From NCBI RefSeq assembly GCF_016758195.1, contig NZ_QYAC01000005.1, forward strand, positions 248,001-312,000: 64,000 nt of DNA, written 5' to 3'. The first letter of the stretch is position 1; the number at the start of each line of letters is the position of its first letter. Below are positions 1 through 64,000 of the stretch, in pieces. Origin of the DNA: Leucobacter chromiireducens subsp. solipictus (GTDB taxonomy: Bacteria; Actinomycetota; Actinomycetes; Actinomycetales; Microbacteriaceae). Both the position numbers and the translations under genes were made by a program. The notes beneath the pieces are model-generated. The model saw only the letters and a list, made by a program, of their open reading frames with translations, had not been told where the DNA came from and ran no database searches.

Positions 1-58
1 CCCCGGCCCACCGACCCGGCGCCACAGGCGCCGACTCCCCAATGCAAGAAAGGGAATC

Positions 59-2983
59 ATGAAACTATCACGACCGCCGCTGGGAAGCGGCGTCACCCCG
101 AGTCGGCGGCGGCGCCTCGCCGTTGCGACCGCGCTGGGCACGGCGTCAGCCCTGGTGTTCTCGGGCATGATCACGAGCCCGGCGCTCGCGGCACCTCACG
201 GTGAGAGCACCGGCACCGGCACGGGCACGAACTCGACGGACTGGTCGCCCGCGCTCTCCGTGGCACCGGGCCTCGAACTCGACCCGGCGAGCCCCAACAC
301 GCTCAGCCTGACGGGCACCGGCTACGCCACCTCGAACGCGTGGGGTGCGACCTTCGGCGGGGCCTACATCCTGTTCGGTGTGGTCAACCCGCAGACTGCC
401 GAGGACTCGGGCAGCTGGGCCCCCTCGAAACGAGGGGTGAGCGGCAAGCACTACGATTACGCCGGCGGCGCCGGCACGAACCAGATCATGGTGAACTACC
501 CCGGCAACGACACCGAACCCGGGTCGCCATACATGGACGAGCAGGGGAATTGGGCGGCGGAGTTCACGATTCCCGGCCCGCAGTTCACCTCGCAGGCGGG
601 CAACGCGATCGACTGCTTTGTGCAGGAGTGCGGGATCATCACCATCGGTGCCCACGGCCAGGCACAGGCCGGCGTCGAGGTGTTCACCCCGGTCACCTTC
701 GCGCAGGCCGCCACGATCGTGGCGCAGCCGGCGGATCAGACCGTCACCGCGGGGACCGACGCGGTGTTCACCGCCGAGGCATCCGGGGCTCCCGCCCCGA
801 GTGTGCAGTGGCAGTCCCGGGCCTCGGAGTCCGAGGAGTTCACGAACGTCGAGGGCGCGACGGCACCGACGCTCACGCTGCCCGCGGTCGAGACCTCGGC
901 GAGCGGCACCCAGGTTCGCCTGGTCGCGACGAACGACGCGGGGAGCGCGACGTCGAATCCCGCAACGCTCACGGTGAACGCACCCGCTACCGCGACCACC
1001 ACCACCGTCGCGCCGCAGGCCGTGGGAAGCTACCCCACCGACTTCGCCGGCAAGGACGTTGCCGTATCGGCGACCGTCGCGCCCGCGGAGGCGGCGGGTA
1101 CGGTGGAGTTCTTTGCGAACGGGGTGAGCCTCGGCAGCGCCGAGGTGGCCGCGGGTACCGCCACCCTGACCACGCAGGCACTCGTGGGCGGCGCGCAGCA
1201 GGTGACGGCCGTCTTCACCCCGGCTGACGCCACGGTGTTCGAGCTCTCCGAATCGGCAGAGCGCAGCTATCGGATCGTCGACCTGGCACCCGCTGTGCAG
1301 GCGATCTCGCAGGGCGCGACGACCCGGAGCATCGCGAACGCCCAGTTCCGGTGGTCGGTCGCCAACTGGATGAGCTTCGGCAGCGGCCCCGCCAAGCAGG
1401 TGCTCAGCGGGGACCAGGTCGCGCTGTCGCCGCTCCCCGAGGACGCCACCGCGACGGACCGCGCGAACCAGGAGTTCGTGTTCTCGGGCGGCACCGGAGC
1501 CGAGGATGCCGCGGGCAACCGCGTCGTGTCGTTTGACGGCACCGTGCGGCTGACCTCCGGCCTGATGCCGCGGTGGGACTTCAGCAACCCGCGTGTGCAC
1601 ACGAACGCCGCCGGCGACGGGTACATTACGGCGGAGGTTGGCGTCACCTACTTCGGCAGTGAGGTGGGCGGCGAGGACGAGACCTTCACTCCCGGCCGGA
1701 TCGTGGTGTCGACGTTCCGCGGGGGCACGACCACCGCTGACGGGGAGTCCACGCGGTTCGACGCGACGCCCCTCTTCGAGGGCCAGGTCGCCGCGGGCAC
1801 CTGGGCGGGCGAGTTCACCGGGGCGACGTTCACCAATGAGTTCCTGCAGTACGTCAATGGGGGAGTGCGCTCCTTCCTGCTCCAGACGGGAACCACCGGT
1901 TCGAACCTGACGAAGCCGGCCCTTCCGGTCAGCCTGACCTTCGCGTCCGCGGAGGTCGCGGCACCGGCACTGACGGTGTCCCCGGCCGGCGAGCTGCCGC
2001 GCACGAGCACCGATGTGACGATCGCGGGGACCGGGATCGACGCGTCGGCGATGACCGCGTGGGGCACCCCGCAGCCGGCGGGCGTCTACGTGTCGCTCGG
2101 CTGGATCGCGAACGGCGGGTGGAAGCCCTCCGAGAACGCACCCTCGAACACCCGGGTCGCGGTCGCGACGCGCTGGGTGCAGGAGACGCAGGCCACCGAG
2201 GGCGACTCCGTGCAGTGGACGCGCGGCGCGAACGACCGCGCAAGCTTCAGCTTCACGCTGCCCGGCATCACGTACACCGACGTCATGGCCAAGAAGCCCG
2301 CGGGCGACTACCGTCTCGCCGTGTACGCGATCGGTGCGGGCGGCGTGCGGCAGGCGATGAACGAACTGTCGGTCGACCTGAAGTTCGCTCCGGAGACCGT
2401 CAAACCGCCGGTGGGCAAGGTGCCGTTCACGGATATGCAGCCGGGCGACAAGTTCTATCAGGAGATCGCCTGGATGTGGAAGACGAAGCTCTCGACGGGC
2501 ACGAAGCAGGCGGATGGCACGGTGAAGTACCTGCCGAAGCAGAACGTGTCGCGTGAGGCGATGGCGGCGTTCCTATACCGACTGGAGGGCGCGAAGTATC
2601 AGGGCCCGAAGGTGTCGCCGTTTGCGGACGTGCAGCCGGGTGACAAGTTCTACAACGAGATCACGTGGATGTACGCGGAGAAGATCTCGACGGGCACGAA
2701 GCAGGCGTCGGGCAAGCCGAAGTTTATGCCGAAGAGCCAGATCACGCGTGAGGCGATGGCGGCGTTCATGTACCGCGTGGAGGGGGCGAAGTTCTCCGCC
2801 CCGAAGGTGTCGCCGTTTGCGGATATGCGGCCGGGGGACAAGTTCTACCGGGAGATCGCGTGGATGCAGCATTCGGGGTTGTCGACCGGAACGAAGCAGC
2901 CGTCGGGGAAGCCGAAGTACCTGCCGAAGGGTGCGACGTCGCGTGAGGCGATGGCGGCGTTCATCTACCGCTCACAGCACTAG
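59..2983 (+). CDS. Secreted HtaA-type haem-binding surface protein with Ig-like and SLH-like modules
   Basis: Predicted surface protein of 974 residues. The order I see is a basic N-terminus and hydrophobic signal peptide ending near ALAAP (~1-45); a beta-rich domain (~50-220) with a Cys pair in DCFVQECG; an I-set-like Ig domain (~222-308); a second Ig-like domain (~315-405); an HtaA-like region (~410-640, with FRWSVANW and WDFSNPRV); a domain resembling the N-terminal one (~645-775, both with a G-Y-V/I-LG pattern followed by W-x-PS); and three SLH-like repeats (~784-974) ending each time in SREAMAAFxYR. HtaA domains bind haem in Corynebacterium; SLH modules attach proteins to wall polymers. 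There is no LPXTG motif or C-terminal membrane segment, so SLH is the likely anchor. AAAGGGA at 49-55 supports the start. The next gene is a haem oxygenase, which supports the haem role. Haem binding itself is inferred. Confidence 0.8.
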   Translation: MKLSRPPLGSGVTPSRRRRLAVATALGTASALVFSGMITSPALAAPHGESTGTGTGTNSTDWSPALSVAPGLELDPASPNTLSLTGTGYATSNAWGATFGGAYILFGVVNPQTAEDSGSWAPSKRGVSGKHYDYAGGAGTNQIMVNYPGNDTEPGSPYMDEQGNWAAEFTIPGPQFTSQAGNAIDCFVQECGIITIGAHGQAQAGVEVFTPVTFAQAATIVAQPADQTVTAGTDAVFTAEASGAPAPSVQWQSRASESEEFTNVEGATAPTLTLPAVETSASGTQVRLVATNDAGSATSNPATLTVNAPATATTTTVAPQAVGSYPTDFAGKDVAVSATVAPAEAAGTVEFFANGVSLGSAEVAAGTATLTTQALVGGAQQVTAVFTPADATVFELSESAERSYRIVDLAPAVQAISQGATTRSIANAQFRWSVANWMSFGSGPAKQVLSGDQVALSPLPEDATATDRANQEFVFSGGTGAEDAAGNRVVSFDGTVRLTSGLMPRWDFSNPRVHTNAAGDGYITAEVGVTYFGSEVGGEDETFTPGRIVVSTFRGGTTTADGESTRFDATPLFEGQVAAGTWAGEFTGATFTNEFLQYVNGGVRSFLLQTGTTGSNLTKPALPVSLTFASAEVAAPALTVSPAGELPRTSTDVTIAGTGIDASAMTAWGTPQPAGVYVSLGWIANGGWKPSENAPSNTRVAVATRWVQETQATEGDSVQWTRGANDRASFSFTLPGITYTDVMAKKPAGDYRLAVYAIGAGGVRQAMNELSVDLKFAPETVKPPVGKVPFTDMQPGDKFYQEIAWMWKTKLSTGTKQADGTVKYLPKQNVSREAMAAFLYRLEGAKYQGPKVSPFADVQPGDKFYNEITWMYAEKISTGTKQASGKPKFMPKSQITREAMAAFMYRVEGAKFSAPKVSPFADMRPGDKFYREIAWMQHSGLSTGTKQPSGKPKYLPKGATSREAMAAFIYRSQH
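2402..2980 (+). repeat. SLH-encoding block, near-identical to 4913-5491
   Basis: The three SLH repeats of the first HtaA protein match, at DNA level and with no length difference, the three repeats of the second HtaA protein. I count only about a dozen differences in the first ~250 bases, whereas the upstream HtaA parts of the two genes are far more diverged. This suggests recent duplication or gene conversion of the anchor module. Confidence 0.8.
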
Positions 2984-2990
2984 CTCGACC

Positions 2991-3037
2991 TGAGCGGTGG
3001 TGCTGGCGCGGTGACCTCGCGCCAGCACCACCGCTCA
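2991..3037. terminator. Perfect 20-bp hairpin after first HtaA gene
   Basis: Arms 2991-3010 and 3018-3037 are perfect reverse complements around a 7-base loop. There is no T run after it; instead the haem oxygenase ribosome binding site follows within ten bases. It could terminate, attenuate, or stabilise the upstream mRNA end. Confidence 0.75.
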
Positions 3038-3062
3038 GTGACCTGGAAGGAGGCGCGTCACC

Positions 3063-3761
3063 ATGAACGCGCAGCAGACACAGACCGAATCACTCTCGAC
3101 GCTGCTCCGGCAGGTGTCCCTCGGTGGGCACCGTCGCAGCGACAGCGAGCACGATGCCCCGGAGCCGCGCTACGCGACGGCTTACCTTCGGGGCGGGCTG
3201 AACCGCGCCGGGATCGCGGCGCAGGCCGCCCACCACTTCCTGATGTACGAGGCCCTGGAGGCCGCGACCAGCGCGCAGATCGAGCGGCAGGGGACGGACT
3301 TCGCCTTCGCGATGCCCGAACTGCGCCGCCTTCCCGCGCTCCGCGCGGACCTGGCGCACTGGCTCGGCCCCGAGTGGGAAGCCGAGGTGCGTGGACGGTA
3401 CGCGACGCCGGGAATCGTGGCGTACGCCGCGCGCCTCCGCGAGGTCGCGCCGAGTTCGCTGCCCCACTTTGTCGCGCACCATTACACGCGGTACCTGGCT
3501 GATCTGTCCGGGGGCCTCATGATCGTCAAGATGTTCCGCGACAGCTACGACATCACCGGCGACGACGGTGTCCGATTCTACGCGTTCCCCGGCATCCCCG
3601 ACCCGCGCGCATTCAAAGAGCGGTATCGTGCGCTGCTCGATGCTCAGCCCTTCAGCGATGCCGAACGCGCGGTGATCGCCGCGGAGGTGCAGTTGGCCTA
3701 CGACCTCAATAATGCCGCGGGGGCGGACCTCGAAGAGCGCTTCCTGGAGTACCGCGCGTGA
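3063..3761 (+). CDS. Haem oxygenase family protein
   Basis: Likely cytoplasmic haem oxygenase (232 residues), opening haem to biliverdin, CO and iron. The strongest evidence is HHYTRYLADLSGG at about residue 139, matching the family's distal-helix motif (YTRYLGDLSGGQ), and YATAYLRGGLNRAG..YEALE at 37-67, which lines up with the N-terminal helices of HO-1 and HmuO. The proximal haem ligand is probably His30, one residue out of register with HO-1, so this is a candidate rather than certain. AAGGAGG at 3047-3053 sets the start. Its end overlaps the GTG start of the next HtaA gene by four bases, so the two are translationally coupled. Being flanked by HtaA proteins argues for iron recovery from captured haem. 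No haem ABC transporter is in the window. Confidence 0.88.
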   Translation: MNAQQTQTESLSTLLRQVSLGGHRRSDSEHDAPEPRYATAYLRGGLNRAGIAAQAAHHFLMYEALEAATSAQIERQGTDFAFAMPELRRLPALRADLAHWLGPEWEAEVRGRYATPGIVAYAARLREVAPSSLPHFVAHHYTRYLADLSGGLMIVKMFRDSYDITGDDGVRFYAFPGIPDPRAFKERYRALLDAQPFSDAERAVIAAEVQLAYDLNNAAGADLEERFLEYRA

Positions 3762-5506
3762 AGACGGCACGCGTCTGGGGCGCGGCCGCGCTCGTGTGCG
3801 CACTCGTGGCGACGCCCGGCGTCGCGCTCGCCCAGGTGCCCGACCCCGGCACCGCACGCGAGGTGACGACCGCGACCGGTGCCGTGACCAGCGCCCCGCT
3901 CGCCACGGCGGTGCGGGTGGCCCCGCCGCTCGTGGGATCGCGGACCCTGTATCTCCTCGGACAGGCCGCTCCGATCTCCGCCACGGTAACCTGGGCGCCG
4001 AGCACCGATACCGAGGTGCTGACCGGCGAGATGGAGTTCTGGGATGGTGCAACGGCGCTGGGAACGGTCCCCGTGACCGGGAGCGGCGGCACCGCGACGG
4101 CGACGATCGAGACCGACGCGTGGCCGGCGGCGGGGCTGCGCCGGATCACGGGGCGATTCACACCCCGCGATCCGGAGGCGTTCACCGCCGCGGAAAGCCC
4201 GGCTCGCGACTACCGGATCGTCGACACGTCCCGCATGGTCCCGGACATCGCCCTGACGGGGGAATCGGTGGCGACGATCGGGAGCGCCAGCCTCGAATGG
4301 ACCGTGGCGAACATCTGGTTCAGTAACTTCGAGGTCGGCTTTGAACGCGAGGTACGCTCTGGCTCGGTCACGCTTCCGGAGGCGACCCCCGGCGATACGA
4401 TCGCGCAGAAACAGGCCTACTATTTCCGGCCGTTCACGTTCTCCGAGGGATCGGGCATGCGCGACGCGGCGGGGAATCGCATCATCTCGTACACGGGCGA
4501 GGTCCGGCTCACCTCGGGCAGCGCGAACCACTGGGACTTCCGAGATCCCCAGGTGCACATCGGACCCTCGGGCGATGGATATGTCACGGCAGTGGTCAGC
4601 GGCAGCTACGCCCTGGGAACCGAGGCCTTCCCCATCGATCCCGTGCGCGTCACCGTCGCGACGTTCTCCGGGGCGGACATCGCCCCCACCCGTGAGGGGA
4701 TCGTGGACACCACGATCGAGTTGAACTGGGTGGGCCAAGCGGGAGCTCCCGGAACCTGGGCGCACGACTATGCGGACTCGTTCCCCACCGAGTTCGTGTC
4801 GCTCCTGCACCCCGCGATCACCCTGTTCTTTGCGCGGAGCAGCGTGGCCACCGACGACTCCAAGATCCCGCATCCGATCCGGCTTCGCTTCACCGAAACT
4901 CCGGAGGCGGTGAAACCGCCGGTGGGCAAGGTGCCGTTCACGGATGTGCGGCCGGGCGACAAGTTCTCTCAGGAGATCGCCTGGATGTGGCAGGCGAAGC
5001 TCTCGACGGGCACGAAGCAGGCGGATGGCACGGTGACGTACCTGCCGAAGCAGAACGTGTCGCGTGAGGCGATGGCGGCGTTCCTGTACCGACTGGAGGG
5101 CGCGAAGGTTCAGGGCCCGAAGGTGTCGCCGTTTGCGGACGTGCAGCCGGGCGACAAGTTCGCCACCGAGATCGCGTGGATGCACGCGAACAGACTGTCG
5201 ACGGGCACGAAGCAGCCGTCGGGAAAGCCGAAGTACCTGCCGAAGAGCCAGATCACGCGTGAGGCGATGGCGGCGTTCATGTACCGGCTGGAGGGCGCAT
5301 CGTTCACGCCTCCGAAGGTGTCGCCGTTTGCGGATGTGCAGCCGGGCGACAGGTTCTACCGGGAGATCACGTGGATGCACGCGTCGGGGCTGTCGACGGG
5401 GACGAGGCAGGCGTCGGGGAAGCCGAAGTACCTGCCGAAGGGTGCGACGTCGCGTGAGGCGATGGCGGCGTTTCTCTACCGCTCCCAGCACCGGGAGTCG
5501 CGCTAG
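3758..5506 (+). CDS. Second secreted HtaA/SLH haem-binding-type surface protein
   Basis: A shorter relative (582 residues) of the first protein. A signal peptide occupies ~1-26 (hydrophobic core, then VALAQ). An Ig-like domain follows (~40-150, FWDGATALGTVPV resembles FFANGVSLGSAEV of the first protein), then an HtaA-like region (~150-385, with LEWTVANIWF, GSGMRDAAGN and HWDFRDPQVH), then three SLH-like repeats (~389-582). It lacks the two beta-rich domains that flank HtaA in the first protein. GTG at 3758 overlaps the haem oxygenase stop, which indicates coupled translation, and the stop shares one base with the next gene's start. The anchor block is almost a copy of that of the first gene. 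Haem binding is inferred from HtaA similarity. Confidence 0.8.
   Translation: MKTARVWGAAALVCALVATPGVALAQVPDPGTAREVTTATGAVTSAPLATAVRVAPPLVGSRTLYLLGQAAPISATVTWAPSTDTEVLTGEMEFWDGATALGTVPVTGSGGTATATIETDAWPAAGLRRITGRFTPRDPEAFTAAESPARDYRIVDTSRMVPDIALTGESVATIGSASLEWTVANIWFSNFEVGFEREVRSGSVTLPEATPGDTIAQKQAYYFRPFTFSEGSGMRDAAGNRIISYTGEVRLTSGSANHWDFRDPQVHIGPSGDGYVTAVVSGSYALGTEAFPIDPVRVTVATFSGADIAPTREGIVDTTIELNWVGQAGAPGTWAHDYADSFPTEFVSLLHPAITLFFARSSVATDDSKIPHPIRLRFTETPEAVKPPVGKVPFTDVRPGDKFSQEIAWMWQAKLSTGTKQADGTVTYLPKQNVSREAMAAFLYRLEGAKVQGPKVSPFADVQPGDKFATEIAWMHANRLSTGTKQPSGKPKYLPKSQITREAMAAFMYRLEGASFTPPKVSPFADVQPGDRFYREITWMHASGLSTGTRQASGKPKYLPKGATSREAMAAFLYRSQHRESR
4913..5491 (+). repeat. SLH-encoding block, near-identical to 2402-2980
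   Basis: Second copy of the SLH module DNA, equal in length to the first and colinear with it from the codons before VGKVPFTD to the last codons. See the first copy for the comparison. Confidence 0.8.
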
Positions 5507-6285
5507 TGCGCTGGGGGCGGGCAGTGATCATCAGCGTGGGAGCGTTGGGACTCGGGTGCGGGGTCGTCGGGGCCGCGCTGGCGTTTGGCCTCGTCACGGG
5601 CGTGCCAGGCGAACCGCCCGTGGCTCGCTCCGAGCCCGCCCCCGCGCCCACCACGGTCACTGACGCCCCCGTCGAACGCGCGGCCCCGGTCACGAACCCC
5701 GCTGCTCCCGCGGAGCGCCGCGCGGATCCGGGCTGGGTGGCGCAGATCGCCAGTGCCACCGGGATCCCCGAGCGCGCCATGACCGCGTACGCGCAGGCCG
5801 CAATCCGCGCCGAAGCAGCCACCCCGGGGTGCGGGATCGGCTGGAATACGCTCGCCGCGATCGGGCTGGTTGAGTCGGCGCACGGCAGCATCAACGGGGC
5901 CACGCTGGGGGCCGACGGCCGGGCACGCCCGGCGATCACCGGGCCGGCACTCGACGGGACGGTCTACGACGCGATCCCGGACACCGACGGTGGAGCGCTG
6001 GACGGCGACGCGACGTGGGATCGTGCCGTGGGCCCGATGCAGTTCCTGCCGGCCACCTGGCAGAGCTACGGACGTGACGCGACCGGGACCGGCACCCCGG
6101 ACCCGCACCAGATCGACGACGCGGCGTGGGGCGCCGCGACGATGCTGTGCGACATCGGCGGGGACCTGACGCAGCCCGAGAACTGGATCCGCGCGGTCGA
6201 CTCCTACAACCCCAATATCGCCTTCAACAACGACGTCGCGGATGCCGCGGACGCCTACGCCGCGGCGGTGGGAGCCGCGGAATAA
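5506..6285 (+). CDS. Secreted lytic transglycosylase (SLT/MltB-like fold)
   Basis: Peptidoglycan-cleaving enzyme of 259 residues. An N-terminal membrane segment or uncleaved signal lies at ~5-30, followed by a Pro/Ala-rich linker (~40-75) and the catalytic domain (~80-255). Diagnostic stretches are IGLVESAHGS, which holds the probable catalytic Glu, VGPMQFLPATWQ and NPNIAFNNDVADAADAY, typical of actinobacterial lytic transglycosylases. GTG at 5506 shares one base with the stop of the HtaA/SLH gene, so it is probably the last gene of the haem operon. A role in local wall remodelling for surface protein display is possible but not shown. It converges with the GntR gene; only one base separates the two stops. 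Confidence 0.85.
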   Translation: MRWGRAVIISVGALGLGCGVVGAALAFGLVTGVPGEPPVARSEPAPAPTTVTDAPVERAAPVTNPAAPAERRADPGWVAQIASATGIPERAMTAYAQAAIRAEAATPGCGIGWNTLAAIGLVESAHGSINGATLGADGRARPAITGPALDGTVYDAIPDTDGGALDGDATWDRAVGPMQFLPATWQSYGRDATGTGTPDPHQIDDAAWGAATMLCDIGGDLTQPENWIRAVDSYNPNIAFNNDVADAADAYAAAVGAAE

Positions 6286-6286
6286 C

Positions 6287-7075
6287 TCAGCGTCCGATCT
6301 CCTCGGAGGAGAACGCAAGCTGACTCGCGGAGACTGCCTGCCGGGTGAGCGGGATCCGGTGCTCGGCGCTGTTTTCCACGGCAAAGTTGGTCATCGACGG
6401 CAGGTACCGGTCGTCGGCGGTCTCGATCACCGTGCCGAACTCGTTCGTCGCGAGGCGGCGGACCCGGAGCAGCGGCGCCCCCGGAGCCACGCCGAGCTGT
6501 TCCACTTCGAGCGGGTGCGCCGCAATGGCATCGATGACGTGGCGTGCGCGCACGGGCACGACGCCCGCCCCCGCGAGCGCCTGGTAGATGCTGCCCCCGT
6601 CAAGGTCCGCGGAGAGGAGATGTCGGCCGATCTCGTAGGGGTAGAGCGAGCGCTCGAGCATCGCCGGTTTGCCGTCGAGGAGGCGCACCCGGATGATCTC
6701 GACGATCGGGGAATCCGGGGCGAGGCGGAGCTCCGTGGCGATCCGCTCCGTGGCGGGTCGACGGCTCGCTTCGATGACCCGCTGGCCCGGGACAAAGCCG
6801 AGATCCCGCGCCCACTCGGTGAATGACATGAAGGTGTCGAACGACTGCACGGGGGCGGTGCGCTGCACGCGGGGCGGGGTGCCCCGGCCGCCGACAATCA
6901 TCCCCTCGGCTCGGAGCGCGGCGAGCGCCTGCCGCACCGGGCCACGGGAGGTCCCGAACTCGGCGATGAGCGATTTCTCGCTGGGCACCTTGTCGCCCTG
7001 CTGCCAGGCGCCGGAGCGGATGCGTCGGATCATCTCCTCGTACAGCTGGACGTGGAGGGGGGCGGAGCTCGTCAT
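6287..7075 (-). CDS. GntR-family regulator, HutC/PhnF type with UTRA domain
   Basis: Transcription factor of 262 residues. A GntR winged helix-turn-helix covers ~5-75 (GDKVPSEKSLIAEFGTSRG..VRQALAALRAEG) and a UTRA ligand domain covers ~85-250 (PIVEIIRVRLLDGKPAMLERS, then DDRYLP). UTRA-type GntR proteins often sense a substrate of the genes they control. It is divergent from an FAD oxidase and a phosphonate ABC transporter, so control of phosphonate uptake is the simplest reading. It appears to be transcribed as a leaderless mRNA: TAGTCT lies six bases before the ATG and there is no ribosome binding site. Confidence 0.88.
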   Translation of the reverse strand: MTSSAPLHVQLYEEMIRRIRSGAWQQGDKVPSEKSLIAEFGTSRGPVRQALAALRAEGMIVGGRGTPPRVQRTAPVQSFDTFMSFTEWARDLGFVPGQRVIEASRRPATERIATELRLAPDSPIVEIIRVRLLDGKPAMLERSLYPYEIGRHLLSADLDGGSIYQALAGAGVVPVRARHVIDAIAAHPLEVEQLGVAPGAPLLRVRRLATNEFGTVIETADDRYLPSMTNFAVENSAEHRIPLTRQAVSASQLAFSSEEIGR

Positions 7076-7081
7076 GCCGTC

Positions 7082-7087
7082 AGACTA
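7082..7087 (-). promoter_or_regulatory. Leaderless-type -10 box of the GntR gene
   Basis: On the minus strand TAGTCT is followed by six bases (GACGGC) and then the ATG. Transcription would start at or next to the start codon. Confidence 0.5.
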
Positions 7088-7088
7088 C

Positions 7089-7098
7089 AAGTTGTCAA
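7089..7098 (-). promoter_or_regulatory. Candidate operator, copy 1 (TTGACWACTT)
   Basis: TTGACAACTT on the minus strand just upstream of the GntR -10 box. A near-copy, TTGACTACTT, lies on the plus strand at 7209-7218 before the FAD oxidase. The mirrored placement in a divergent promoter region suggests a regulator site, perhaps for the GntR protein itself. Confidence 0.35.
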
Positions 7099-7208
7099 GA
7101 CCGGTGATCGGGCTCGCCGGTGACCGGATCATGAACGATGAATGACGGCTCAGGGGCCCGCCGGGGACGAGCGTGAACGGTCAGCGAACACCGCCGCGCT
7201 GAGTTGTG

Positions 7209-7218
7209 TTGACTACTT
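7209..7218 (+). promoter_or_regulatory. Candidate operator, copy 2, or -35 region
   Basis: TTGACTACTT, nine of ten bases matching the minus-strand site at 7089-7098. The first six bases could also serve as a -35 element for the phosphonate operon; no convincing -10 follows at normal spacing. Confidence 0.35.
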
Positions 7219-7239
7219 TTCGGGCCGCAGGATCGAAGC

Positions 7240-8373
7240 ATGACGACCCAGACCTCCGCCCCCCGCATCGTGATTGTCGGCGCGGGCATTATCGGCCTCG
7301 CTCACGCGGTGGCCGCCCTCGACGCCGGCTACCGCGTGACCGTTCTGGAACAGGACGCCGCGGCCATCACCGCGAGCATCCGCAACTTCGGTCACGTCGG
7401 CACCTCGGTGCAGTCGGGGGAGCTGGGTGAACTCGCCCAGGAAAGCCTCCCGATCTGGCTGGATCTCGCGCAGCGGGCCGGGGTCGAAGCCCGCCGTTCC
7501 GGGACTCTGGCGCTCGCGCGCTCGGCGGCCGAGCTTGCGGTGATCGAAGAGGTCGCCGCGGAGCGCGCGCCCGCCGGGGCGCGCATGCTCACCGCCCAGG
7601 CCGCCGCTGAGGCCCTCCACCTGGCCCCGGGTTCCGCCGCCGCCGAGCGGGTGGAGGGCGCGCTGCTCTTCCCCGCGGATGTGACCGCGGACCCCCGGAC
7701 CGCCGTTGCGCGGATCGCCGCGTGGGTGGCCGGGCACGAGCGCGGCGAGGTGCGATTCTCGACCGCGGTGCACGCCGTGGATACGGGAGTTGTCGAGACC
7801 AGTCGCGGCCGGATCGAGGCGGATCACGTGGTTGTCGCCGCGGGACACCTCGTGGGTCGGCTCTTCCCGGAGCTCGCGGCGGATGGCGGCGTGCGCGAGT
7901 GCGCGCTGCAGATGGCGCGGGTGCGCCCGCCACATGCCATGGGCCTCGGCCCGGCAGTCCTGACGGGCACGTCGATGCTGCGCTACGGCCGCTTCGCCGG
8001 CCCCGCAGCGGAGGCGCTCCGGGCGGAGCTCTTGAGCGCGCGCCCCGAGTTTGCCGAGATCGACGCGAACGTGATGTTCACCCAACAGGCTGACGGCACG
8101 CTGCTCGTCGGTGACTCCCACGCGGCCCACCCCTCGGCACCGCCGTTCCTCGATGAGGGCTGGTCCCAGATCCTGCTCGACGAGGTCGCAGACGTGCTCG
8201 GCGCCGAGCGGCTCGAGGTGCTCGAGCGCTGGCAGGGGCTCTACGCGACCAGCGAGCAGGGCGACCTGCTCCGTGCCACCCCGGCCCCCGGGGTGAACGT
8301 GGTCACCCTGACCACCGGCATTGGGATGACCGTCGGCCTCGCGCTCGGCGCGCGCACGATCGCGGCGCTGTGA
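7240..8373 (+). CDS. FAD-dependent oxidoreductase linked to aminophosphonate use (TIGR03364-like)
   Basis: FAD enzyme of the DAO/glycine oxidase superfamily, 377 residues. The dinucleotide-binding fold starts at once (VIVGAGIIGLAHAVAAL, ~11-27), and IRNFGHVGTS (~47) resembles the subfamily found beside phosphonate genes (TIGR03364, proposed oxidative deamination of an aminophosphonate). The C-terminal part has YATSEQGDLLRATPAPG and the FAD-binding TTGIGMTVGLALG. It is first in the same direction as phnD-phnC-phnE, which supports a role in breaking down an imported aminophosphonate. Relatives have been reported to act on N-methylated 2-aminoethylphosphonate; I recall this but cannot check it. 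No carbon-phosphorus cleaving enzyme is in the window. Confidence 0.8.
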   Translation: MTTQTSAPRIVIVGAGIIGLAHAVAALDAGYRVTVLEQDAAAITASIRNFGHVGTSVQSGELGELAQESLPIWLDLAQRAGVEARRSGTLALARSAAELAVIEEVAAERAPAGARMLTAQAAAEALHLAPGSAAAERVEGALLFPADVTADPRTAVARIAAWVAGHERGEVRFSTAVHAVDTGVVETSRGRIEADHVVVAAGHLVGRLFPELAADGGVRECALQMARVRPPHAMGLGPAVLTGTSMLRYGRFAGPAAEALRAELLSARPEFAEIDANVMFTQQADGTLLVGDSHAAHPSAPPFLDEGWSQILLDEVADVLGAERLEVLERWQGLYATSEQGDLLRATPAPGVNVVTLTTGIGMTVGLALGARTIAAL

Positions 8374-8435
8374 CCCGAACCGGTATTGCACCGCACTGAC
8401 TTGCACCATCGACACTCACCGACCGACCCCACACC

Positions 8436-8441
8436 AAGGAG
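8436..8441 (+). promoter_or_regulatory. Ribosome binding site fixing the phnD start
   Basis: AAGGAG lies four bases before GTG at 8446. That start gives a normal lipoprotein signal; the ATG 60 bases upstream would put about 20 His/Pro-rich residues in front of it. Confidence 0.8.
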
Positions 8442-8445
8442 AATC

Positions 8446-9360
8446 GTGAAGAAGAAGCACGCCGTACTCGCCGCCACCACGCTGGCCGCGCTGTCCCTCG
8501 GCCTCACCGCCTGCGCGCCCGGCACTGACTCAGCCGAGGGCACCGCGTCCGCGACCTGCCCGGACGGCAAGATCCGCTTCGGGATCCTGCCCTACGAGGA
8601 CCCGGAGCGGCTGGAACCCGCCTACCAGGCCCTCGGTGCCGCACTCTCGGAGCAGCTCGACTGCCCGGTCGAGGTGATCATCACCGAGGACTACGCCGCC
8701 GAGGTGCTCGCGATGGAGAACGACTCGCTCGAGATCGCACAGTTCGGCCCCCTCGGCTTCGTGTTCGCGAACCAGCGCGCCGACGCCACGCCGCTCGCCT
8801 CGTTCGGCGACGCCGACGGGAACCCCACCACGTACACGGGCGGCATCTGGGTGCCCAAGGATTCGAAGATCCAGACGGTGGAGGATCTCGTGGGCCACAC
8901 CCTCGCGCTGGGCAGCCCCGGCTCGACCTCGGGCGACGCCCTGCCCATGTCGGCCCTCGCCGACGCGGGGATCGCGGACCAGGTCACGGCCGACTACGCC
9001 GGGGGACACCCGGAAGCGCTGCTTGCGCTCGTGAACGGCACGGTTGACGCGGCACAGATCAACTCGCAGACCCTCGCCACCGCGACGGCGGAGGGCACCT
9101 TCGACGAGTCGCAGTTCCGCCAGATCTGGAAGTCGGAAGAAGTCCCGAACGATCCGATCACGGTGCGCGGCAACCTGCCGCAGGAATTCCAGGACGCCGT
9201 CGCGGAGGCCCTGCTCACCCTGAAGACCGAAGACGTGGAGCAGGTCAGCGCCTTCCTCGGCGTCGACCCGGCCGGGCCGCTGATCCCGGTCACGGTCGAC
9301 ACGTACCAGCCCCTGTTCGACCTGGCCGAGACCATGGGCCTCACCGAGAAAGACGTGTAA
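8446..9360 (+). CDS. phnD: Phosphonate/phosphate-type ABC transporter substrate-binding lipoprotein
   Basis: Extracellular binding lipoprotein of 304 residues. The signal peptide has a KKK start, a hydrophobic core and the lipobox LTAC at ~18-21, so it is anchored by a lipid on Cys. The mature part shows the PhnD family pattern: RFGILPYEDPERLEPAYQAL, EIAQFGPLGFVFA and a Gly/Ser-rich SPGSTSG loop that binds the oxyanion. It feeds the ATPase and permease encoded directly downstream and overlaps the ATPase gene by one base. The ligand (phosphonate, phosphite or phosphate) cannot be read from sequence; the adjacent FAD oxidase favours an aminophosphonate. Confidence 0.88.
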   Translation: MKKKHAVLAATTLAALSLGLTACAPGTDSAEGTASATCPDGKIRFGILPYEDPERLEPAYQALGAALSEQLDCPVEVIITEDYAAEVLAMENDSLEIAQFGPLGFVFANQRADATPLASFGDADGNPTTYTGGIWVPKDSKIQTVEDLVGHTLALGSPGSTSGDALPMSALADAGIADQVTADYAGGHPEALLALVNGTVDAAQINSQTLATATAEGTFDESQFRQIWKSEEVPNDPITVRGNLPQEFQDAVAEALLTLKTEDVEQVSAFLGVDPAGPLIPVTVDTYQPLFDLAETMGLTEKDV

Positions 9361-10163
9361 TGCACCCCGTCACCGCGCTCCCGGCACCCGGGACGGCCGC
9401 CCACGCGGCCCCGCTGAACACCCCGGGCGACGTGCTCCTCGACGTCCGCGCCATCTCCAAGAGCTTTGGCGACCGCGTCGTGCTGCAGGACATGAGCATG
9501 CGCGTGCACGCCGGCGAAGTGGTGGCCTTCCTCGGTGCCAACGGCTCCGGGAAGTCGACCACGCTGCGCGCGGTGAACGGGCTGATCGAGGCGGACTCCG
9601 GCGACATCACCATCGCCGGGGTCCGTCTCAACCAGGCGAGTGCGCAGCGCCGGGCTGAGGCCCGGCGCACGGCCGCCACCGTGTTCCAGAAGATTCATCT
9701 CGTGCCCCGCCGCACGGTGCTCCAGAACGTGTGCGCGGGTGGCTTCGCCCGGCTCCCCGGCTGGCGCTCGATTCCGCCGCTGTTTGGGCGGGAGCTGCAG
9801 GCCGAGGCGATGGCCTGCCTGGACCGGGTGGGTCTCGCGGATCGCGCGCACGATCGCGCCGGCAGCCTGTCGGGCGGTCAGCAGCAGCGGGTCGCGATCG
9901 CCCGGGCGCTGTGCCAGCGCCCCCGCATGATTCTCGCCGACGAACCCGTGTCGGCCCTCGACCCGAAGGCCGCGGACGACGTCATGCAGCTGCTCCACGA
10001 TCTCGCGTCGAACGAGGGGCTGGGGGTGGCCGCGGTGCTGCACCAGCCGCAGCTCGCCCGTGCCTACGCCGACCGGATCATCGGTCTGCGCGGCGGCCAG
10101 CTCGTGTTCGACGCCGCCGTCGGGGACATCGACGACGCCCTGCTCGCAACGCTCTATCTCTGA
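9360..10163 (+). CDS. phnC: Phosphonate ABC transporter ATP-binding protein
   Basis: ATPase of 267 residues that powers uptake with PhnD and PhnE. The ATP-binding domain begins at ~23 (DVRAISKSFGDRVVLQDMS). Walker A is GANGSGKSTT (~58-67), the signature is LSGGQQQRVAIARAL (~170) and Walker B leads into DEPVSALD. The stretch FQKIHLVPRRTVLQNV is typical of PhnC proteins. About 20 poorly conserved residues precede the domain, so a start further in is possible, but the one-base overlap with phnD supports this ATG. Confidence 0.9.
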   Translation: MHPVTALPAPGTAAHAAPLNTPGDVLLDVRAISKSFGDRVVLQDMSMRVHAGEVVAFLGANGSGKSTTLRAVNGLIEADSGDITIAGVRLNQASAQRRAEARRTAATVFQKIHLVPRRTVLQNVCAGGFARLPGWRSIPPLFGRELQAEAMACLDRVGLADRAHDRAGSLSGGQQQRVAIARALCQRPRMILADEPVSALDPKAADDVMQLLHDLASNEGLGVAAVLHQPQLARAYADRIIGLRGGQLVFDAAVGDIDDALLATLYL

Positions 10164-10203
10164 GCGCGCACCCATTCGCCCCGTAGAACCCCGTGAGGAT
10201 CCC

Positions 10204-11040
10204 GTGACTGACACTCTTGAGCGCGCCACCGAGCGCGCCCCGCGATCGCTGCCCGTGCCGCGCGACCCCCGCACTCCGTACCGCGCCGGATCCTGGGCCG
10301 TGATCCTGGGCGTGCTCGTGGTGCTCCACCTGCTCGCGTTCCAGGCCACCGATTTCCGGCCAGAGAAGCTGGTCTCGGGAGCGACGGGCATGTGGAACTT
10401 CCTGTCCGAGGCGATCCCGCCGGATCTCAGCGGTGACGTGGTGCGAGCCGGCCTGGAGGGCGCGCTCACGACGCTCTGGGTGGGCCTGCTCGGCACCACG
10501 GTGTCGGTGCCGTTCGCACTGCTCCTGGCGGTCTTCGCCGCGCGCACGACCGCGCCCAATGCGGTCGTCTACCAGGTGGCCCGCGGGATCCTGTCGTTCT
10601 TCCGCGCGGTGCCGGACATCGTGTTCGCGCTGATTTTTGTGACCGCCGTCGGGCTCGGCCCGTTCGCGGGGGTGCTCGCCCTGATCTGCCACAACACCGG
10701 CGTCATGGGCAAGCTCTGGTCGGAGGCGATGGAGGATGTTGATCCGGGCCCCGAGCAGGCGCTCCGCACCGCCGGGGCGAGCCGCTGGCAGGTGGTCGCA
10801 AACGCGACGATCCCGGGCGTGCTCCCGCAGCTGACCGGCCTGTTGCTCTACCGCTTCGACGTCAACGTGCGGTCGTCGCTGGTGCTGGGCCTCGTGGGGG
10901 CGGGCGGCATCGGCCTGCTCATCAACAAGTCGATCAAGACATTCCAGTTCGACGAGATGATGACCTACCTGATCATCATCTTGATCGTCATCGTGCTCGT
11001 GGATCTTGCCTCGGCCTGGATCCGGAAGCGCCTGCAATAA
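10204..11040 (+). CDS. phnE: Phosphonate ABC transporter permease
   Basis: Membrane component, 278 residues with about six hydrophobic segments. After a charged N-terminus the first membrane span is at ~33-52; the BPD-type permease domain follows (~85-270), with the coupling-helix pattern EAMEDVDPGPEQALRTAGAS typical of PhnE. GTG at 10204 is preceded by GAGGA; a longer in-frame extension reads back into phnC and is not credible. It closes the operon and converges on the MarR gene, with a hairpin between the two. Confidence 0.9.
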   Translation: MTDTLERATERAPRSLPVPRDPRTPYRAGSWAVILGVLVVLHLLAFQATDFRPEKLVSGATGMWNFLSEAIPPDLSGDVVRAGLEGALTTLWVGLLGTTVSVPFALLLAVFAARTTAPNAVVYQVARGILSFFRAVPDIVFALIFVTAVGLGPFAGVLALICHNTGVMGKLWSEAMEDVDPGPEQALRTAGASRWQVVANATIPGVLPQLTGLLLYRFDVNVRSSLVLGLVGAGGIGLLINKSIKTFQFDEMMTYLIIILIVIVLVDLASAWIRKRLQ

Positions 11041-11056
11041 CCCTCGTCTGAGGGGC

Positions 11057-11100
11057 GCGAGGCGGCAGCCGCGGGAACTACTCCGCCGCTGCCGCCTCGC
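11057..11100. terminator. Hairpin between converging phnE and MarR genes
   Basis: Twelve-base perfect arms (11057-11068 and 11089-11100) with a 20-base loop. The right arm is inside the last codons of the MarR gene, so the structure could serve both strands. No T run is seen. A smaller CCCTC/GAGGG hairpin sits directly after the phnE stop (11041-11054). Confidence 0.6.
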
Positions 11101-11641
11101 CGTTTCCGCCGGCCCCCGACTGCTCGCGTGAGCACCGGCCCGAGGGGGAGTCGGGCAGTTGCAATTCGGCGGAGGCGTTGAAGCGGTGCAGTCCGCCGCG
11201 GAGATGATCGAGCTCCGACGCGCTCCAGCCGGCAAAGCGCTCGTGGTAGGCCCCCGCCCACTTGACGCGGATCCCGTCGAGCAGCTCGTGCGCGCGGGCG
11301 CTCGCGGTGAGGAGCGTGACCCGGCGGTCCTCGGCGGCGGGTTCCGCGTCGACAAGCCCGAGTTCACGCAGCTTCGCGAGCTGGCGGCTCACGACGGCCT
11401 TGTCCATGTCGAGCATCTGCGCGATGCCCGTGGCGGTCAGCGGCCCCTTGCGCATGATCACCTGCAGCATGATCAACCCGACCCCGCGGAGATCCTCGTG
11501 CACATCCTCGGCGTAGCGCGCCCAGCGACTGCGCGCGAAGGCGATGACCTCGGAGAACTCGGAGATGATGTCGGCGATGATGTCGTCGCGCGGGACCCCC
11601 GACTCGGGGGAGTCGGGGGTCGGAACCGGCTGATCGTGCAT
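11078..11641 (-). CDS. MarR-family transcriptional regulator
   Basis: Regulator of 187 residues with the MarR winged helix: GPLTATGIAQMLDMDKAVVSR (helix-turn-helix, ~80-100) and then the wing LVDAEPAAEDRRVTLLT. The N-terminus (~1-30) is acidic and probably flexible. It is encoded ten bases after the MFS efflux gene on the same strand, so it is made from the same mRNA as the pump. Two near-identical palindromes overlap that operon's promoter and are the obvious binding sites, giving an autorepressed efflux unit that an unknown ligand would release. ATG at 11641 was chosen; a longer version would overlap the pump gene. Confidence 0.88.
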   Translation of the reverse strand: MHDQPVPTPDSPESGVPRDDIIADIISEFSEVIAFARSRWARYAEDVHEDLRGVGLIMLQVIMRKGPLTATGIAQMLDMDKAVVSRQLAKLRELGLVDAEPAAEDRRVTLLTASARAHELLDGIRVKWAGAYHERFAGWSASELDHLRGGLHRFNASAELQLPDSPSGRCSREQSGAGGNGEAAAAE

Positions 11642-11651
11642 GGTGACGACC

Positions 11652-13349
11652 TTAGTGTTCCGTGCCCGGAGAGACCGAGCTGGAGCTGCGCCCGTGGCGC
11701 GTCGGCAGCACAACGGGGCCGGTGGTGTCGGTGAGCACCGTGACCGATCCGGAACGGTGGGTCAGCGATTCTGGCTCCTGCGCCTCGGCCGCCCGCAGCG
11801 CCGCGATCTTCTCGGCGTTGCTCTGCGTGCTCAGCGGGATGTTGGGCAGCAGGATGATCGCGATGAGCGCGATCAGCGCGATCGGGGACGCCGCGAGGAA
11901 CACGTTGCCGATCCCGTGACCGTACGCGGCCTCGACGACCACGCGAATGGGAAGCGGGAGATCCGCGATCTTCGGCAGCACGCCGCTCGCGAGCGACTCG
12001 GCCCCCGCGAGGTCGGCCGGGGGAAGCTTGGCCAGGCCGTCCTTGATGTACTCGGCAACCTGGGTTGCGAGCATCGCGCCCATCACGGACATGCCCGCCG
12101 TCCCGCCGATCGTGCGGAAGAACGTGACGCCGGAGCTCGCCGCGCCCATCTGCGTGGGGGCGACGGTGTTCTGCACGATGAGCACGAGGTTCTGCATGGT
12201 CATGCCGACGCCCGCGCCCATGATGAACATGGAGACGCCGACGTACCAGTACGAGGTGTCGTAGCGCAGCTGGCCCATCATGAAGAGGCCGGCGAGCAGC
12301 GCGATCGCGCCGGTGACCATGTACCGCTTCCACTTTCCGGTGCGGGTGATGATCTGGCCCACGATGGTCGAGGAGATCAGCACGCCGCCCATCATGGGGA
12401 GCGTGAGGAGGCTGGCCTCGATCACGGTGCGCCCGCGGGCCAGCTGCATGTACTGCCCGAGGAACACCGCGGTGCCGAACATCGCGAGTCCCACCGCGAT
12501 GCTGGCGATCACCGAGAGCGTGAAGGTGCGGTTCTTGAAGAGCGTGAGCGGAATCAGGGGCTCCTCGGCGCGGATCTCGACGATCACCGCGAGGATGAGC
12601 ACGAGGACGCCGCCGCCGACCATCGCGGCGGTCTGCCAGGACCACCAGTCGAAGTTCGAGCCGCCGAGGGTGACCCAGATGAGCAGGCTCGAGAAGCCGA
12701 GCGAGATGAGGATCGCCCCGAGGTAGTCGATCTTGATCTTGCGCTTGATGGTCTGCAGGTGCAGCGTGCGCTGCAGCATGATGATCGCGATGATGGCGAT
12801 GGGTGCCGCGACGTAGAAGTTCCAGCGCCAGCCGATCGTGTCCGTGATCAGGCCGCCGAGCAGCGGGCCGCCGACCGTGGCAACCGCCATGATGGCGCCC
12901 ATGATGCCCATGTACTTGCCGCGTTCGAGCGGGCTCACCACTTCCGCGAGCACGATCTGGCCGAGCACGCCGAGGCCGCCGGCCCCGAGACCCTGCAGCA
13001 CGCGGAAGGCGATGAGCCATGACGGCTCCTGTGCGGTGCCCGCGAGCGCCGATCCCAGGGTGAAGACCACGAGAGAGACCTGGAGCAGGACCTTCTTGCT
13101 CGTGAGGTCGGCGAGCTTGCCCCAGATCGGGGTCGAGATCGCGCTCGCCAGCATGGTGGCCGTGACCACCCAGGTGAACGCGGCCTGCGTGCCGCCGATA
13201 TCCGCGATGATGATCGGCATCGAGGTACCCACCACGTTCATGGCGAGCATCGACACAAACATGCTGAGGAAGAGCCCGGCGAGCGCGAGGCGCTTCGCGC
13301 GGCCGGTGAGAAGCCCCGCTGCGGGGGCGGACTGTGGTGCTGCGGTCAT
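11652..13349 (-). CDS. MFS multidrug efflux transporter, DHA2/EmrB-QacA type (14 spans)
   Basis: Drug:proton antiporter-like membrane protein of 565 residues with about 14 hydrophobic segments between ~20 and 515. Family features are GKLADLTSKK in the loop after the second span, the long central stretch between spans 6 and 9, and GAASSGVTFFRTIGG in the second half. The hydrophilic C-terminal tail (~515-565) ends in a Ser/His-rich stretch. The MarR regulator follows ten bases downstream. ATG at 13349 gives the usual short cytoplasmic N-terminus; earlier in-frame starts would run into the operator region. The mRNA leader is about 65 bases. Substrates cannot be predicted. Confidence 0.92.
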   Translation of the reverse strand: MTAAPQSAPAAGLLTGRAKRLALAGLFLSMFVSMLAMNVVGTSMPIIIADIGGTQAAFTWVVTATMLASAISTPIWGKLADLTSKKVLLQVSLVVFTLGSALAGTAQEPSWLIAFRVLQGLGAGGLGVLGQIVLAEVVSPLERGKYMGIMGAIMAVATVGGPLLGGLITDTIGWRWNFYVAAPIAIIAIIMLQRTLHLQTIKRKIKIDYLGAILISLGFSSLLIWVTLGGSNFDWWSWQTAAMVGGGVLVLILAVIVEIRAEEPLIPLTLFKNRTFTLSVIASIAVGLAMFGTAVFLGQYMQLARGRTVIEASLLTLPMMGGVLISSTIVGQIITRTGKWKRYMVTGAIALLAGLFMMGQLRYDTSYWYVGVSMFIMGAGVGMTMQNLVLIVQNTVAPTQMGAASSGVTFFRTIGGTAGMSVMGAMLATQVAEYIKDGLAKLPPADLAGAESLASGVLPKIADLPLPIRVVVEAAYGHGIGNVFLAASPIALIALIAIILLPNIPLSTQSNAEKIAALRAAEAQEPESLTHRSGSVTVLTDTTGPVVLPTRHGRSSSSVSPGTEH

Positions 13350-13407
13350 TCGGGGTGGAGATCCTTCGCGACGGGTGACGGTGGGGTCGGTGAGGTGACC
13401 CCAAATT

Positions 13408-13423
13408 GTTGACAAGTGTCAAC
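13408..13423. promoter_or_regulatory. MarR-type operator O1
   Basis: Perfect palindrome GTTGACA-AG-TGTCAAC. It overlaps the end of the -10 box and the predicted transcription start of the efflux operon. Confidence 0.8.
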
Positions 13424-13450
13424 TATAGGACGATGGTTGATAAATGTCAA
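13422..13450 (-). promoter_or_regulatory. Promoter of the MFS-MarR operon
   Basis: On the minus strand TTGACA (13450-13445) and TATAGT (13427-13422) are separated by exactly 17 bases, close to the vegetative sigma consensus and the best promoter in the window. Both elements overlap palindromes, so a bound repressor would block polymerase. Confidence 0.8.
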
Positions 13451-13451
13451 C
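13436..13451. promoter_or_regulatory. MarR-type operator O2
   Basis: Palindrome GTTGATA-AA-TGTCAAC with one mismatch between arms, nearly the same as O1 and offset from it by 28 bases. It covers the -35 box of the efflux promoter. Confidence 0.78.
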
Positions 13452-13501
13452 TAACGCTCGCCGGTGCACTCCCGGCCGAGGGAATGCGGCAGAATAGAGG
13501 C

Positions 13502-14653
13502 ATGGGAATTGAGAGTGGCACTGTTCGCATCGGCGTCATCGGCGGGGGGCAGCTCGCGCGGATGATGGTGCCGCCCGCCATCAACCTGGGATTGCGCATC
13601 AGCGTGCTCGCCGAAACCGAGGGGTCGAGCGCGGAGCGCGCGGCCGATGTGGTGGGGGACTACCGCGACCCGGAGACCGTGTACGCCTTCGCCGAGACCG
13701 TCGACGTGGTCACCTTCGATCACGAACACGTGCCCCAGGAGATCCTGCTCGAGCTCGAGCGTCGCGGTGTTGCCGTGCACCCGCGGCCCGGTGCCCTCCA
13801 GTTCGCCCAAGACAAGATCCTGATGCGGCAGAAGCTCGGAGAGCTCGGCGTGCCCGTCCCCGCCTGGGCGGCCGTCGCTGATGAGGCCGAGCTGCAGGAG
13901 TTCATTGCGGCGAACGGCGGCCGAGTCGTGGTGAAGACCGCGCGCGGCGGCTACGACGGCAAGGGCGTGCGCGTCGTGAGTGACGCCACCGAGGTGCGCG
14001 ACTGGTTCACCACGCTCGCCGAGGACGGTCACGGCGGGCAGCTGCTCGCCGAAGAACTCGTCGACTTCACGCGCGAGCTCTCGCAGCTCGTCGCGCGGCG
14101 TCCGAGCGGAGAAACCCGTACCTGGCCCGTCGTGGAGACCGTACAGCGCGATGGGGTGTGCGCAGAGGTCATCGCCCCCGCGCCCGTGGCGGATCCGGCG
14201 ACGCTCGACGAGGCCGCCCGCATCGGCGCGGTCGTCGCCGAGGGGGTGGCCGTGACCGGCGTGCTCGCGGTGGAGATGTTCGAGACGCGTGACGGCCGGG
14301 TGCTGGTGAACGAGCTCGCGATGCGGCCGCACAACTCCGGTCACTTCTCCATCGAGGGTTCGGTGACCAGCCAGTTCGAGCAGCACCTCCGCGCCGTCGC
14401 CGACCTCCCGCTCGGCGACACCGCGATGACCGCGCCCGCCGCGGTGATGGTGAACGTGCTCGGCGGACCCGCCGAGGGGCCGATGCCCGTGCGCTACGCG
14501 GCCGCGCTCGCCGCCCACCCGCACGCAAAGTTCCACAGCTACGACAAGCTGCCTCGCCCGGGCCGCAAGGTGGGCCACGTCACCGTCACGGGTGAGGATC
14601 CGGCGGCGGTGCGCGCGGCCGCGCAGGCTGCGGCCGCCGCGTTCGATAACTAG
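13502..14653 (+). CDS. purK: N5-carboxyaminoimidazole ribonucleotide synthase
   Basis: ATP-grasp enzyme of purine synthesis (383 residues) that carboxylates AIR to N5-CAIR. The N-terminal domain starts RIGVIGGGQLARMM (~8-21); VVVKTARGGYDGKGVRVV (~142-159) is the ATP-grasp glycine loop; and VLVNELAMRPHNSGHFSIEG (~270-290) is the PurK signature. purE follows after 50 bases, the usual pair. ATG at 13502 with AGAGG just before it is preferred; earlier in-frame starts lie in the efflux operators. Sharing this divergent region with the MarR-controlled promoter may be incidental. Confidence 0.96.
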   Translation: MGIESGTVRIGVIGGGQLARMMVPPAINLGLRISVLAETEGSSAERAADVVGDYRDPETVYAFAETVDVVTFDHEHVPQEILLELERRGVAVHPRPGALQFAQDKILMRQKLGELGVPVPAWAAVADEAELQEFIAANGGRVVVKTARGGYDGKGVRVVSDATEVRDWFTTLAEDGHGGQLLAEELVDFTRELSQLVARRPSGETRTWPVVETVQRDGVCAEVIAPAPVADPATLDEAARIGAVVAEGVAVTGVLAVEMFETRDGRVLVNELAMRPHNSGHFSIEGSVTSQFEQHLRAVADLPLGDTAMTAPAAVMVNVLGGPAEGPMPVRYAAALAAHPHAKFHSYDKLPRPGRKVGHVTVTGEDPAAVRAAAQAAAAAFDN

Positions 14654-14691
14654 GCCCAGCGCGCCCGGGCGCCGAGCCCGTGCCGCCGGTC

Positions 14692-14697
14692 TACGAT
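14692..14697 (+). promoter_or_regulatory. Leaderless-type -10 box before purE
   Basis: TACGAT, then six bases, then the purE ATG. It would give purE its own leaderless transcript in addition to read-through from purK. Confidence 0.45.
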
Positions 14698-14703
14698 TGA
14701 GGT

Positions 14704-15225
14704 ATGGCACAGAGCGCAACGCCCCTCGTCGGCGTCATCATGGGATCCGACTCCGACTACACCGTCATGGCTGAGGCCGTGCAGGTGCTCCGCGACTTCG
14801 GGATCCCGCACGAGGTGGAGGTCGTGAGCGCGCACCGCACGCCCGACAAGATGGTCGACTACGCGCGCGCCGCCGCCGAACGCGGGCTCCGCGTCATCAT
14901 CGCCGGTGCCGGCGGTGCCGCGCACCTGCCCGGCATGGTCGCGTCCATGACCACCCTGCCCGTGGTGGGCGTGCCCGTACCGCTCGCGAAGCTCGACGGG
15001 ATGGACTCGCTGCTCTCGATCGTGCAGATGCCCGGCGGGATCCCCGTCGCCACGGTCTCCATCGGCGGGGCGAAGAACGCGGGGCTCCTCGCGGCGCGCA
15101 TCCTCGGCGCTGCGGATCCCGCGGTCGCCGCGCAGCTCGCGGACTACGCGCAGGAACTGACCGACATGGTCGCGGTCAAGAACGCCGCACTGCAGGAGCG
15201 CGTCGCGGGCGAAGCCGCGCAGTAA
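14704..15225 (+). CDS. purE: N5-carboxyaminoimidazole ribonucleotide mutase
   Basis: Class I PurE of 173 residues that moves the carboxylate of N5-CAIR to give CAIR, the step after Pur[12 protein letters not shown] (~12-22), SAHRTPDKM (~44-52) with the catalytic His, and [14 protein letters not shown] (~68-81) are the conserved active-site loops. The length is normal. Together with purK it makes the bacterial two-enzyme route complete. Confidence 0.97.
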
Positions 15226-15258
15226 CGCTCAGGCCAGCGACCCGGCCACGGCGTGCGG

Positions 15259-15285
15259 CCCACGCGAGCTACAGGTTCGCGTGGG
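15259..15285. terminator. Hairpin at convergent end of purE
   Basis: Nine-base arms CCCACGCGA/TCGCGTGGG around a nine-base loop that contains the stop codon of the opposing glycosyltransferase gene. It is probably a shared terminator; there is no T run. Confidence 0.5.
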
Positions 15286-16387
15286 TCTCCCACAGCTGCC
15301 ACGCGGCACCGTTCCAGGTGAAGCCGCGGCTCCGGTCGCCAGCGAGCACCGACAGGCGGCTCAACGTCCCCGAGTCGGAGAACAGGCTGCGCATGCGGTC
15401 GCCGAAGTCGGCCGCATCCTGGGCGATGGTGCCGGCGTCGAGGACCAGCTCCTCGGTCGCGGCATGCCCCGAGTGCAGGAGCGGCACCGAAGCTCGCAGC
15501 GCCGCCAGCGTCAGGTAGCCGGTGCCGGCGAAGGTCTGCGGCTGTGCCAGCACGGAGGCCCCGGAGACGACGGCTCCCACGTCACTGAGCTCCGCCGCGC
15601 GCACCACGTGGACGCGGCCCGCGAGATCCTCCGGGATGGTGATCGCACGCAGCTCGGCACCGGCCTTGTCGCGGCTGGGCGCCGTCGGGTCGATGCCCTC
15701 GAGGACGACGAGTGGCGGGAGGCCCGCATCCGCCCGCATGGCGTCGAAGATCCACTCCAGGCGGCCGTGCTCGCCGGGTGCCGCGGTGGTGAGCATGTAC
15801 TCCGCGGGCACGCCGAGGGCCGCGCGGCGCTCCGCGGCGTCGCCGCCCGCCAGGTATTCGCGGGGCGGTGCCAGCTGGATCACCTGCACGGGGAGGTCTT
15901 CCCCGTAGTGCTCCTGCAGGATCCGCGCGGTGGCGTGCGTGGGCGTGAGGATCACGTCCGCGAGCTTGACGGCGCGACGCACGAAGGCGCGGTAGAGCCG
16001 AGCCTGGCTGTTGCCCACGAGTGCGGGTGCCTCCCAGGGGACGCCGTGCGTGATCGTGACCGAGGTCTGCGACCCGTCGTCGTCGCCGCGCGAGCGCAGC
16101 GGGACGAGCGGCGTCAGGGAGTGCACAAACTCGCCGTCGAGCGGCCGGGCGGTGGCGCTCGTCTGCCACGCGAAGGGGAGCACCCCGGCCCGGAGCGGCA
16201 GGTGCTCGGTGCGGATCAGCGGCGACGTGAATTCGGGTGCCTCGAGCCCGCGCGACGCAAGATACCGCGCGCTGCAGCTGCGCGGGGCGGTCTCGGCGAT
16301 GGCGATGGCCAGATCGCGTGCCGCCGCGGCCTGCGCTGCGGCCTCCCAATCGGGGAAGGGATCTGCGATCAGGGTCAGAGTTGCCAC
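15269..16387 (-). CDS. Glycosyltransferase, GT4-like
   Basis: Probable retaining glycosyltransferase of 372 residues with the two-lobed GT-B fold. Supporting stretches are VKLADVILTPTHATARILQEHY (acceptor lobe), then PREYLAGG..RRAALGVPAEYMLTTA, where the second lobe begins (~185), and SVLAQPQTFAGTGYLTLAALRASVPLLHS, the nucleotide-sugar binding region near the C-terminus. The usual E(x7)E motif is weak. It starts at GTG 16387, preceded by GGGGAG; no ATG fits. It stands alone between purE and galE, divergent from galE, so its product cannot be named. It may act on a wall glycan together with the downstream genes. Confidence 0.72.
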   Translation of the reverse strand: MATLTLIADPFPDWEAAAQAAAARDLAIAIAETAPRSCSARYLASRGLEAPEFTSPLIRTEHLPLRAGVLPFAWQTSATARPLDGEFVHSLTPLVPLRSRGDDDGSQTSVTITHGVPWEAPALVGNSQARLYRAFVRRAVKLADVILTPTHATARILQEHYGEDLPVQVIQLAPPREYLAGGDAAERRAALGVPAEYMLTTAAPGEHGRLEWIFDAMRADAGLPPLVVLEGIDPTAPSRDKAGAELRAITIPEDLAGRVHVVRAAELSDVGAVVSGASVLAQPQTFAGTGYLTLAALRASVPLLHSGHAATEELVLDAGTIAQDAADFGDRMRSLFSDSGTLSRLSVLAGDRSRGFTWNGAAWQLWETHANL

Positions 16388-16637
16388 GCCACGCTCCCCC
16401 TTCTGGTCGAATGCCACATCGGTCAGTGGCGATCTCCCTATTCTATGGAGTGCATTGGTGTGAACTGACACACATTGCGGAGCGCCGCGGCCGAGTGAGA
16501 GGCAATTGTGACCTTCGTGAAAGTGTGGTGCGCCCGGGGGTGGGCGTGCCGCGCCGTGACAATTCCCCTGTTTCCAGTGTTTTCGGGCATTCTGTGGCTT
16601 TCTTCGGGTGGCGCGGGGTTCTTCCGGCTGGGGCAAG

Positions 16638-16643
16638 TACCCT
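16638..16643 (+). promoter_or_regulatory. Leaderless-type -10 box before galE
   Basis: TACCCT is followed by seven bases and the galE ATG, with no ribosome binding site. The 263 bases between the divergent glycosyltransferase and galE hold no other gene. Confidence 0.5.
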
Positions 16644-16650
16644 GGTGAGC

Positions 16651-17664
16651 ATGCGTGTTTTGCTGACAGGTGGCGCCGGGTACATCGGCTCGCACACCGC
16701 ACTCGTCCTGGTGGAGCGCGGGCACGACGTGATCGTGCTCGACGACTTTTCGAACAGCAGTGTCGAAGCGGTGCGGCGCGTCGAGGCACTCTGCGGCGCG
16801 TCGATCCCGGTCATCGAGGCGGATCTCGCCGATCCCGCGGCCGCTGCCGCGGCACTGAACGGCGTGGAGTTTGACGCCGTGATCCATCTCGCCGGGCTGA
16901 AAGCGGTCGGGGAGTCCGTGGCCGAACCGGTGCGGTACTACCGGGTCAACATCGATTCCACCCTGGTGCTCCTCGGGCTCATGCGGGAGCGTGGCGTCAC
17001 GAACCTCGTGTTCAGCTCCTCCGCCACGGTCTACGGGGACCCGCAGACCTCCCCGATCGACGAGCAGCACCGAGTCGGAGTGGGGGTCACCAACCCGTAC
17101 GGCTGGACGAAGTTCATGAACGAGCAGATCATCCGGGACGCGCAGGCCGCGTGGCCCGAGCTGAACGCGGTGCTGCTGCGCTACTTCAACCCGGTCGGCG
17201 CGCACCCGTCGGGCCGCATCGGGGAGGATCCGAGCGGGATCCCGAACAACCTGATGCCGTTCATCGCGCAGGTCGCGGTGGGCACACGCGAGCGCCTCAG
17301 CGTGTTCGGCGACACCTACGACACCCCGGACGGCACGGGGGTGCGCGACTACATCCACGTCATGGACCTCGCGGAGGGGCATGTCGCCGCGCTGGAGCAG
17401 CCGGCGCCCGGCGTCCGGACCTTCAACCTGGGCTCGGGCACGGGATCGAGCGTGCTCGAGGTGGTGCGCGCCTTCGAGTCCGCCGCCGGACGCCCGGTGC
17501 CGTACACGGTCGCACCGGCGCGCGCCGGGGATGTGGCCGCGATGGTCGCCGATCCGCGGCTCGCGAATGCGGAGCTGGGCTGGCGCACCACGCGCAGCCT
17601 CGACGAGGCGTGCCGCGACTCGTGGAACTGGCAGTCGTCGAATCCGGGTGGATACGCCGGATGA
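16651..17664 (+). CDS. galE: UDP-glucose 4-epimerase
   Basis: Short-chain dehydrogenase-type epimerase of 337 residues that interconverts UDP-glucose and UDP-galactose. The NAD-binding loop is GGAGYIGSHT (~6-15). FSSSATVYGDP carries the catalytic Ser, and the catalytic pair Tyr150 and Lys154 lies in NPYGWTKFMNEQ. YFNPVGAHPSG and VRDYIHVMDLAEGH are classical GalE stretches. Activity on UDP-GlcNAc is possible. Its stop overlaps the ATG of the LCP gene by four bases, so galE heads a run of cell-wall glycan genes. Confidence 0.95.
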   Translation: MRVLLTGGAGYIGSHTALVLVERGHDVIVLDDFSNSSVEAVRRVEALCGASIPVIEADLADPAAAAAALNGVEFDAVIHLAGLKAVGESVAEPVRYYRVNIDSTLVLLGLMRERGVTNLVFSSSATVYGDPQTSPIDEQHRVGVGVTNPYGWTKFMNEQIIRDAQAAWPELNAVLLRYFNPVGAHPSGRIGEDPSGIPNNLMPFIAQVAVGTRERLSVFGDTYDTPDGTGVRDYIHVMDLAEGHVAALEQPAPGVRTFNLGSGTGSSVLEVVRAFESAAGRPVPYTVAPARAGDVAAMVADPRLANAELGWRTTRSLDEACRDSWNWQSSNPGGYAG

Positions 17665-19052
17665 GTCTGGACCTGGAGCGTCCGCTCAGGAACCCGGACC
17701 TCGATTCGCCGCCGCTCATGACCAAACGCGCGCGGTGGCTCGTGGTTCTGGGATTCCTGCTGCCGGGCAGCGCGCAGCTGCTCGCGGGGAATCGCAAGTT
17801 GGGCCGCGTCGGGCTGAGCGCGACGATCATCCTGATCGTCGCGCTGCTGGCCGCGCTCGGCGGGCTCCTCTTCGCGCGCGTGGCGACGCTGTCGTTCTTC
17901 ACGAACAGCTTCGTGCTGCTCGCGCTCCAGATCCTGCTCATCGCCTACGCGGTGCTGTGGCTCGTCCTCGGGCTGAACACGCTGAAGCTCACCCGCCTGT
18001 CCCGCGTGCATCGCGGCTGGAAGCTGCCGATCGCGATGCTCGCGATCATCCTGACGCTGGTGCCCGTCACGGGGGCCGCGTGGGCCGCCTCGACGATTAA
18101 CGCGGGCCGAGTGCTGCTGAGCGGCCTCTTCAGCGGGGCACCCGCGGTGGAGCCCGTGGACGGTCGCTACAACATTCTGCTGCTCGGCACGGACGCCGGC
18201 GCGGACCGCGAAGGCATGCGCCCGGACAGCATCTCGCTCGTGAGCGTGGACGCGAAGACCGGGCAGTCCGTGATCGTCGGAATCCCGCGCGAGCTCGCGA
18301 ACGCGCCGTTCCCCGAGGACTCGCCCATGTACGAGCTGCACCCGAACGGCTTCGGTGTCGCCCCGAACACCTACGGGGAGTGGGGCGGCTGTGAAGTCGG
18401 CCGCTGCATCCTGAACGGCCTGTTCGCCGAGACCGAGTACTACTATCCGGAGCTGTACCCGAACGCGGTCTCGCAGGGGTCCTCGCCCGGGATCGAGGCC
18501 ACGAAGGACGCGGTCACCGGCGCCACCGGCCTCGAGGTGCAGTTCTACGTGCTCGTGAACATGGACGCCTTCGAGAGCCTGATCAACGCGCTGGGTGGCA
18601 TCACGATCGACGTGAAGGAGCGCCTCCCCATCGGCGGCGACGAGTACGGCAACAACGTCGAGGGCTGGATCGAACCGGGACTCCAGGGCATGGACGGGTA
18701 CGCCGCGCAGTGGTATGCCCGATCTCGCTACGGTTCCGCCGCGGGCGACTACTCGCGGATGGAGCGGCAGCGCGAACTGCAGGCCGCGATCCTCGCGCAG
18801 ATGAACCCGAGCAACGTGCTGCTGCGGTTCCAGGACGTCGCGGCCGCGGGCACCGAGCTCGTCGAGACTGACATTCCGGAGTCGATGCTGGGCCGCTTCG
18901 TCGACCTCGCGGCCAAGGCCCGGGAGCACACGCCGTTGAACGTGGAACTGGTGCCGCCCGCGGTGGACCCGGAGGATCCGGACTTTGCCACGATCTGGCA
19001 GTTGGTGGCTGACGGTGTGACGGCGGCGTCCGAGGCGGGGTCGCAGGAGTAG
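17661..19052 (+). CDS. LytR-CpsA-Psr (LCP) wall glycopolymer transferase
   Basis: Membrane enzyme of 463 residues that moves lipid-linked glycopolymers onto peptidoglycan. Four hydrophobic segments (~24-43, 50-72, 80-106, 121-144) precede the extracellular LCP domain (~165-430). LCP features are YNILLLGTDAG, RPDSISLVSVD with the phosphate-binding Arg and Asp, VGIPREL, and YARSRYGSAAGDYSRMERQ, the Arg-rich pyrophosphate site. Multi-span LCP proteins are common in Microbacteriaceae. It overlaps galE and is six bases from the phosphoglycerol transferase gene, so it probably attaches the polymer made by this region. Confidence 0.93.
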   Translation: MSLDLERPLRNPDLDSPPLMTKRARWLVVLGFLLPGSAQLLAGNRKLGRVGLSATIILIVALLAALGGLLFARVATLSFFTNSFVLLALQILLIAYAVLWLVLGLNTLKLTRLSRVHRGWKLPIAMLAIILTLVPVTGAAWAASTINAGRVLLSGLFSGAPAVEPVDGRYNILLLGTDAGADREGMRPDSISLVSVDAKTGQSVIVGIPRELANAPFPEDSPMYELHPNGFGVAPNTYGEWGGCEVGRCILNGLFAETEYYYPELYPNAVSQGSSPGIEATKDAVTGATGLEVQFYVLVNMDAFESLINALGGITIDVKERLPIGGDEYGNNVEGWIEPGLQGMDGYAAQWYARSRYGSAAGDYSRMERQRELQAAILAQMNPSNVLLRFQDVAAAGTELVETDIPESMLGRFVDLAAKAREHTPLNVELVPPAVDPEDPDFATIWQLVADGVTAASEAGSQE

Positions 19053-19058
19053 TTCGCA

Positions 19059-20633
19059 ATGCATGATGTTTCCGGGACTCCGACCGAGGCGGAGCGCCCG
19101 CCCTCCGGCGCGGCTGCAACGTGGCGCAGGCGTACCCTGGCGCTGCTCGGCTGGCTGCTGGTCGGGGTCGGCGCGGTGGCGGTGGGCGTGAGCCTGTGGG
19201 TGCGGCGCACCTTCGGCGTGATTACCATCGATCAGCTGCTCTCGAACCTGCCGGGCGGGGGCGGCGAAGGCGCCGGCGGTTCGGAGATCGTCGTGAGCGC
19301 CGTCGTCACGGGCATCCTGATTCCCATCGCCGCGGTGCTCCTGGTGGCCCTGCTCAGCGCACGGTCGCTTCGCGCGCTGCGCGAGCACGGGACCCTGCGC
19401 GCGTCGCGCGAACGGTGGGTGCGCGTCGGCGCGGTGCTGCTCGCCGTCGCCGTGCCGGTCGCGGGTCTCGGTCTGTTGGGCGCCACGATCGGGGTCAAAG
19501 ACTACGTCGCGGCGCTCGCCCGCGAAGCGGGCAGCGGGGAAACGATCGCGGACTACTACGCGGCACCCGAACTCCCGGTCGCGCGAGCACCGGGCGCAGA
19601 GCCCAAGAACCTGATCATGATCTACTTGGAGTCCGTCGAGGACGCCTTCGCCGACGACGAGATGTTCGAGAAAAACATGCTCGCCCCGGTGCAGGAGGCG
19701 ACGGCCGGGTGGGACTCGATCCCGCGCCTGCGGCAGTATGACGGGGGCGGCTGGACGATGTCGGGGCTCGTGAGTACGCAGTGCGGGATCCCGCTGCGCA
19801 CCGCGACGGCGGTCGGCGGCTCCGCGGAACTCAACGAGCTCGGCCTCGGATCGCCGGTCTCCGCATACCTGCCCGGTGCGACGTGCCTCGGCGATGTCCT
19901 CGCGGATGCCGGCTACCGCAACGTGTTCCTGGGCGGTGCGGACGCGCGGTTCGCCGGCAAGGGGGCGTTCCTGGAGAGCCACGGCACCGACACCATCCGC
20001 GACCTGCCGTATTGGCTGGACCTCGATGAAACCGAGGTCCGCGACGACTGGGGCCTGTCAGATCGCCGCCTGTTCGAGCGCGCCCGCGACGCGGTGCAGG
20101 AGCTGCGAGCCGGCGAAGACCCCTACGCGCTGACGATGCTCACGCTCGATACGCACGAAGGCCCCCGCGTCTACGAGTACTGCGACTGGGATACCGACGT
20201 CGCGATGACCTCAATCACCTTCTGTTCGATGCAGCAGGTCGCTAGTTTCGTCGCTTACCTCGAGGATGAGGGGGTGCTCAAGGACACGGTGGTCGTGCTC
20301 ATGGGCGACCACCAGAAGATGCTCGCGCAGGGCGGTAGTTTCTGGGACGAGCTCAACGGCGTGGAGGGGCGCACCATCTTCAACCGGATCTGGAGCCCCG
20401 ACGGGGTGACGGTGCGCGAGCCCGAGATCGACCAGTTCAGCGTGTACCCCACACTGCTCGAGCTGCTGGACTTTGCCCCGGAGGATCATCGTGCCGGGGT
20501 GGGGGTCTCGGCGCTCGCCGATCCCGCGACGGTCCCGGCGGGCACGATCCGTGATCTCGACGACGCCGACTATGCCGCGCTCGTGCAGTCCCGTGCCGTG
20601 GAGTTCTATCGCGAACTGTGGGCGGCGGAATGA
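19059..20633 (+). CDS. LTA-synthase/MdoB-like phosphoglycerol transferase
   Basis: Membrane sulfatase-fold enzyme of 524 residues. Three hydrophobic segments (~25-48, 72-95, 122-146) lead to an extracellular alkaline-phosphatase-like domain (~175-510). The probable nucleophile is Thr233 in GGWTMSGLVSTQCGIPL; this stretch is closer to E. coli MdoB/OpgB (phosphoglycerol transferase I) than to Staphylococcus LtaS. Metal-ligand regions are NLIMIYLESVED, LTLDTHEGP and VVLMGDHQKML. It probably transfers glycerophosphate, or a related polyol phosphate, from lipid to a surface glycan. It lies directly after the LCP gene in the same direction. Confidence 0.85.
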   Translation: MHDVSGTPTEAERPPSGAAATWRRRTLALLGWLLVGVGAVAVGVSLWVRRTFGVITIDQLLSNLPGGGGEGAGGSEIVVSAVVTGILIPIAAVLLVALLSARSLRALREHGTLRASRERWVRVGAVLLAVAVPVAGLGLLGATIGVKDYVAALAREAGSGETIADYYAAPELPVARAPGAEPKNLIMIYLESVEDAFADDEMFEKNMLAPVQEATAGWDSIPRLRQYDGGGWTMSGLVSTQCGIPLRTATAVGGSAELNELGLGSPVSAYLPGATCLGDVLADAGYRNVFLGGADARFAGKGAFLESHGTDTIRDLPYWLDLDETEVRDDWGLSDRRLFERARDAVQELRAGEDPYALTMLTLDTHEGPRVYEYCDWDTDVAMTSITFCSMQQVASFVAYLEDEGVLKDTVVVLMGDHQKMLAQGGSFWDELNGVEGRTIFNRIWSPDGVTVREPEIDQFSVYPTLLELLDFAPEDHRAGVGVSALADPATVPAGTIRDLDDADYAALVQSRAVEFYRELWAAE

Positions 20634-20654
20634 GTGCGGGACGCCCATCGAATC

Positions 20655-20669
20655 CGCCTAGAATAGGCG
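20655..20669 (+). promoter_or_regulatory. Small palindrome with TAGAAT before GT2 gene
   Basis: CGCCTA-GAA-TAGGCG, a perfect 6-base inverted repeat whose centre reads TAGAAT, a good -10 hexamer. A start about seven bases later would leave a ~35-base leader with GGAAAGGAAG before the ATG at 20705. Confidence 0.35.
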
Positions 20670-20704
20670 AGGTCCATCGCGACCCGGAAAGGAAGCGTGC
20701 ACCC

Positions 20705-21682
20705 ATGCGTGTGACCGCGGTGCTGGTGGCATACAACCGGCGAGAGCTGCTGCGAGAGTCGTTGGAGGCGCTCGCCGCGCAGAGCCGACCCGTCGACCGG
20801 CTCGTGGTGGTCGATAACGCCTCCGACGACGATTCGGCGACGGTGGCCGCCGAGATGCTGGAGCACTGGGGGGAGCGCGGCCGCTTGATCCGGCTCACCG
20901 AGAACACCGGGGGTGCCGGCGGCTTTGCGACGGGCATCGCCGCGGCCGTGGCCGAGGAATGCATCGACTGGGTGTGGGTGATGGACGACGACACCGTTCC
21001 CGGCCCGGACGCGCTCGCGGGGGCACTTGACGCCCACGCGCGATACCTCGAGAGCGGCCAGGACGACCTCGCCGTCATGGGATCGCGCGTCGTCTGGACC
21101 GACGGCGCCGATCACCCGATGAACACGCCGAAGGCGAAGATCCGGGCGAGCGCCGCGGAACGATCCCGCGCCGCCGCCGCTGGCGGCATGGAGATCCGCT
21201 CGATCTCCTTCGTGTCCGCGTTTCTCCGGGCCGACCGGGTACGGGATCTCGGCCTCCCCATCGCGGACTACTTCCTGTGGAACGACGATTTCGAGTACTC
21301 CGCGCGGCTGCTGCGCGGGGCGCGCGGCCTGTACGTTCCCGGCTCGGTGGTGACCCACAAGACGGTGAAGCGCGGCTCGAGCGATCAGGATCCTGGCCCC
21401 CGCTTCTTCTACGAGGTGCGCAATAAGCTCTGGGTGTTCCGGGCCAGCCCGGCGCTCTTCGGGTGGGAGAAGCTGCTGTACTCCGCCGCGACCGCGCGGC
21501 GCTGGTTCCGCACCTTCCGCGCTTCCTCGGACCGCGCGCAGCTGCGCGACTGCCTGAAGCGCGGCTGGCGCGACGGCTGGCGCACGAACCCGCGATCGAC
21601 GCGGGAGGTGTTGCGTGGTGCCGGGGTGCCCGTCGACGTGATGGTGGCAGTGGACCGCGCCTCGAAGCTCGAGGAGCGGTAA
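20705..21682 (+). CDS. GT2 glycosyltransferase, GlfT/rhamnosyltransferase-like
   Basis: Inverting GT-A glycosyltransferase of 325 residues. VTAVLVAYNRRELLRESL opens the fold, VVVDNASDDDSAT and ENTGGAGGFATGI follow, and the metal-binding triad is in VWVMDDDTVP (~98-102). YFLWNDDFEYSARLL (~194-208) is the acceptor-side motif. This pattern is shared by galactofuranosyl- and rhamnosyltransferases of wall glycans. ATG at 20705 is preferred for its strong GGAAAGGAAG; an ATG overlapping the previous stop would add 25 non-family residues. The donor sugar is unknown. Confidence 0.85.
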   Translation: MRVTAVLVAYNRRELLRESLEALAAQSRPVDRLVVVDNASDDDSATVAAEMLEHWGERGRLIRLTENTGGAGGFATGIAAAVAEECIDWVWVMDDDTVPGPDALAGALDAHARYLESGQDDLAVMGSRVVWTDGADHPMNTPKAKIRASAAERSRAAAAGGMEIRSISFVSAFLRADRVRDLGLPIADYFLWNDDFEYSARLLRGARGLYVPGSVVTHKTVKRGSSDQDPGPRFFYEVRNKLWVFRASPALFGWEKLLYSAATARRWFRTFRASSDRAQLRDCLKRGWRDGWRTNPRSTREVLRGAGVPVDVMVAVDRASKLEER

Positions 21683-21714
21683 CGCTGGGGCACGGGGGGA
21701 AAACGGAGCGCGCG

Positions 21715-23226
21715 GTGCACGGGGACGCGAGGTGGATTCGGCGCGTGCTCCCCGCGGCGCTGCTCGCCGCGGCACTCTGTGGTGGCGGCGTCGCGACGCC
21801 GGGGCTGGCGCTCGAAGCTGCATCCCCCGCGACCTCCCCGGATTCCCCCGACGCCGGACCGGTGATTCCGACACCCGAAACGCCGACCGCGCCCGACGCC
21901 GGAACCGGCGGCGCGATCGATCCGGCACCCACGAAACCCGACCCCGCCGATCCCGATCCGGAACGCCCGGATCCCGGCGAACCCGGCACGGGGACCCCGG
22001 AGTCAGGTGAGGGCGAGCTCGAACCGCCACACCCACCGACCTCGGCTGTGCCGCCGGGGGAATCTGAGCTCGGAGAGGCGGGCGGTGCGCACCCCGAGAC
22101 CGTTCCCACGCCGCCGAACGAGACGGTGCGGCCGGGCACGGTCGCGGTCGCAGGCACCCCGCGCGTGGGGGAGCGGCTGCACGCACGACTCGACGGCTGG
22201 GGGGCTGCGGGCGCGCGCTTCAGCTACCAGTGGCAGCGTGGCGGAGCCGCGCTGCGCGGGGCCACGGCGGACCACTACACGCCGGTCGCGGCCGATCGCG
22301 GCGAGCGGCTCAGCGTCACGGTGACGGTGCGACGCGACGGCGTCCCCACCCGCACCGTCGCGTCCCCCGTGACGGAGACGGTGACCGCGGGGCAGCTGGT
22401 GGCCCGCCGCCCGAGCATCGCGGGCACCCCTACGGTCGGGGCAACGCTCACGGCGTCGACCCCGGCGTGGGCACCCGCCACGACCCGGCTCAGCACCCAG
22501 TGGCTCCGCGACGGGGTCGCGATCCCGCACGCCACGGCCGAACACTATCGCCTGACCGCAGCGGACGCCGGTGCCGCAATTTCTGTCACCGTGACGGGTG
22601 AACTCACCGGATACACCATTGCGGCGGAAACCTCCGCCGCGACGACGCCGGTGCTGCGTACCCTCGCCGGTGCGCCGGTGCCGCGCATCTCGGGCAGCCC
22701 GCAGATCGGCACCGCGGTGCGCGTGCGCACGGGCGATTGGACGCCTGGCGGCGTCGACCTCGCGCTGCAGTGGTGCCGCAACGGGGCCCCGATCCCCGGG
22801 GCGACCGATCACAGCTACGCGCCGAGCGGCGCGGACGCCGGGTCGGTACTCACCGTGACCGTGACGGGGACGAAGCCCGGCTACGCACCGGTCACCAAAA
22901 CCTCGGCCGGGGCACCCGTGCTGAGCGAGCTGCGCGTGCCGCAGCCGTGGATTCGCGGCGGCGCCGGCGTCGGTGGGGTCCTGACCGTCGAGCGGGGTGC
23001 CTGGCCAGCCGCCACGGTGCCGCGATTCCAATGGTTCCGCGGCGCGTCACCGATCCCGGGGGCAACCGCAGCGCACTACGTCCCGGGACCGCGAGATGCC
23101 GGTTTCCCGCTGCGTGTGCTGGTGCGGGGCGAGCGTGCGGGGCACACCTCTGACGCCCGGATCACCGCACCGGTCTGGATCGCGCGCACACCCGCACCGG
23201 ATAGGCTGAGTGACCATGCCGAGTAG
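21715..23226 (+). CDS. Secreted protein with Pro/Asp-rich linker and four Ig-like repeats
   Basis: Predicted exported protein of 503 residues. A signal peptide with a long hydrophobic core ends around residue 37 (LALEA). A linker of about 100 residues rich in Pro, Asp, Glu and Gly follows (~40-138). Four repeats of ~85-90 residues then run to the end, each with the pattern P-x-I-x-G-x-x-x-V-G, Q-W-x-R-x-G-x-x-I-x-GAT and ADAG-x-x-x-V-x-V-x-G. These are Ig-like beta-sandwich repeats found in many actinobacterial surface proteins. There is no enzymatic domain, anchor motif or SLH repeat, so retention may depend on the repeats. It starts at GTG with AAACGGAG before it. The next gene has the same repeats. 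Confidence 0.78.
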   Translation: MHGDARWIRRVLPAALLAAALCGGGVATPGLALEAASPATSPDSPDAGPVIPTPETPTAPDAGTGGAIDPAPTKPDPADPDPERPDPGEPGTGTPESGEGELEPPHPPTSAVPPGESELGEAGGAHPETVPTPPNETVRPGTVAVAGTPRVGERLHARLDGWGAAGARFSYQWQRGGAALRGATADHYTPVAADRGERLSVTVTVRRDGVPTRTVASPVTETVTAGQLVARRPSIAGTPTVGATLTASTPAWAPATTRLSTQWLRDGVAIPHATAEHYRLTAADAGAAISVTVTGELTGYTIAAETSAATTPVLRTLAGAPVPRISGSPQIGTAVRVRTGDWTPGGVDLALQWCRNGAPIPGATDHSYAPSGADAGSVLTVTVTGTKPGYAPVTKTSAGAPVLSELRVPQPWIRGGAGVGGVLTVERGAWPAATVPRFQWFRGASPIPGATAAHYVPGPRDAGFPLRVLVRGERAGHTSDARITAPVWIARTPAPDRLSDHAE

Positions 23227-23233
23227 CCCCTGA
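23199..23233 (+). repeat. Remnant copy of the promoter and start of the GT2 gene at 25103
   Basis: The last 30 bases of the preceding gene plus a few beyond read GGATAGGCTG, seven bases, ATGCCGA, then a stop after five codons (MPSSP). The same elements, GGATAGGCTG, eight bases, ATGCCGA, begin the GT2 gene at 25085-25109 (MPNSAEP). This looks like the severed 5' end of a GT2 copy. Confidence 0.5.
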
Positions 23234-23286
23234 AAGTTCTGCGACTAGCAAACGCATTCACGCATAGAATCTGCATCATGCTCCAT

Positions 23287-23296
23287 GTGTATACAC
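23287..23296. promoter_or_regulatory. AT-rich palindrome upstream of second Ig-like gene
   Basis: GTGTATACAC, a perfect 10-base palindrome in a 103-base AT-rich gap that contrasts with its surroundings. It contains TATACA and is followed by TAATAG and TAGTCT, so it may be part of a promoter or a regulator site. Confidence 0.3.
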
Positions 23297-23329
23297 TTAA
23301 TAGTCTGTGTAAAAACATTGGGAGACTTC

Positions 23330-25069
23330 ATGCGTAAGCTACTTGGCGTCCTGCTCACGGTGGGTCTGATGCTCGGCGTCCCCACGGCCCCAAGCTACGC
23401 CAATGACGTCGCGCCGCCCACGGAAACTCTTGTCGGTGTCGATTTGACCGGAGAGCCTCCAGTGGTGTCCGCCGCAGAAGCGGATGAAACCGAGTCGGAG
23501 GCCGTCGAACCCACCGAACCTGGCCCTACGACAGCTGAGCCCATCGCGGCACCCACGGTGCTTCCCAGCGTCAGCGGAACTGCGCAGGTTGAGCAGACGC
23601 TCCGCGGCGCGGTGGGGGAGTGGAACGGCGAAGACCTTGCTTTCGCGCTGCAATGGCAGGTCGATGAGGTGGACGTTCCCGGTGCGGCCGGTGAGACATT
23701 CCTGCTGCTTCGCGACTACGCAAACAAGAACGTCAGGCTCGCGGTCACCGCGTCGCGGCCTGGGGTCGAACCGATGACAGTCTTCTCCGAGTCTGTGCAG
23801 ATTACCGCTGGCCTGCTTGTGGCTGGTGCGCTGAAAGTTTCGGGTTCCACAAGTGTGGGCCAAAAGCTGAGCGTGACGGCGCAGAGTTCTCAGCCGAGCG
23901 GTGCCACGCTGAGCTACCAGTGGAAGCGCGCGGGCGCGACGATCCCCGGCGCGACCCAGGCGAGCTATACACTCACCGCGCAGGACCTCGGCAAACAGAT
24001 CACGGTGACAGTAACGTCGACTGTGACGGGCTTTGCGCCAGCCGTCGCCTCCGCCGGGGCGGGCAAGACAATCTCCGCCGGTGCTTTGACGACGGTCACG
24101 CCCAGGGTTTCCGGCGGAGCAGTGGTCGGAACCACCCTCAAGAGTTCGGTGGGCAGCTGGACGCCGAGCGGGACCGCGCTGAAGTACCAGTGGAAGCGCA
24201 ATGGCGTGGCCATCGCGAGGGCGACGGGATCGAATTACCAGCTCACAACGGCGGACGCTGGCAAGAAGATCACGCTGAGCGTCACCGGCTCGCTGGCCGG
24301 GTACACGAGTCGGACCATTACCTCCGCCCCCACCGGAACCGTGCTTCGTGTGCTCTCCGCGTCCCCGGTGCCGAAAATTTCGGGTACCGCGAAGGTCGGC
24401 GCGAAACTCACCGTGTCGGCGGGAACCTGGAAGCCCGCCCCCGTGACGCTGTCCTACCAGTGGCTGCGCAATGGCAAAGCGATCTCGGGGGCGATAAAGC
24501 CCAGCTACACGCTTGCGAAGGCAGACGGCGGCGCTCAGATTACAGTTCGGGTGACCGGCAAGAAACCGGGATATGCAAGCGTCACCAAGGTCGCGAGTTC
24601 GCGGAGTATCCCGAAGGTATTGAGCGGAGCGCAGCCGAAGATCTCCGGCTCGGCGCTGGTGGGCTCAAAGCTGACCGTGGGCCGCGGGAAGTGGACAGCC
24701 GGCACGAAGCTCAGCACGCAGTGGCTACGCAACGGTACTGCGATCCGCGGTGCCACGGACGCGAGCTACACGCTGCGAAGCGCTGATATCGGCACGAAGA
24801 TCTCGGTCCGAGTGACCGGCTCACAGAGCGGCTATTCCACGGCGTCACGGGTGTCCGCGGCCACCGCCACGGTGAAGACTCCCAGCCGGACGAAGCCAAG
24901 CTCTGGTGGGAACTGTCCGGCTTGGGCCCCCATTAAAGGGAACCAAGGGCGGTATGACTGGATCTACCATGTTCCGGGCAGTACGTATTACAGCCGCACA
25001 ATCCCAGAGGAGTGCTTCTCGACCACGCGAGCTGCCGAGGCAGCAGGCTACCGAGCACCTCTCCGGTAA
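23330..25069 (+). CDS. Secreted Ig-like repeat protein with Cys-paired C-terminal ('sunset'-type) domain
   Basis: Exported protein of 579 residues, related to the preceding gene product. A signal peptide covers ~1-24 (to YAND), an acidic Thr/Glu/Pro linker ~25-75, and five Ig-like repeats ~78-520, with YQWKRxGxxIxGATxxSYxLT and the G-W-T/K-P pattern. The last ~50 residues form a separate domain with CPAWAPIKGNQG, YHVPGSTYYSRT, PEECFSTTRAAEAAGYR, matching what I know as the 'sunset' domain, a small possibly metal-binding fold found at the ends of secreted actinobacterial proteins. GGGAGA lies just before ATG 23330. Its base composition is less GC-rich than the preceding gene. No enzymatic activity is apparent. 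Confidence 0.78.
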   Translation: MRKLLGVLLTVGLMLGVPTAPSYANDVAPPTETLVGVDLTGEPPVVSAAEADETESEAVEPTEPGPTTAEPIAAPTVLPSVSGTAQVEQTLRGAVGEWNGEDLAFALQWQVDEVDVPGAAGETFLLLRDYANKNVRLAVTASRPGVEPMTVFSESVQITAGLLVAGALKVSGSTSVGQKLSVTAQSSQPSGATLSYQWKRAGATIPGATQASYTLTAQDLGKQITVTVTSTVTGFAPAVASAGAGKTISAGALTTVTPRVSGGAVVGTTLKSSVGSWTPSGTALKYQWKRNGVAIARATGSNYQLTTADAGKKITLSVTGSLAGYTSRTITSAPTGTVLRVLSASPVPKISGTAKVGAKLTVSAGTWKPAPVTLSYQWLRNGKAISGAIKPSYTLAKADGGAQITVRVTGKKPGYASVTKVASSRSIPKVLSGAQPKISGSALVGSKLTVGRGKWTAGTKLSTQWLRNGTAIRGATDASYTLRSADIGTKISVRVTGSQSGYSTASRVSAATATVKTPSRTKPSSGGNCPAWAPIKGNQGRYDWIYHVPGSTYYSRTIPEECFSTTRAAEAAGYRAPLR

Positions 25070-25102
25070 CGAGTGATTGCGCCAGGATAGGCTGGGACAA
25101 CT

Positions 25103-25978
25103 ATGCCGAATTCTGCTGAACCCGTCGCCGTTCCCACCGCGGCGTTCTCGCTCCTGCTCCCCGTCTACGCAGGGGATCAGCCAGAGTTTCTGCGGCTGGC
25201 GTTCGAGAGTTCGGTGGACGCGCAGACGCTGCGCCCGGCCGAGGCCGTCATCGTGCAGGACGGCCCGGTCCCGCCGGAGCTCGCCGCGGAACTCGACCGC
25301 ATCGAACGGGACAGCCCGGTCCCGGTGATCCGGGTGACGCTGCCGCAGAACCGGGGGCTGACGGAGGCCCTCAACCGAGGCCTCGATGCCTGCACTTCGG
25401 ACGTCGTGGCCCGCATGGACGCGGACGACGTGTCGGTGCCCGAACGGTTTGCGCGGCAGTGGGCGCTGATGGAACAGGGGCACGACCTGGTCGGCACCGG
25501 CATGGCGGAGTTTGAGACGGATCCCGCCGTGACGGTCTCGGTGCGCACGCCCCCGATCGGTGCCGCCCGGATCCGCGACCACGCTCGCACGCACAACCCC
25601 TTCAATCACCCGACAATGATGTACCGGATCGCCGCGCTCGACCGCGTGGGCCGGTACGAGCCCTTCGGCAAGATGGAGGATTACTGGCTCGGGATCCGGC
25701 TCATCGAATCCGGCGCGCGCGTGGAGAACATCGCCGAACCGCTTGTGCACTATCGCGTGGGGGCCGGGGCGTTTGGCCGCCGCGGCGGCTGGACCGAGGC
25801 GCGCACCGAGTGGCGGTTGCAGGGTGAGCTGCGCAGGATGGGATTTATCACCCGCGGCCAGTACCTCCGCAACGTGGTGATGAAGGGGGCCTACCGGCTC
25901 ATGCCGGCGTGGGTGAAACGCGTCTTGTTCCGCGGGCTCGTCAGCGGCGGGCTGCCCGGGGACCGCGCGGTTTCCTAG
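25103..25978 (+). CDS. GT2 family glycosyltransferase
   Basis: Cytoplasmic inverting glycosyltransferase of 291 residues. The GT-A fold begins FSLLLPVYAGDQPEFLRLA (~14); LPQNRGLTEALNRGLDAC and VARMDADDVSVPERF (~105-119, metal-binding DxDD) are diagnostic, and MMYRIAALDRVGRYEPFGKMEDYWLGIRL is the acceptor-side region. The C-terminus is basic and may touch the membrane. TAGGCT lies nine bases before ATG with no ribosome binding site, so the mRNA is nearly leaderless. It sits between two genes for secreted repeat proteins; the sugar transferred is unknown. Confidence 0.85.
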   Translation: MPNSAEPVAVPTAAFSLLLPVYAGDQPEFLRLAFESSVDAQTLRPAEAVIVQDGPVPPELAAELDRIERDSPVPVIRVTLPQNRGLTEALNRGLDACTSDVVARMDADDVSVPERFARQWALMEQGHDLVGTGMAEFETDPAVTVSVRTPPIGAARIRDHARTHNPFNHPTMMYRIAALDRVGRYEPFGKMEDYWLGIRLIESGARVENIAEPLVHYRVGAGAFGRRGGWTEARTEWRLQGELRRMGFITRGQYLRNVVMKGAYRLMPAWVKRVLFRGLVSGGLPGDRAVS

Positions 25979-26029
25979 CGCGGGGCACCCGACGCGCGGG
26001 AGATTCCGGGGAGCGTGCCGTGGCGCGCC

Positions 26030-26035
26030 TAGACT
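26030..26035 (+). promoter_or_regulatory. Leaderless-type -10 box before CHAP/SLH gene
   Basis: TAGACT followed by six bases (GAGTAC) and ATG. There is no ribosome binding site upstream of the start. Confidence 0.55.
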
Positions 26036-26041
26036 GAGTAC

Positions 26042-29000
26042 ATGCATTCGGGAGGACGCGCACACCGGCACGCCGCCAGAACTCTCGGGATCACCCTGGG
26101 AATCGCCCTGCTGGGGGGCGTGGTTGCGGGCCCGCCGGCGGCAGCCGAGCCGTTGCATGCGGTCGTGGACGCCCCCACGGATGCGCCCGTCCCGGGCGGC
26201 GATCCAGCGCAGCCCACGGAGCCCGGCGACCCGACACCTCCCGTGACGACGCCGCCCGTGGTCCCGGAACCGACCCCGGCAGAGCCGACTCCTGATCCCG
26301 ATCCGGCACCGACGCCCGACCCGATGCCCGTTCCCGATCCGGCACCGACCCCCGACGATGCCGACCCTGCCGAGCAGGAACCGCGCGGTGCCAACGGGGG
26401 CATCGCCTCGGATTCGCCCGGGCCGGCGAGCGCAAAGCCCTGGGACGGCCGCGCTATCCCGCCGCTCACCAACGCCGCGGCACGGCCGCTGATCGGCGAC
26501 AACTACCCGCAGAAGTACAAGCAGTATCCGCTCTACCCGGTGCGCTGGGATGAATGGAACTTTGCGCACCGGCAGTGCACCTCGTTTGTCGCGTGGCGAC
26601 TCAACACGGCGAACAAGATCCCGTTCAGCAACCAGTACGGCGGGCTTGTCCGCTGGGGCAACGCCGCGGAGTGGGGCGCCTCGGCGCGCAGCCTCGGTAT
26701 CCGCGTGGACACGACGCCCGAGGTGGGAGCGATCGCGTGGAGCGGGCCGTATTACGGTGGTGCCTCTGAATTCGGTCACGTCGCCTGGGTCGCCGATGTG
26801 CTCAGCGACGGCCGCGTCGTGATCGAGGAATACAACTACGGCTGGGCCGGGGCGTACTACAGCCGCACGATCCGCGCGAACGAGTTCCAGGGCTACATTC
26901 ACATCGCCGACCTCACCTCCCCGTTTACGAAGACCACGAAGCCGACCATCGCCGGCGCGCCCATGGTGGGCGGTACGCTCACCGCTGCCGTGTCCGGGTG
27001 GGTGCCGAAGCCCACGAGCTACCGCTACCGGTGGCTGCGTGACGGTGCCGTGATCGCCGGGGCCACGAAGTCGAGTTACCAGCCCACGCTTGCGGACCTG
27101 GGGAAGCGCATCACCGTCGAGACGACGGGTGACCTGCAGCGGTACCGGCCTGCCTCCACGGTGTCTGCCGCGACCGGCGCGGTGCAGATGGCGGACGGCG
27201 ACGGCAACGGACTCGACGACACCCAGGAGTTGTTTCCGTGGAACTCGGACGTGAACGGGGACGGCCTACCGGACGCGGTCGGCTTCGGCAGCAGCGGCGT
27301 GCAGGTCGCGCTGCGGACCAAGACGGGTTTCGGCGCGGTGAAGACCTGGGTGTCGGGGTTTGGCACGAAGGCCGGGTGGTCGCCGCTGCGGCACCCGCGT
27401 ACGCTCATTGACGTCAACGGGGACGGCAAGTCTGACGTGGTGGGCTTTGCGGAGGACGGCGTCTACGTGGCGCTCAGCACCGGGAGCGGCTTCTCCGCGA
27501 TGCAGCGGTGGACCGCGCAGTTCGGGGCGGCCGACGGGTGGGCGGTGGAACACCACCCGCGCACCCTGGTCGACGTGAACGGCGACGGTCGCGCGGATAT
27601 CGTGGCGTTCGCATCCGACGGCGTCTATGTCGCGCTGAACACGGGATCGAGCTTCGGCGGAATGCAGAAGTGGTACGACGGCTTCGGGACGATCAAGGGG
27701 TGGACTGTCGATAAGACGCCGCGCTTCCTGCAAGACATGAACGGGGACGGCCGACCGGACGTCGTCGGGATCTCGAACGCCGGGGTGTACGTTGCGCTCA
27801 ATACCGGGAAGGGTTTCGCGGGGGCGAAACAGTGGAGTACCCAGTTTGCCGGGAAGGACGGCTGGAGCATGGCCGCACATCCCCGAGTCCTCGCGGACGT
27901 CGATGGGGACGGGCGGCCGGACCTTGTTGCGTTCGCTTCTGATGGCGTCTACGTTGCACTCAACACCGGGAGCGGACTCCGCGCCATGATGCGATGGCGT
28001 GGCGGGTTCGGTACCGCCGCGGGGTGGCTGGTGGGCGCGCACCCACGGGTCCTCGCAGACGTGAACGGCGACGGGCGTGCCGATATCGTGGGCTTCGACA
28101 ATGACGGCGTGACGGTTGCGCTGAGCACCGGAACGGGATTTGCTGCACCGACGCGGTGGTCCGGAGAGTTCGGAGGCAAAGCGTGGCGCAACAATACGCA
28201 GCCGCGCCAAGTGACCGACGTCGACGGAGACGGCCGCGCCGATATCGTGGGCTTCAGCGCCGACGGAGTCAGGATCGCGAAAAGCTCCGGCAAGGCGTTT
28301 GGGGCATCCCGGATTGAGCACGCCGGGATGGGGTCCACCGCGGGAGGCTGGAGCGTCACCGCGCACCCGCGCGCGGTCGGGATCCTCACCCTTGCGCAAC
28401 GTCCCACTCCGCAGATCTCCGGGCAGGTACGCGTGGGTGAGCGGGTGACGGCGACCACCGGGCAGTGGCAGCCCTCACCGGTGAAGCTCTCCTCCCAGTG
28501 GCTGCGTGACGGGAAACCGATCTCCGGCGCGACGGGCACGAGCTACACATTGACCCCCGCAGATCGGGGCGCGCAGATCGCATTCCGGACGGTCGGGACC
28601 AAACCCGCATTTGCCAGTGTGACGCGGGTATCGCACAGCTACTCGGTCGCACCGGGGAGCTTGACGCCCGCATCGCCCCGGATCACAGGGACGCCCACGA
28701 AGGGAGCGACCCTCACTGCGGAGCCCGGTGCGTGGGGTCCCCCGCCGGTCGCACTGAGCTATCAGTGGTATCGGAACGGCTCCGCAATCTCCGGGGCGAC
28801 TCGGGCAAGCTACCGTGTGACGCAGGAGGACGTCGCGCGAAGGCTGTCGGTCTCCGTGACCGGTGCAAAGAACGGGTACGCGAACGCGTTTGCCGGTTCG
28901 GAAACGGTCAAGATACCTGGAACCCCGGTGCCGCCAACGAAGCCCCCATTTGCTGACGTGTCGGCCGGCCACCAGTTCTCCCGAGAGATCGGGTGGATGT

Positions 29001-29512
29001 TCAGCTCGGGGATGTCCACCGGGGTAAAGCAACCGTCGGGGAAGCCCAAGTACCAACCGAAGGCAAACGTCACCCGTGAAGCCATGGCCGCCTTCCTGTT
29101 CCGCTTGGCGGCAGACAAATCGTTCGCGGCACCGCCCAAATCGCCGTTCGTGGACGTCCCGACCAACCATCAGTTCTATCGTGAAATTGCCTGGATGCAC
29201 GCGGTCGGCCTGAGCACCGGGATCAAGACGTCTCGCGGATTGGTGTATGACCCGAAAGCTCCGGTCTCGCGTGAAGCGATGGCCGCGTTCCTGTACCGCC
29301 TTGAGCGCCCCACGTACCGGGCCCCTGGAAGTTCTCACTTCGCTGACCTCCGACCGGGAGATCGGTTCTACCGTGAGGTCTCCTGGATGTATGACTCGGG
29401 GCTCTCGACAGGCATCCGACAACCCTCGGGGAAACCTAAGTATTCCCCGGCCGGCGCAGTTTCGCGTGAAGCGATGGCGGCGTTCCTGTACCGAATGGAG
29501 ACCCAAGGGTGA
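26042..29512 (+). CDS. Large surface protein: CHAP amidase/peptidase, FG-GAP repeats, Ig-like and SLH-like modules
   Basis: Exported protein of 1156 residues. Signal peptide ~1-37, then a Pro/Asp-rich linker (~45-120). A CHAP peptidoglycan hydrolase domain (~170-295) has catalytic Cys179 in RQCTSFVAWRL and His246 in FGHVAWV. One Ig-like repeat follows (~300-380), then about seven FG-GAP/VCBS-type repeats (~395-780), each with DVNGDGRxDIVxFxxDGVYVAL, a calcium-binding-loop pattern. Two more Ig-like repeats (~785-960) and three SLH-like repeats (~965-1156) end the chain. It combines wall cleavage, a probable beta-propeller and a wall anchor, so it may be a surface-tethered autolysin or adhesin. 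The SLH repeats resemble those of the HtaA proteins but are less similar in DNA. Confidence 0.85.
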   Translation: MHSGGRAHRHAARTLGITLGIALLGGVVAGPPAAAEPLHAVVDAPTDAPVPGGDPAQPTEPGDPTPPVTTPPVVPEPTPAEPTPDPDPAPTPDPMPVPDPAPTPDDADPAEQEPRGANGGIASDSPGPASAKPWDGRAIPPLTNAAARPLIGDNYPQKYKQYPLYPVRWDEWNFAHRQCTSFVAWRLNTANKIPFSNQYGGLVRWGNAAEWGASARSLGIRVDTTPEVGAIAWSGPYYGGASEFGHVAWVADVLSDGRVVIEEYNYGWAGAYYSRTIRANEFQGYIHIADLTSPFTKTTKPTIAGAPMVGGTLTAAVSGWVPKPTSYRYRWLRDGAVIAGATKSSYQPTLADLGKRITVETTGDLQRYRPASTVSAATGAVQMADGDGNGLDDTQELFPWNSDVNGDGLPDAVGFGSSGVQVALRTKTGFGAVKTWVSGFGTKAGWSPLRHPRTLIDVNGDGKSDVVGFAEDGVYVALSTGSGFSAMQRWTAQFGAADGWAVEHHPRTLVDVNGDGRADIVAFASDGVYVALNTGSSFGGMQKWYDGFGTIKGWTVDKTPRFLQDMNGDGRPDVVGISNAGVYVALNTGKGFAGAKQWSTQFAGKDGWSMAAHPRVLADVDGDGRPDLVAFASDGVYVALNTGSGLRAMMRWRGGFGTAAGWLVGAHPRVLADVNGDGRADIVGFDNDGVTVALSTGTGFAAPTRWSGEFGGKAWRNNTQPRQVTDVDGDGRADIVGFSADGVRIAKSSGKAFGASRIEHAGMGSTAGGWSVTAHPRAVGILTLAQRPTPQISGQVRVGERVTATTGQWQPSPVKLSSQWLRDGKPISGATGTSYTLTPADRGAQIAFRTVGTKPAFASVTRVSHSYSVAPGSLTPASPRITGTPTKGATLTAEPGAWGPPPVALSYQWYRNGSAISGATRASYRVTQEDVARRLSVSVTGAKNGYANAFAGSETVKIPGTPVPPTKPPFADVSAGHQFSREIGWMFSSGMSTGVKQPSGKPKYQPKANVTREAMAAFLFRLAADKSFAAPPKSPFVDVPTNHQFYREIAWMHAVGLSTGIKTSRGLVYDPKAPVSREAMAAFLYRLERPTYRAPGSSHFADLRPGDRFYREVSWMYDSGLSTGIRQPSGKPKYSPAGAVSREAMAAFLYRMETQG

Positions 29513-29656
29513 CGAACAACCGCTGGCCCGCAGATTCCGGATGGCTTCGCCGAGTGACTGCCCAATCCCATGTTTGTCGCATGCCTAGCCACGCTCATTT
29601 GGATTCAGGAGTTACTCAGTGGGAAGTTCCTGCTGCGGAGTATGAAGTGCCGACTC

Positions 29657-29662
29657 TAAGGT
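29657..29662 (+). promoter_or_regulatory. Leaderless-type -10 box before lysozyme-like/SLH gene
   Basis: TAAGGT, seven bases, then ATG at 29670. This favours ATG 29670 over the in-frame GTG at 29661, which overlaps the hexamer. Confidence 0.5.
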
Positions 29663-29669
29663 GGAACGT

Positions 29670-31511
29670 ATGATCCGACGCACCCGAGGACTGTTCCCGC
29701 GTGCCATTGCACTCGCGATGTTCGCGGGACTGCTTGCACCTGCGACGAGTTCGGCCGCGGACGCACCGGTCGCCGCGCCTGGCCCGACAGCCCCCGCTGC
29801 CGCGCTCTGGGCCGAGCTCGATGCGCCGGGGGAGCTGGACGAGCCGGCACCGCCAACCACGTCGAACCCGGGTACGGAACCCCTGCCGAACCCGGAGGGT
29901 GATCCTGACTCGGATGATCCCAATTACGGGGAGGGGACGAGCCCGCAGGACCCCGGATCTCCGGAGGACCCGAGTGATCCGAGCCCGTCCGAAGACTCGG
30001 AATCTCCCGTCCCAGCGGAGGACCCTGCTGTACCAACGGAGCTGGATGACTCGAAGCCTGCGCCAAATTCGGATGACTCGGAAGAGGAACTGCTGACGCC
30101 ACTCACGGAGGAGCAGCGCGCGCAAGAGGCGGAGAAGCGTGCGGCGCAGCTTGCAGCCCAGCACGGCGCGATCACGTCTCGCGCGAACCTCGCGAGCGGA
30201 TTCAAAGCGGGGTACATCATCTCGGATTCGAACTTCTACAACGGCAGCGCGATGAGCGCTGCCCAGATCCAGACCTTCCTCAACCAGCGCGTTCCGCGAT
30301 GCACACTCGGGGACCCAAATCGCGAGATGGGGAAGCCCTGGGGAACGACCACGCTCGCGTGGGCATGTTTGAAGAACGCGAAATGGAACACGACCTCCCT
30401 CACCCGGCCTGCAAACGCCTACTGCAATGCCTACACCGGCGCAGCTTCTGAATCCTCCGCGACCGTCATCTCGAAGGTGGCACGGGCCTGCGGGATCAGC
30501 CCGAAAGTCCTGCTTGTGATGCTCGAGAAGGAACAGAGCCTTGTGACGGACAGCTGGCCGACCGCACGCCAGTTCGACCGAGCGATGGGGTACAACTGCC
30601 CGGACTCCGGGCCCAACAACTCGGCGAACTGTAACCCGAAAGACACGGGCTTCATGCAGCAGGTATATCGCAGCGCCTGGCAGCTGAAGGTGTACCGCGC
30701 CCACCCGAACAACTACCGCTACCGTCCGTTCCAGAACAACCTGGTCCAGTGGCACCCGAACCTCAGCTGCGGCACGTCCTCGGTGTATATCGAAAACTGG
30801 GCGACGGCCGCGCTCTACATCTACACCCCGTACCGCCCGAACCAGGCAGCGCTCGACGCCGGGTGGGGTGAAGGGAACGCGTGCTCCAGCTACGGGAACC
30901 GCAACTTCTACCAGTTCTACAAGTCTTGGTTCGGCACCCCGAACACGTTCTTCCCGGACGTTCCCCAAAACCACAAGTTCTTCACAGAGATCGAGTGGAT
31001 GGGCACGAGCGGGCTGAGCACTGGCATCAAAACCGCCGATGGCCGTGCCTCGGTCTATCAGCCGAAAACGCGTGTCTCGCGAGAGGCGATGGCAGCATTC
31101 CTCTATCGAATGGAAGGGTCCACGTACAAGGGTCCGGCTGCTTCGCCATTCGCCGATGTGAAGCGCGGTGATCCCTTCTACAACGAGATCGCCTGGATGC
31201 ATAAGATGGGGTACTCGACCGGCATTAAGCAAGCCTCAGGCAAGCCGAAGTATGCGCCAAAGGACCGGGTCTCACGTGAGGCGATGGCCGCGTTCATTTA
31301 CAGGTTGGAGGGCGCGAAGTATTCGGGCCCGGCGACTTCTCCGTTCGCAGACATGCGCAAGGGTGACAAGTTCTACAACGAGATCACTTGGATGCACAAG
31401 ATGGGGTACTCAACCGGGATGAAGCAGCCTTCGGGGAAGCCGAAATACACCCCGAAGGATCGGGTTTCGCGGGAGGCGATGGCGGCGTTCATCTACCGGC
31501 TCAAGCACTGA
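29670..31511 (+). CDS. Secreted protein with lysozyme-like conserved actinobacterial domain and three SLH-like repeats
   Basis: Exported protein of 613 residues. Signal peptide ~1-30, then an acidic Pro/Ser/Glu linker (~45-150). The central domain (~165-420) is of a conserved secreted actinobacterial type that I recognise but cannot name: GYIISDSNFYN..MSAAQIQTFL, then CGISPKVLLVMLEKEQSLV, AMGYNCPDS, FMQQVYRSAWQ, ALYIYTPYRPN and NRNFYQFYKSWFG. The helix with Glu286 and Glu288 resembles the catalytic-Glu helix of lysozyme-like enzymes, so a wall hydrolase is plausible but unproven. Cys residues before and within the domain may form disulfides. Three SLH-like repeats (~427-613) finish it. Confidence 0.75.
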   Translation: MIRRTRGLFPRAIALAMFAGLLAPATSSAADAPVAAPGPTAPAAALWAELDAPGELDEPAPPTTSNPGTEPLPNPEGDPDSDDPNYGEGTSPQDPGSPEDPSDPSPSEDSESPVPAEDPAVPTELDDSKPAPNSDDSEEELLTPLTEEQRAQEAEKRAAQLAAQHGAITSRANLASGFKAGYIISDSNFYNGSAMSAAQIQTFLNQRVPRCTLGDPNREMGKPWGTTTLAWACLKNAKWNTTSLTRPANAYCNAYTGAASESSATVISKVARACGISPKVLLVMLEKEQSLVTDSWPTARQFDRAMGYNCPDSGPNNSANCNPKDTGFMQQVYRSAWQLKVYRAHPNNYRYRPFQNNLVQWHPNLSCGTSSVYIENWATAALYIYTPYRPNQAALDAGWGEGNACSSYGNRNFYQFYKSWFGTPNTFFPDVPQNHKFFTEIEWMGTSGLSTGIKTADGRASVYQPKTRVSREAMAAFLYRMEGSTYKGPAASPFADVKRGDPFYNEIAWMHKMGYSTGIKQASGKPKYAPKDRVSREAMAAFIYRLEGAKYSGPATSPFADMRKGDKFYNEITWMHKMGYSTGMKQPSGKPKYTPKDRVSREAMAAFIYRLKH

Positions 31512-31527
31512 GATTTCGCGGCATGGG

Positions 31528-31562
31528 CTGGGGCGGAGGACCACGTTGGTGCTCCGCCCCAG
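31528..31562. terminator. Bidirectional terminator-like hairpin
   Basis: Eleven-base perfect arms CTGGGGCGGAG/CTCCGCCCCAG with an inner ACCA/TGGT continuation. It lies between the converging SLH gene and the glycerophosphotransferase gene. Confidence 0.7.
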
Positions 31563-31569
31563 CAGATAC

Positions 31570-34221
31570 CTAACCGCTGTAGGGGCGGAGCCGAGACTCA
31601 ATCTCGCCGACGATGCGCTCAGAAGACTTGCCGTCTCGGAGCGGGTAAAGTCGCTCGATGCGGCGGCTGTACTCGGAAAGCTCGGGGTGCGTACCCAAGA
31701 TCATTTCCTCAAGGTTCTGCTCGAGCGTTGCGCGGTCCTCACAAACCGGGCCGAACCCGTCCCGGAAGTAGTCGAAGTACCCCGCTGAACCGATGTGACC
31801 GCCGGAAAAGAACTCGGCCCTATCGAACTGGAAATACACCGAGGGGGCCTCGCAGAATGCGCCCTCGAATGCTTGGGATGAATAGTCCGTAACGACGAGG
31901 GTCGCGCCTGCCAGTATCTCCTGTACGTCATCCCCGACGTAGGAAACACGACGGATACTTGGAGGAACGAGGAGGTCTTTCCAATGTGCATCGATTCCCG
32001 GGTGCGGGAGGAGAATAACTTCGACCCCGGGCCGCTGCGACAGTTCGGAGAGATACGGTCCGTTGAGGAACCCGGACCACTCGGACACGAACTGCGATTC
32101 TGCAAAACTATCGAGTTGATCCCGCTCGGCACCCGTGTTTGCGCCGAGAAGATAGTTTCGCCACGTCGGCATCAGGACGATGCGGTGGGTTCCCGGTGGA
32201 CGTGTTGGCGCATCCTGCATGAGCCGGAATAGGCGGTCGTGGCGCGGCATACCGGTGAGCGTAACTTCGCGTTCGGAGAGCTTATACGGCGACGGGCTGC
32301 CAGCGATCGAGTGATGCTCAGGGAGAGTCGAGGTGACAAAATGGTCGATGGTCTTGGAGTTCCACCACCGGTGCAGCAGATCCTTCGTGACGCCGTGCTG
32401 GAGGAATGAGTAGCTCCAGGTCTTGGGTAGGAACCGCTTGGGGAACGGTTGCACAATGTACTGGTCGATCATCGACGACGAGAGCACCTTCGCTTCTTTC
32501 ATGAGTGCGAAGTGTTTCTTGCTGCCGTGCGCAACAAGCCGAAACCCGTCTGCCTTCAGGCGAGTCCAATCGCTGGTTCCCTTATCAATCACAAACCAAG
32601 CGTTGATGTCGGGTCGTGCGTTCCTGAGATACCGGTACAGTGCCTCGGCGTTGTCGTTAGCCTGAGTGTTCCGGTCAATAAGGACCCAGGCATCTGCAAA
32701 CTGCTTCCGCCAGCCAATCAATCCTCCGACCCGGTAGGCGAGCGAATAGGACAGTCGGAGCCGCCGTTCGCGGGCAATTGTTTGGCGAGTTGAGGAAAGC
32801 TGCGGAGCGGTGGAAGCTGACTCCGGCGCGGGAGGTATTACCTTGGGGAGCCCAGGCGGAACCTTCTTGAGTAGGCGACCGGCAGGCCGCGGCTCCAGTA
32901 CTTGACCGGCGAACATGAAATCCAGTTCAGGGGACTCGCCCGAGATTCGGAGCGAGTCGAGATCAGTAATCGCGTCATTGATGTGAACCCAGTAGATGTG
33001 CTCGTAGATCCAGGTCCGCTCAAAGTAGAGCACGGCCCGAGCATGACGGAAAGCAATTGGGAACTGCTTCTTGCCGGCACCTATAGATGCCTGGGCGTTG
33101 GGATCGGTGCTATGGAACACGATCTTGAGAAGCTGGCGATTCGAATCGTAGTCACGCCGAATTGCAACATGGGACTCGCCATTGGGCTGGGCCGCAGCTT
33201 CCCACGCCGCTCTCGTGTCCAACGGAGTATTGACGACACGGAATGAACGGATATTGTCCACACCGACCCGTTGAAGCACGCTTCGGGTAGCAGTATTCAG
33301 TTGCTGCTGCTGCTCCGGTGAGAGTCCGAACACGCTGGACTTCATGTTTGCGTATTGACGGAAGAGCCACCAGAGATCGTAAAGGATAAGACTGCCGAGC
33401 CAAGCAGGACATGAATCACCTGCTTCATTGAGCAGGCCGGTGTACGCCACGTCACATAGAGTTATGTACTTTGAGTAGTCCGTCTGAGCAGTGATGGAGC
33501 TCTCTCGTGCGAGGTAGTAGTAGTACGCCTGCGGAAGGATCGTGTAGCTCGGACGATCCAGACGCAAGAGATACCGTGCGATGAAATGAGCATCTTCGAA
33601 CCCTTGACGGAGACGCTCGTCAAAGCGGAGTCCCGACTCCAGAATGATGCTTCGACGAAACGCGGTCATTCCTGCATGAAGCTGGATCATCTCAGGTTGC
33701 TCATCAAGTTGCACAGTGGTGTTCTTGCTGACGCCGGTGAACTTGTAGTCCAGTGGGTGTGAACTGAGCCCGCCAGATGCAGATATCCGGACCAGTCTAG
33801 TGACGAGCATCGACACGGCCGGATCTTTAGCTCCTGCGAGGATCTCGGAGAAGTAATTAGGGGAGAGCTCGTCGTCAGGGCCTGAGAATGACACCCATTC
33901 TCCTCGAGCCCGTTCAAGGCCGGTGTTGAGAGCTCCTGAGACGCCCCGGTTCTCCTGGACGATGAGCGAGACTGAGAACTGGGAACGAGGCATCCAGTCT
34001 GCGATAGTGCGCTCTGAGTCGTCCGGAGATCCGTCGATGACGAAGATCAGTTCGATTTGTGAAGCGTCACAGTCCTGTCTGTCGAGGCTGCGGAGCAGGA
34101 CTGGCAGATACGTATCAACGTTGTAACAGGGCACGACGAGGCTGAGCTGCGGGCTCAATTTGTTTGGCGAGGGGTGCTCGTTCGTGGTGACCCGGACCGG
34201 GGCCGAGGAATCGTGGGTCAT
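31570..34221 (-). CDS. GT2 - CDP-glycerol:glycerophosphotransferase fusion (TagF-like)
   Basis: Bifunctional wall-polymer enzyme of 883 residues. The N-terminal GT2 domain (~20-240) has LSLVVPCYNVDTYLPVL, NRGVSGALNTGLERARGEW and FSGPDDELSP. A middle region (~250-480) has no clear assignment. The C-terminal half (~515-870) is of the CDP-glycerol glycerophosphotransferase family: FLQHGVTKDLLHR, VLMPTWRNYLLG and LVVTDYSSQAFEGAF, where His and the DYSS region match TagF active-site motifs. It probably adds a sugar and a polyol phosphate to a growing teichoic-acid-like chain. ATG 34221 follows GGAGAAC. It is one of three proteins here with this transferase domain and lies at the start of the less GC-rich block. 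Confidence 0.83.
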   Translation of the reverse strand: MTHDSSAPVRVTTNEHPSPNKLSPQLSLVVPCYNVDTYLPVLLRSLDRQDCDASQIELIFVIDGSPDDSERTIADWMPRSQFSVSLIVQENRGVSGALNTGLERARGEWVSFSGPDDELSPNYFSEILAGAKDPAVSMLVTRLVRISASGGLSSHPLDYKFTGVSKNTTVQLDEQPEMIQLHAGMTAFRRSIILESGLRFDERLRQGFEDAHFIARYLLRLDRPSYTILPQAYYYYLARESSITAQTDYSKYITLCDVAYTGLLNEAGDSCPAWLGSLILYDLWWLFRQYANMKSSVFGLSPEQQQQLNTATRSVLQRVGVDNIRSFRVVNTPLDTRAAWEAAAQPNGESHVAIRRDYDSNRQLLKIVFHSTDPNAQASIGAGKKQFPIAFRHARAVLYFERTWIYEHIYWVHINDAITDLDSLRISGESPELDFMFAGQVLEPRPAGRLLKKVPPGLPKVIPPAPESASTAPQLSSTRQTIARERRLRLSYSLAYRVGGLIGWRKQFADAWVLIDRNTQANDNAEALYRYLRNARPDINAWFVIDKGTSDWTRLKADGFRLVAHGSKKHFALMKEAKVLSSSMIDQYIVQPFPKRFLPKTWSYSFLQHGVTKDLLHRWWNSKTIDHFVTSTLPEHHSIAGSPSPYKLSEREVTLTGMPRHDRLFRLMQDAPTRPPGTHRIVLMPTWRNYLLGANTGAERDQLDSFAESQFVSEWSGFLNGPYLSELSQRPGVEVILLPHPGIDAHWKDLLVPPSIRRVSYVGDDVQEILAGATLVVTDYSSQAFEGAFCEAPSVYFQFDRAEFFSGGHIGSAGYFDYFRDGFGPVCEDRATLEQNLEEMILGTHPELSEYSRRIERLYPLRDGKSSERIVGEIESRLRPYSG

Positions 34222-34417
34222 TTCGTTCGGTTCTCCCGGAGACGCAAGCCAATGTACCAAGGTAATCGTACCGTGAACGTGAGTGAAACATCCGAGGGGA
34301 GGGACAGTTGCAGGGCTAGCGGTTCGTCTGCCAAGGAACGGGGTGCGGCTACCCTAGAGGGGACGCGCTGCGAGGACTTCGCTGGTGCAAAGCTTGAGAA
34401 CCTGGAGGACCAGCAGT

Positions 34418-37400
34418 ATGACTGTGCCCGACGTTTCCGTCATCATTATTGGGTACAACGATGCGGCGCACCTCCCGGCCGCGGTGAACTCGGTTCTGGC
34501 CCAGACGCACCGCAACATCGAGGTCATCATCAGTGATGATCACTCGACTGACGCAACGCCGGAGGTTGTCGCCGCGTTTGTCACCCAAGATCACCGGGTC
34601 CGCTCCCACCGGCGGGTCGAGAACTCCGGCGCACCGGGCGGGCCATTGAACGACGGACTCGAGCTGGCCACGGGGCGGTACGTGATGTTCCTCGGCTCCG
34701 ATGATGATCTCCCCCCTCACGCGGTCGCAGCGCACATTGCAGAAGCAGATCGCAGCGGCGCAGACATCGTCTCGGGACTGCTGGTTCGAGTCCTCAGGAA
34801 CGAAGGCGATCGACGGGTGCCCTGGTTCCCCGATCTCCATACTGAGCGACGCTATGGCGCGACCATTGCCGATCTCCCGGCTGAATCTCAGGACACGCTC
34901 ACGACCAATAAGATGTATCGGCGGGAGTTCCTGGAACGTATTGGTGCTCGTTTCCCGGAGGGCATGCTGTACGAGGACGTGGTGTTTTCCGCGCACACAC
35001 TCGCCGAGGCGCAAGGCATCGTCCAGATCCCCGACGAGGTATACCACTGGAACGTGTACCCGCCTGAAGAACGGCAGTCGATCACGAATCAACGGCGCAC
35101 ACGAAAGAATCTTGAGGACCGCCTTCGGGCGCTCGATCTCGCAGAAGCAGCGTTCGTGGAATCCGGCGAGGATGTACGTGTGGAGTTTGACGATAAGGTA
35201 CTTGCGCATCATCTGCGCTTCTACTTGAACGACTTCCTCGAAGCTGATGATGAATGGTGCGGGGACGTTCTCAAGATGATTCGCCCGCGATTGGAACGTA
35301 CTTCGTTCGCGGCGTATGAACGCCGTTTCCTGGGAGATCGTCTGCTGTACGCTGCTGCACTTGAAGGCGACGTGCGCGGAGTTCGTTCGGTGCTCCGAGG
35401 CAAGCTGGGCGGCGCGCTCGCGGGCAGGTTCTTTGCGCAGACGAGTGCGAGCTTCTGGGCACCTCGGGATCCCGAGAGCCGTCCCTCCTCGACTTCTCTC
35501 GCTCGCAAGCTGAGTTCAATGGATGGCGTGCCCCGAGTGCCGAGGTCCCACTCGGACCTCATGTACCTGCACGCGATCCAGCGGGTCGAAACAGACGACC
35601 GAACGATCCGGTTGACCGGATGGAGCACAGACCCGATCGGCGTATTGCGTGAGCCTGGTTCCCGGCTTTCCCTATTCGTGACTCACGCGGGCATTCGCCA
35701 ACAGATGGCAACCGCGCACGCTACGACGGACGAGGGCGTGAGTTGGGTCGCCGAAGTCGCCATTCCGCAAGCCGTATGCGGCACGCACGTATCAAACGTG
35801 CTCGAACTCACCGCGCTCGCGACGAGCGCCCGGGGAGAACTCAACCATTCACCTGTTCAGGCACTGGGACAGGAAGAGTGGAAAGGAACTGAGGGGAAGG
35901 CGTCCCAGGAGTGTTCGCGCTGGGATCTGCGGGCCACCTTCCACGGGCCGGCGATGCTCGTAGCTCGCGCGCAAGCCGGATCGAAGCCAACTGCACCACG
36001 GGTAGTTGTAATCGGCGATGTGAGCTGGAACGGCCGTTATCATCTGGGCGACGAGGCCATGACTGAGGCCGCGATCTCTCAGCTGAGGGAGCGCGGCTGC
36101 GAGATCACCGTGGTCGCTGGCGAACCCGCGGTGACGCAAGAGCAATACAGTGTGGACGCCGTCCCGAGTTTTGGTTTTGTCCGGGAGAAAACCCGTGCGG
36201 CCCGGGAACGACGTCTCGAAACGCTGGTGGCCGGTGCGCGCGGACGTGCCGAGCTTAGCTCACATGACGCACTGACCGTAGCAGCGATCAAGAATGCTGA
36301 CGCCGTCATCGTGGCAGGGGGAGGGAACCTAAACTCCAGTGGCTCGCAGCACATTTTCGAGCGTGTGGCACTCAAGCGCATCGCAGAGTCGGTGGGCGTC
36401 CCACTCTTCGTGTCGAGTCAGACCGTGGGACCCCTCCTTGTGTCTGAAGACCGTCCGCTGGTGCGTGAACTCCTCGCCTACGCCACAGCGTTCGGGGCAC
36501 GTGAACGCGCGAGCGCGGCGCTCATGCGGGAGATCGGTGCAGGAATCGGAAATGTCGTGCGGACCCTCGATGACGCCTTGCTTCTGCAACCCGTTGAGCT
36601 CTCCGGAGAACAACGTGAAGCGCTGGGGCTTCCCGAACGCTATGTGGTTGGGAGCTTCACCTTCCACGCATACTCGACCGGTCTGAGCCGGGAGGAGTAC
36701 TACCGTGACCTCGCGCGCATCGTCGACGATATCGTCAAGGCCCATGATGTCCATGTGATATTGCTTCCGCACATGGGTGTGCTGGGGATGCCGGAACAGA
36801 TGGGGCGGGACAATGATGTGTATGGGCACGACCGTGTGGTGCATTACGCACAGAGCGGCCGGGTACGCTCACTGCCGATGATCTCCGCGCGAGAGGTACT
36901 TGCAGTCACCATGGGGGCCGAATACACCGTGTCGACTCGTTATCATCCGTTGGTGTTCGGTGCCGCAGTAGGTGTCCCGGCAATCGGGCTGGTGACCAGC
37001 TATTATTCCGCGCTTCGTATGCGAGGGGCTCTGGCTGCGTTTGGCGTCGAATCGCTCGCGCTGCCATTCGAGTACTGGACTTCGGTACTTGGCGCTCCGC
37101 TTCTCGAAGCGCTGAGCCTGCACCGCGATCAACTTGCCGCCCATGTCAGTGGGGCCGGTGCAGAGCAGCGGGCATTTCAGTCTCGGTGGTGGGACGCGAT
37201 TGTGCAGAGTATTCGCACCCACGAGCCTGTGTCGGTAGTGGACGCACCGGAGGTGGACTCGTGGACTTGGGGCGGTACGCACGACAAACAATTGCTTGCA
37301 ATGTCTCGGGTCGCACACGAGGCGACGAACATGTATCGCATGAACAATCTCGTCAATGTCGAGGATCACGCTGCCCGCATCACGCAAATGGAACGCGCGC

Positions 37401-37564
37401 ACCAGTTGTCGGAGAAATCTTCTCGCCGTGAGGCTGACCAGCTCCGCCGGGAACTCGATCATCTGCGCGCTGAGTTCGCCGATCTGGCGGATCGGGCGCG
37501 ACCTCCTGGAGCGCGTACTCGCGACCGGATTCGGCTGGCACTGCAACGGTTGCGTCGTCGGTGA
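34418..37564 (+). CDS. GT2 - polysaccharide pyruvyl transferase fusion (CsaB/WcaK-like)
   Basis: Two-enzyme protein of 1048 residues. GT2 domain ~4-240: VSVIIIGYNDAAHLPAAV, ISDDHSTDATPEVV, then FLGSDDDLPP. A linker with beta-rich sequence follows (~340-520). The pyruvyltransferase domain (~525-890) begins VVVIGDVSWNGRYHLGDEAM and holds AVIVAGGGNLNSSGSQ, VSSQTVGPLL and VSTRYHPLVFGAAVGVPAIGL, the signatures of ketal-pyruvate transferases that use phosphoenolpyruvate. The C-terminal ~65 residues are charged with heptad-like Leu (coiled coil, ~985-1028) and end in an Arg-rich tail. It could both add a sugar and pyruvylate it. SLH domains elsewhere bind CsaB-pyruvylated wall polymers, which makes this gene the likely partner of the four SLH-type proteins. 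GGAGG precedes ATG 34418. Confidence 0.83.
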   Translation: MTVPDVSVIIIGYNDAAHLPAAVNSVLAQTHRNIEVIISDDHSTDATPEVVAAFVTQDHRVRSHRRVENSGAPGGPLNDGLELATGRYVMFLGSDDDLPPHAVAAHIAEADRSGADIVSGLLVRVLRNEGDRRVPWFPDLHTERRYGATIADLPAESQDTLTTNKMYRREFLERIGARFPEGMLYEDVVFSAHTLAEAQGIVQIPDEVYHWNVYPPEERQSITNQRRTRKNLEDRLRALDLAEAAFVESGEDVRVEFDDKVLAHHLRFYLNDFLEADDEWCGDVLKMIRPRLERTSFAAYERRFLGDRLLYAAALEGDVRGVRSVLRGKLGGALAGRFFAQTSASFWAPRDPESRPSSTSLARKLSSMDGVPRVPRSHSDLMYLHAIQRVETDDRTIRLTGWSTDPIGVLREPGSRLSLFVTHAGIRQQMATAHATTDEGVSWVAEVAIPQAVCGTHVSNVLELTALATSARGELNHSPVQALGQEEWKGTEGKASQECSRWDLRATFHGPAMLVARAQAGSKPTAPRVVVIGDVSWNGRYHLGDEAMTEAAISQLRERGCEITVVAGEPAVTQEQYSVDAVPSFGFVREKTRAARERRLETLVAGARGRAELSSHDALTVAAIKNADAVIVAGGGNLNSSGSQHIFERVALKRIAESVGVPLFVSSQTVGPLLVSEDRPLVRELLAYATAFGARERASAALMREIGAGIGNVVRTLDDALLLQPVELSGEQREALGLPERYVVGSFTFHAYSTGLSREEYYRDLARIVDDIVKAHDVHVILLPHMGVLGMPEQMGRDNDVYGHDRVVHYAQSGRVRSLPMISAREVLAVTMGAEYTVSTRYHPLVFGAAVGVPAIGLVTSYYSALRMRGALAAFGVESLALPFEYWTSVLGAPLLEALSLHRDQLAAHVSGAGAEQRAFQSRWWDAIVQSIRTHEPVSVVDAPEVDSWTWGGTHDKQLLAMSRVAHEATNMYRMNNLVNVEDHAARITQMERAHQLSEKSSRREADQLRRELDHLRAEFADLADRARPPGARTRDRIRLALQRLRRR

Positions 37565-37567
37565 GCA

Positions 37568-37599
37568 ACTGGGTGCCGGAGTTGTATCCGCCACCCAGT
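37568..37599. terminator. Hairpin between converging genes
   Basis: ACTGGGTG (37568-37575) and CACCCAGT (37592-37599) form an eight-base stem in the 38-base gap between the pyruvyltransferase gene and the opposing gene. Confidence 0.55.
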
Positions 37600-37602
37600 C
37601 GT

Positions 37603-40600
37603 CTATCTTGCGCGCTCAGGGTCTATAGCTTTGAGGAACATCTCGCGCGAGTGCGCGGTGAACTCCATTGCGTCAAAGGAGGCCGTGCCGTCCAAATTGT
37701 TATCGGCAACTCGATGCAGCGCGGACACAAGCCCGGATTCTGAAATGGGGACGAGTGGACCAAATGCCCCGTTCTGGAGCACTGAGCGTGACCCGTGAGT
37801 ATCGGTCGCGACGACCGCCGCACCAACGGTCAGTGCCTCCAGAATCACCAACGGTTGGCCTTCGTGGAGAGATGGAAGGATCAGCGCTCCAGCTGCTTTG
37901 AGGTGGGCCTGTGGGTTGGGCACGAGACCACGAAGTCGCACGATATCCGTGAGGTTCAGCTCGTGGAGCTGATGTTCGAGTTCCATCCGGAGAGGGCCAT
38001 CACCGAGACAGGTGATTCGGATCTGCCGTCTCAGTTCATGCCGGCATGAGTGTAGTGCGTCGAAGAGCTGTGCGTGGTTTTTCTCCGGGGAAAGACGTGC
38101 GACGATGCATGCGTGAGCGGCGTCCGCCGCGTACCACTCGAGGTCCTCAGGATCGAGCGGTGTACGTGCGAGTTCTCCGATTTCAGCGACGTTGATCGTA
38201 TTCTCGATTGTGATGTGACGGTCGACGGCGATGCCGAAGTGTTCGTGCATCGTGCTCGCGTTATAGTCTCGCACCCCATCGCTTACTGAGGCGAGGAAGT
38301 CCATCCGACCTAAGGAGAAGAAACCGGATCGGAGTCGGGGAAAACGATTCTGCACCTCTTGCCACATCTCATTGTGGAACACGATTCCTCGGCGGCCATC
38401 GCCAACCTGGACCCCGAAATTCAGCAACACGATGTTTTTGGCGTCGTAGGCGCTGAATTCCACGGCTGAGTGGAACACGGTGTTGCCGAAGAGTCGGTGC
38501 GCCTCCCGCCGGGCTCCGGACTCCAGGTACCGTTGCACCAGGGGATTCGGGACGTAGTTTCGTCCGGTGCCGAAGTACAATGCCTCTCGCTCCATACGCG
38601 TACCGGCGGCAACTCCCACTCGCGGGAGAACTTTCGCGTACCGTCGCACGTCGCTCAGCGTTTCTGCTTCTGCCCCATCCAGCGTGTTCTTACCGGGAAT
38701 GAGGTAGGGCGTGTATCCGGTGTGCGGCAAGGAAGCGATGAGGCTCCGAGTTGAACGGGTAATGCCATTCGGAGGGAGCCCACCCGTGGAGAGGAGGATG
38801 CTTTTCGGTGACGCCGGGGTGGGTGCACTGCTGTGAGACGCGTGGTTGAAGAGCAGCGAGATCGCGCGTCGAGCTGAGGAGCCGTTCTCGGCAGCACTGA
38901 ATCGTGCTGTCTGGTCGGCATACTGGGCGATGAATGTGGCGGGGTCCGCGCATGCAGCGGCAACAAGTTGTGCAGCTTCCAATGTTGTTGCTGCGTTGGC
39001 TCCGGGAACCTCGTCGGCTGAAAAGTAGAGACCGCGATCTGCAGCATATTGATCAATATGCTCAATGAGCTTGACAACAGGAACGCCTGTGGCAGCTGCG
39101 TCGAACAGAACGCTCGAAAAGTCCGTGACGATGGCATCCGCGGCACCAAGGAGCTCATTCGTATCGAACTCGGCAGGTACCAGTTTGATTCCAGAAACAG
39201 GCGACGTATAGAACGCCGCGCTTACATAGTGGTGGGCGCGGAGAGCGACCTTGGCACCCGAGTCGAGGAGCCCATGTGCTACCGCGAGCACGTGGTCGAC
39301 TTCGCTGCTGCGATCTGCAAACGTGCCCTTCCACGTGGGCATCAGTACGACAAGTTTGTCAGTCTGGCTCACCCCGAGGTCAGCGCGCATGCGTTCGCGC
39401 CGGGTTGCTGAGAGATTCAAGGTAAGGTCGTTCCGCGGATAGCCGGCACGGACGAATACGTCAGGCACAAGTTCGTTTACGTCGTGGCGGCGGGAAAGGA
39501 CGTCTAGAGTGTGTGGATCGGGGCCCAACACGACATCCGCATGCAGGAAGTTCCGGGCGATATTGCCGTAGGCAAAGGGTTCAGACCGGTTATCTCGACC
39601 CATGAACTTCCACGGAATCCCGTGCCATGTATTGAGATATCGCTGCCCTGGGCGCTTGATGAACTCATGGTCGATAGTGGCGTTATTGACGATGGTGCCT
39701 GCCACGGCGAGTGTGTGGAAATAGCCGGGGGACCCTTTCGCAACGAACCTGACGTTCGCGCGATTCAGAAGATCCGGGTGAATGGCGGCACCAGGTTCAA
39801 TGCTCCAGACATGGATGCGTGAAGCGTGCGCTGGGTCATCTAGGAGTTCCAAGCAGATGGCCAAAGGATTGCACGACGTGTTCGCTCCGAGAGAAGACTC
39901 GTACAGAGTTACCTCGAATGCTAGAGGTTCGGTCTCAACCCGCTCTGCGTAGTGCAGCGCTCGTTGCGCCCCTGGCGTCTCCCAACTCCCATCAGTGAGA
40001 GGAACACTCGGCAGGCGATCAGATTGACCCATTCGGATTGAGTCCCAGGCGGCGCCCCATGCTTCACGCTGTGCGAGATGGGTCGCTAAAGCCAAAGAAG
40101 CTGCAAGGATTAGCTCCGCCGAACTTGCGCGGTAAAGTATCTCCCCAAGGATCTTCTCAAGGCCCTGACTCTCAGTCGTTTCAAGCTGGGTGAGGAGACG
40201 TGGAAGAGTGGGATCCACATCTGTCGAAGCGAGCTGGGGAAAGCTTGACGCAGGGAACTCCGTGAGGAATCTCGTCACCGCCCGCTCATGTTGGCCCGCA
40301 GCAGCGAGCAGTTCCCCCGCTCTGAAGAGCAGAAACGGGGTGAGCTCTATTCTCGTTAATGACAAGTACACTTCGAGGGCTTCATCTCGCCGTTCAAGGA
40401 GCTCAAGCAACTGCGCGAGCTTTGGGCGAGCTGACCCACTTCTATCTACACGCGCAGCCACAATCCGCAGCTGCTCTGCTGACGCTGACGGATTGCCGAG
40501 TCGGAGTTGGAGGTCCGCGCTCAATTCGAGGACCTCACTGGAAGAGGTCGCGTCTACCTCGCCAAGGAGTCGGGCGGATTCCTCTGCGCGTTGGAACACT

Positions 40601-41331
40601 TCAAACTGCAAACGAGCTACAGTGACGGTATCGACACCCTCGGTACCCACTGGCGCAAACCGACGGTATGCGCGAGCTGATTCGTTAGCAAGTCCTAGCT
40701 TGTGCGCACAGTAAGCGGCGCTCAAGAGACGGACATCGCCTGCGTCGACCTCCGAAAAGTCACGCAACTGCTCCCAGGCCTCAGAAAATCGGCCCTGCCG
40801 GATCAACGCCTCCCCGAGCCAGACGCGCCAATATAGGCGCGTCTGATCGTCAGGCGCAAGGCTAATCGCGTGATGTACTGCTTGGAGCTCGCGGTGTAGA
40901 TTTCCTCGGGCACGTTGATTCCAGGCTTCCTCGTCGTAGATACGGAGCAGCCTAGGGTCCACGACTTTCGCGTGCTCAAGGTAGCCATCCCCGAGAGCGG
41001 TGCTGTTCGTGAGATAGTGGAATTTCGCGATCTCCACGAGAAGGGCAGCGGTGGTGTCTTCACGGAGAGCGAGTGTACGACAGACTTCTTTCGCTGAATC
41101 GTAGCTCTCCTGTTCAGAGACCCACTGCAGATATGGAACCAATGCTTCGGGGTAGCGCGGGAGTTTGGCTTCAAATCGTTCGCGCTGTTGCACCACGGCA
41201 GGACTTCGGAAGCCCCGCGTGTTTTCCAACCTGCGGAGAATGAAGAAACTGCGTCGCCAAGGGCGTTCACGATCGAGAATGAGATCGAGTCCCTGCCCGA
41301 ATGACTTTACGATCGCGCGCATGGATGACAC
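37603..41331 (-). CDS. TPR-like - CDP-glycerol:glycerophosphotransferase - GT4 fusion protein
   Basis: Very large cytoplasmic enzyme of 1242 residues. The N-terminal ~430 residues are Leu/Ala/Glu-rich helical repeats of TPR type (pairs such as ALREDTTAALLVEIAKFHYL). A CDP-glycerol glycerophosphotransferase domain follows (~480-840) with YLNTWHGIPWKFMGRD, VVLMPTWKGTFADRS and AIVTDFSSVLFDAAA. The last part (~870-1242) is a GT4 glycosyltransferase: SILLSTGGLPPNGITRS, IVARLSPEKNHAQLFDAL, GDGPLRMELEHQL and PSLHEGQPLVILEALTVG. It could build a sugar-glycerophosphate unit in one protein. The GTG start is seven bases after TAGACT, so a leaderless mRNA is likely; an ATG three codons later is the alternative. 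Confidence 0.82.
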   Translation of the reverse strand: MSSMRAIVKSFGQGLDLILDRERPWRRSFFILRRLENTRGFRSPAVVQQRERFEAKLPRYPEALVPYLQWVSEQESYDSAKEVCRTLALREDTTAALLVEIAKFHYLTNSTALGDGYLEHAKVVDPRLLRIYDEEAWNQRARGNLHRELQAVHHAISLAPDDQTRLYWRVWLGEALIRQGRFSEAWEQLRDFSEVDAGDVRLLSAAYCAHKLGLANESARAYRRFAPVGTEGVDTVTVARLQFEVFQRAEESARLLGEVDATSSSEVLELSADLQLRLGNPSASAEQLRIVAARVDRSGSARPKLAQLLELLERRDEALEVYLSLTRIELTPFLLFRAGELLAAAGQHERAVTRFLTEFPASSFPQLASTDVDPTLPRLLTQLETTESQGLEKILGEILYRASSAELILAASLALATHLAQREAWGAAWDSIRMGQSDRLPSVPLTDGSWETPGAQRALHYAERVETEPLAFEVTLYESSLGANTSCNPLAICLELLDDPAHASRIHVWSIEPGAAIHPDLLNRANVRFVAKGSPGYFHTLAVAGTIVNNATIDHEFIKRPGQRYLNTWHGIPWKFMGRDNRSEPFAYGNIARNFLHADVVLGPDPHTLDVLSRRHDVNELVPDVFVRAGYPRNDLTLNLSATRRERMRADLGVSQTDKLVVLMPTWKGTFADRSSEVDHVLAVAHGLLDSGAKVALRAHHYVSAAFYTSPVSGIKLVPAEFDTNELLGAADAIVTDFSSVLFDAAATGVPVVKLIEHIDQYAADRGLYFSADEVPGANAATTLEAAQLVAAACADPATFIAQYADQTARFSAAENGSSARRAISLLFNHASHSSAPTPASPKSILLSTGGLPPNGITRSTRSLIASLPHTGYTPYLIPGKNTLDGAEAETLSDVRRYAKVLPRVGVAAGTRMEREALYFGTGRNYVPNPLVQRYLESGARREAHRLFGNTVFHSAVEFSAYDAKNIVLLNFGVQVGDGRRGIVFHNEMWQEVQNRFPRLRSGFFSLGRMDFLASVSDGVRDYNASTMHEHFGIAVDRHITIENTINVAEIGELARTPLDPEDLEWYAADAAHACIVARLSPEKNHAQLFDALHSCRHELRRQIRITCLGDGPLRMELEHQLHELNLTDIVRLRGLVPNPQAHLKAAGALILPSLHEGQPLVILEALTVGAAVVATDTHGSRSVLQNGAFGPLVPISESGLVSALHRVADNNLDGTASFDAMEFTAHSREMFLKAIDPERAR

Positions 41332-41338
41332 TCGTGAA

Positions 41339-41344
41339 AGTCTA
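41339..41344 (-). promoter_or_regulatory. Leaderless-type -10 box
   Basis: TAGACT on the minus strand, seven bases before the GTG start of the 1242-residue fusion gene. It would allow transcription independent of the exporter genes upstream. Confidence 0.55.
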
Positions 41345-41369
41345 GCGGATCGTTCGGTGAAAGCGCCTT

Positions 41370-42497
41370 CTAAGTTGTCTCGGTAAACGTGACACCAGTG
41401 GAGGCGTCATACCTTGCGGTGCCGTTTTGGAACTCCAATTCCCGGTTACCGTCAGCGGCGCGTCCCTTTGGTTGTCCAGCGATAAAACCCCACTCGCCCA
41501 TTGCGCCTCCCTGCTCGAGATACTCCTCGAGGAAGGAGCCATGCAGGAGACCGTGCCCTTTCTTGAGGGCCTTGGAGTAGGTAATGAGTCCGTGTTCGAA
41601 CTGTTGAAACCACCCTCCACCGTTCTCGGTGACCATGACCTCGTTATGAAGAGGACGGCCGTAACCGCTCCTGTTCCGCTCATAGATCGTTCGGATTCCA
41701 CCCCGAACCGTGTGACTCACGGGGCCAGAACTCAGCTTTCCCGACTTCGGATCAACGAATGCGACCGCTTCGTCGATAGGGCCGTCGAATACGATCTTCC
41801 CTCGTTGAAGGACGACGCCCCGCTCGCAGAGCTGCTTGACTTGACTCGCGGAGTGGCTGACTACGAACATCGTCTTGCCTGCCGCTCGCAACATTTGCAT
41901 GCGTTCTGCACACTTAGCCCTAAAGGCCGCATCGCCGACAGACAGAATCTCATCGACGAGAAGCACATCGAGTTCGGTATGGACGGCTACGGAGAAGCCG
42001 AGCCGCGAATACATGCCCGAGGAATAATGTTTGACTTCGGTGTCTATGAAGTCGCCTATCTCAGAGAACTCGAGGATATCCTCGAAGCGCTCTTCGGTCT
42101 CCGCTTGGCTCATGCCAAGGATTGCCGCATTGAGGTAGACATTGTCGCGTCCCGTGAGGTTTGGATTGAAACCGGCACCGACCTCAAGAAGACCAGCAAT
42201 ACGGCCACGGGTCCGGATCCAACCGTCGTCGGGACGCATAACACCGGAAACGAGTTTCAAGGTCGTAGATTTACCGGATCCATTTCGGCCAAGTAAAGCA
42301 ATGGACTGGCCTTCAGGGACCTCGAGACTTAACCCGTCGATCGCGTTGAAAGAGGAACTGAGCTCCTTGCGCTGCAGGGTTGAAACAAATGTTTCCTTGA
42401 ACGACTGAGTGTGCTTGATTCTAAACGTCTTCTTAACGTCGTGAAGCACAATCGCGGGCTTTGGCGTCTCATCTGCGGAATTAGAGGTGCTGGGCAA
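41370..42497 (-). CDS. Polysaccharide/teichoic acid export ABC ATPase (TagH/Wzt-like) with LGFP-like C-terminal domain
   Basis: ATPase of 375 residues that powers export of the polymer through the adjacent ABC-2 permease. Walker A is GRNGSGKST (~70-78), the signature is YSSGMYSRLGFSVAV (~158-172) and Walker B leads to VDEILSVGD (~181-189), all of the TagH/RfbB/Wzt type. After ~260 comes an unusual tail with two LGFP-like repeats: GGIRTIYERNRSGYGRPLHN, GGGWFQQFEHGLITYS, then GQPKG and DGNRELEFQNGTARYD. There is no membrane segment before it, so the tail should be cytoplasmic, in the position of the carbohydrate-recognising domain of Wzt. The TTG start has GGAGGG five bases upstream and overlaps the permease gene by 17 bases. 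Confidence 0.85.
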   Translation of the reverse strand: MPSTSNSADETPKPAIVLHDVKKTFRIKHTQSFKETFVSTLQRKELSSSFNAIDGLSLEVPEGQSIALLGRNGSGKSTTLKLVSGVMRPDDGWIRTRGRIAGLLEVGAGFNPNLTGRDNVYLNAAILGMSQAETEERFEDILEFSEIGDFIDTEVKHYSSGMYSRLGFSVAVHTELDVLLVDEILSVGDAAFRAKCAERMQMLRAAGKTMFVVSHSASQVKQLCERGVVLQRGKIVFDGPIDEAVAFVDPKSGKLSSGPVSHTVRGGIRTIYERNRSGYGRPLHNEVMVTENGGGWFQQFEHGLITYSKALKKGHGLLHGSFLEEYLEQGGAMGEWGFIAGQPKGRAADGNRELEFQNGTARYDASTGVTFTETT

Positions 42498-43347
42498 AGT
42501 TTCCCTCCAACTTTCTGAATGTGAACTGCCCGATAAGTAGTGTGATGATCGCAAGTGCGAGCCCGATCCCGGCATTGATCAGAAGATGCTCGGGCCTTGG
42601 CGTGTCCGGAGCCAAGGGCAACCAAAAGACGTTGTGGAAAAGCTCGACGGCGGTGGTGACAGGATTCACCATAAAAAGATTGAATAGCCAGTCCGGCATA
42701 AGTCTGTGCACCATCTCCCAGGAATAAAGGACCGGAGACGCCCACGTTGCGAACATGAGAATGAGATCGACGATGTTGCGGGCATCGCGGTAGGCGACGT
42801 TGATAGCCCCGAAAAAAAGGCCCAGACCGAGTGCGAAAACGAGCACTACGAACAAGCCGATGACGAACGCCAGGACTTGTATCCAGGTGATAGTCCAGCC
42901 GAAGAACAGGCATACCGCTAACAGCACCGCAGCCTGCGGAAGGAAATGTACAAATGCGACCCCAACAGCTGCCACCGGGAAGAGCTCCCTGGGCAGATAA
43001 ATTTTCTTTACCAAAGAAGCATTGTCGGTGATCGCATTGGTTGTATTACGGAGAGCTTCGCTGAAAAGATTTACCGTGATGATACCGGCGAAGAGATACA
43101 CCGGGAAAAAATCCATGCCACGGTTTGCCCCTAAGACCACCCCGATAACGAGGTAGTACATGAGGAACTGTGCTGCGGGCCGGACGTAAGACCATACCCA
43201 TCCCAGCACGGAGCCGTAGTACCGGGTCGTAATGCCTTTCTTGAGCAGAAGTGAGAGAAGGTATCGGTGTCGGAACACGTCAACCAGACCTCTACTCTTT
43301 CCCGGGGTGTCAAACTCCGGGTCGGAAAGTGCTGCTACATATGCCAC
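42481..43347 (-). CDS. ABC-2 type polysaccharide/teichoic acid exporter permease (TagG/Wzm-like)
   Basis: Integral membrane protein of 288 residues with six hydrophobic segments after an amphipathic N-terminus. VFRHRYLLSLLLKKGITTRYYGSVLGWVWSYVRP (given here for its R-Y-x-G-S-x-L-G-x-x-W core, ~25-58) is the conserved entry region of the family, and YRDARNIVDLILMFATWASPVLYS (core YRDxxN, ~195-218) lies in the second half. It forms the export channel with the overlapping ATPase gene. GTG start; TAGACT lies eight bases upstream, so a near-leaderless mRNA is likely. Confidence 0.9.
   Translation of the reverse strand: MAYVAALSDPEFDTPGKSRGLVDVFRHRYLLSLLLKKGITTRYYGSVLGWVWSYVRPAAQFLMYYLVIGVVLGANRGMDFFPVYLFAGIITVNLFSEALRNTTNAITDNASLVKKIYLPRELFPVAAVGVAFVHFLPQAAVLLAVCLFFGWTITWIQVLAFVIGLFVVLVFALGLGLFFGAINVAYRDARNIVDLILMFATWASPVLYSWEMVHRLMPDWLFNLFMVNPVTTAVELFHNVFWLPLAPDTPRPEHLLINAGIGLALAIITLLIGQFTFRKLEGNFAQHL
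42503..42508 (-). promoter_or_regulatory. Ribosome binding site for a TTG start
   Basis: GGAGGG on the minus strand, five bases before TTG at 42497. No ATG or GTG is available near the family's expected N-terminus. Confidence 0.75.
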
Positions 43348-43355
43348 GACAGAGG

Positions 43356-43361
43356 AGTCTA
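43356..43361 (-). promoter_or_regulatory. Leaderless-type -10 box of the exporter operon
   Basis: TAGACT on the minus strand, eight bases before the GTG start of the permease. The 183 bases from here to the next gene hold nothing else I can support. Confidence 0.45.
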
Positions 43362-43544
43362 GCGGGTCAGCCTGTGCGACATTTCGAACCGGACCTGGAA
43401 CTGAAGGGAACTCACGCGAGATTGACTGCTGAGTGCGGATGCTGCTTTATGCCCTAAAAGCACTATTCCTTCGTTGAAGAGCTGAGATTCCAATCCGTGG
43501 AGACCGGGGGTCTGGGCGTCGCCGAAGCTGCGATCGCACATTCC

Positions 43545-45731
43545 TTACCAGTCCCGCCCCAGATTGGTGAGGTCGAGTGTGTCGAGGAAATCGATGAGAT
43601 TGAGCCGCTCCTTGAACGCGTAGTGATCCAAAAAAGCCTTCTCTGTTTGCATTGATGGGGGAGAAATCAGCATGGAAACTGCTTCTGTCGTTGAACGGCT
43701 CTTAATCGGTTCAAGCGCCTCCCAGGCCTCTGGGTAGATTCCACGCCCTGCAAGGAAACGCTCCTCATCCGTGCAATACAGCGCGACGGGAATTGCCGCA
43801 GCAAAGCAGTCAAAAATGAGTGATGAATAGTCTGAGATAACGCCGTCAGCAATGGTCAGGAGATCTTGAATGTCTTCTTCGCTCGCGTCAATGATCTGAG
43901 CCGTTGAAACAGTCTCGTCGTGCGGCATGTAGTTATGGGCATGGAAGAGTATCACGCTGTCTGCGGGCAGAGCCGCTGAGAGCTGGCCAAGGTCCATGCT
44001 GAAGGACCAGTCCATCTGATCGTCCTCAAGACCGTAGTTGTAATCACGCCAAGTAGGGGCGTAGACGATGACCCGTGTCTCCGGAGCAATTCCGAGACGT
44101 TCGCGGATCGAGTGACGGACCGACCGATCGATCCTGGCGTTTCGCAAGTATCGAACCCTGGGATATCCAGTTTGTAGGATTCGCTCCGAGGGGAACAAGA
44201 ATGCGGAAGAGAGCGTCTGTGTAGCAAAATCACTATCGGATACCAGGAAGTCCCATTTCTGGATGTCCCGATGCTTCAGTACTTTGTGATCGATGCGGTG
44301 AGAAATGATCTCGCGCTCTGCGCTGTCGAACAGTACCTTCTTCAGTGGGGTTCCATGCCACAGCTGTATCCAGACTGATTCCGGCGACTTCGGGTAGCTC
44401 AATGGCACCCAGGACTCCGCAAGCACGACGGCTGCGCTTCTCAGCGCTGCCCACAAGAGGCCGTGATCGCTGGGGGAAATACGTTCACTTTCCTCAACCC
44501 GAGGATCATCGGTGACGAAGAACCGTGGCTGCTCTCGGAAGCGCGGGTCTTTCGAGATTTCCTCCCAGAGATACCGAGAGTTTCCCGAGAAGCGATGATC
44601 GAAGCCGAGGAATAGGAAAGCGCCCTGTAGTTTCTGGGCCTGGGCCGGCAGTAGTGCTTCTGGGGCGACTGGTCGCTTCCTATCGAGAATGGAGTGTTTC
44701 TGCCTGCGGAGCTGTGCGATCCGCTTCTTTGTGCCGGGCACAAGCCGGTGGCGCCCATCAATGACTCGTTGGAAGGTCCCAACTCGCATCTTTGTAAACG
44801 TACCGGAACGAACAAAATACTTGAGATATCGGTTCACCGGAATGCTGGGATCGAGCACGATCTCTGTGTCGGAGAACGCTTGCACGAATCCTCTGGCGTA
44901 GGCGGCGCGGTGCTCTGCCGGAACTCTCGTTCCGTAGTACTCCATGAACTTTTGGAGATGGTACTTCGCGAAGTACGTCAGAGTTGCTGGGCTGCGGCTT
45001 TCTATCCGCGCAAGGGATGCACGAATTGCCTTGAGATGTCCTAAGGCATGCCGGTCAGTGTTGACGTTGGACTGGGTCGTGGAGTTTGCGCTCGGTTGGA
45101 CGACATAGAGTGGTGAATGGAGCAATGAGACTCGTGTCGCGCGATTCGCGCACAGGACGTAGAACGGATTGTCTTCGTAGACGTATCCCTCTCCGAATCG
45201 TATATTGTGCTCGTCCAGGAACGCCCGGCGGTACAAGCTGATGACCGAAAAGAAGCTCACTGTGTCCATGAGCTCATCGCACTCCGCTCCCTGGAGAATG
45301 CTCCGGGTCCAGATATTGCGAATATTGAAGTAATTGTATGCCTTGGGGCGGTGGCGAAGGCGGCTCGCAAGCTTCCAGTCGAAATGCACGAAGTCTGATT
45401 CGTCTTTGATGGCTCGTGCTAGCGTGAGTTCAACAGTTCGCGGTTCGATGAAATCGTCTGCGTCCACAAACAAGACAAACTCTCCGGCAGCCTCTGCGAG
45501 TGCGCGGTTGCGCGCAACTCCTTGACCCCGGTTTTCCTGCGAGATGACGCGCAGTCGCGGATCTTGCGCCGCATTGCGCTCGAGAATTCGCGAACTCCCG
45601 TCAGTTGATCCGTCATCGATCGCAATGATCTCGAGATTCTCGTGACTTTGGGCATAGACAGAATTCAAACAACGTTGTAAATACTGCTTCGCGTTGTAAA
45701 CCGGGATGATTATAGACACAAGGGAGTGCAA
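43545..45731 (-). CDS. GT2 - CDP-glycerol:glycerophosphotransferase fusion (second TagF-like protein)
   Basis: Bifunctional enzyme of 728 residues. GT2 domain ~4-230: VSIIIPVYNAKQYLQRCL, IAIDDGSTDGSS, ENRGQGVARN and FVDADDFIEPRTVEL with the metal-binding DADD. A basic linker (~300-360) precedes the glycerophosphotransferase domain (~370-715): FLGFDHRFSGNSRYLW, IQLWHGTPLKKVLFDS, VIVYAPTWRDYNYG and VISDYSSLIFDCFA. This is the most standard TagF-like version of the three in the window. Start chosen at TTG 45731 with GAGGG six bases before; GTG four codons later is an alternative. It probably primes or extends the polymer exported by the adjacent ABC system. Confidence 0.85.
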   Translation of the reverse strand: MHSLVSIIIPVYNAKQYLQRCLNSVYAQSHENLEIIAIDDGSTDGSSRILERNAAQDPRLRVISQENRGQGVARNRALAEAAGEFVLFVDADDFIEPRTVELTLARAIKDESDFVHFDWKLASRLRHRPKAYNYFNIRNIWTRSILQGAECDELMDTVSFFSVISLYRRAFLDEHNIRFGEGYVYEDNPFYVLCANRATRVSLLHSPLYVVQPSANSTTQSNVNTDRHALGHLKAIRASLARIESRSPATLTYFAKYHLQKFMEYYGTRVPAEHRAAYARGFVQAFSDTEIVLDPSIPVNRYLKYFVRSGTFTKMRVGTFQRVIDGRHRLVPGTKKRIAQLRRQKHSILDRKRPVAPEALLPAQAQKLQGAFLFLGFDHRFSGNSRYLWEEISKDPRFREQPRFFVTDDPRVEESERISPSDHGLLWAALRSAAVVLAESWVPLSYPKSPESVWIQLWHGTPLKKVLFDSAEREIISHRIDHKVLKHRDIQKWDFLVSDSDFATQTLSSAFLFPSERILQTGYPRVRYLRNARIDRSVRHSIRERLGIAPETRVIVYAPTWRDYNYGLEDDQMDWSFSMDLGQLSAALPADSVILFHAHNYMPHDETVSTAQIIDASEEDIQDLLTIADGVISDYSSLIFDCFAAAIPVALYCTDEERFLAGRGIYPEAWEALEPIKSRSTTEAVSMLISPPSMQTEKAFLDHYAFKERLNLIDFLDTLDLTNLGRDW

Positions 45732-45858
45732 AGGGAACCCTCGAAAATGTTGAAGTGAGCAATGACCTTGGTGCCGAGCTACAGCAGTATTCCAGCTTTC
45801 ACAGGGTTCGCTCGGCTTTTACCAGGGTACCTGATTGTCGTGGTCCCACGAACCTGAC

Positions 45859-46596
45859 CTAGCTCTCAGAGAAGTGGCGTTCGATCGGCCGCAGATCACC
45901 CTGCGCTCGCCACCAGCTCACCGCTTCCGCCAGCGTTCCGAGGTTATCCGGTACCCAGTCTGTACCGGTGAACAACTCACCCTCTGCGTAGTGTGCGGCG
46001 AGCACCTCAGCAAGGGCGGGATCATGCCCGGCGCGCTCGATCCCCACGGCGTTCACCCCGGCCAGGCGTGGGGGCGTCCCATAGACCTTCGCGAACGGCG
46101 GCACGTCGCGGGTCACGGGAGTGCCCATGCCCACCATCGCGCCGTGCGCGATCACGCGGCGCTGGTGCACCACAGCGTTCATTCCGATGTTGACGCGATC
46201 ACCGATCACGCAGTGGCCGCCGATCGACACGCCCGCGGAAACCGTGGTGTCTGCCCCGAGCAGGACATCGTGTGCCAGGTACGCGCGGTTCAGGACCCAG
46301 CTGCGCGGGCCGACGGTGGTCTCTCGGTAGGTGCCCTGGTGGATCACGGCTCCTTCCCGGATCACGGCACCGGCCCCAATGCGGACGCCCGCGTGGTCCA
46401 GATCGCCGGCCCAGGCCGCGTTCTGGCGCAGGCTCGACATTTCCGGTGGCGCGCCGATCTGGGCACCCGGTCCGATCCACGCCCCGGCCTCGATCACGCA
46501 GGGACCCAGAATCACCGCGCCGGGGCCGATCGTCACATCCGCGCCAAGTGTGACGCCTTCGCCGATAAACGCGTGCGAACTGATCGATGCGGGCAT
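45859..46596 (-). CDS. LpxA-like left-handed beta-helix N/O-acyltransferase
   Basis: Hexapeptide-repeat acyltransferase of 245 residues. Repeats such as IGEGVTLGADVTIGPGAVI build the beta-helix (~8-175). The resemblance to LpxA is specific: AYLAHDVLLGADTTVSAGV with His109 in the place of the LpxA catalytic His, GMNAVVHQRRVIAHGAMVGMG, and DVPPFAKVYGTPPRLAGVNAVG. The C-terminal helical part (~195-245) is shorter than in LpxA. LpxA makes lipid A in diderms; an actinobacterium has no LPS, so this protein probably acylates an amino-sugar nucleotide for a wall glycan. An LpxD-like enzyme, a DegT aminotransferase and a dehydrogenase lie in the same region. AGAGGAG precedes ATG 46596. Confidence 0.85.
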   Translation of the reverse strand: MPASISSHAFIGEGVTLGADVTIGPGAVILGPCVIEAGAWIGPGAQIGAPPEMSSLRQNAAWAGDLDHAGVRIGAGAVIREGAVIHQGTYRETTVGPRSWVLNRAYLAHDVLLGADTTVSAGVSIGGHCVIGDRVNIGMNAVVHQRRVIAHGAMVGMGTPVTRDVPPFAKVYGTPPRLAGVNAVGIERAGHDPALAEVLAAHYAEGELFTGTDWVPDNLGTLAEAVSWWRAQGDLRPIERHFSES

Positions 46597-46662
46597 GCTG
46601 CTCCTCTGTACGGGGTCTGACTCGATGCTAGCGCGCTCACGCGGAAATGCCGGGGAGCGGAG

Positions 46663-48651
46663 TTACTCCGCGCACCCCGTGATCCGGTAGAGCGCGGCGT
46701 CGCCCTCGCGGTCCACTTCGGTGAGGAGTGGCGAGCGGTCGAGATGCTTGAGCTGATCGAACTGCGGCCACACCTTCGCCGCGTTCTCGAACACGTAGTC
46801 CGTGCCAAAGTCGAGCACGTATTCGACGCCGAGTTCCGCGGAGGCGGCGCACGCGGCCGCCGGATCCGAGGTCAGCTTCGTCACGAGTGTGTAGGCCCGG
46901 GGGTCATACGTGCCGTTGGTATGCGGGAACAGGACGGGGCGATCCGCGATGGCGTAGCCCAGCGAGCCGCCGTTCAGCGGACTGTTCGCGATGGTCTCGC
47001 CCTCCGGTACGTCCTCCCCGAGTCGCTCGAGGAGCGTTCGCTCGTCATCGTCGAGCAGGATCGCGTCGTGCGTGTCGTAGCCATCGCGCAGCGACTGCAT
47101 GGCCGAGAACGTTCCGGCCTGTCCAGCGGCGAGGAGGAACAGCACTGCGAAGGTCGTGAGCATGCGATGCGCGAGCCGCGGACGGGCGGAGCCCATGCTC
47201 GCGAAGCGGCGCAGTCCCGGGCGGAGCATCGCCCACGCGGCAGACGCGCCGAGCACGGCGAGCGGGAGCGCACCGAACGGCACGAGGGAGGCGAGGCGCC
47301 GGGGGTCGTTGTACCAGGGGCCAACGATCGCGGTGCGCCAGTCGTTGGAGGGGAAGCCGTCAGACACCCAGTAGAGGAAGGCGAGCGCCGCCGCGGAGCC
47401 CAGGAGCCAGCGCACAGTGCGTGAGCGCCACGCGAGCAGCGCGCCGAGCAGGACGATGAGTGCCACGGTCCAGGCGTGCCCGGCGAGGTGCGGCGTCCCG
47501 CCGATCAGTTGGAGCGCGGCGCTGCGCGGCCCGTAGAACCCCTGCCAGGCGTTGTCGTAGGTCTGTCCCAGGATCCATGCGGCCGGGATCGCGGCCGCGA
47601 GAACGAGGAGACCGAGCACCGCGCCGACCCGCCGCAGTGCGAGGGGCGTCGGCGGCAGCGCCCGGGCACCGTCGGGCCCGGGAACCGTGCCGCCCCGGAG
47701 GCCCCGCCACACAACGAACAGCACGGGGATCGCGCCCCAGGCCAGCACCGCGTGGATGATGTTGGGGTGCGCGAGCGCCGCAGCGCCGAGCGCGCCGACG
47801 AAGAGCAGCCACCGGGTCCCGCGAGCGAGCGGGATCGCGCGACGTGCGGGCCCAAGGTTCAACAGTTGCAGGCCCGCGACGAGCAGGTAGGGCAGCAGCG
47901 CGAGCGCGAAGAGGTTCGGGTAGATCACGCCGTAGCCGGCGAGGAACAGCGGGAAGTTAGGGAACGCGGCCGCGAGTGCGCCGGAGATCACCATCACCCG
48001 GGTGCTCGGGCCGGCGATCGCGCGGCCCAGCGCCACCGCGCCAACCGGCCAGATCACCGCAGAGGTGACAAACAGCGCGGCGTTGGTGGCGAGCGGCACC
48101 GACGCGCCACTCAACTGCACAATCAGCGCAACGAAACCGTGCCACAGCGCCGGGTAGAACCCGGGTGTTCCGGGGGTGGTGAGTTCCATCGTGAACGGCG
48201 ACGCGGATCCGGAATCGAGGATGTAGCGCACCGTGTTGAGGTGGAAGTTCGCGTCGAACGTTTGCGAGATCGCCCCGGGCGTGCGGAGCCCCGCGGCGAG
48301 CGAGATCGCGATGACGGCGCCACCGATTGCGGCCGCGGCCAGGCCGAGCCAGAGTTCGCCGCGCTGAGTCCGGCCTGCCCGGGGGCCGGCTGGTGCGCCG
48401 ATCCAGCGCCGGAGCAGCCGGAGCACCACGGCAAGGAGCAGCGCGAGCGCGAGCGCCGGGAGCAGCGACCAGCGCACCCCCGCGATCGAGGCGACCACGC
48501 TGCTGACGGCGATCACGGCGAACGCCGCGGGCACGGCGACAAGCGGGACCGCCATGCCGCGGAGGCGAAGTGCCCAGGCGGAAGGTACGCCCAGCGCCAC
48601 GATGATCAGGAGCCCCGCGAGCACGGGGGCGGCAAAGGCGATCCAGGCCAT
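46663..48651 (-). CDS. Polytopic membrane protein, DUF6541/GT-C-like
   Basis: Membrane protein of 662 residues with about 14 hydrophobic segments over the first ~500 residues and a soluble C-terminal part (~530-662) ending in Cys-Ala-Glu. The large extracytoplasmic loops and IAISLAAGLRTPGAIS..FDANFHLNTVRYIL after span 4 are typical of the DUF6541 family, membrane glycosyltransferase-like proteins of actinobacteria. Enzymatic activity is not established. Its ATG shares one base with the stop of the DUF2304 gene, forming an operon GT2 - DUF2304 - DUF6541, a set often found together in glycan loci. Confidence 0.75.
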   Translation of the reverse strand: MAWIAFAAPVLAGLLIIVALGVPSAWALRLRGMAVPLVAVPAAFAVIAVSSVVASIAGVRWSLLPALALALLLAVVLRLLRRWIGAPAGPRAGRTQRGELWLGLAAAAIGGAVIAISLAAGLRTPGAISQTFDANFHLNTVRYILDSGSASPFTMELTTPGTPGFYPALWHGFVALIVQLSGASVPLATNAALFVTSAVIWPVGAVALGRAIAGPSTRVMVISGALAAAFPNFPLFLAGYGVIYPNLFALALLPYLLVAGLQLLNLGPARRAIPLARGTRWLLFVGALGAAALAHPNIIHAVLAWGAIPVLFVVWRGLRGGTVPGPDGARALPPTPLALRRVGAVLGLLVLAAAIPAAWILGQTYDNAWQGFYGPRSAALQLIGGTPHLAGHAWTVALIVLLGALLAWRSRTVRWLLGSAAALAFLYWVSDGFPSNDWRTAIVGPWYNDPRRLASLVPFGALPLAVLGASAAWAMLRPGLRRFASMGSARPRLAHRMLTTFAVLFLLAAGQAGTFSAMQSLRDGYDTHDAILLDDDERTLLERLGEDVPEGETIANSPLNGGSLGYAIADRPVLFPHTNGTYDPRAYTLVTKLTSDPAAACAASAELGVEYVLDFGTDYVFENAAKVWPQFDQLKHLDRSPLLTEVDREGDAALYRITGCAE

Positions 48652-49034
48652 CACGGTGCGGGGGTCTCCTCGGCGCTCGGGCGGTGCGGGTCGTCGTGCG
48701 CCTCGGTGATCCGGGCCTCCATGAGGGCGACCGCACGCGCGAGCTCCGAGACGCGGGCGTCACTGCGCGCCTTCGCGCGCACCGTCGCCGTCGCGAAGAT
48801 CAGCATAGCCACGATGAACAGATACAGCAGGAGGTCGGTGCCGCGCCCGATCCCAAAAAAGTTCGCCACTGTGGTGAGCGCGCCAGGGAAGAGGATCGCC
48901 ACGACCGCGGCGATCACAAACAGGATCGCGAAGATCCGCTTCAGAGCGAGCGAGCGTTCGCCGGGCAGGAACCGGACCGCGAGTGTCGCGGCCACGATCA
49001 CCGCGGCGATGAGCAGGAACTGAAAGAGCGTCAT
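48651..49034 (-). CDS. DUF2304 small membrane protein
   Basis: Protein of 127 residues with three hydrophobic segments (~4-22, 33-52, 65-85) and a charged, coiled-coil-like tail (VRAKARSDARVSELARAVALMEARI; core R-V-S-E-L-A-R-A-V). This is the DUF2304 pattern. Such proteins accompany dolichyl-phosphate-mannose-synthase-like GT2 enzymes and may anchor them at the membrane or help flip the lipid-linked sugar. The GT2 gene lies 13 bases upstream in the same direction. Confidence 0.85.
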   Translation of the reverse strand: MTLFQFLLIAAVIVAATLAVRFLPGERSLALKRIFAILFVIAAVVAILFPGALTTVANFFGIGRGTDLLLYLFIVAMLIFATATVRAKARSDARVSELARAVALMEARITEAHDDPHRPSAEETPAP

Positions 49035-49047
49035 ATTTTGGGGATCC

Positions 49048-49743
49048 CTACCGGATGATCAGGTCCACGAGGATGTTCACGGAGTTCAGCAGGGACTGGC
49101 CCTTTGCCTTCGAGTACTCCGAGTAGATCACCTCTACGGGGTGTTCCGCGTACGGCAGGCCGGTGCGGCCCAGCTGCACCACGATCTCCGTTCCGTGGGC
49201 CATGCGGTCCTGGCGGAGCTTGATCTGCCGGAGCGCATCCGCACGGATGACCCGCAGGCCGTTGTGCGCATCGGTGAGCTTGGTCCGGGTCGTGACGTTG
49301 GTCACCGCCACCGCGGTCTTGAGCACGACCTTCTTCAGGAAACCCGGGTTGGTTCGGTCGTCGAGAAAGCGGGAGCCGAACACGATCGCGAGGTCCTCCG
49401 CGCGGGCCCGGCGCAGCATGGCCGCGGCGTCCTCGACCCGGTGCTGGCCGTCTGCGTCGAAGGTGACCACGAACTCGGCACCGCGCTCGAGCGCGTATTC
49501 GAAGCCGGTCTGGAGTGCCGCACCCTGCCCCAAGTTGATGGGGTGCGTGACGACGCGGGCACCCGCCTGGCGTGCGATCTCCCCGGAACCGTCCCGCGAA
49601 CCGTCGTCGATACAGACGATGTGGGGGAACTGAGCCAGGAGGTCGCGGATCACTCCGGCGATCACGGTCGCCTCGTTATAGAGCGGGATCACGACCCAGG
49701 TGTCGGCAGCGGAGACGGCTGCTGCCGCGGATTCGGAGGTCAT
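49048..49743 (-). CDS. GT2 glycosyltransferase, DPM1/dolichyl-phosphate-sugar synthase-like
   Basis: Cytoplasmic GT2 enzyme of 231 residues. WVVIPLYNEATVIAGVI (~19-35), CIDDGSRDGSGEIAR, NLGQGAALQTGFEYAL and TFDADGQHRVED (~104-115, metal-binding DADG) are those of polyprenyl-phosphate hexose synthases, as is the late GLRVIRADALRQIKL. It probably charges a polyprenyl phosphate with a sugar for use outside the membrane by the DUF6541/GT-C-like protein encoded two genes on. The start ATG overlaps no other gene; CAGAAT six bases before it is a weak leaderless-type hexamer. Confidence 0.88.
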   Translation of the reverse strand: MTSESAAAAVSAADTWVVIPLYNEATVIAGVIRDLLAQFPHIVCIDDGSRDGSGEIARQAGARVVTHPINLGQGAALQTGFEYALERGAEFVVTFDADGQHRVEDAAAMLRRARAEDLAIVFGSRFLDDRTNPGFLKKVVLKTAVAVTNVTTRTKLTDAHNGLRVIRADALRQIKLRQDRMAHGTEIVVQLGRTGLPYAEHPVEVIYSEYSKAKGQSLLNSVNILVDLIIR

Positions 49744-49801
49744 ACAGGTATTCTGACAGATGAATGTTGGGCATACCCGTGCCCACGGAAGGTGTTCCCG
49801 T

Positions 49802-50914
49802 ATGTCAGCAGAGTTCATTCCCCCGGCCAAGCCGATCATCGGCGACGACGAGCGCGCGGCGGTCGACCGCGTGCTGCGCTCCGGCATGATCGCGCAGGGC
49901 CCCGAGGTCGCCGCGTTCGAGTCCGAGTTCGCTGAACACTTCGTGAACGGGCGCGCCACGGTCGCAGTGAACTCGGGGACGAGCGGCCAGCACCTCGGGC
50001 TGCTGGCCGCCGGCGTCGGGGCGGGCGACGAGGTCATCGTCCCGTCCTTCACCTTCGCCGCGACGGGGAACTCGGTCGCGCTGACCGGGGCGACGCCGGT
50101 GTTCGCGGATATCGATCCGCAGACGTTCACGCTCGACCCGGCCTCGGTCCGCGCGGCGATCACCTCGAAGACCAAGGGCATCATGCCGGTGCACCTGTAC
50201 GGGCACCCGTACCTGGTCGACCAGATCAACGCCATCGCCGAGGAACACGGCCTCGCGATCTACGAGGACGCCGCGCAGGCACACGGGGCCTCCTGGAACG
50301 GCCGCCCCGTGGGTACCCTGGGCGACTTCGCGATGTTCAGCCTCTACCCGACGAAGAACATGACCTCGGGCGAGGGTGGCATGGTGACCTGCGCCACGGA
50401 GGACATCGCGCGCAACGTGCGCCTGCTCCGCAACCAGGGCATGGAGACCCAGTACGCGAACGAGGTCATCGGCTACAACGCGCGCATGACGGACGTGCAC
50501 GCCGCGATCGGTCGCGTGCAGCTCACCAAGGTTGACGCGTGGACCGCGCAGCGCCAGGCCAACGCGGCAGCGCTGACGGCGGGGCTCGCGGGTGTCGCCG
50601 GCGTCACCACCCCGTTTGTCGCACCGGAGGCCGTTCACGTGTACCACCAGTACACGATCCGCGTGGACGCGGCGGAACGCGATCGCCTGCGCGACGCGCT
50701 GAAGGCCGAGCACAATGTGGGATCCGGCGTCTACTACCCGATCCCGAACCACCGGCTGCCCTCGCTCGCGCCCTTTGCTCCGGGCCTCGAGCTGCCCGAG
50801 ACCGAGAAGGCCGCGTCCGAGGTGCTCTCGCTTCCCGTGCACCCGTCGCTGAGCGCGGGGGATCTGGACCGCATTATCGCCGGCGTCACCGCCGTGCTGC
50901 GGGCGGGAGCGTAG
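49802..50914 (+). CDS. DegT/DnrJ/EryC1/StrS sugar aminotransferase
   Basis: PLP-dependent aminotransferase of 370 residues that converts a keto-sugar nucleotide to an amino sugar. FIPPAKPIIGDDERAAVDRVL (core PPAKPxIG) opens the fold, VNSGTSGQHLGLLAAGVGAGDEVI binds the cofactor phosphate, EDAAQAHGA precedes the loop, and Lys185 in YPTKNMTSGEGG should hold PLP. GYNARMTDVHAAIGRVQL is the family's substrate region. Possible roles are those of WbpE or GnnB, which aminate a 3-keto-sugar produced by a Gfo/Idh/MocA dehydrogenase; such a dehydrogenase is encoded at 62.4-63.4 kb. GGAAGG precedes ATG 49802; an ATG 42 bases earlier is the alternative. Confidence 0.88.
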   Translation: MSAEFIPPAKPIIGDDERAAVDRVLRSGMIAQGPEVAAFESEFAEHFVNGRATVAVNSGTSGQHLGLLAAGVGAGDEVIVPSFTFAATGNSVALTGATPVFADIDPQTFTLDPASVRAAITSKTKGIMPVHLYGHPYLVDQINAIAEEHGLAIYEDAAQAHGASWNGRPVGTLGDFAMFSLYPTKNMTSGEGGMVTCATEDIARNVRLLRNQGMETQYANEVIGYNARMTDVHAAIGRVQLTKVDAWTAQRQANAAALTAGLAGVAGVTTPFVAPEAVHVYHQYTIRVDAAERDRLRDALKAEHNVGSGVYYPIPNHRLPSLAPFAPGLELPETEKAASEVLSLPVHPSLSAGDLDRIIAGVTAVLRAGA

Positions 50915-50916
50915 GC

Positions 50917-50933
50917 TCGGGCACCGCCCGAGA
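50917..50933 (+). terminator. Short hairpin after aminotransferase gene
   Basis: CTCGGGC-ACC-GCCCGAG, a perfect seven-base stem three bases after the stop. No T run; it may only weakly separate the aminotransferase from the ABC gene 21 bases further on. Confidence 0.4.
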
Positions 50934-50953
50934 GCGCGGGGCCTCACGGCACT

Positions 50954-52792
50954 ATGAAAGAAATCTGGTCAGTTCTCCGACAGCTCCTGCCGCTCCTCCC
51001 GAAGGGGGCGCAGCGCTACTTCGTGGGATACATGGTCGCGACCAGCCTCATCACCTCGCTGGATGCGATCGGGATGGCGCTGCTCGCAATCGTGATCGGC
51101 CCCGCGCTCACCGGCAGCTCGATCACGTTGCCCGTGATCGGTACGGTGCCGCCGGAATCGGCACCCTTGTTTGTGCTCATCGCGTTGCTGCTCATGATCC
51201 TGAAGTCCGTGCTCAACGTGATGCTGCAGTGGTTTGCTACGCGGCGCTTTGCGAAGTACGAGCTGGAGATCGGTGATCGGCTGTTCAGGGCCTACATCAA
51301 CTCCAGCTGGGAAGAACGCGCGAAGCGCTCGGTCGCCGAGATTACGCGAATCGCCGATGCCGGGATCGCGAACACGATGGCGGGCTTCGTGCTGCCGATT
51401 ATGCGGCTTCCGAGCTCCTTCTTCACCTTTGTGCTCGTGCTCGGAGTGCTGGTCGTCGCTGATCCACTGACCTCGGCGATTGCGTTCGTGTACCTGTCCC
51501 TGGTCATGCTGCTCGTGCACTTTGTCGTGACGAAACGGGCGCTCGAGGCGGGCCAGGTCAATCTGTACTACGGGTACCGGGTTGCGAACCTCATGACGGA
51601 AATGATCGATGCGCTCAAGGAGCTGAGCCTGCGGAATCGGCTCGGTGAGGTGGCCGAACTGGTGACCGCGAACCGACGGCACAGCGTGCGCGCCCGCGCC
51701 AACGGGGCGTTCCTGGGGATCCTGCCTGGCTTCGCCTACGAAGCGGCACTGTTCGGGGGAGTGATCCTCATTGGTGGCGTCGCGGTCTGGCAGGGCGGAA
51801 TGGCGGCGGGGCTCAGCTCGGTAGCCCTGTTTGCCATGACGGGAATCCGTTTGATCCCCGCGCTCACGGGATTGCAGGGTGGGATCGTGCAAGCCACAGC
51901 GAGCACGCCTGGCGCACAGGACGTCGTCGGCGACATGATCGCGGCAGAGCGCGACATGAAGACCTCGCAGGCACCGGCGGATACCGCGGAGCTGGCCGAG
52001 CAGCCTGTCCAACTCAGTCTGCGGGACGTCCGCTTCCGCTACCCCACTGCCGAAGACGACGTGATTCGGGGGATGTCGCTGGAGATCCCCTTCGGGAGTT
52101 CCGTGGGAATCGTGGGCCCGTCGGGTGCGGGGAAGTCGACGCTCATTGACCTGCTGCTCGGCTTGAGCCAGCCGTCCGCGGGCGTGATCGAGATCGACGG
52201 CGAGCCGCTCCGCTCGGTCCTGCGGCAGTGGCGGGGGCGCGTGGGGTACGTGCCGCAGCGCGTTGCGCTCTTCGACGGGACAATCGCGCAGAATGTGGCC
52301 CTGACCTGGGGCGACGATCTGGATCCGGCGCGCGTTGAGCACGCGCTGCGCCGCGCGCAGCTGGGAACGCTGATTGACTCCCGTGCCGGCGGAATCCACG
52401 AGCGGATCGGCGAGCGCGGGGTGTCACTCTCCGGTGGACAGCAGCAGCGGCTCGGCATTGCCCGGGCGCTCTACACCGACCCGCTGGTATTGGTCCTCGA
52501 CGAGTCGACGTCGTCACTCGACACGAAGACCGAAGACGAGGTGACCAAGTCGATCCGGAGCCTGCAGGGCGAGGTGACGCTGATCTCCGTCGCGCACCGG
52601 CTCTCCACCATCAAGGACTACGACCGGGTGTGCTACCTCGATGACGGCGTCATTGTGGCGCAGGGAACGTTCGCTGAGGTGGCGCGCGCGCATCCCGCGT
52701 TTGGCGAGCAGGTGGCCCTCGCGGGCCTGGCTTCGGTGCTGGGGCCCGCCGACCAGGCCCCGCCGAACGACGCGAGCTCAGCGAGCCGCTAG
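50954..52792 (+). CDS. ABC transporter with fused membrane and ATPase domains, flippase-like (PglK/MsbA type)
   Basis: Half-transporter of 612 residues that would work as a homodimer. Six hydrophobic segments lie in ~20-310, followed by the nucleotide-binding domain (~350-590) with GPSGAGKSTL (~388-397), VSLSGGQQQRLGIARALY (~490-507) and VLVLDESTSSLD. Such exporters in glycan loci flip lipid-linked oligosaccharides (PglK, WlaB) or lipids. Its position between the sugar aminotransferase and GT2 genes favours a lipid-linked sugar, which would make it a second export route in addition to the TagGH-like pair. Confidence 0.85.
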   Translation: MKEIWSVLRQLLPLLPKGAQRYFVGYMVATSLITSLDAIGMALLAIVIGPALTGSSITLPVIGTVPPESAPLFVLIALLLMILKSVLNVMLQWFATRRFAKYELEIGDRLFRAYINSSWEERAKRSVAEITRIADAGIANTMAGFVLPIMRLPSSFFTFVLVLGVLVVADPLTSAIAFVYLSLVMLLVHFVVTKRALEAGQVNLYYGYRVANLMTEMIDALKELSLRNRLGEVAELVTANRRHSVRARANGAFLGILPGFAYEAALFGGVILIGGVAVWQGGMAAGLSSVALFAMTGIRLIPALTGLQGGIVQATASTPGAQDVVGDMIAAERDMKTSQAPADTAELAEQPVQLSLRDVRFRYPTAEDDVIRGMSLEIPFGSSVGIVGPSGAGKSTLIDLLLGLSQPSAGVIEIDGEPLRSVLRQWRGRVGYVPQRVALFDGTIAQNVALTWGDDLDPARVEHALRRAQLGTLIDSRAGGIHERIGERGVSLSGGQQQRLGIARALYTDPLVLVLDESTSSLDTKTEDEVTKSIRSLQGEVTLISVAHRLSTIKDYDRVCYLDDGVIVAQGTFAEVARAHPAFGEQVALAGLASVLGPADQAPPNDASSASR

Positions 52793-52795
52793 CGA

Positions 52796-52838
52796 GAAAC
52801 CGCTGGTCCGGTCCTCACCGGATAGGATCAGCGGTTTC
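52796..52838. terminator. Nested bidirectional hairpin
   Basis: Ten-base outer arms GAAACCGCTG/CAGCGGTTTC enclose an inner TCCGGT/ACCGGA stem. It separates the converging ABC and GT2 genes, and its right arm lies in the last codons and stop of the GT2 gene. Confidence 0.7.
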
Positions 52839-53913
52839 CGTTCATGATCCGGAAGCCGGCGAACAGGGTGCGGAAGGGCGCTTGCGCGGCGAGCACCCGG
52901 AACGGGTTGCGCGTGAGCAGCGTCGGGACCGACAAGTACGCGTGCCGCGCTTCGAGCCCACTCATGATGCTGTCCGGAGTGCTGTCGGCCGCGCGAAGGT
53001 GATCGAGGACGCGGCGGTCGGCGAGGGACAGGAGCGCCAGTGCGCCGGGTGCCAGCTGCTCAAAGCGGTCAAGCAGCGCCAGGATGTCGGAGCGATTCGT
53101 CGCCAGATCTTCGGGCGTCCGGATACGCGCCAGAATGGCGTCGAAGACGTGAATCCGGATCAGCTTCACCACGATGGCGACGCGGTCTCGCCGACGGGCA
53201 TTCTGAAACCAGGGAAACTCCGAGATCTCGTCGAGGAACGCGAAGTCTTGCGCCAGCGGTCGAGGTGCTGAGGTGACTCGGTCACTCGCATCCGCGTTGA
53301 TGATGTAGGCCGGGCCGTCCAGGTCGTATGCGATATTTCGCCCGGTAAACCACAGGGTCAGCGAATACGCCAGATCTTCGCCGGACGGCAAGCCCTCGGT
53401 GAGTCGGAGGTCGCCGAAACGCTCGCGGTCAATCAGGCCGAGTGGTGCGCTCCGATAGGCGAGTCGGTCGCGGCGGCCGTCCAACTGGCGCGTGCGGCGA
53501 CCATTTCGGACGGGCGGGTAGGGGTCGGTGCGGCCATCCGCGAGTCGAATCTTCGCGATGATCGCCTCGGCCCCGGTCTCTTCCTGGAGCGCAAGCCAAG
53601 AGTCGATGGCTCCCGGTGCCAGCTCATCGTCCGAACCCATTACCGAAATGAATGGGGCTGTGGACTGGGCAAAGCCGTAGTTCATCGGTCCGGCGGGGGA
53701 GGGGATTCCGTCCTGCAGATCCAGCACCCGAAGTCGCGGGTCGGCGGCGTAGCTACCCAGATTTGCGCGGATGATCTCAGGATCAATATTGTGAGCGACC
53801 ACGTTCACGCGTACCGGAGCGGCGGTGTGATCGAGGACAGAGGCCGCGGCGCGTGCGATGGGGCGGGAAGCGGAATGGACTGCGATCGTGACATCTACGC
53901 GGGGTACGAGCAT
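52828..53913 (-). CDS. GT2 family glycosyltransferase
   Basis: Glycosyltransferase of 361 residues. VDVTIAVHSASRPIARAAASV starts the fold, RLRVLDLQDGIPSPAGPMNYG is the nucleotide side, and SVMGSDDELAPGAIDSWLAL (~91-110) has the metal-binding DDE. LPSGEDLAYSLTLWFTG (~199-215, with the catalytic-type ED) is the acceptor region. The C-terminal ~130 residues are helical. It is flanked by a shared terminator and a divergent acyltransferase gene and probably belongs to the same glycan pathway. TATCAT lies six bases before ATG. Confidence 0.83.
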   Translation of the reverse strand: MLVPRVDVTIAVHSASRPIARAAASVLDHTAAPVRVNVVAHNIDPEIIRANLGSYAADPRLRVLDLQDGIPSPAGPMNYGFAQSTAPFISVMGSDDELAPGAIDSWLALQEETGAEAIIAKIRLADGRTDPYPPVRNGRRTRQLDGRRDRLAYRSAPLGLIDRERFGDLRLTEGLPSGEDLAYSLTLWFTGRNIAYDLDGPAYIINADASDRVTSAPRPLAQDFAFLDEISEFPWFQNARRRDRVAIVVKLIRIHVFDAILARIRTPEDLATNRSDILALLDRFEQLAPGALALLSLADRRVLDHLRAADSTPDSIMSGLEARHAYLSVPTLLTRNPFRVLAAQAPFRTLFAGFRIMNGNR

Positions 53914-53919
53914 GGGTCG

Positions 53920-53925
53920 ATGATA
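53920..53925 (-). promoter_or_regulatory. Leaderless-type -10 box before GT2 gene
   Basis: TATCAT on the minus strand, then six bases (CGACCC) and ATG. On the opposite strand TATCCT at 53967-53972 is a likely -10 for the divergent acyltransferase gene, with a leader of about 25 bases. Confidence 0.5.
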
Positions 53926-54004
53926 CCGTGCAGCGCATCATGAGCGGCGGGGCCCGAAGGCTCAGGTATCCTAGTTGCTGCCGAAGATCCCAGATTGGAC
54001 CCAC

Positions 54005-55162
54005 GTGACACGCTCCGTCTCAGCGACACTTGCCGAGCCCACACCACGACTCGACTCGCTGACCGGACTCCGGTGGTGGGCGGCGTTCCTCGTGTTCCTG
54101 TTCCACATGCGGGTGTTTGCGCCGCTCCCGGGGCCGATCACGAAGCTCTTCGATGAGGGGTACCTCGGCGTCACGTTCTTCTTTGTGCTGTCTGGCTTCG
54201 TGCTGACCTGGTCGATGCGACCGGGGGTGTCGACGTCCACCTTCTATTGGCGCCGCTTCGCTCGCATCTGGCCGGCCCACATCGTGGCGCTGCTCTTCGC
54301 GATTCCCGTCTTCTACACCCTCAGTACGATTCCCGAGGGGAGCTTCCTCAAGCCGTTCGACTTCGGGATCCTCATGCTGTCCGTGGTGCTCCTGCAAGGC
54401 TGGTGGGCAAATCCGGGCATCCTGTTCTCGGGGAACCCCGCCGCGTGGACGCTGACCGTGGAAGCGCTCTTCTACGCGCTGCACCCGTGGATCTCTCGAA
54501 TCCTGACGCCGCTCGCACGCCGCGGGGCCCTGTGGCTCGCGTTCGGAGCGATTGCCTGGGCGTTCGCCTACCGCCTCGGCGTGGTGATCTGGCCCGAATC
54601 CTGGTTGGTGCAGGTACCTATGCCGATCACACGCGTGCCCGAGTTCCTGCTCGGGATGGCCCTCGCCTGGGCGATGCGCTTGGGATGGCGGCCCGCGCTG
54701 CACCCTGTGCTGGGCGTCGCGGCGCTTGGAGTGGTCGTTGCGGGGATTGTGCTCGCCCCGCTCTCCCCGTGGCTGGCGCGCTTCGCCGTGTTCGGAAACG
54801 AGTTCTTCACGGTTGCCGTGGGCCTCGCGATCGTCGCGTTGACGTCGTATTCCCTGAGCGGCCGCCGCTTCCTCTTTGAGACGCGCTGGCAGGTCAAGCT
54901 GGGCGAGTGGTCGTTTGCGTTCTATCTCGTGCACGCAACCGTGATCTATCTTGCGCTGCGGATCTTCGGTTATCAGGAGGCGAGCTGGCGCAACCTGGCG
55001 TGGTTCGCGGCAGTCCTGGTGGTCGACCTCGTGCTGGCCTGGGCGCTGCACGCCGGGGTCGAACGCCCGCTGGAACGGCGGATGCGCCGCTGGAAGGACG
55101 CGAAGGATCAGCGGCGGCACCGGGTGCCTGCCCCTCAGGACCGCCAGCGGATCGTCGGCTGA
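54005..55162 (+). CDS. Acyltransferase family 3 membrane protein (OafA/YrhL-like)
   Basis: Membrane O-acyltransferase-like protein of 385 residues with about ten hydrophobic segments. LTGLRWWAAFLVFLFHMRVF (~18-37) holds the family's conserved Arg and His in the first span, and GVTFFFVLSGFVLTW plus WRRFARIWPAHIVALL (core R-F-x-R-I-W-P) follow. It probably adds acetyl or another short acyl group to a surface sugar. GTG 54005 is chosen because a TTG start further up would lie within two bases of the likely -10 box. The C-terminal ~25 residues are basic. Confidence 0.87.
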   Translation: MTRSVSATLAEPTPRLDSLTGLRWWAAFLVFLFHMRVFAPLPGPITKLFDEGYLGVTFFFVLSGFVLTWSMRPGVSTSTFYWRRFARIWPAHIVALLFAIPVFYTLSTIPEGSFLKPFDFGILMLSVVLLQGWWANPGILFSGNPAAWTLTVEALFYALHPWISRILTPLARRGALWLAFGAIAWAFAYRLGVVIWPESWLVQVPMPITRVPEFLLGMALAWAMRLGWRPALHPVLGVAALGVVVAGIVLAPLSPWLARFAVFGNEFFTVAVGLAIVALTSYSLSGRRFLFETRWQVKLGEWSFAFYLVHATVIYLALRIFGYQEASWRNLAWFAAVLVVDLVLAWALHAGVERPLERRMRRWKDAKDQRRHRVPAPQDRQRIVG

Positions 55163-55183
55163 CGCGGTGTTTCCCGCGGCGAG

Positions 55184-56410
55184 CTAGGCCTGTCGCGTGA
55201 TCCAGTGATCTCGTAGCGCGGCGGCGCTCATCGCACCCGAGTGCACGGCTGCCACGTAGCCGGGCCCCGCGGCTGCGGCACGCCGAGCGGCTGCCGGATC
55301 TGCGATGAGGCCAGCCACCACATCGTGGAGCGTGTCCGGGGTGGCCTCAACGATGGGGAGTTCACGTCCGGTATCTCGAAGAATGCGCTCCCGCACGCTG
55401 GGGAGCACATGCCCCACGACGACCCGCCCAGACGCCATTGCTTCAGCCGCGGCAACCCCGTAGGAGCCGACCCGGAACTGGTCAAGCACGATATCCGCGC
55501 CGGCAAACACCGTGGGCATCTCCGAGGCCGGGGTGGCCGTGATGAGCTCGTAGTCGAGCGCACCCGCGGCGATCAGCGGTGCGAGCGCCGGCTCGATCCG
55601 GTCGCTGCCCTTCTGGAGTGGGTTGCTCGAGGCATGAATCACGCGGACCCGATCGCCCTCGAACGCGGGCCTCGTGGGGGCGAAGCGCGCGGTGTCCACG
55701 ACGACCGGGCACCAGATCGCCCAGGGGAGATCCGCGGCAAGATCGGGTGTGGAAATAAAGGTGGGGCGACGAAGCCGCTCGAGGAGCGCCAGGTTCGCCT
55801 GGGCATCGCGGCGGAGCACCGGCGTCCGGGGGTCTTCCGCGAAGGGAGACCATTCGGTGAGGCTCATGTGCCGGTCCGGGTCGCGCACGTCGGTGCCGTG
55901 ACCGAGGAACGCCACGGAGATTCCCGCGGCCTCGAGCGCGGCGACTTCCGCTTCGAGGTCGCGTCCCCACCGCTTTCCGAACATGGGGCGTTCGGCCTCG
56001 ACCAGCACGTGCGTGAACTTGCTGACGGACGTCCACTCGGCCTCCGCCCAGTCCGCCGAGGCGTTCACGGCCGCAATGGGCACGAGCGTATCGGCTGGGA
56101 AGGCGTAGCCACCGGGGAGATCGATCGCCATATTGCGGGCACCGATGCTCGGGTCCGAGCGTTCCAGCGCCCGCGCCCAGAGGTAGCCCTGCCCGGCGTA
56201 GTTGGTGGGGGCGATATACACGCGGATATCCGTGTCCGGGACGGCGGTGTGCGGTGCCTCACCGCCCGAGCCCATGAGCCGTGCACTGAGCCGACCCACC
56301 AGGCCGTCCGGGTTTCGGGCGGCGGACTCCATGAGGCGCTGCGCCCACTGGGGGAGCTTCGACCGGTGCGCCACCGCCCACCCGGCGAGGCGAGAGAAGA
56401 ACTCAGTCAT
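55184..56410 (-). CDS. Glycosyltransferase, paralogue A of three
   Basis: GT-B-type glycosyltransferase of 408 residues. The N-terminal ~65 residues are variable, followed by YIAPTNYAGQGYLWARALE (~72-90), HVLVEAERPMFG, FLGHGTDVRDPDRHMSL and, in the second lobe, RVRVIHASSNPLQKGSDRI and VLDQFRVGSYGVAAAEAMASG (~330-350), where the sugar nucleotide binds. The proteins encoded at 57.6-58.8 and 58.8-60.0 kb share all these motifs. Its ATG overlaps the stop of the GT4 gene by four bases. It is the last of four genes transcribed together. The donor sugar is unknown. Confidence 0.8.
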   Translation of the reverse strand: MTEFFSRLAGWAVAHRSKLPQWAQRLMESAARNPDGLVGRLSARLMGSGGEAPHTAVPDTDIRVYIAPTNYAGQGYLWARALERSDPSIGARNMAIDLPGGYAFPADTLVPIAAVNASADWAEAEWTSVSKFTHVLVEAERPMFGKRWGRDLEAEVAALEAAGISVAFLGHGTDVRDPDRHMSLTEWSPFAEDPRTPVLRRDAQANLALLERLRRPTFISTPDLAADLPWAIWCPVVVDTARFAPTRPAFEGDRVRVIHASSNPLQKGSDRIEPALAPLIAAGALDYELITATPASEMPTVFAGADIVLDQFRVGSYGVAAAEAMASGRVVVGHVLPSVRERILRDTGRELPIVEATPDTLHDVVAGLIADPAAARRAAAAGPGYVAAVHSGAMSAAALRDHWITRQA

Positions 56411-57618
56411 ACGGTGGTGCCTTTCTGGGGAGACCGCCCAGACCGGCCGGATCCTCCTCGGCGCCGGCCCGCGGAGCCGACCGCGGTGATGCGCGCGGCG
56501 ACCCGCTCGGCAACGGCGCGCATCGAGTGGTGCGTCGCCGTCCATTCGGCGACCCGCTGCCGCTCGGCGGGGGAGAGCGGCGCGTCCGCGGCATGCCGCA
56601 GCGCGTGCGCGATGGCCTCGGCGGAGTACTCCGCGACGTGGCCCACGGGCACCGTCTGCGCGGCCTCGGTGAGAAACGGTGCCGTGGGGCCGGGCCCTGC
56701 GAAGATCACCGGGCATCCCGCGGCGAGGGACGAGTAGGCCTTCGACGTGAAGGCGTACTCGTAGCCACCTCCGGGCTTCAGGGTCGCGAGGCTCGCGACG
56801 GCGCGCGACAACTGCGGGCTGAGCTCCGCCGCGGGCACCGGATCGGCGAACTCCACGCGCGCGCCGACCCCGAGCGACTCGGCGCGGGCCCGCATCGCCT
56901 CCTGCTCCGTGCCGTTCCCGATGAACCGCAGCCGATAGCCGGGGTGCGTGTCGGAAAACTGGGCGAAGGCGTCGATGAGGATGTCGGCACCGTGCAGCCC
57001 GGTGTAGGTGCCCGCGTAAATGAACAGCCGCTCCGTGGGAACCTCGCGATACCCGAACACTGAGGTGTCGGCCCCGAACCCGGTGACGTCCACCGGCGTG
57101 GTGACCCCCAGATCGCGGACGCGATCGACCACGCCCTGCGAGATCGTGACGAGTTCCGCGGCCCCGCGCATCGCGAAGCGTTCGATCCACCGCAGCACGC
57201 GCACCACGAGACCGGAGTCGGTTGCCTGACCCGCGGCATCCGACCAGATATCGGCCGCGTCATAGACATAGGGGATCCGGCGCAGCGCGCAGATGACGCG
57301 GACCACGGCACCCGTGGTGGGCGGCGGCTCGACAAACACGGCTGCGGGGCGGCGGGCGAACAGGAGGCGAACCGCGAGCGGAATATCGAAGCTCATGTAC
57401 TGCACGTAGCCGCGGACATACCCGTTCGCGTCCCGCAGCACCGGGAAGGTCGCGACGCGCTCCCCGCGCGAGGCCTCACCCTGCCCGGGCAGCGGCTTCG
57501 CGGTGAGAACCTCGACCTCGTGCCCGGCCGCCGTGAGGGCGTCCGAGACCGACCCGAGAAAAAACGATGCCGCGGACGGTTCGGGCCGGTAGATGCGAGT
57601 GGCGATGACAATACGCAT
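56407..57618 (-). CDS. GT4 family glycosyltransferase
   Basis: Glycosyltransferase of 403 residues, GT-B fold. MRIVIATRIYRPEPSAASF and GHEVEVLTAKPLPGQGE begin the acceptor lobe (WbuB-like), VYDAADIWSDAAGQA lies in the middle, RLFIYAGTYTGLHGADILIDAF starts the nucleotide lobe (~217), and YAFTSKAYSSLAAGCPVIFAG carries the late loop. The C-terminal ~25 residues are Gly/Arg-rich and probably disordered. It lies two bases after the paralogue B gene and overlaps paralogue A, so it is inserted in the middle of a paralogue cluster in a single operon. It may be an N-acetylamino-sugar transferase, by analogy with WbuB; this is uncertain. Confidence 0.85.
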   Translation of the reverse strand: MRIVIATRIYRPEPSAASFFLGSVSDALTAAGHEVEVLTAKPLPGQGEASRGERVATFPVLRDANGYVRGYVQYMSFDIPLAVRLLFARRPAAVFVEPPPTTGAVVRVICALRRIPYVYDAADIWSDAAGQATDSGLVVRVLRWIERFAMRGAAELVTISQGVVDRVRDLGVTTPVDVTGFGADTSVFGYREVPTERLFIYAGTYTGLHGADILIDAFAQFSDTHPGYRLRFIGNGTEQEAMRARAESLGVGARVEFADPVPAAELSPQLSRAVASLATLKPGGGYEYAFTSKAYSSLAAGCPVIFAGPGPTAPFLTEAAQTVPVGHVAEYSAEAIAHALRHAADAPLSPAERQRVAEWTATHHSMRAVAERVAARITAVGSAGRRRGGSGRSGRSPQKGTTV

Positions 57619-57620
57619 GG

Positions 57621-58793
57621 TTACGCGTCCAGGAAGTGCCGCATCAAGACATCCCGGGAGAAGGCACCGCTGTGGAGGCGACGCACAAACTCCGGCCCCT
57701 GCGCGGCGATCTCCCGGTAGTGGTCACGCCGCTCGGCGATATCGCGCAGGCGAGCCTCAACGGTGTCCGGGGTGGTTTCCGGGATCGGAAGCGGCATCCC
57801 CGCCTCCTTCTCGACCGCATCCCGCACCTGCTGACTCACATGTGCGAGCACGATCCGGCCCGACGCCATCGTCTCGCAGGCGGCGACGCCGTAGTCTGCG
57901 GCGCGGAACTGATCCAGAACAACGTCGGCGTCCGCAAACACCGCCGGCATCTGATCATTCGGGACGCCGCGGAGCTCAACGTAGTCGATGAGTTCTTCGT
58001 CGTGCAGCCGCTGCACGGTGGGCGCGATCAGCGTGGTTCCCTTGGGAATCGGATTCGTGGGGGCGTGCACGACCTTGAGGCGATCACGCACGAGCAGCGG
58101 CTCGGAGTTGCGCCACTTCTCGGGATCGATGATCACCCCGAGGAAATGGGAGTTCGGGAGATCGAGGAGCAGCCCGGCAGTCGAGACAAACGTGGGGACG
58201 TCGAGATCAGCGATGAGCTTGAGGTTCTTCTCGACGACCTTTTCCACGAGTTCGGGAGCCACCCATTCGTCGTTGTGAAAGTACGACCACTCGTGCAGGT
58301 CAGCATGCCGCGACGGGAGACGCACGTCGGTCCCATGCCCCACGATTGCGAGCTTGAGCCCCGCATCCTGGAGCTCGGCGGCCTGCCGGTACATATCGCC
58401 CGAGTACCGGCCGCCGAGGATCGGGAAGCACGCCTCAATGAGGACATGCGTGTAGTGCTCGGAGAGCGTGGTGAGCATCGATTTCTGCCAGGCGCGGGAG
58501 TGCTCGGCGGTGCGCCAGGTCACGGTGTAGTCCGCCGCGTAGCCGAGCGGATTGTTTGCCTCGTGGACATAGTTCCGGGCGGATACCCGGCCGGTCTCCT
58601 CGACGGCACGCGACCAGCGAAACCCCTGCCCGGCATAGTTCACGGGCCCCACGAGGAGGCGGATGGGGCGTGACGGATCGGGGAGCGGGGGCGCCGGAGG
58701 AACAACACCCCGGAGTCGATCGACACCGGAGGCAATGGCATCCTGCGCTGGCTTCGGAGCGAGATTCCAGAGTCGTTCAGCTGCTGGGTGCAC
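57621..58793 (-). CDS. Glycosyltransferase, paralogue B of three
   Basis: Relative of paralogues A and C, 390 residues. LVGPVNYAGQGFRWSRAVEE (~45-64), THVLIEACFPILGGRY, VGHGTDVRLPSRHADLHEW, RLKVVHAPTNPIPKG and VLDQFRAADYGVAACETMASG (~310-330) repeat the family motifs, while the N-terminal ~35 residues differ. Start chosen at GTG 58793, which overlaps the stop of paralogue C by 17 bases and has AAAGGA eight bases upstream; a start 37 codons earlier would overlap the previous gene by more than 120 bases. Confidence 0.78.
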   Translation of the reverse strand: MHPAAERLWNLAPKPAQDAIASGVDRLRGVVPPAPPLPDPSRPIRLLVGPVNYAGQGFRWSRAVEETGRVSARNYVHEANNPLGYAADYTVTWRTAEHSRAWQKSMLTTLSEHYTHVLIEACFPILGGRYSGDMYRQAAELQDAGLKLAIVGHGTDVRLPSRHADLHEWSYFHNDEWVAPELVEKVVEKNLKLIADLDVPTFVSTAGLLLDLPNSHFLGVIIDPEKWRNSEPLLVRDRLKVVHAPTNPIPKGTTLIAPTVQRLHDEELIDYVELRGVPNDQMPAVFADADVVLDQFRAADYGVAACETMASGRIVLAHVSQQVRDAVEKEAGMPLPIPETTPDTVEARLRDIAERRDHYREIAAQGPEFVRRLHSGAFSRDVLMRHFLDA

Positions 58794-60024
58794 TGACGGG
58801 GTCCTTTCGGTCGTCGGAAGACGTGTCGGGTGCCTGGAGCCAATGCTCGCGGAGTGCGCGGGCTGACATGCGGCCGTCGTGGACTGCTCGGACAAAGTCG
58901 ACACCGCGCGCGGAGTGCGCGGTCATGGACGGCAGCGCTGCGAGATCGCGGAGCACCTGTTCGAGGGTGTCGGGGGTGGCCTCGAGCACGGGAAGTTCGA
59001 GGCCGCTTGCCGCGAGCACCGCGTCTCGAACCTGTGCAGATACCTGCCCGATCGCGAGGCATCCGGCGGCCATGGCCTCGCACGCAGCGACCCCGTACGA
59101 CCCGGCACGGAACTGATCCAGCATGACGTCCGCTGCGGCGAACACTCCGGGCATGTCCGCGGAGGGGACACCCTGGATCAGCGTGAACTCGATCAGCCCT
59201 TCAGCCTGCAATCGCTCGAGCACCGGCATCACCATCGCGGTGCCCTTGTAGGCTGCCACCGAGGGGGCATGGACCACCCGCAACGGCGAGCCGGCCGCGC
59301 GTTGGCCGCGAGCCGGGGCCGCCCAGCGTTCGGGGTCCACCACGACCGGGCACCAGCGCGCGTGCGGCAGGTCGACCAAAAGGTCAGGCGTCGAGACGAA
59401 CGCGGGTCGACCGCTGTCAGTGACGAGCGCGATGTTGCGCGCTGCGAGTTGTTCGGCCCGGGGAAGGTAGACGGCCTCGTCGGAGTAGTACGAGAGCGGA
59501 TTTCCCGCGATGTGCCGGGACGGGAGGCGCGCGTCGGTGCCGTGCGCGAGGTACGCGACACTCACCCCCTGATCCTCGAGGGCTGCGGCCTGCGCCGTCA
59601 CCGAGCGGCCCATGAGCCTCCCGAACGGGGGTTCCTCGGCCTCGATGAGGACGTGAGTCGCGCTCGCCGCAGCGGCGAACTGCCGCTGCTGCCAGTCCGG
59701 GTCGTTGTGGTACGTGCCGACCGGAACGACGAGGTCCGCGTCGAAGGCAAAGCCTCCCGGCACCTCGATCGCCATGTTCCGGGCGGAGATCTGAGGATCC
59801 GCCGATTCAAGCGCGCGAGCCCAGGCGGTGCCCTGACCCGAATAGTTCACGGGGGCGATGAGGACGCGGGTGGCAGCGGCCCCGAACTCGGTCGCGGGGA
59901 TCGTGCCGTGCGGGGCAGGCGCCCCGAGCCGCCGCGCGGCGATCCGGCCGAGCGGGCTCATCGGGGCGTCGGCGAGCCGGTCGATCCCGCGGTTCACCCA
60001 CGCGGGCAGGCGATTGCGGTTCAC
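58777..60024 (-). CDS. Glycosyltransferase, paralogue C of three
   Basis: GT-B-type enzyme of 415 residues. LIAPVNYSGQGTAWARALES (~55-74), HVLIEAEEPPFGRLMG, YLAHGTDARLPSRHIAG, PLRVVHAPSVAAYKGTAMV and MLDQFRAGSYGVAACEAMAAG (~328-348) match paralogues A and B; over most of its length it is closest to A. It heads the four-gene operon C-B-GT4-A. Its GTG start has no ribosome binding site but overlaps the stop of a 12-codon reading frame that begins at a leaderless-type start, so translation may depend on coupling to that leader. Confidence 0.8.
   Translation of the reverse strand: MNRNRLPAWVNRGIDRLADAPMSPLGRIAARRLGAPAPHGTIPATEFGAAATRVLIAPVNYSGQGTAWARALESADPQISARNMAIEVPGGFAFDADLVVPVGTYHNDPDWQQRQFAAAASATHVLIEAEEPPFGRLMGRSVTAQAAALEDQGVSVAYLAHGTDARLPSRHIAGNPLSYYSDEAVYLPRAEQLAARNIALVTDSGRPAFVSTPDLLVDLPHARWCPVVVDPERWAAPARGQRAAGSPLRVVHAPSVAAYKGTAMVMPVLERLQAEGLIEFTLIQGVPSADMPGVFAAADVMLDQFRAGSYGVAACEAMAAGCLAIGQVSAQVRDAVLAASGLELPVLEATPDTLEQVLRDLAALPSMTAHSARGVDFVRAVHDGRMSARALREHWLQAPDTSSDDRKDPVSAPSS
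58802..58807 (-). promoter_or_regulatory. Ribosome binding site choosing the paralogue B start
   Basis: AAAGGA on the minus strand inside the end of paralogue C, eight bases before GTG 58793. Confidence 0.6.
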
Positions 60025-60059
60025 AGGGTGCGGGTTCCCGCGCGGTTCGGTGCTGCCAT
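60021..60059 (-). CDS. 12-codon upstream reading frame (MAAPNRAGTRTL)
   Basis: ATG GCA GCA ... CTG TGA on the minus strand. The ATG is seven bases after TAAGAT, and its TGA overlaps the GTG of paralogue C as GTGA. A ribosome that loads at the leaderless ATG would finish on top of the next start. This is a candidate leader peptide; no known attenuator peptide is recognised (no runs of one amino acid). Confidence 0.45.
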   Translation of the reverse strand: MAAPNRAGTRTL

Positions 60060-60066
60060 GCGTGCA

Positions 60067-60072
60067 ATCTTA
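60067..60072 (-). promoter_or_regulatory. Leaderless-type -10 box of the glycosyltransferase operon
   Basis: TAAGAT on the minus strand, seven bases before the leader ATG at 60059. Confidence 0.5.
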
Positions 60073-60199
60073 GCGCGGGGTGCCTGCGCGGCCCGGGTGT
60101 GCGCGTGGGGTGACGTCTCCCGTAGCATGGGGCACATTGTGTTCTCTTGTCAGACCCATTGCCGGCACGCGCTGGCCGCGACTTGAACGGCAGACCAGC

Positions 60200-60874
60200 A
60201 TGACCTCTTCCGCTACTGAAACGTACGACTACTCGCTGAAGTCCTACTCGGACACGCTGCGCGCCTATCGCGACGCCGGGTACGCGGTGACGGGATTCCA
60301 GGAGTATCTCGCAGCACCGCAGACGCAGCACCTGGTGCTGCGCCACGACATCGATAACACCATCGAGCAGGCAATGCGGGTGGCGCGCGTCGACGCCGAA
60401 GCTGGCTGCACCTCGACGTTCTTCCTCCGGGTGCACGCCCGCGGCTACAACCTCATGAGCCTGCAGTCGCTGCAGTTCATCCAGGAGATGGAGGGGCTCG
60501 GACACGAGGTCCAGTTGCACCTGGAAGGCGGGCTCTCGGACTGGCTCGGCGGCGACAACTGGGAGTGGGCCGAGCGCCAGCGCGCAGTATTCGAGGCCGC
60601 GGTCGGTCGGCCCCTCGGCGGCTTCAGCTCGCACGAGCCCGCGCGCATGGGCGGCATGGAATTTGCGAATGCGCTGCGCGAGAAGTGGAGCGACACCGTT
60701 GCGTACCACGCCTACGAGGAACGCTTCATGATGCCGCACATGAAGTACCTGAGCGACTCGAGCGGCCGCTGGCGCGAGGGCCACTTCGGCATGTGGGTCG
60801 GCAAGGAGCCCCTGATGCAGGTGCTCACGCACCCGTTCTGGTGGTTCGAGAAGGTCCCGGCCGAAAACTACTAG
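60200..60874 (+). CDS. Polysaccharide deacetylase-like protein
   Basis: Protein of 224 residues with a NodB-like pattern: LVLRHDIDNTIEQA (~45-58, Asp50 and Asp52 as possible catalytic and metal residues), STFFLRVHARGYN (~72-84) and GHEVQLHLEGG (~101-111, His102 and His107). SHEPARMGG (~140) may be a further active-site loop. The C-terminus ends HPFWWFEKVPAENY, a pattern I associate with deacetylase-like proteins of surface-glycan loci. It has no signal peptide, so it should act in the cytoplasm on a sugar nucleotide or lipid-linked precursor. It is divergent from the glycosyltransferase operon. The substrate is unknown; confidence in the fold is higher than in activity. Confidence 0.72.
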   Translation: MTSSATETYDYSLKSYSDTLRAYRDAGYAVTGFQEYLAAPQTQHLVLRHDIDNTIEQAMRVARVDAEAGCTSTFFLRVHARGYNLMSLQSLQFIQEMEGLGHEVQLHLEGGLSDWLGGDNWEWAERQRAVFEAAVGRPLGGFSSHEPARMGGMEFANALREKWSDTVAYHAYEERFMMPHMKYLSDSSGRWREGHFGMWVGKEPLMQVLTHPFWWFEKVPAENY

Positions 60875-61022
60875 TCACGGTCTTCCCGAGCTGAGGGCCG
60901 AGGCGTCCACCCGCGCGCACTCAGTCTGCTTGGTTCGCGCAGAACGGCCGTGAAGCTGGTGCCCGGGGTACAGGGCGTTGGGTCCGAGGCTTGGATCGTG
61001 CCGCGTCCTCAGCGCTGCGGCG

Positions 61023-61074
61023 TTGCGCAGGGGCAGCGTACTGCAGCATTGCGCGGGGGCACCGTACTGCGGCG
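61023..61074 (+). repeat. Two tandem copies of a 26-base repeat, plus partial third
   Basis: Copies at 61023-61048 and 61049-61074 share TTGCGC, GGGGCA, CGTACTGC and GC at the same spacing and differ at about five positions. A third copy begins TCGCGCGGC and then diverges. Confidence 0.7.
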
Positions 61075-61114
61075 TCGCGCGGCGACCCCTGTGCCGGGTG
61101 GACACGCATACCGC

Positions 61115-61175
61115 GGAGATTCACGGGCCGGGTGCCGGATCCGGCTCGAAATCTCCTGCGCGTTCGTGAATCTCC
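61115..61175. repeat. 11-base inverted repeat with 39-base loop
   Basis: GGAGATTCACG (61115-61125) and CGTGAATCTCC (61165-61175) are perfect complements. The loop is GC-rich and can pair further (GCCGGATCCGGC-like core). Confidence 0.65.
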
Positions 61176-61425
61176 GAGTCGTTGGTGAATGGGTGCGCCC
61201 GACCTCACCCCGTGGCACGGGTACTCGCCGGATCCGCGGAGCCTGGGTGCGGGAAACGCTCGCGAAACACCCCTCACCCGATTCACCCCCGACACCCATT
61301 CGCGGACCTCGGACGCCGCCCGATGGCGCAGCCCATCCGCGCGTGAGACACCCGCATCGTGCGAGGCACCCGGAACGGTGCGAGACGCCCGAGGGCGCTC
61401 ACGAGACGCCCGGGGCGGGCGTTCG

Positions 61426-62328
61426 CTACTTCTTGTTGTCGCCCAGGCGCTTCGCCGGGTTGCCGACGCGCACCTCGTTCTCGGGGATCGACTTCAGCGC
61501 CACGGCCCCGATCCCGAGCAGAGAGTCCTTGCCGAGCGTGAGGCCCTGGATCACGGAAGCGTTCGGCCCGATCCAGACGTCGTCTTCGATCACCACACTG
61601 CCGGAGATTTCGGCGCACGCCGTGATGATCACGTTGCGCCCGATCCGGCAGTTGTGCGCCACGTGGACGTGGTCGTCGATCTTCGTGTAGTCGCCGACCA
61701 CGGTCGGCGCGATCGTGCCCGAGCAGACCGTGGTGAAGTTGCCGACCTCGCTGTGCGCGCCGAGCCGCACCGAACCGATGTGGGGCACGTGGAAGTTGTT
61801 CCCGTTGGCGTCCTTCTCGATCCCGAAACCCTCTTCGCCCACCACGGCCTGGCTCTTCACGAGCGCGTGCGGGCCGACGACGACGTTGCGGCCGATCACG
61901 ACGTGATCGCGGATCTCCGCGTGCGCCTCGACCATCGCCCCTTCCCGGATCACGGTGAACTCGCCGATGTGCGCGGTCTCGTGCACGATCGCGGTCTCGT
62001 GCACGATCGCGGTTGCGGCGATGCCGGGGGCAACGCGGGGGGCGAAGTGCCGGGCCACGGTCTGGCCAAATGCGGCGCGGGGGTTCTCCACGGGGATGAT
62101 CGCCCCGCGCCCCGGGGCCGGCAGCTCCACGCCGGTCGGCGCGAACACGACCGCGCCGACCTCAAGTGCCGCGGTCAGCCCGGCGGCGTAGCGCTCGACG
62201 TCGCCCACGAAGGTGAGCGTGTCGGCATTCGCGTCGAGCAGGGGGGCGGGAACCGAGATGCGGAGGTCTGCGCCGAGCAGTTCCGCGGTGAACTCGTCGG
62301 CCAGGGTGCGTGCGGTGAGGTCCGTCAT
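61426..62328 (-). CDS. LpxD-like beta-helix N-acyltransferase
   Basis: Hexapeptide acyltransferase of 300 residues. An N-terminal non-helix domain (~1-100) resembles the uridine-binding domain of LpxD. The beta-helix (~105-290) contains GEEGFGIEKD..HIGSVRLGAHSEVGNFTTV and then IDDHVHVAHNCRIGRNVIITA, where His225 in AHN matches the LpxD catalytic His. Family knowledge: LpxD transfers an acyl chain to the 2-amino group of a UDP-glucosamine. Here it is in a monoderm, so a wall or capsule amino sugar is the likely acceptor. TAGGGT is seven bases before ATG 62328. It is divergent from the Gfo/Idh/MocA gene, which may supply the sugar. Confidence 0.87.
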   Translation of the reverse strand: MTDLTARTLADEFTAELLGADLRISVPAPLLDANADTLTFVGDVERYAAGLTAALEVGAVVFAPTGVELPAPGRGAIIPVENPRAAFGQTVARHFAPRVAPGIAATAIVHETAIVHETAHIGEFTVIREGAMVEAHAEIRDHVVIGRNVVVGPHALVKSQAVVGEEGFGIEKDANGNNFHVPHIGSVRLGAHSEVGNFTTVCSGTIAPTVVGDYTKIDDHVHVAHNCRIGRNVIITACAEISGSVVIEDDVWIGPNASVIQGLTLGKDSLLGIGAVALKSIPENEVRVGNPAKRLGDNKK

Positions 62329-62335
62329 GCCCACC

Positions 62336-62341
62336 ACCCTA
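62336..62341 (-). promoter_or_regulatory. Leaderless-type -10 box before LpxD-like gene
   Basis: TAGGGT on the minus strand followed by seven bases (GGTGGGC) and ATG. TTGCTT about 19 bases further up is a possible weak -35. Confidence 0.55.
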
Positions 62342-62438
62342 GCCTCGCGCAGTGGGGGATAAGCAAGCACCCCGTACACTGGGACAGGTTTGTCTCGAAG
62401 CCCCGGGACCAAATCGCTCGCGACGTTGGAGGAGAATC

Positions 62439-63395
62439 ATGGCCAATCCGAATATCGTGCTCTTCGGTGCCGGAACGATGGGGCGCAACCACGCCCGGAT
62501 CATTTCGTCCTCCTCACGCGCCAATCTGGTCGGCATCGTTGACCCGTTCGAGCAGAACGGCCGCGCCGCCACGGACCTCTACGGGGGCGAATGGTACCCC
62601 GAGGCCGAGGCCGCGCTGAAGCACGCCGACGCCGTGGTGGTTGCCGCTTCCACCGAGTACCACTACGACATCGCGCGCCAGGTGCTCGACGCGGGCCTGC
62701 CTGTACTGATCGAGAAGCCGATCTGCCCGTCGCTGGAGCAGACCGAGGAGATCCTCGCGACGGCCGAGCAGCGCGGTGTTCCCGTGCAGTGCGGTTTCCT
62801 GGAACGCTATAACGCTGGCGTGATCGCCGCGCAGTCGCTGATCGAGGAGCCCGTCTACGTGCGCGCCGAGCGGCACTCGCCGTACTGGGCCCGTATCAAG
62901 ACCGGTGTGGCGTGGGACATGCTCGTGCACGACGCCGACCTCGTGTCGCGGCTTTTCGGTTCGGCCTCGCCGACCTCGGTGAGCGCCGAGCTGGGCTTCT
63001 TCCATCCCGAGTCCGTGGAGGGCGCGGAAGACGTGATCGACATGACGCTGCGTTTCCCCGGGAACGGGATCGCCTCGGCCTCGGCCAGCAGGGTCGGGCA
63101 GCGCAAGGTGCGCAAGCTCACCATCCAGTCGCTGAACTCCATGGTCGAGGTGGACCTGCTGCTGCGCAGCGTGACGAAGTACCGGCACGCGAACATCGAG
63201 AGCACCGACGGTCGCGCAGGGTTCAAGCAGATGACCGAGATGGAGGTGCCCGAGGTCTCCGGCCTCGAGCCGCTCGCCGCGCAGTTCGAGCACTTCGTCG
63301 ACCTCGTGGGGGGTCGGGTCGACCAGGATGAGGAACGCCGCAGCATCCTCCCCGCGCACCGCATCATCGCCGCCGCCCTCGCCGCAAAGGCGTAA
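62439..63395 (+). CDS. Gfo/Idh/MocA-family sugar dehydrogenase
   Basis: NAD(P)-dependent oxidoreductase of 318 residues. The Rossmann fold starts NIVLFGAGTMGRNHARI (~5-21). VVAASTEYHYDIARQVLDAG and VLIEKPICPS (~89-98, conserved Lys93) are diagnostic, and WDMLVHDADLVSRLFG lies in the catalytic region. Relatives WbpB and GnnA oxidise UDP-GlcNAc(A) at C3 ahead of a DegT aminotransferase. With the aminotransferase at 49.8 kb and the LpxA- and LpxD-like enzymes it could make an N-acylated 3-amino sugar. Strong GGAGGAG at 62428-62434 sets the start. A role in inositol or another sugar route cannot be excluded. Confidence 0.88.
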   Translation: MANPNIVLFGAGTMGRNHARIISSSSRANLVGIVDPFEQNGRAATDLYGGEWYPEAEAALKHADAVVVAASTEYHYDIARQVLDAGLPVLIEKPICPSLEQTEEILATAEQRGVPVQCGFLERYNAGVIAAQSLIEEPVYVRAERHSPYWARIKTGVAWDMLVHDADLVSRLFGSASPTSVSAELGFFHPESVEGAEDVIDMTLRFPGNGIASASASRVGQRKVRKLTIQSLNSMVEVDLLLRSVTKYRHANIESTDGRAGFKQMTEMEVPEVSGLEPLAAQFEHFVDLVGGRVDQDEERRSILPAHRIIAAALAAKA

Positions 63396-63416
63396 CCCGC
63401 CGGAGCGAACGCCGGA

Positions 63417-64000
63417 TCAGCCCGCGGCCACCGCGTAGCGGGTGAACTCGCGGGTGGCGGGTGGCAGATCCGGCGCAGCTTCGGTGCCCAGCTCCGTCAC
63501 GAGGAACGATTCGAGCGCGTCCGCACCGCCGAGGCGGAAGCCGAAGGCGTAGTCGGCGTCGGGGCTGAACGGCCCCATCGACTCCGGCGCAGCTTCGGCG
63601 CAGCCCGCCGTCGCATTCGTGGCGACAGATCCCACGCGGAGCAGTCCCGGGGCGGACGCCGCAGGGATGGCCGGAGCCGTGCCGACCGGCTGCGGCACTC
63701 GGTCGACCGGCATCGGGCCGAGCTCCCAGGTGCCGCGGGATTCCGTGCAGTCCGTGGTCGCCGTCCAGGTGCCGTCCGCGGCGAACGTGACGAACGTGGA
63801 GGCGTCGGGCCCGCCCGGTCCGATCCAGCGACCGGTGAGCGTGATCGCCTGATCGTCGACCCGCGTGAACCGGGCTGCGTCGCCGGCGGCGTCGGTGAGC
63901 ACCAGGAGGTCCTCGGCGGCCTCCGCATCCCGCACCGTCACGAGCGCCGTGATCGTGACGTCGTTGCTGCACCCGATTTCGGTCATCGCGCCGCCGGAGG
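63417..64000 (-). CDS. META-domain-like protein, N-terminus beyond the window
   Basis: At least 189 residues, the frame being open to the edge. Two tandem similar units are visible: TLTGRWIGPGG with FVTFAADGTWTATTDCTESRGTWEL is typical of META/HslJ-like lipocalin-type domains of actinobacterial lipoproteins. Cys residues in GCSND, DCTES and AGCAE may pair. The first ATG in the window (63986) has no ribosome binding site and leaves no signal peptide, so the true start probably lies outside. It converges with the dehydrogenase gene. Function unknown. Confidence 0.6.
   Translation of the reverse strand, partial: SGGAMTEIGCSNDVTITALVTVRDAEAAEDLLVLTDAAGDAARFTRVDDQAITLTGRWIGPGGPDASTFVTFAADGTWTATTDCTESRGTWELGPMPVDRVPQPVGTAPAIPAASAPGLLRVGSVATNATAGCAEAAPESMGPFSPDADYAFGFRLGGADALESFLVTELGTEAAPDLPPATREFTRYAVAAG

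Follow-up and report, generated by a model that had tools for sequence, protein, structure and literature searches.

A module of an LpxA-like acyltransferase, a DegT aminotransferase and a Gfo/Idh/MocA dehydrogenase in Leucobacter, with a probable role in making a 2,3-diacetamido sugar

Genes at the locus

The window analysed here is a stretch of 64,000 nucleotides (64 kb) from a Leucobacter genome. It carries genes for two relatives of lipid A acyltransferases, an aminotransferase and a sugar dehydrogenase, together with genes for a glycosyltransferase, membrane proteins and an exporter (Table 1). Four of these genes (P0001 to P0004) had been named in a preliminary description, and re-reading of coordinates and motifs in the window found them as described: in P0001 His109 lies within AHD, DVPPF starts at residue 164 and RLAGVN at residue 177, and in P0002 the AHN motif contains His225. 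Chance resemblance is excluded for the acyltransferases, the DegT protein and the Gfo protein, as the scores are far above chance (Pfam: P0003 to DegT 405.6 bits, P0004 to Gfo 85.4 bits). The P0003 and PpgS-like genes are divergent and 58 bp apart; P0004 is located about 16 kb from P0001.

Table 1. Features of the locus, with positions in the window.
Feature	Position	Strand	Remarks
P0001, LpxA-like (Pcryo_0615-type) acyltransferase, 245 aa	45859-46596	-	probable 3-N-acetyltransferase of UDP-GlcNAc3N
DUF6541 membrane protein	46663-48654	-	PF20176, 491 bits
DUF2304 small protein	48651-49034	-	PF10066; 4-bp overlap with DUF6541 gene
GT2, PpgS-like	49048-49743	-	top NCBIfam model polyprenyl-phospho-GalNAc synthase PpgS, 263.2 bits, under equivalog cut-off 370
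P0003, DegT/DnrJ/EryC1/StrS aminotransferase	49802-50914	+	probable 3-aminotransferase; position assigned from context
ABC exporter with ATPase domain	50954-52792	+	candidate flippase
Deac60, putative deacetylase with HDID motif	60200-60874	+	constant partner of LpxD-like gene
P0002, LpxD-like acyltransferase, 300 aa counted from ATG	61426-62328	-	accessory gene
P0004, Gfo/Idh/MocA dehydrogenase	62439-63395	+	EKP at 92, HDAD at 164; probable UDP-GlcNAc 3-dehydrogenase

The host had been described as an LPS-free actinobacterium, and both parts hold. Loci matching the same-genus genomes carry the name Leucobacter, and the window's genome contains no match to LpxC (PF03331; 4 of 14 control genomes positive) and therefore no lipid A.

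Distribution of the module and of the LpxD-like gene

P0001 and P0003 co-occur in 29 of 36 other genomes of the genus, and neither is present as a full gene in the other seven. Six of the seven, three of which are 72-89% complete (G002, G023, G026), contain none of the LpxA-like, DegT and dehydrogenase genes at the thresholds used (for the dehydrogenases, E 1e-20 for the P0004 type and 1e-40 for its paralogue GfoA). The seventh, the 450-contig draft G010, holds a 72-residue LpxA-like piece and GfoA with no DegT found, and was scored as lacking the LpxA-like and DegT genes. These co-occurrence values take no account of shared ancestry. Matches to P0001 in 12 phage records, each below 60% identity, were not used. 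Exactly one type of dehydrogenase occurs in each of the 29 module genomes, either the P0004 type (nine genomes, 84-98% identity to P0004) or GfoA (20 genomes), which in 20/20 cases is located 23-85 bp from the LpxA-like gene on the same strand.

A total of 48 LpxA-like loci were collected, of which L132 and L134 (27-32% identity, no module genes) were dropped. The remaining 46 comprise 33 Leucobacter-like loci (L087-L117, L122, L126), including one Canibacter and two MAGs under other names, and 13 outside this group; neighbourhoods were compared for L074-L086, L103-L134 and five others, with L087-L102 left out. At all 13 outside loci a P0004-type dehydrogenase (54-62% identity) is found at most 1.4 kb from the LpxA-like gene, and in 12 of them a DegT gene (43-47%) sits between the two. 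A Gfo-type and DegT pair of the GnnA/GnnB kind is present in 29/29 genomes with P0003, and the distant loci have Gfo in 13/13 and an adjacent DegT in 12/13. The LpxA-like protein, DegT and one Gfo/Idh/MocA dehydrogenase are one module. A DegT paralogue in the window's genome (G000:C5:366912-368009, 74% identity) has no hexapeptide or Gfo partner within its 20-kb stretch.

The LpxD-like gene P0002 is distributed differently, and the proposal that all four genes form a single unit which co-occurs in related genomes was rejected for this reason. It occurs in 7 of 36 same-genus genomes, each time next to Deac60, and in two of them without P0004; one further genome has Deac60 without it. The tie to P0004 is weak (5/9 P0004-type genomes versus 2/20 of the rest; p 0.016, uncorrected for phylogeny). 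P0002 is an accessory gene, separate from the module.

As a tentative and rather doubtful role, P0002 and Deac60 could be an optional tailoring pair, deacetylating and then re-acylating an amino sugar in the wall glycan that the module would serve. Their constant adjacency and the conservation of the Deac60 motifs HDID, GHEVQLH and THP in 7/7 aligned sequences favour such a pair. The deacetylase reading of these motifs is a guess. Against it, Deac60 matched no Pfam family even with E-values as high as 1 allowed, and gave no NCBIfam match and no credible PDB profile match. Its structure model (pLDDT 45.7) gave no Foldseek match at E 0.001 or better, the top match (E 0.0036) being meaningless at this pLDDT.

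LpxA-like, Deac60 and LpxD-like genes occur together in eight genomes of the genus, that of the window and seven others. Six of these have them on a single contig, spanning no more than about 30 kb; in G029 and G033 they are on separate contigs. If Deac60 is a deacetylase, they could form a monoderm parallel of the LpxA-LpxC-LpxD series of acylation, deacetylation and re-acylation, with a 2,3-diamino sugar as substrate. A non-acetyl group might be attached, and polyprenyl phosphate would carry the sugar to the wall; we regard this reading as highly improbable. If true, an LpxA-LpxC-LpxD-like series would have been assembled in a monoderm.

Relatives of the enzymes

P0001 scores 141.9 and 134.5 bits to the NCBIfam LpxA models, under the cut-offs of 226 and 231; its match to Pfam Acetyltransf_11 (LpxA domain 2; 25.2 bits, cut-off 24.5) covers just 40 of 82 positions. 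P0002 scores 174.9 and 164.4 bits to the NCBIfam LpxD models (cut-offs 207 and 242.5) and 23.3 bits to the Pfam LpxD domain (cut-off 30.8). As the NCBIfam equivalog cut-offs are missed by P0001 and the NCBIfam and Pfam cut-offs by P0002, a true LpxA and a true LpxD were rejected, and 'LpxA-like' and 'LpxD-like' are the right names. P0002 shares with E. coli LpxD the N-terminal LpxD-like domain and the catalytic AHN motif, but has a 24-column gap in the helix domain and lacks the C-terminal extension.

The top match of P0001 both by sequence (phmmer, 101 bits) and by profile (148.5 bits) is PDB 8e62, Pcryo_0615 of Psychrobacter cryohalolentis, whose title, in shortened form, reads 'N-acetyltransferase required to produce Diacetamido-2,3-'. 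LpxA chains follow by profile with 103-133 bits, QdtC with 61 and 3mqg with 50. When Foldseek matches are ordered by E-value, LpxA structures take ranks 1-25 and 8e62 rank 26 (34% identity, TMt 0.86). Both proteins have the LpxA-type left-handed helix and share the stretches PPE, AYVAHD/AYLAHD, HQR, GMG and GIE(K/R)(S/A)G. Pcryo_0615, however, is from a Gram-negative source and, with 189 aa, lacks the C-terminal region of P0001, which is modelled with three C-terminal helices; another donor is therefore possible for P0001. The literature search delivered no paper combining Leucobacter with LpxA, none combining 8E62 with acyltransferase and none naming Pcryo_0615, and by title no paper on the LpxA-like/DegT/Gfo module in Leucobacter.

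In other families of the order a WbpD-type acetyltransferase, a DegT protein (65-76% identical to P0003) and a GfoA-like dehydrogenase adjoin in 7/7 fetched loci, which were picked from 23 genomes by adjoining DegT/Gfo matches or a hexapeptide match beside DegT. The label 'WbpD-type' is based on one member, whose best PDB match is 3mqg (116.8 bits, versus 29 to 8e62), which we take to be WlbB, and on 63-76% identity of the others to that member. Given the similar DegT proteins, the LpxA-like protein seems to occupy the place of the WbpD-type acetyltransferase in the diamino-sugar route.

For P0004, GfoA and a Lentzea dehydrogenase the top NCBIfam model is UDP-GlcNAc 3-dehydrogenase, all below cut-off; PDB matches of P0004 are weak (top 78 bits, inositol dehydrogenases next). 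The top models of P0003 are 4-aminotransferases (ArnB 271 bits, cut-off 631; PseC 256 bits, cut-off 423.5), and in its PDB ranking 7b0d, 2oga and perosamine synthases precede WbpE, whose chains are sixth and after. Amination at C3 is therefore assigned from context.

Proposed pathway and its meaning

Gene content, the use of one of two dehydrogenases, homology, active-site residues and the missing usual 6-dehydrogenase and 2-epimerase families were computed. We propose with moderate confidence that P0004, P0003 and P0001 make neutral UDP-GlcNAc3NAc, which is carried via polyprenyl phosphate to a wall glycan. P0004 would oxidize UDP-GlcNAc at C3, P0003 would transaminate the 3-keto sugar to UDP-GlcNAc3N, and P0001 would N-acetylate the new 3-amine, giving neutral UDP-2,3-diacetamido-2,3-dideoxyglucose (UDP-GlcNAc3NAc). 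The PpgS-like GT2 and the DUF2304 protein would put this sugar on polyprenyl phosphate and, after flipping by the candidate flippase, the DUF6541 protein would pass it to the wall glycan at the outer face. All reactions are inferred, and so are the carbon that is aminated, the source of the acetyl group, the sequence in which the steps follow each other, and the stages of loading on the lipid carrier and of transfer. Of the earlier 3-amino-sugar reading, the 3-keto, 3-amino and 3-N-acyl route of the Gfo, DegT and LpxA-like proteins amid glycosyltransferase and export genes is supported; the single four-gene unit and an acyl group longer than acetyl are not.

GnnA/GnnB and LpxA, which lead to lipid A with GlcN3N, are the same set of Gfo-type dehydrogenase, DegT aminotransferase and LpxA-type acyltransferase, acting on UDP-GlcNAc and its 3-amine. 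In Acidithiobacillus, GnnA/GnnB make GlcN3N (PMC3342949). The window differs by its wall-glycan context in a genome without LpxC and lipid A, and a long acyl group is unlikely here. The same three reaction types are known from WbpB/WbpE/WbpD of P. aeruginosa, leading to UDP-GlcNAc3NAcA (PMC10622841), and from the utr cluster for a Streptomyces teichuronic acid (PMC13274773). Here an LpxA-like protein replaces the WbpD type, and no 6-dehydrogenase (PF03721) over cut-off is present.

A uronate route, in which C6 is also oxidized to give UDP-GlcNAc3NAcA as in Pseudomonas and Streptomyces, is rather unlikely for the window's genome. PF03721 gave two weak matches there, none over cut-off (13/14 control genomes positive), and the 2-epimerase family PF02350 gave none (11/14 positive), so that the pair of families taken to mark a WbpA/B/E/D/I pathway is missing and the product is probably neutral UDP-GlcNAc3NAc. 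PF03721 over cut-off is equally absent from 5 of the 29 other module genomes (G004, G012, G027, G029, G032), of which G004, G027 and G032 are single-contig and were fully scored. Beyond the Leucobacter-like group, none of the 13 LpxA-like loci shows a 6-dehydrogenase in its fetched stretch (13-21 kb). On the other side, the uronate has its precedent in the utr pathway, and the diacetamido sugar named for 8e62 belongs to a pathway to glucuronic acid by its reference title (PMC10622841). A 6-dehydrogenase is present in 4 of the 7 WbpD-type stretches. Of the 29 module genomes, 24 have one that scores above the PF03721 cut-off, several of them with the gene near the cluster; in this survey weak matches were partly listed and some candidates of larger genomes unscored (G000, G004 and G032 in full). 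The usual product of the module may therefore be a uronate, and the window's genome may use a 6-oxidation route outside PF03721, or the gene may be missing from its 11-contig assembly.

As to the acyl group, E. coli LpxA residues H125, H144, H160, Q161 and N198 are kept in 29/29 aligned P0001-type members, and the substrate residues H122, G173 and H191 are changed in all 29 to Tyr, Met and Pro, respectively. G173 is the acyl-ruler position, and G173M is reported to shorten the acyl chain in E. coli LpxA; Met at this site makes acetyl likelier than a long acyl group. P0001 probably acetylates the 3-amine of UDP-GlcNAc3N. That the LpxA-like and LpxD-like proteins instead put longer groups on a 3-amino sugar, as first suggested, is most improbable: P0001 belongs to the LpxA branch by profile, keeps the catalytic His and has the C-terminal helices, but the ruler residue, the N-acetyltransferase title of its nearest sequence relative, the WbpD-type enzymes in the same place in other families and the missing C-terminal extension of P0002 stand against it.

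The proposed pathway gives an LpxA relative a testable role in bacteria that lack lipid A. In the diamino-sugar route, either of two different enzymes, WbpD-type or LpxA-type, would serve as the 3-acyltransferase, and the dehydrogenase would likewise be of two types. Labels of lipid A enzymes on such actinobacterial genes would mislead, and an uncommon neutral 2,3-diacetamido sugar is predicted in the wall of some Leucobacter.

Distribution of the module genes

The genes for the LpxA-like (P0001) and LpxD-like (P0002) acyltransferases, the DegT aminotransferase (P0003) and the Gfo/Idh/MocA dehydrogenase (P0004), which a preliminary description had assigned to one pathway, were confirmed together with their positions by a sequence check. 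A gap of 58 bp separates the start of P0003 from the PpgS-like gene, and an ABC exporter gene is next after P0003; P0002 and P0004 are divergent, 110 bp apart.

Positions of the genes discussed
Feature	Position	Strand
LpxA-like P0001	45859-46596	minus
DUF6541	46663-48654	minus
DUF2304	48651-49034	minus
PpgS-like GT2	49048-49743	minus
DegT P0003	49802-50914	plus
LpxD-like P0002	61426-62328	minus
Gfo/Idh/MocA P0004	62439-63395	plus

Between 30000 and 46000 of the window the G+C content is 0.53-0.61, versus 0.66-0.73 on both flanks, and the shift coincides with the end of the LpxA-like gene; CDP-glycerol glycerophosphotransferase domains were found in three proteins of this region, which by reading only also has ABC exporter genes. 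Three related proteins (55184-56404, 57621-58766 and 58777-60024) have NY.GQG and HGTD stretches in common and look like tandem paralogues; the one scanned gave glycosyltransferase matches, weak ones only.

The window's own genome, 36 others of the genus (Leucobacter, judging by the named loci) and 23 from other families of the order were searched. P0001 was found in 29 of the 36 (60-86% identity), and P0003 (81-95%) has exactly the same distribution. Nine of the 29 carry a P0004-type dehydrogenase (84-98%) and the remaining 20 carry GfoA, a paralogue near the LpxA-like gene (70-92% identity to the G013 copy, which served as query); the two types never occur together, and every one of the 29 has one of them. 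In 20/20 the distance between GfoA and the LpxA-like gene, on the same strand, is 23-85 bp, and the stretch around the two has PpgS-like and DUF2304 matches each time. Fisher tests, the values of which ignore phylogeny, gave 1.2e-7 for the LpxA-like gene with DegT and 1.0e-7 for the mutual exclusion of the dehydrogenase types. Six genomes are module-free, and for three of these completeness is just 72-89%. LpxA-like loci were also found outside the Leucobacter-like group, 13 in total, in Lentzea, Saccharothrix, Schumannella, Cellulosimicrobium and MAGs. Each has a P0004-type dehydrogenase (54-62% identity) at most 1.4 kb away, and in 12 a DegT gene (43-47%) lies between the two. Because of this co-occurrence within the genus and at distant loci Gfo, DegT and LpxA-like belong together as one unit, but the one-pathway claim is not supported for P0002, which was found in 7/36 genomes, two of them without P0004.

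A second DegT type (G000:C5:366912-368009; L074 9847-11013), 74% identical to P0003, occurs in four other genomes of the genus (73-75%); no Gfo or hexapeptide neighbor was found around it.

The acyltransferases

The profile of P0001 scores 148.5 bits with 8e62, the structure of Pcryo_0615, against 103-133 for LpxA chains, 61 for QdtC and 50 for 3mqg. With its AlphaFold model (pLDDT 91.7), LpxA structures take ranks 1-25 by E-value and 8e62 follows from 26, with the highest identity among the matches and a TMt of 0.86. H125 (the catalytic residue), H144, H160, Q161 and N198 of E. coli LpxA are retained in 29/29 aligned members, whereas H122 is replaced by Tyr, G173 by Met and H191 by Pro in all 29; in the alignment 8e62 likewise has Tyr, HQR and GMG. 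In E. coli LpxA, G173 is the hydrocarbon ruler, and Met in its place shortens the chain. This Met and the title of 8e62, an N-acetyltransferase needed for a diacetamido-2,3- sugar, make acetyl the likely acyl group; the longer chain once proposed is not supported.

In seven loci of other families of the order, picked because their hits lay side by side, a DegT (65-76% identity) is in every case accompanied by a dehydrogenase of GfoA-like type and a hexapeptide protein of WbpD type, the one compared with the PDB being closest to 3mqg and distant from 8e62; therefore the LpxA-like protein seems to occupy the 3-N-acetyltransferase place of the module.

P0002 keeps AHN, does not reach the LpxD cut-offs and is without the C-terminal extension of LpxD. 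It adjoins Deac60 (60200-60874, plus strand, HDID motif) every time, Deac60 itself occurring in 8/36 genomes; Pfam, NCBIfam, PDB profile and Foldseek searches assigned Deac60 to no family. The two may form a deacetylase/re-acylase pair. The convergent gap between the two genes is 551 bp in the window (60875-61425) versus about 20-115 bp between matches in seven relatives.

The probable sugar and its possible carrier

UDP-GlcNAc 3-dehydrogenase is the top NCBIfam model for P0004, GfoA and the Lentzea dehydrogenase, below cut-off each time, and PDB matches of P0004 are weak. P0003 scores best in NCBIfam with ArnB and PseC, models of 4-aminotransferases whose cut-offs it does not reach, and 7b0d, 2oga and perosamine synthases precede WbpE in the PDB ranking, which counts against amination at C3; C3 is proposed from the genes that accompany P0003, those for Gfo and the acyltransferase.

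In the window's genome (99.81% complete) the 6-dehydrogenase family PF03721 gave two weak matches, none above cut-off, and PF02350 (2-epimerase) no match; 13 of 14 control genomes match PF03721. Therefore the route that best suits this genome is one without C6 oxidation, from UDP-GlcNAc through UDP-GlcNAc3N to UDP-GlcNAc3NAc. Five of the 29 other module genomes also have no PF03721 match above cut-off, three of them (G004, G027, G032) single-contig and fully scored. Counting against the neutral product, the other 24 do carry a 6-dehydrogenase, at times inside the cluster, so that the module may yield a uronate in those species. A nucleotide-sugar 6-dehydrogenase adjoins P0004 in G008 and G031 (L081 11040-12323, L083 3319-4602, L071 1743-3029), whereas the window's genome has none above cut-off; its presence or absence there is a possible neutral/uronate switch. 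The PpgS-like GT2 and DUF2304 genes adjoining the module suggest a sugar carried on polyprenyl phosphate, for which DUF6541 would be the outer transferase.

GnnA/GnnB are known from lipid A, according to PMC3342949; unlike lipid A systems, the window's genome has no LpxC match. PMC13274773 gives a predicted WbpB/E/D-like route to an actinobacterial wall sugar, with a solved glycan structure, for Streptomyces utr; the window differs in its LpxA-like protein in the WbpD-type place and in having no PF03721 match above cut-off. An LpxA-type N-acetyltransferase is already known from 8e62. Within the searches made, what is new is an actinobacterial family of LpxA-like enzymes in a probable diamino-sugar module, the exchange of acyltransferase and dehydrogenase types in this module, and its occurrence without a 6-dehydrogenase.
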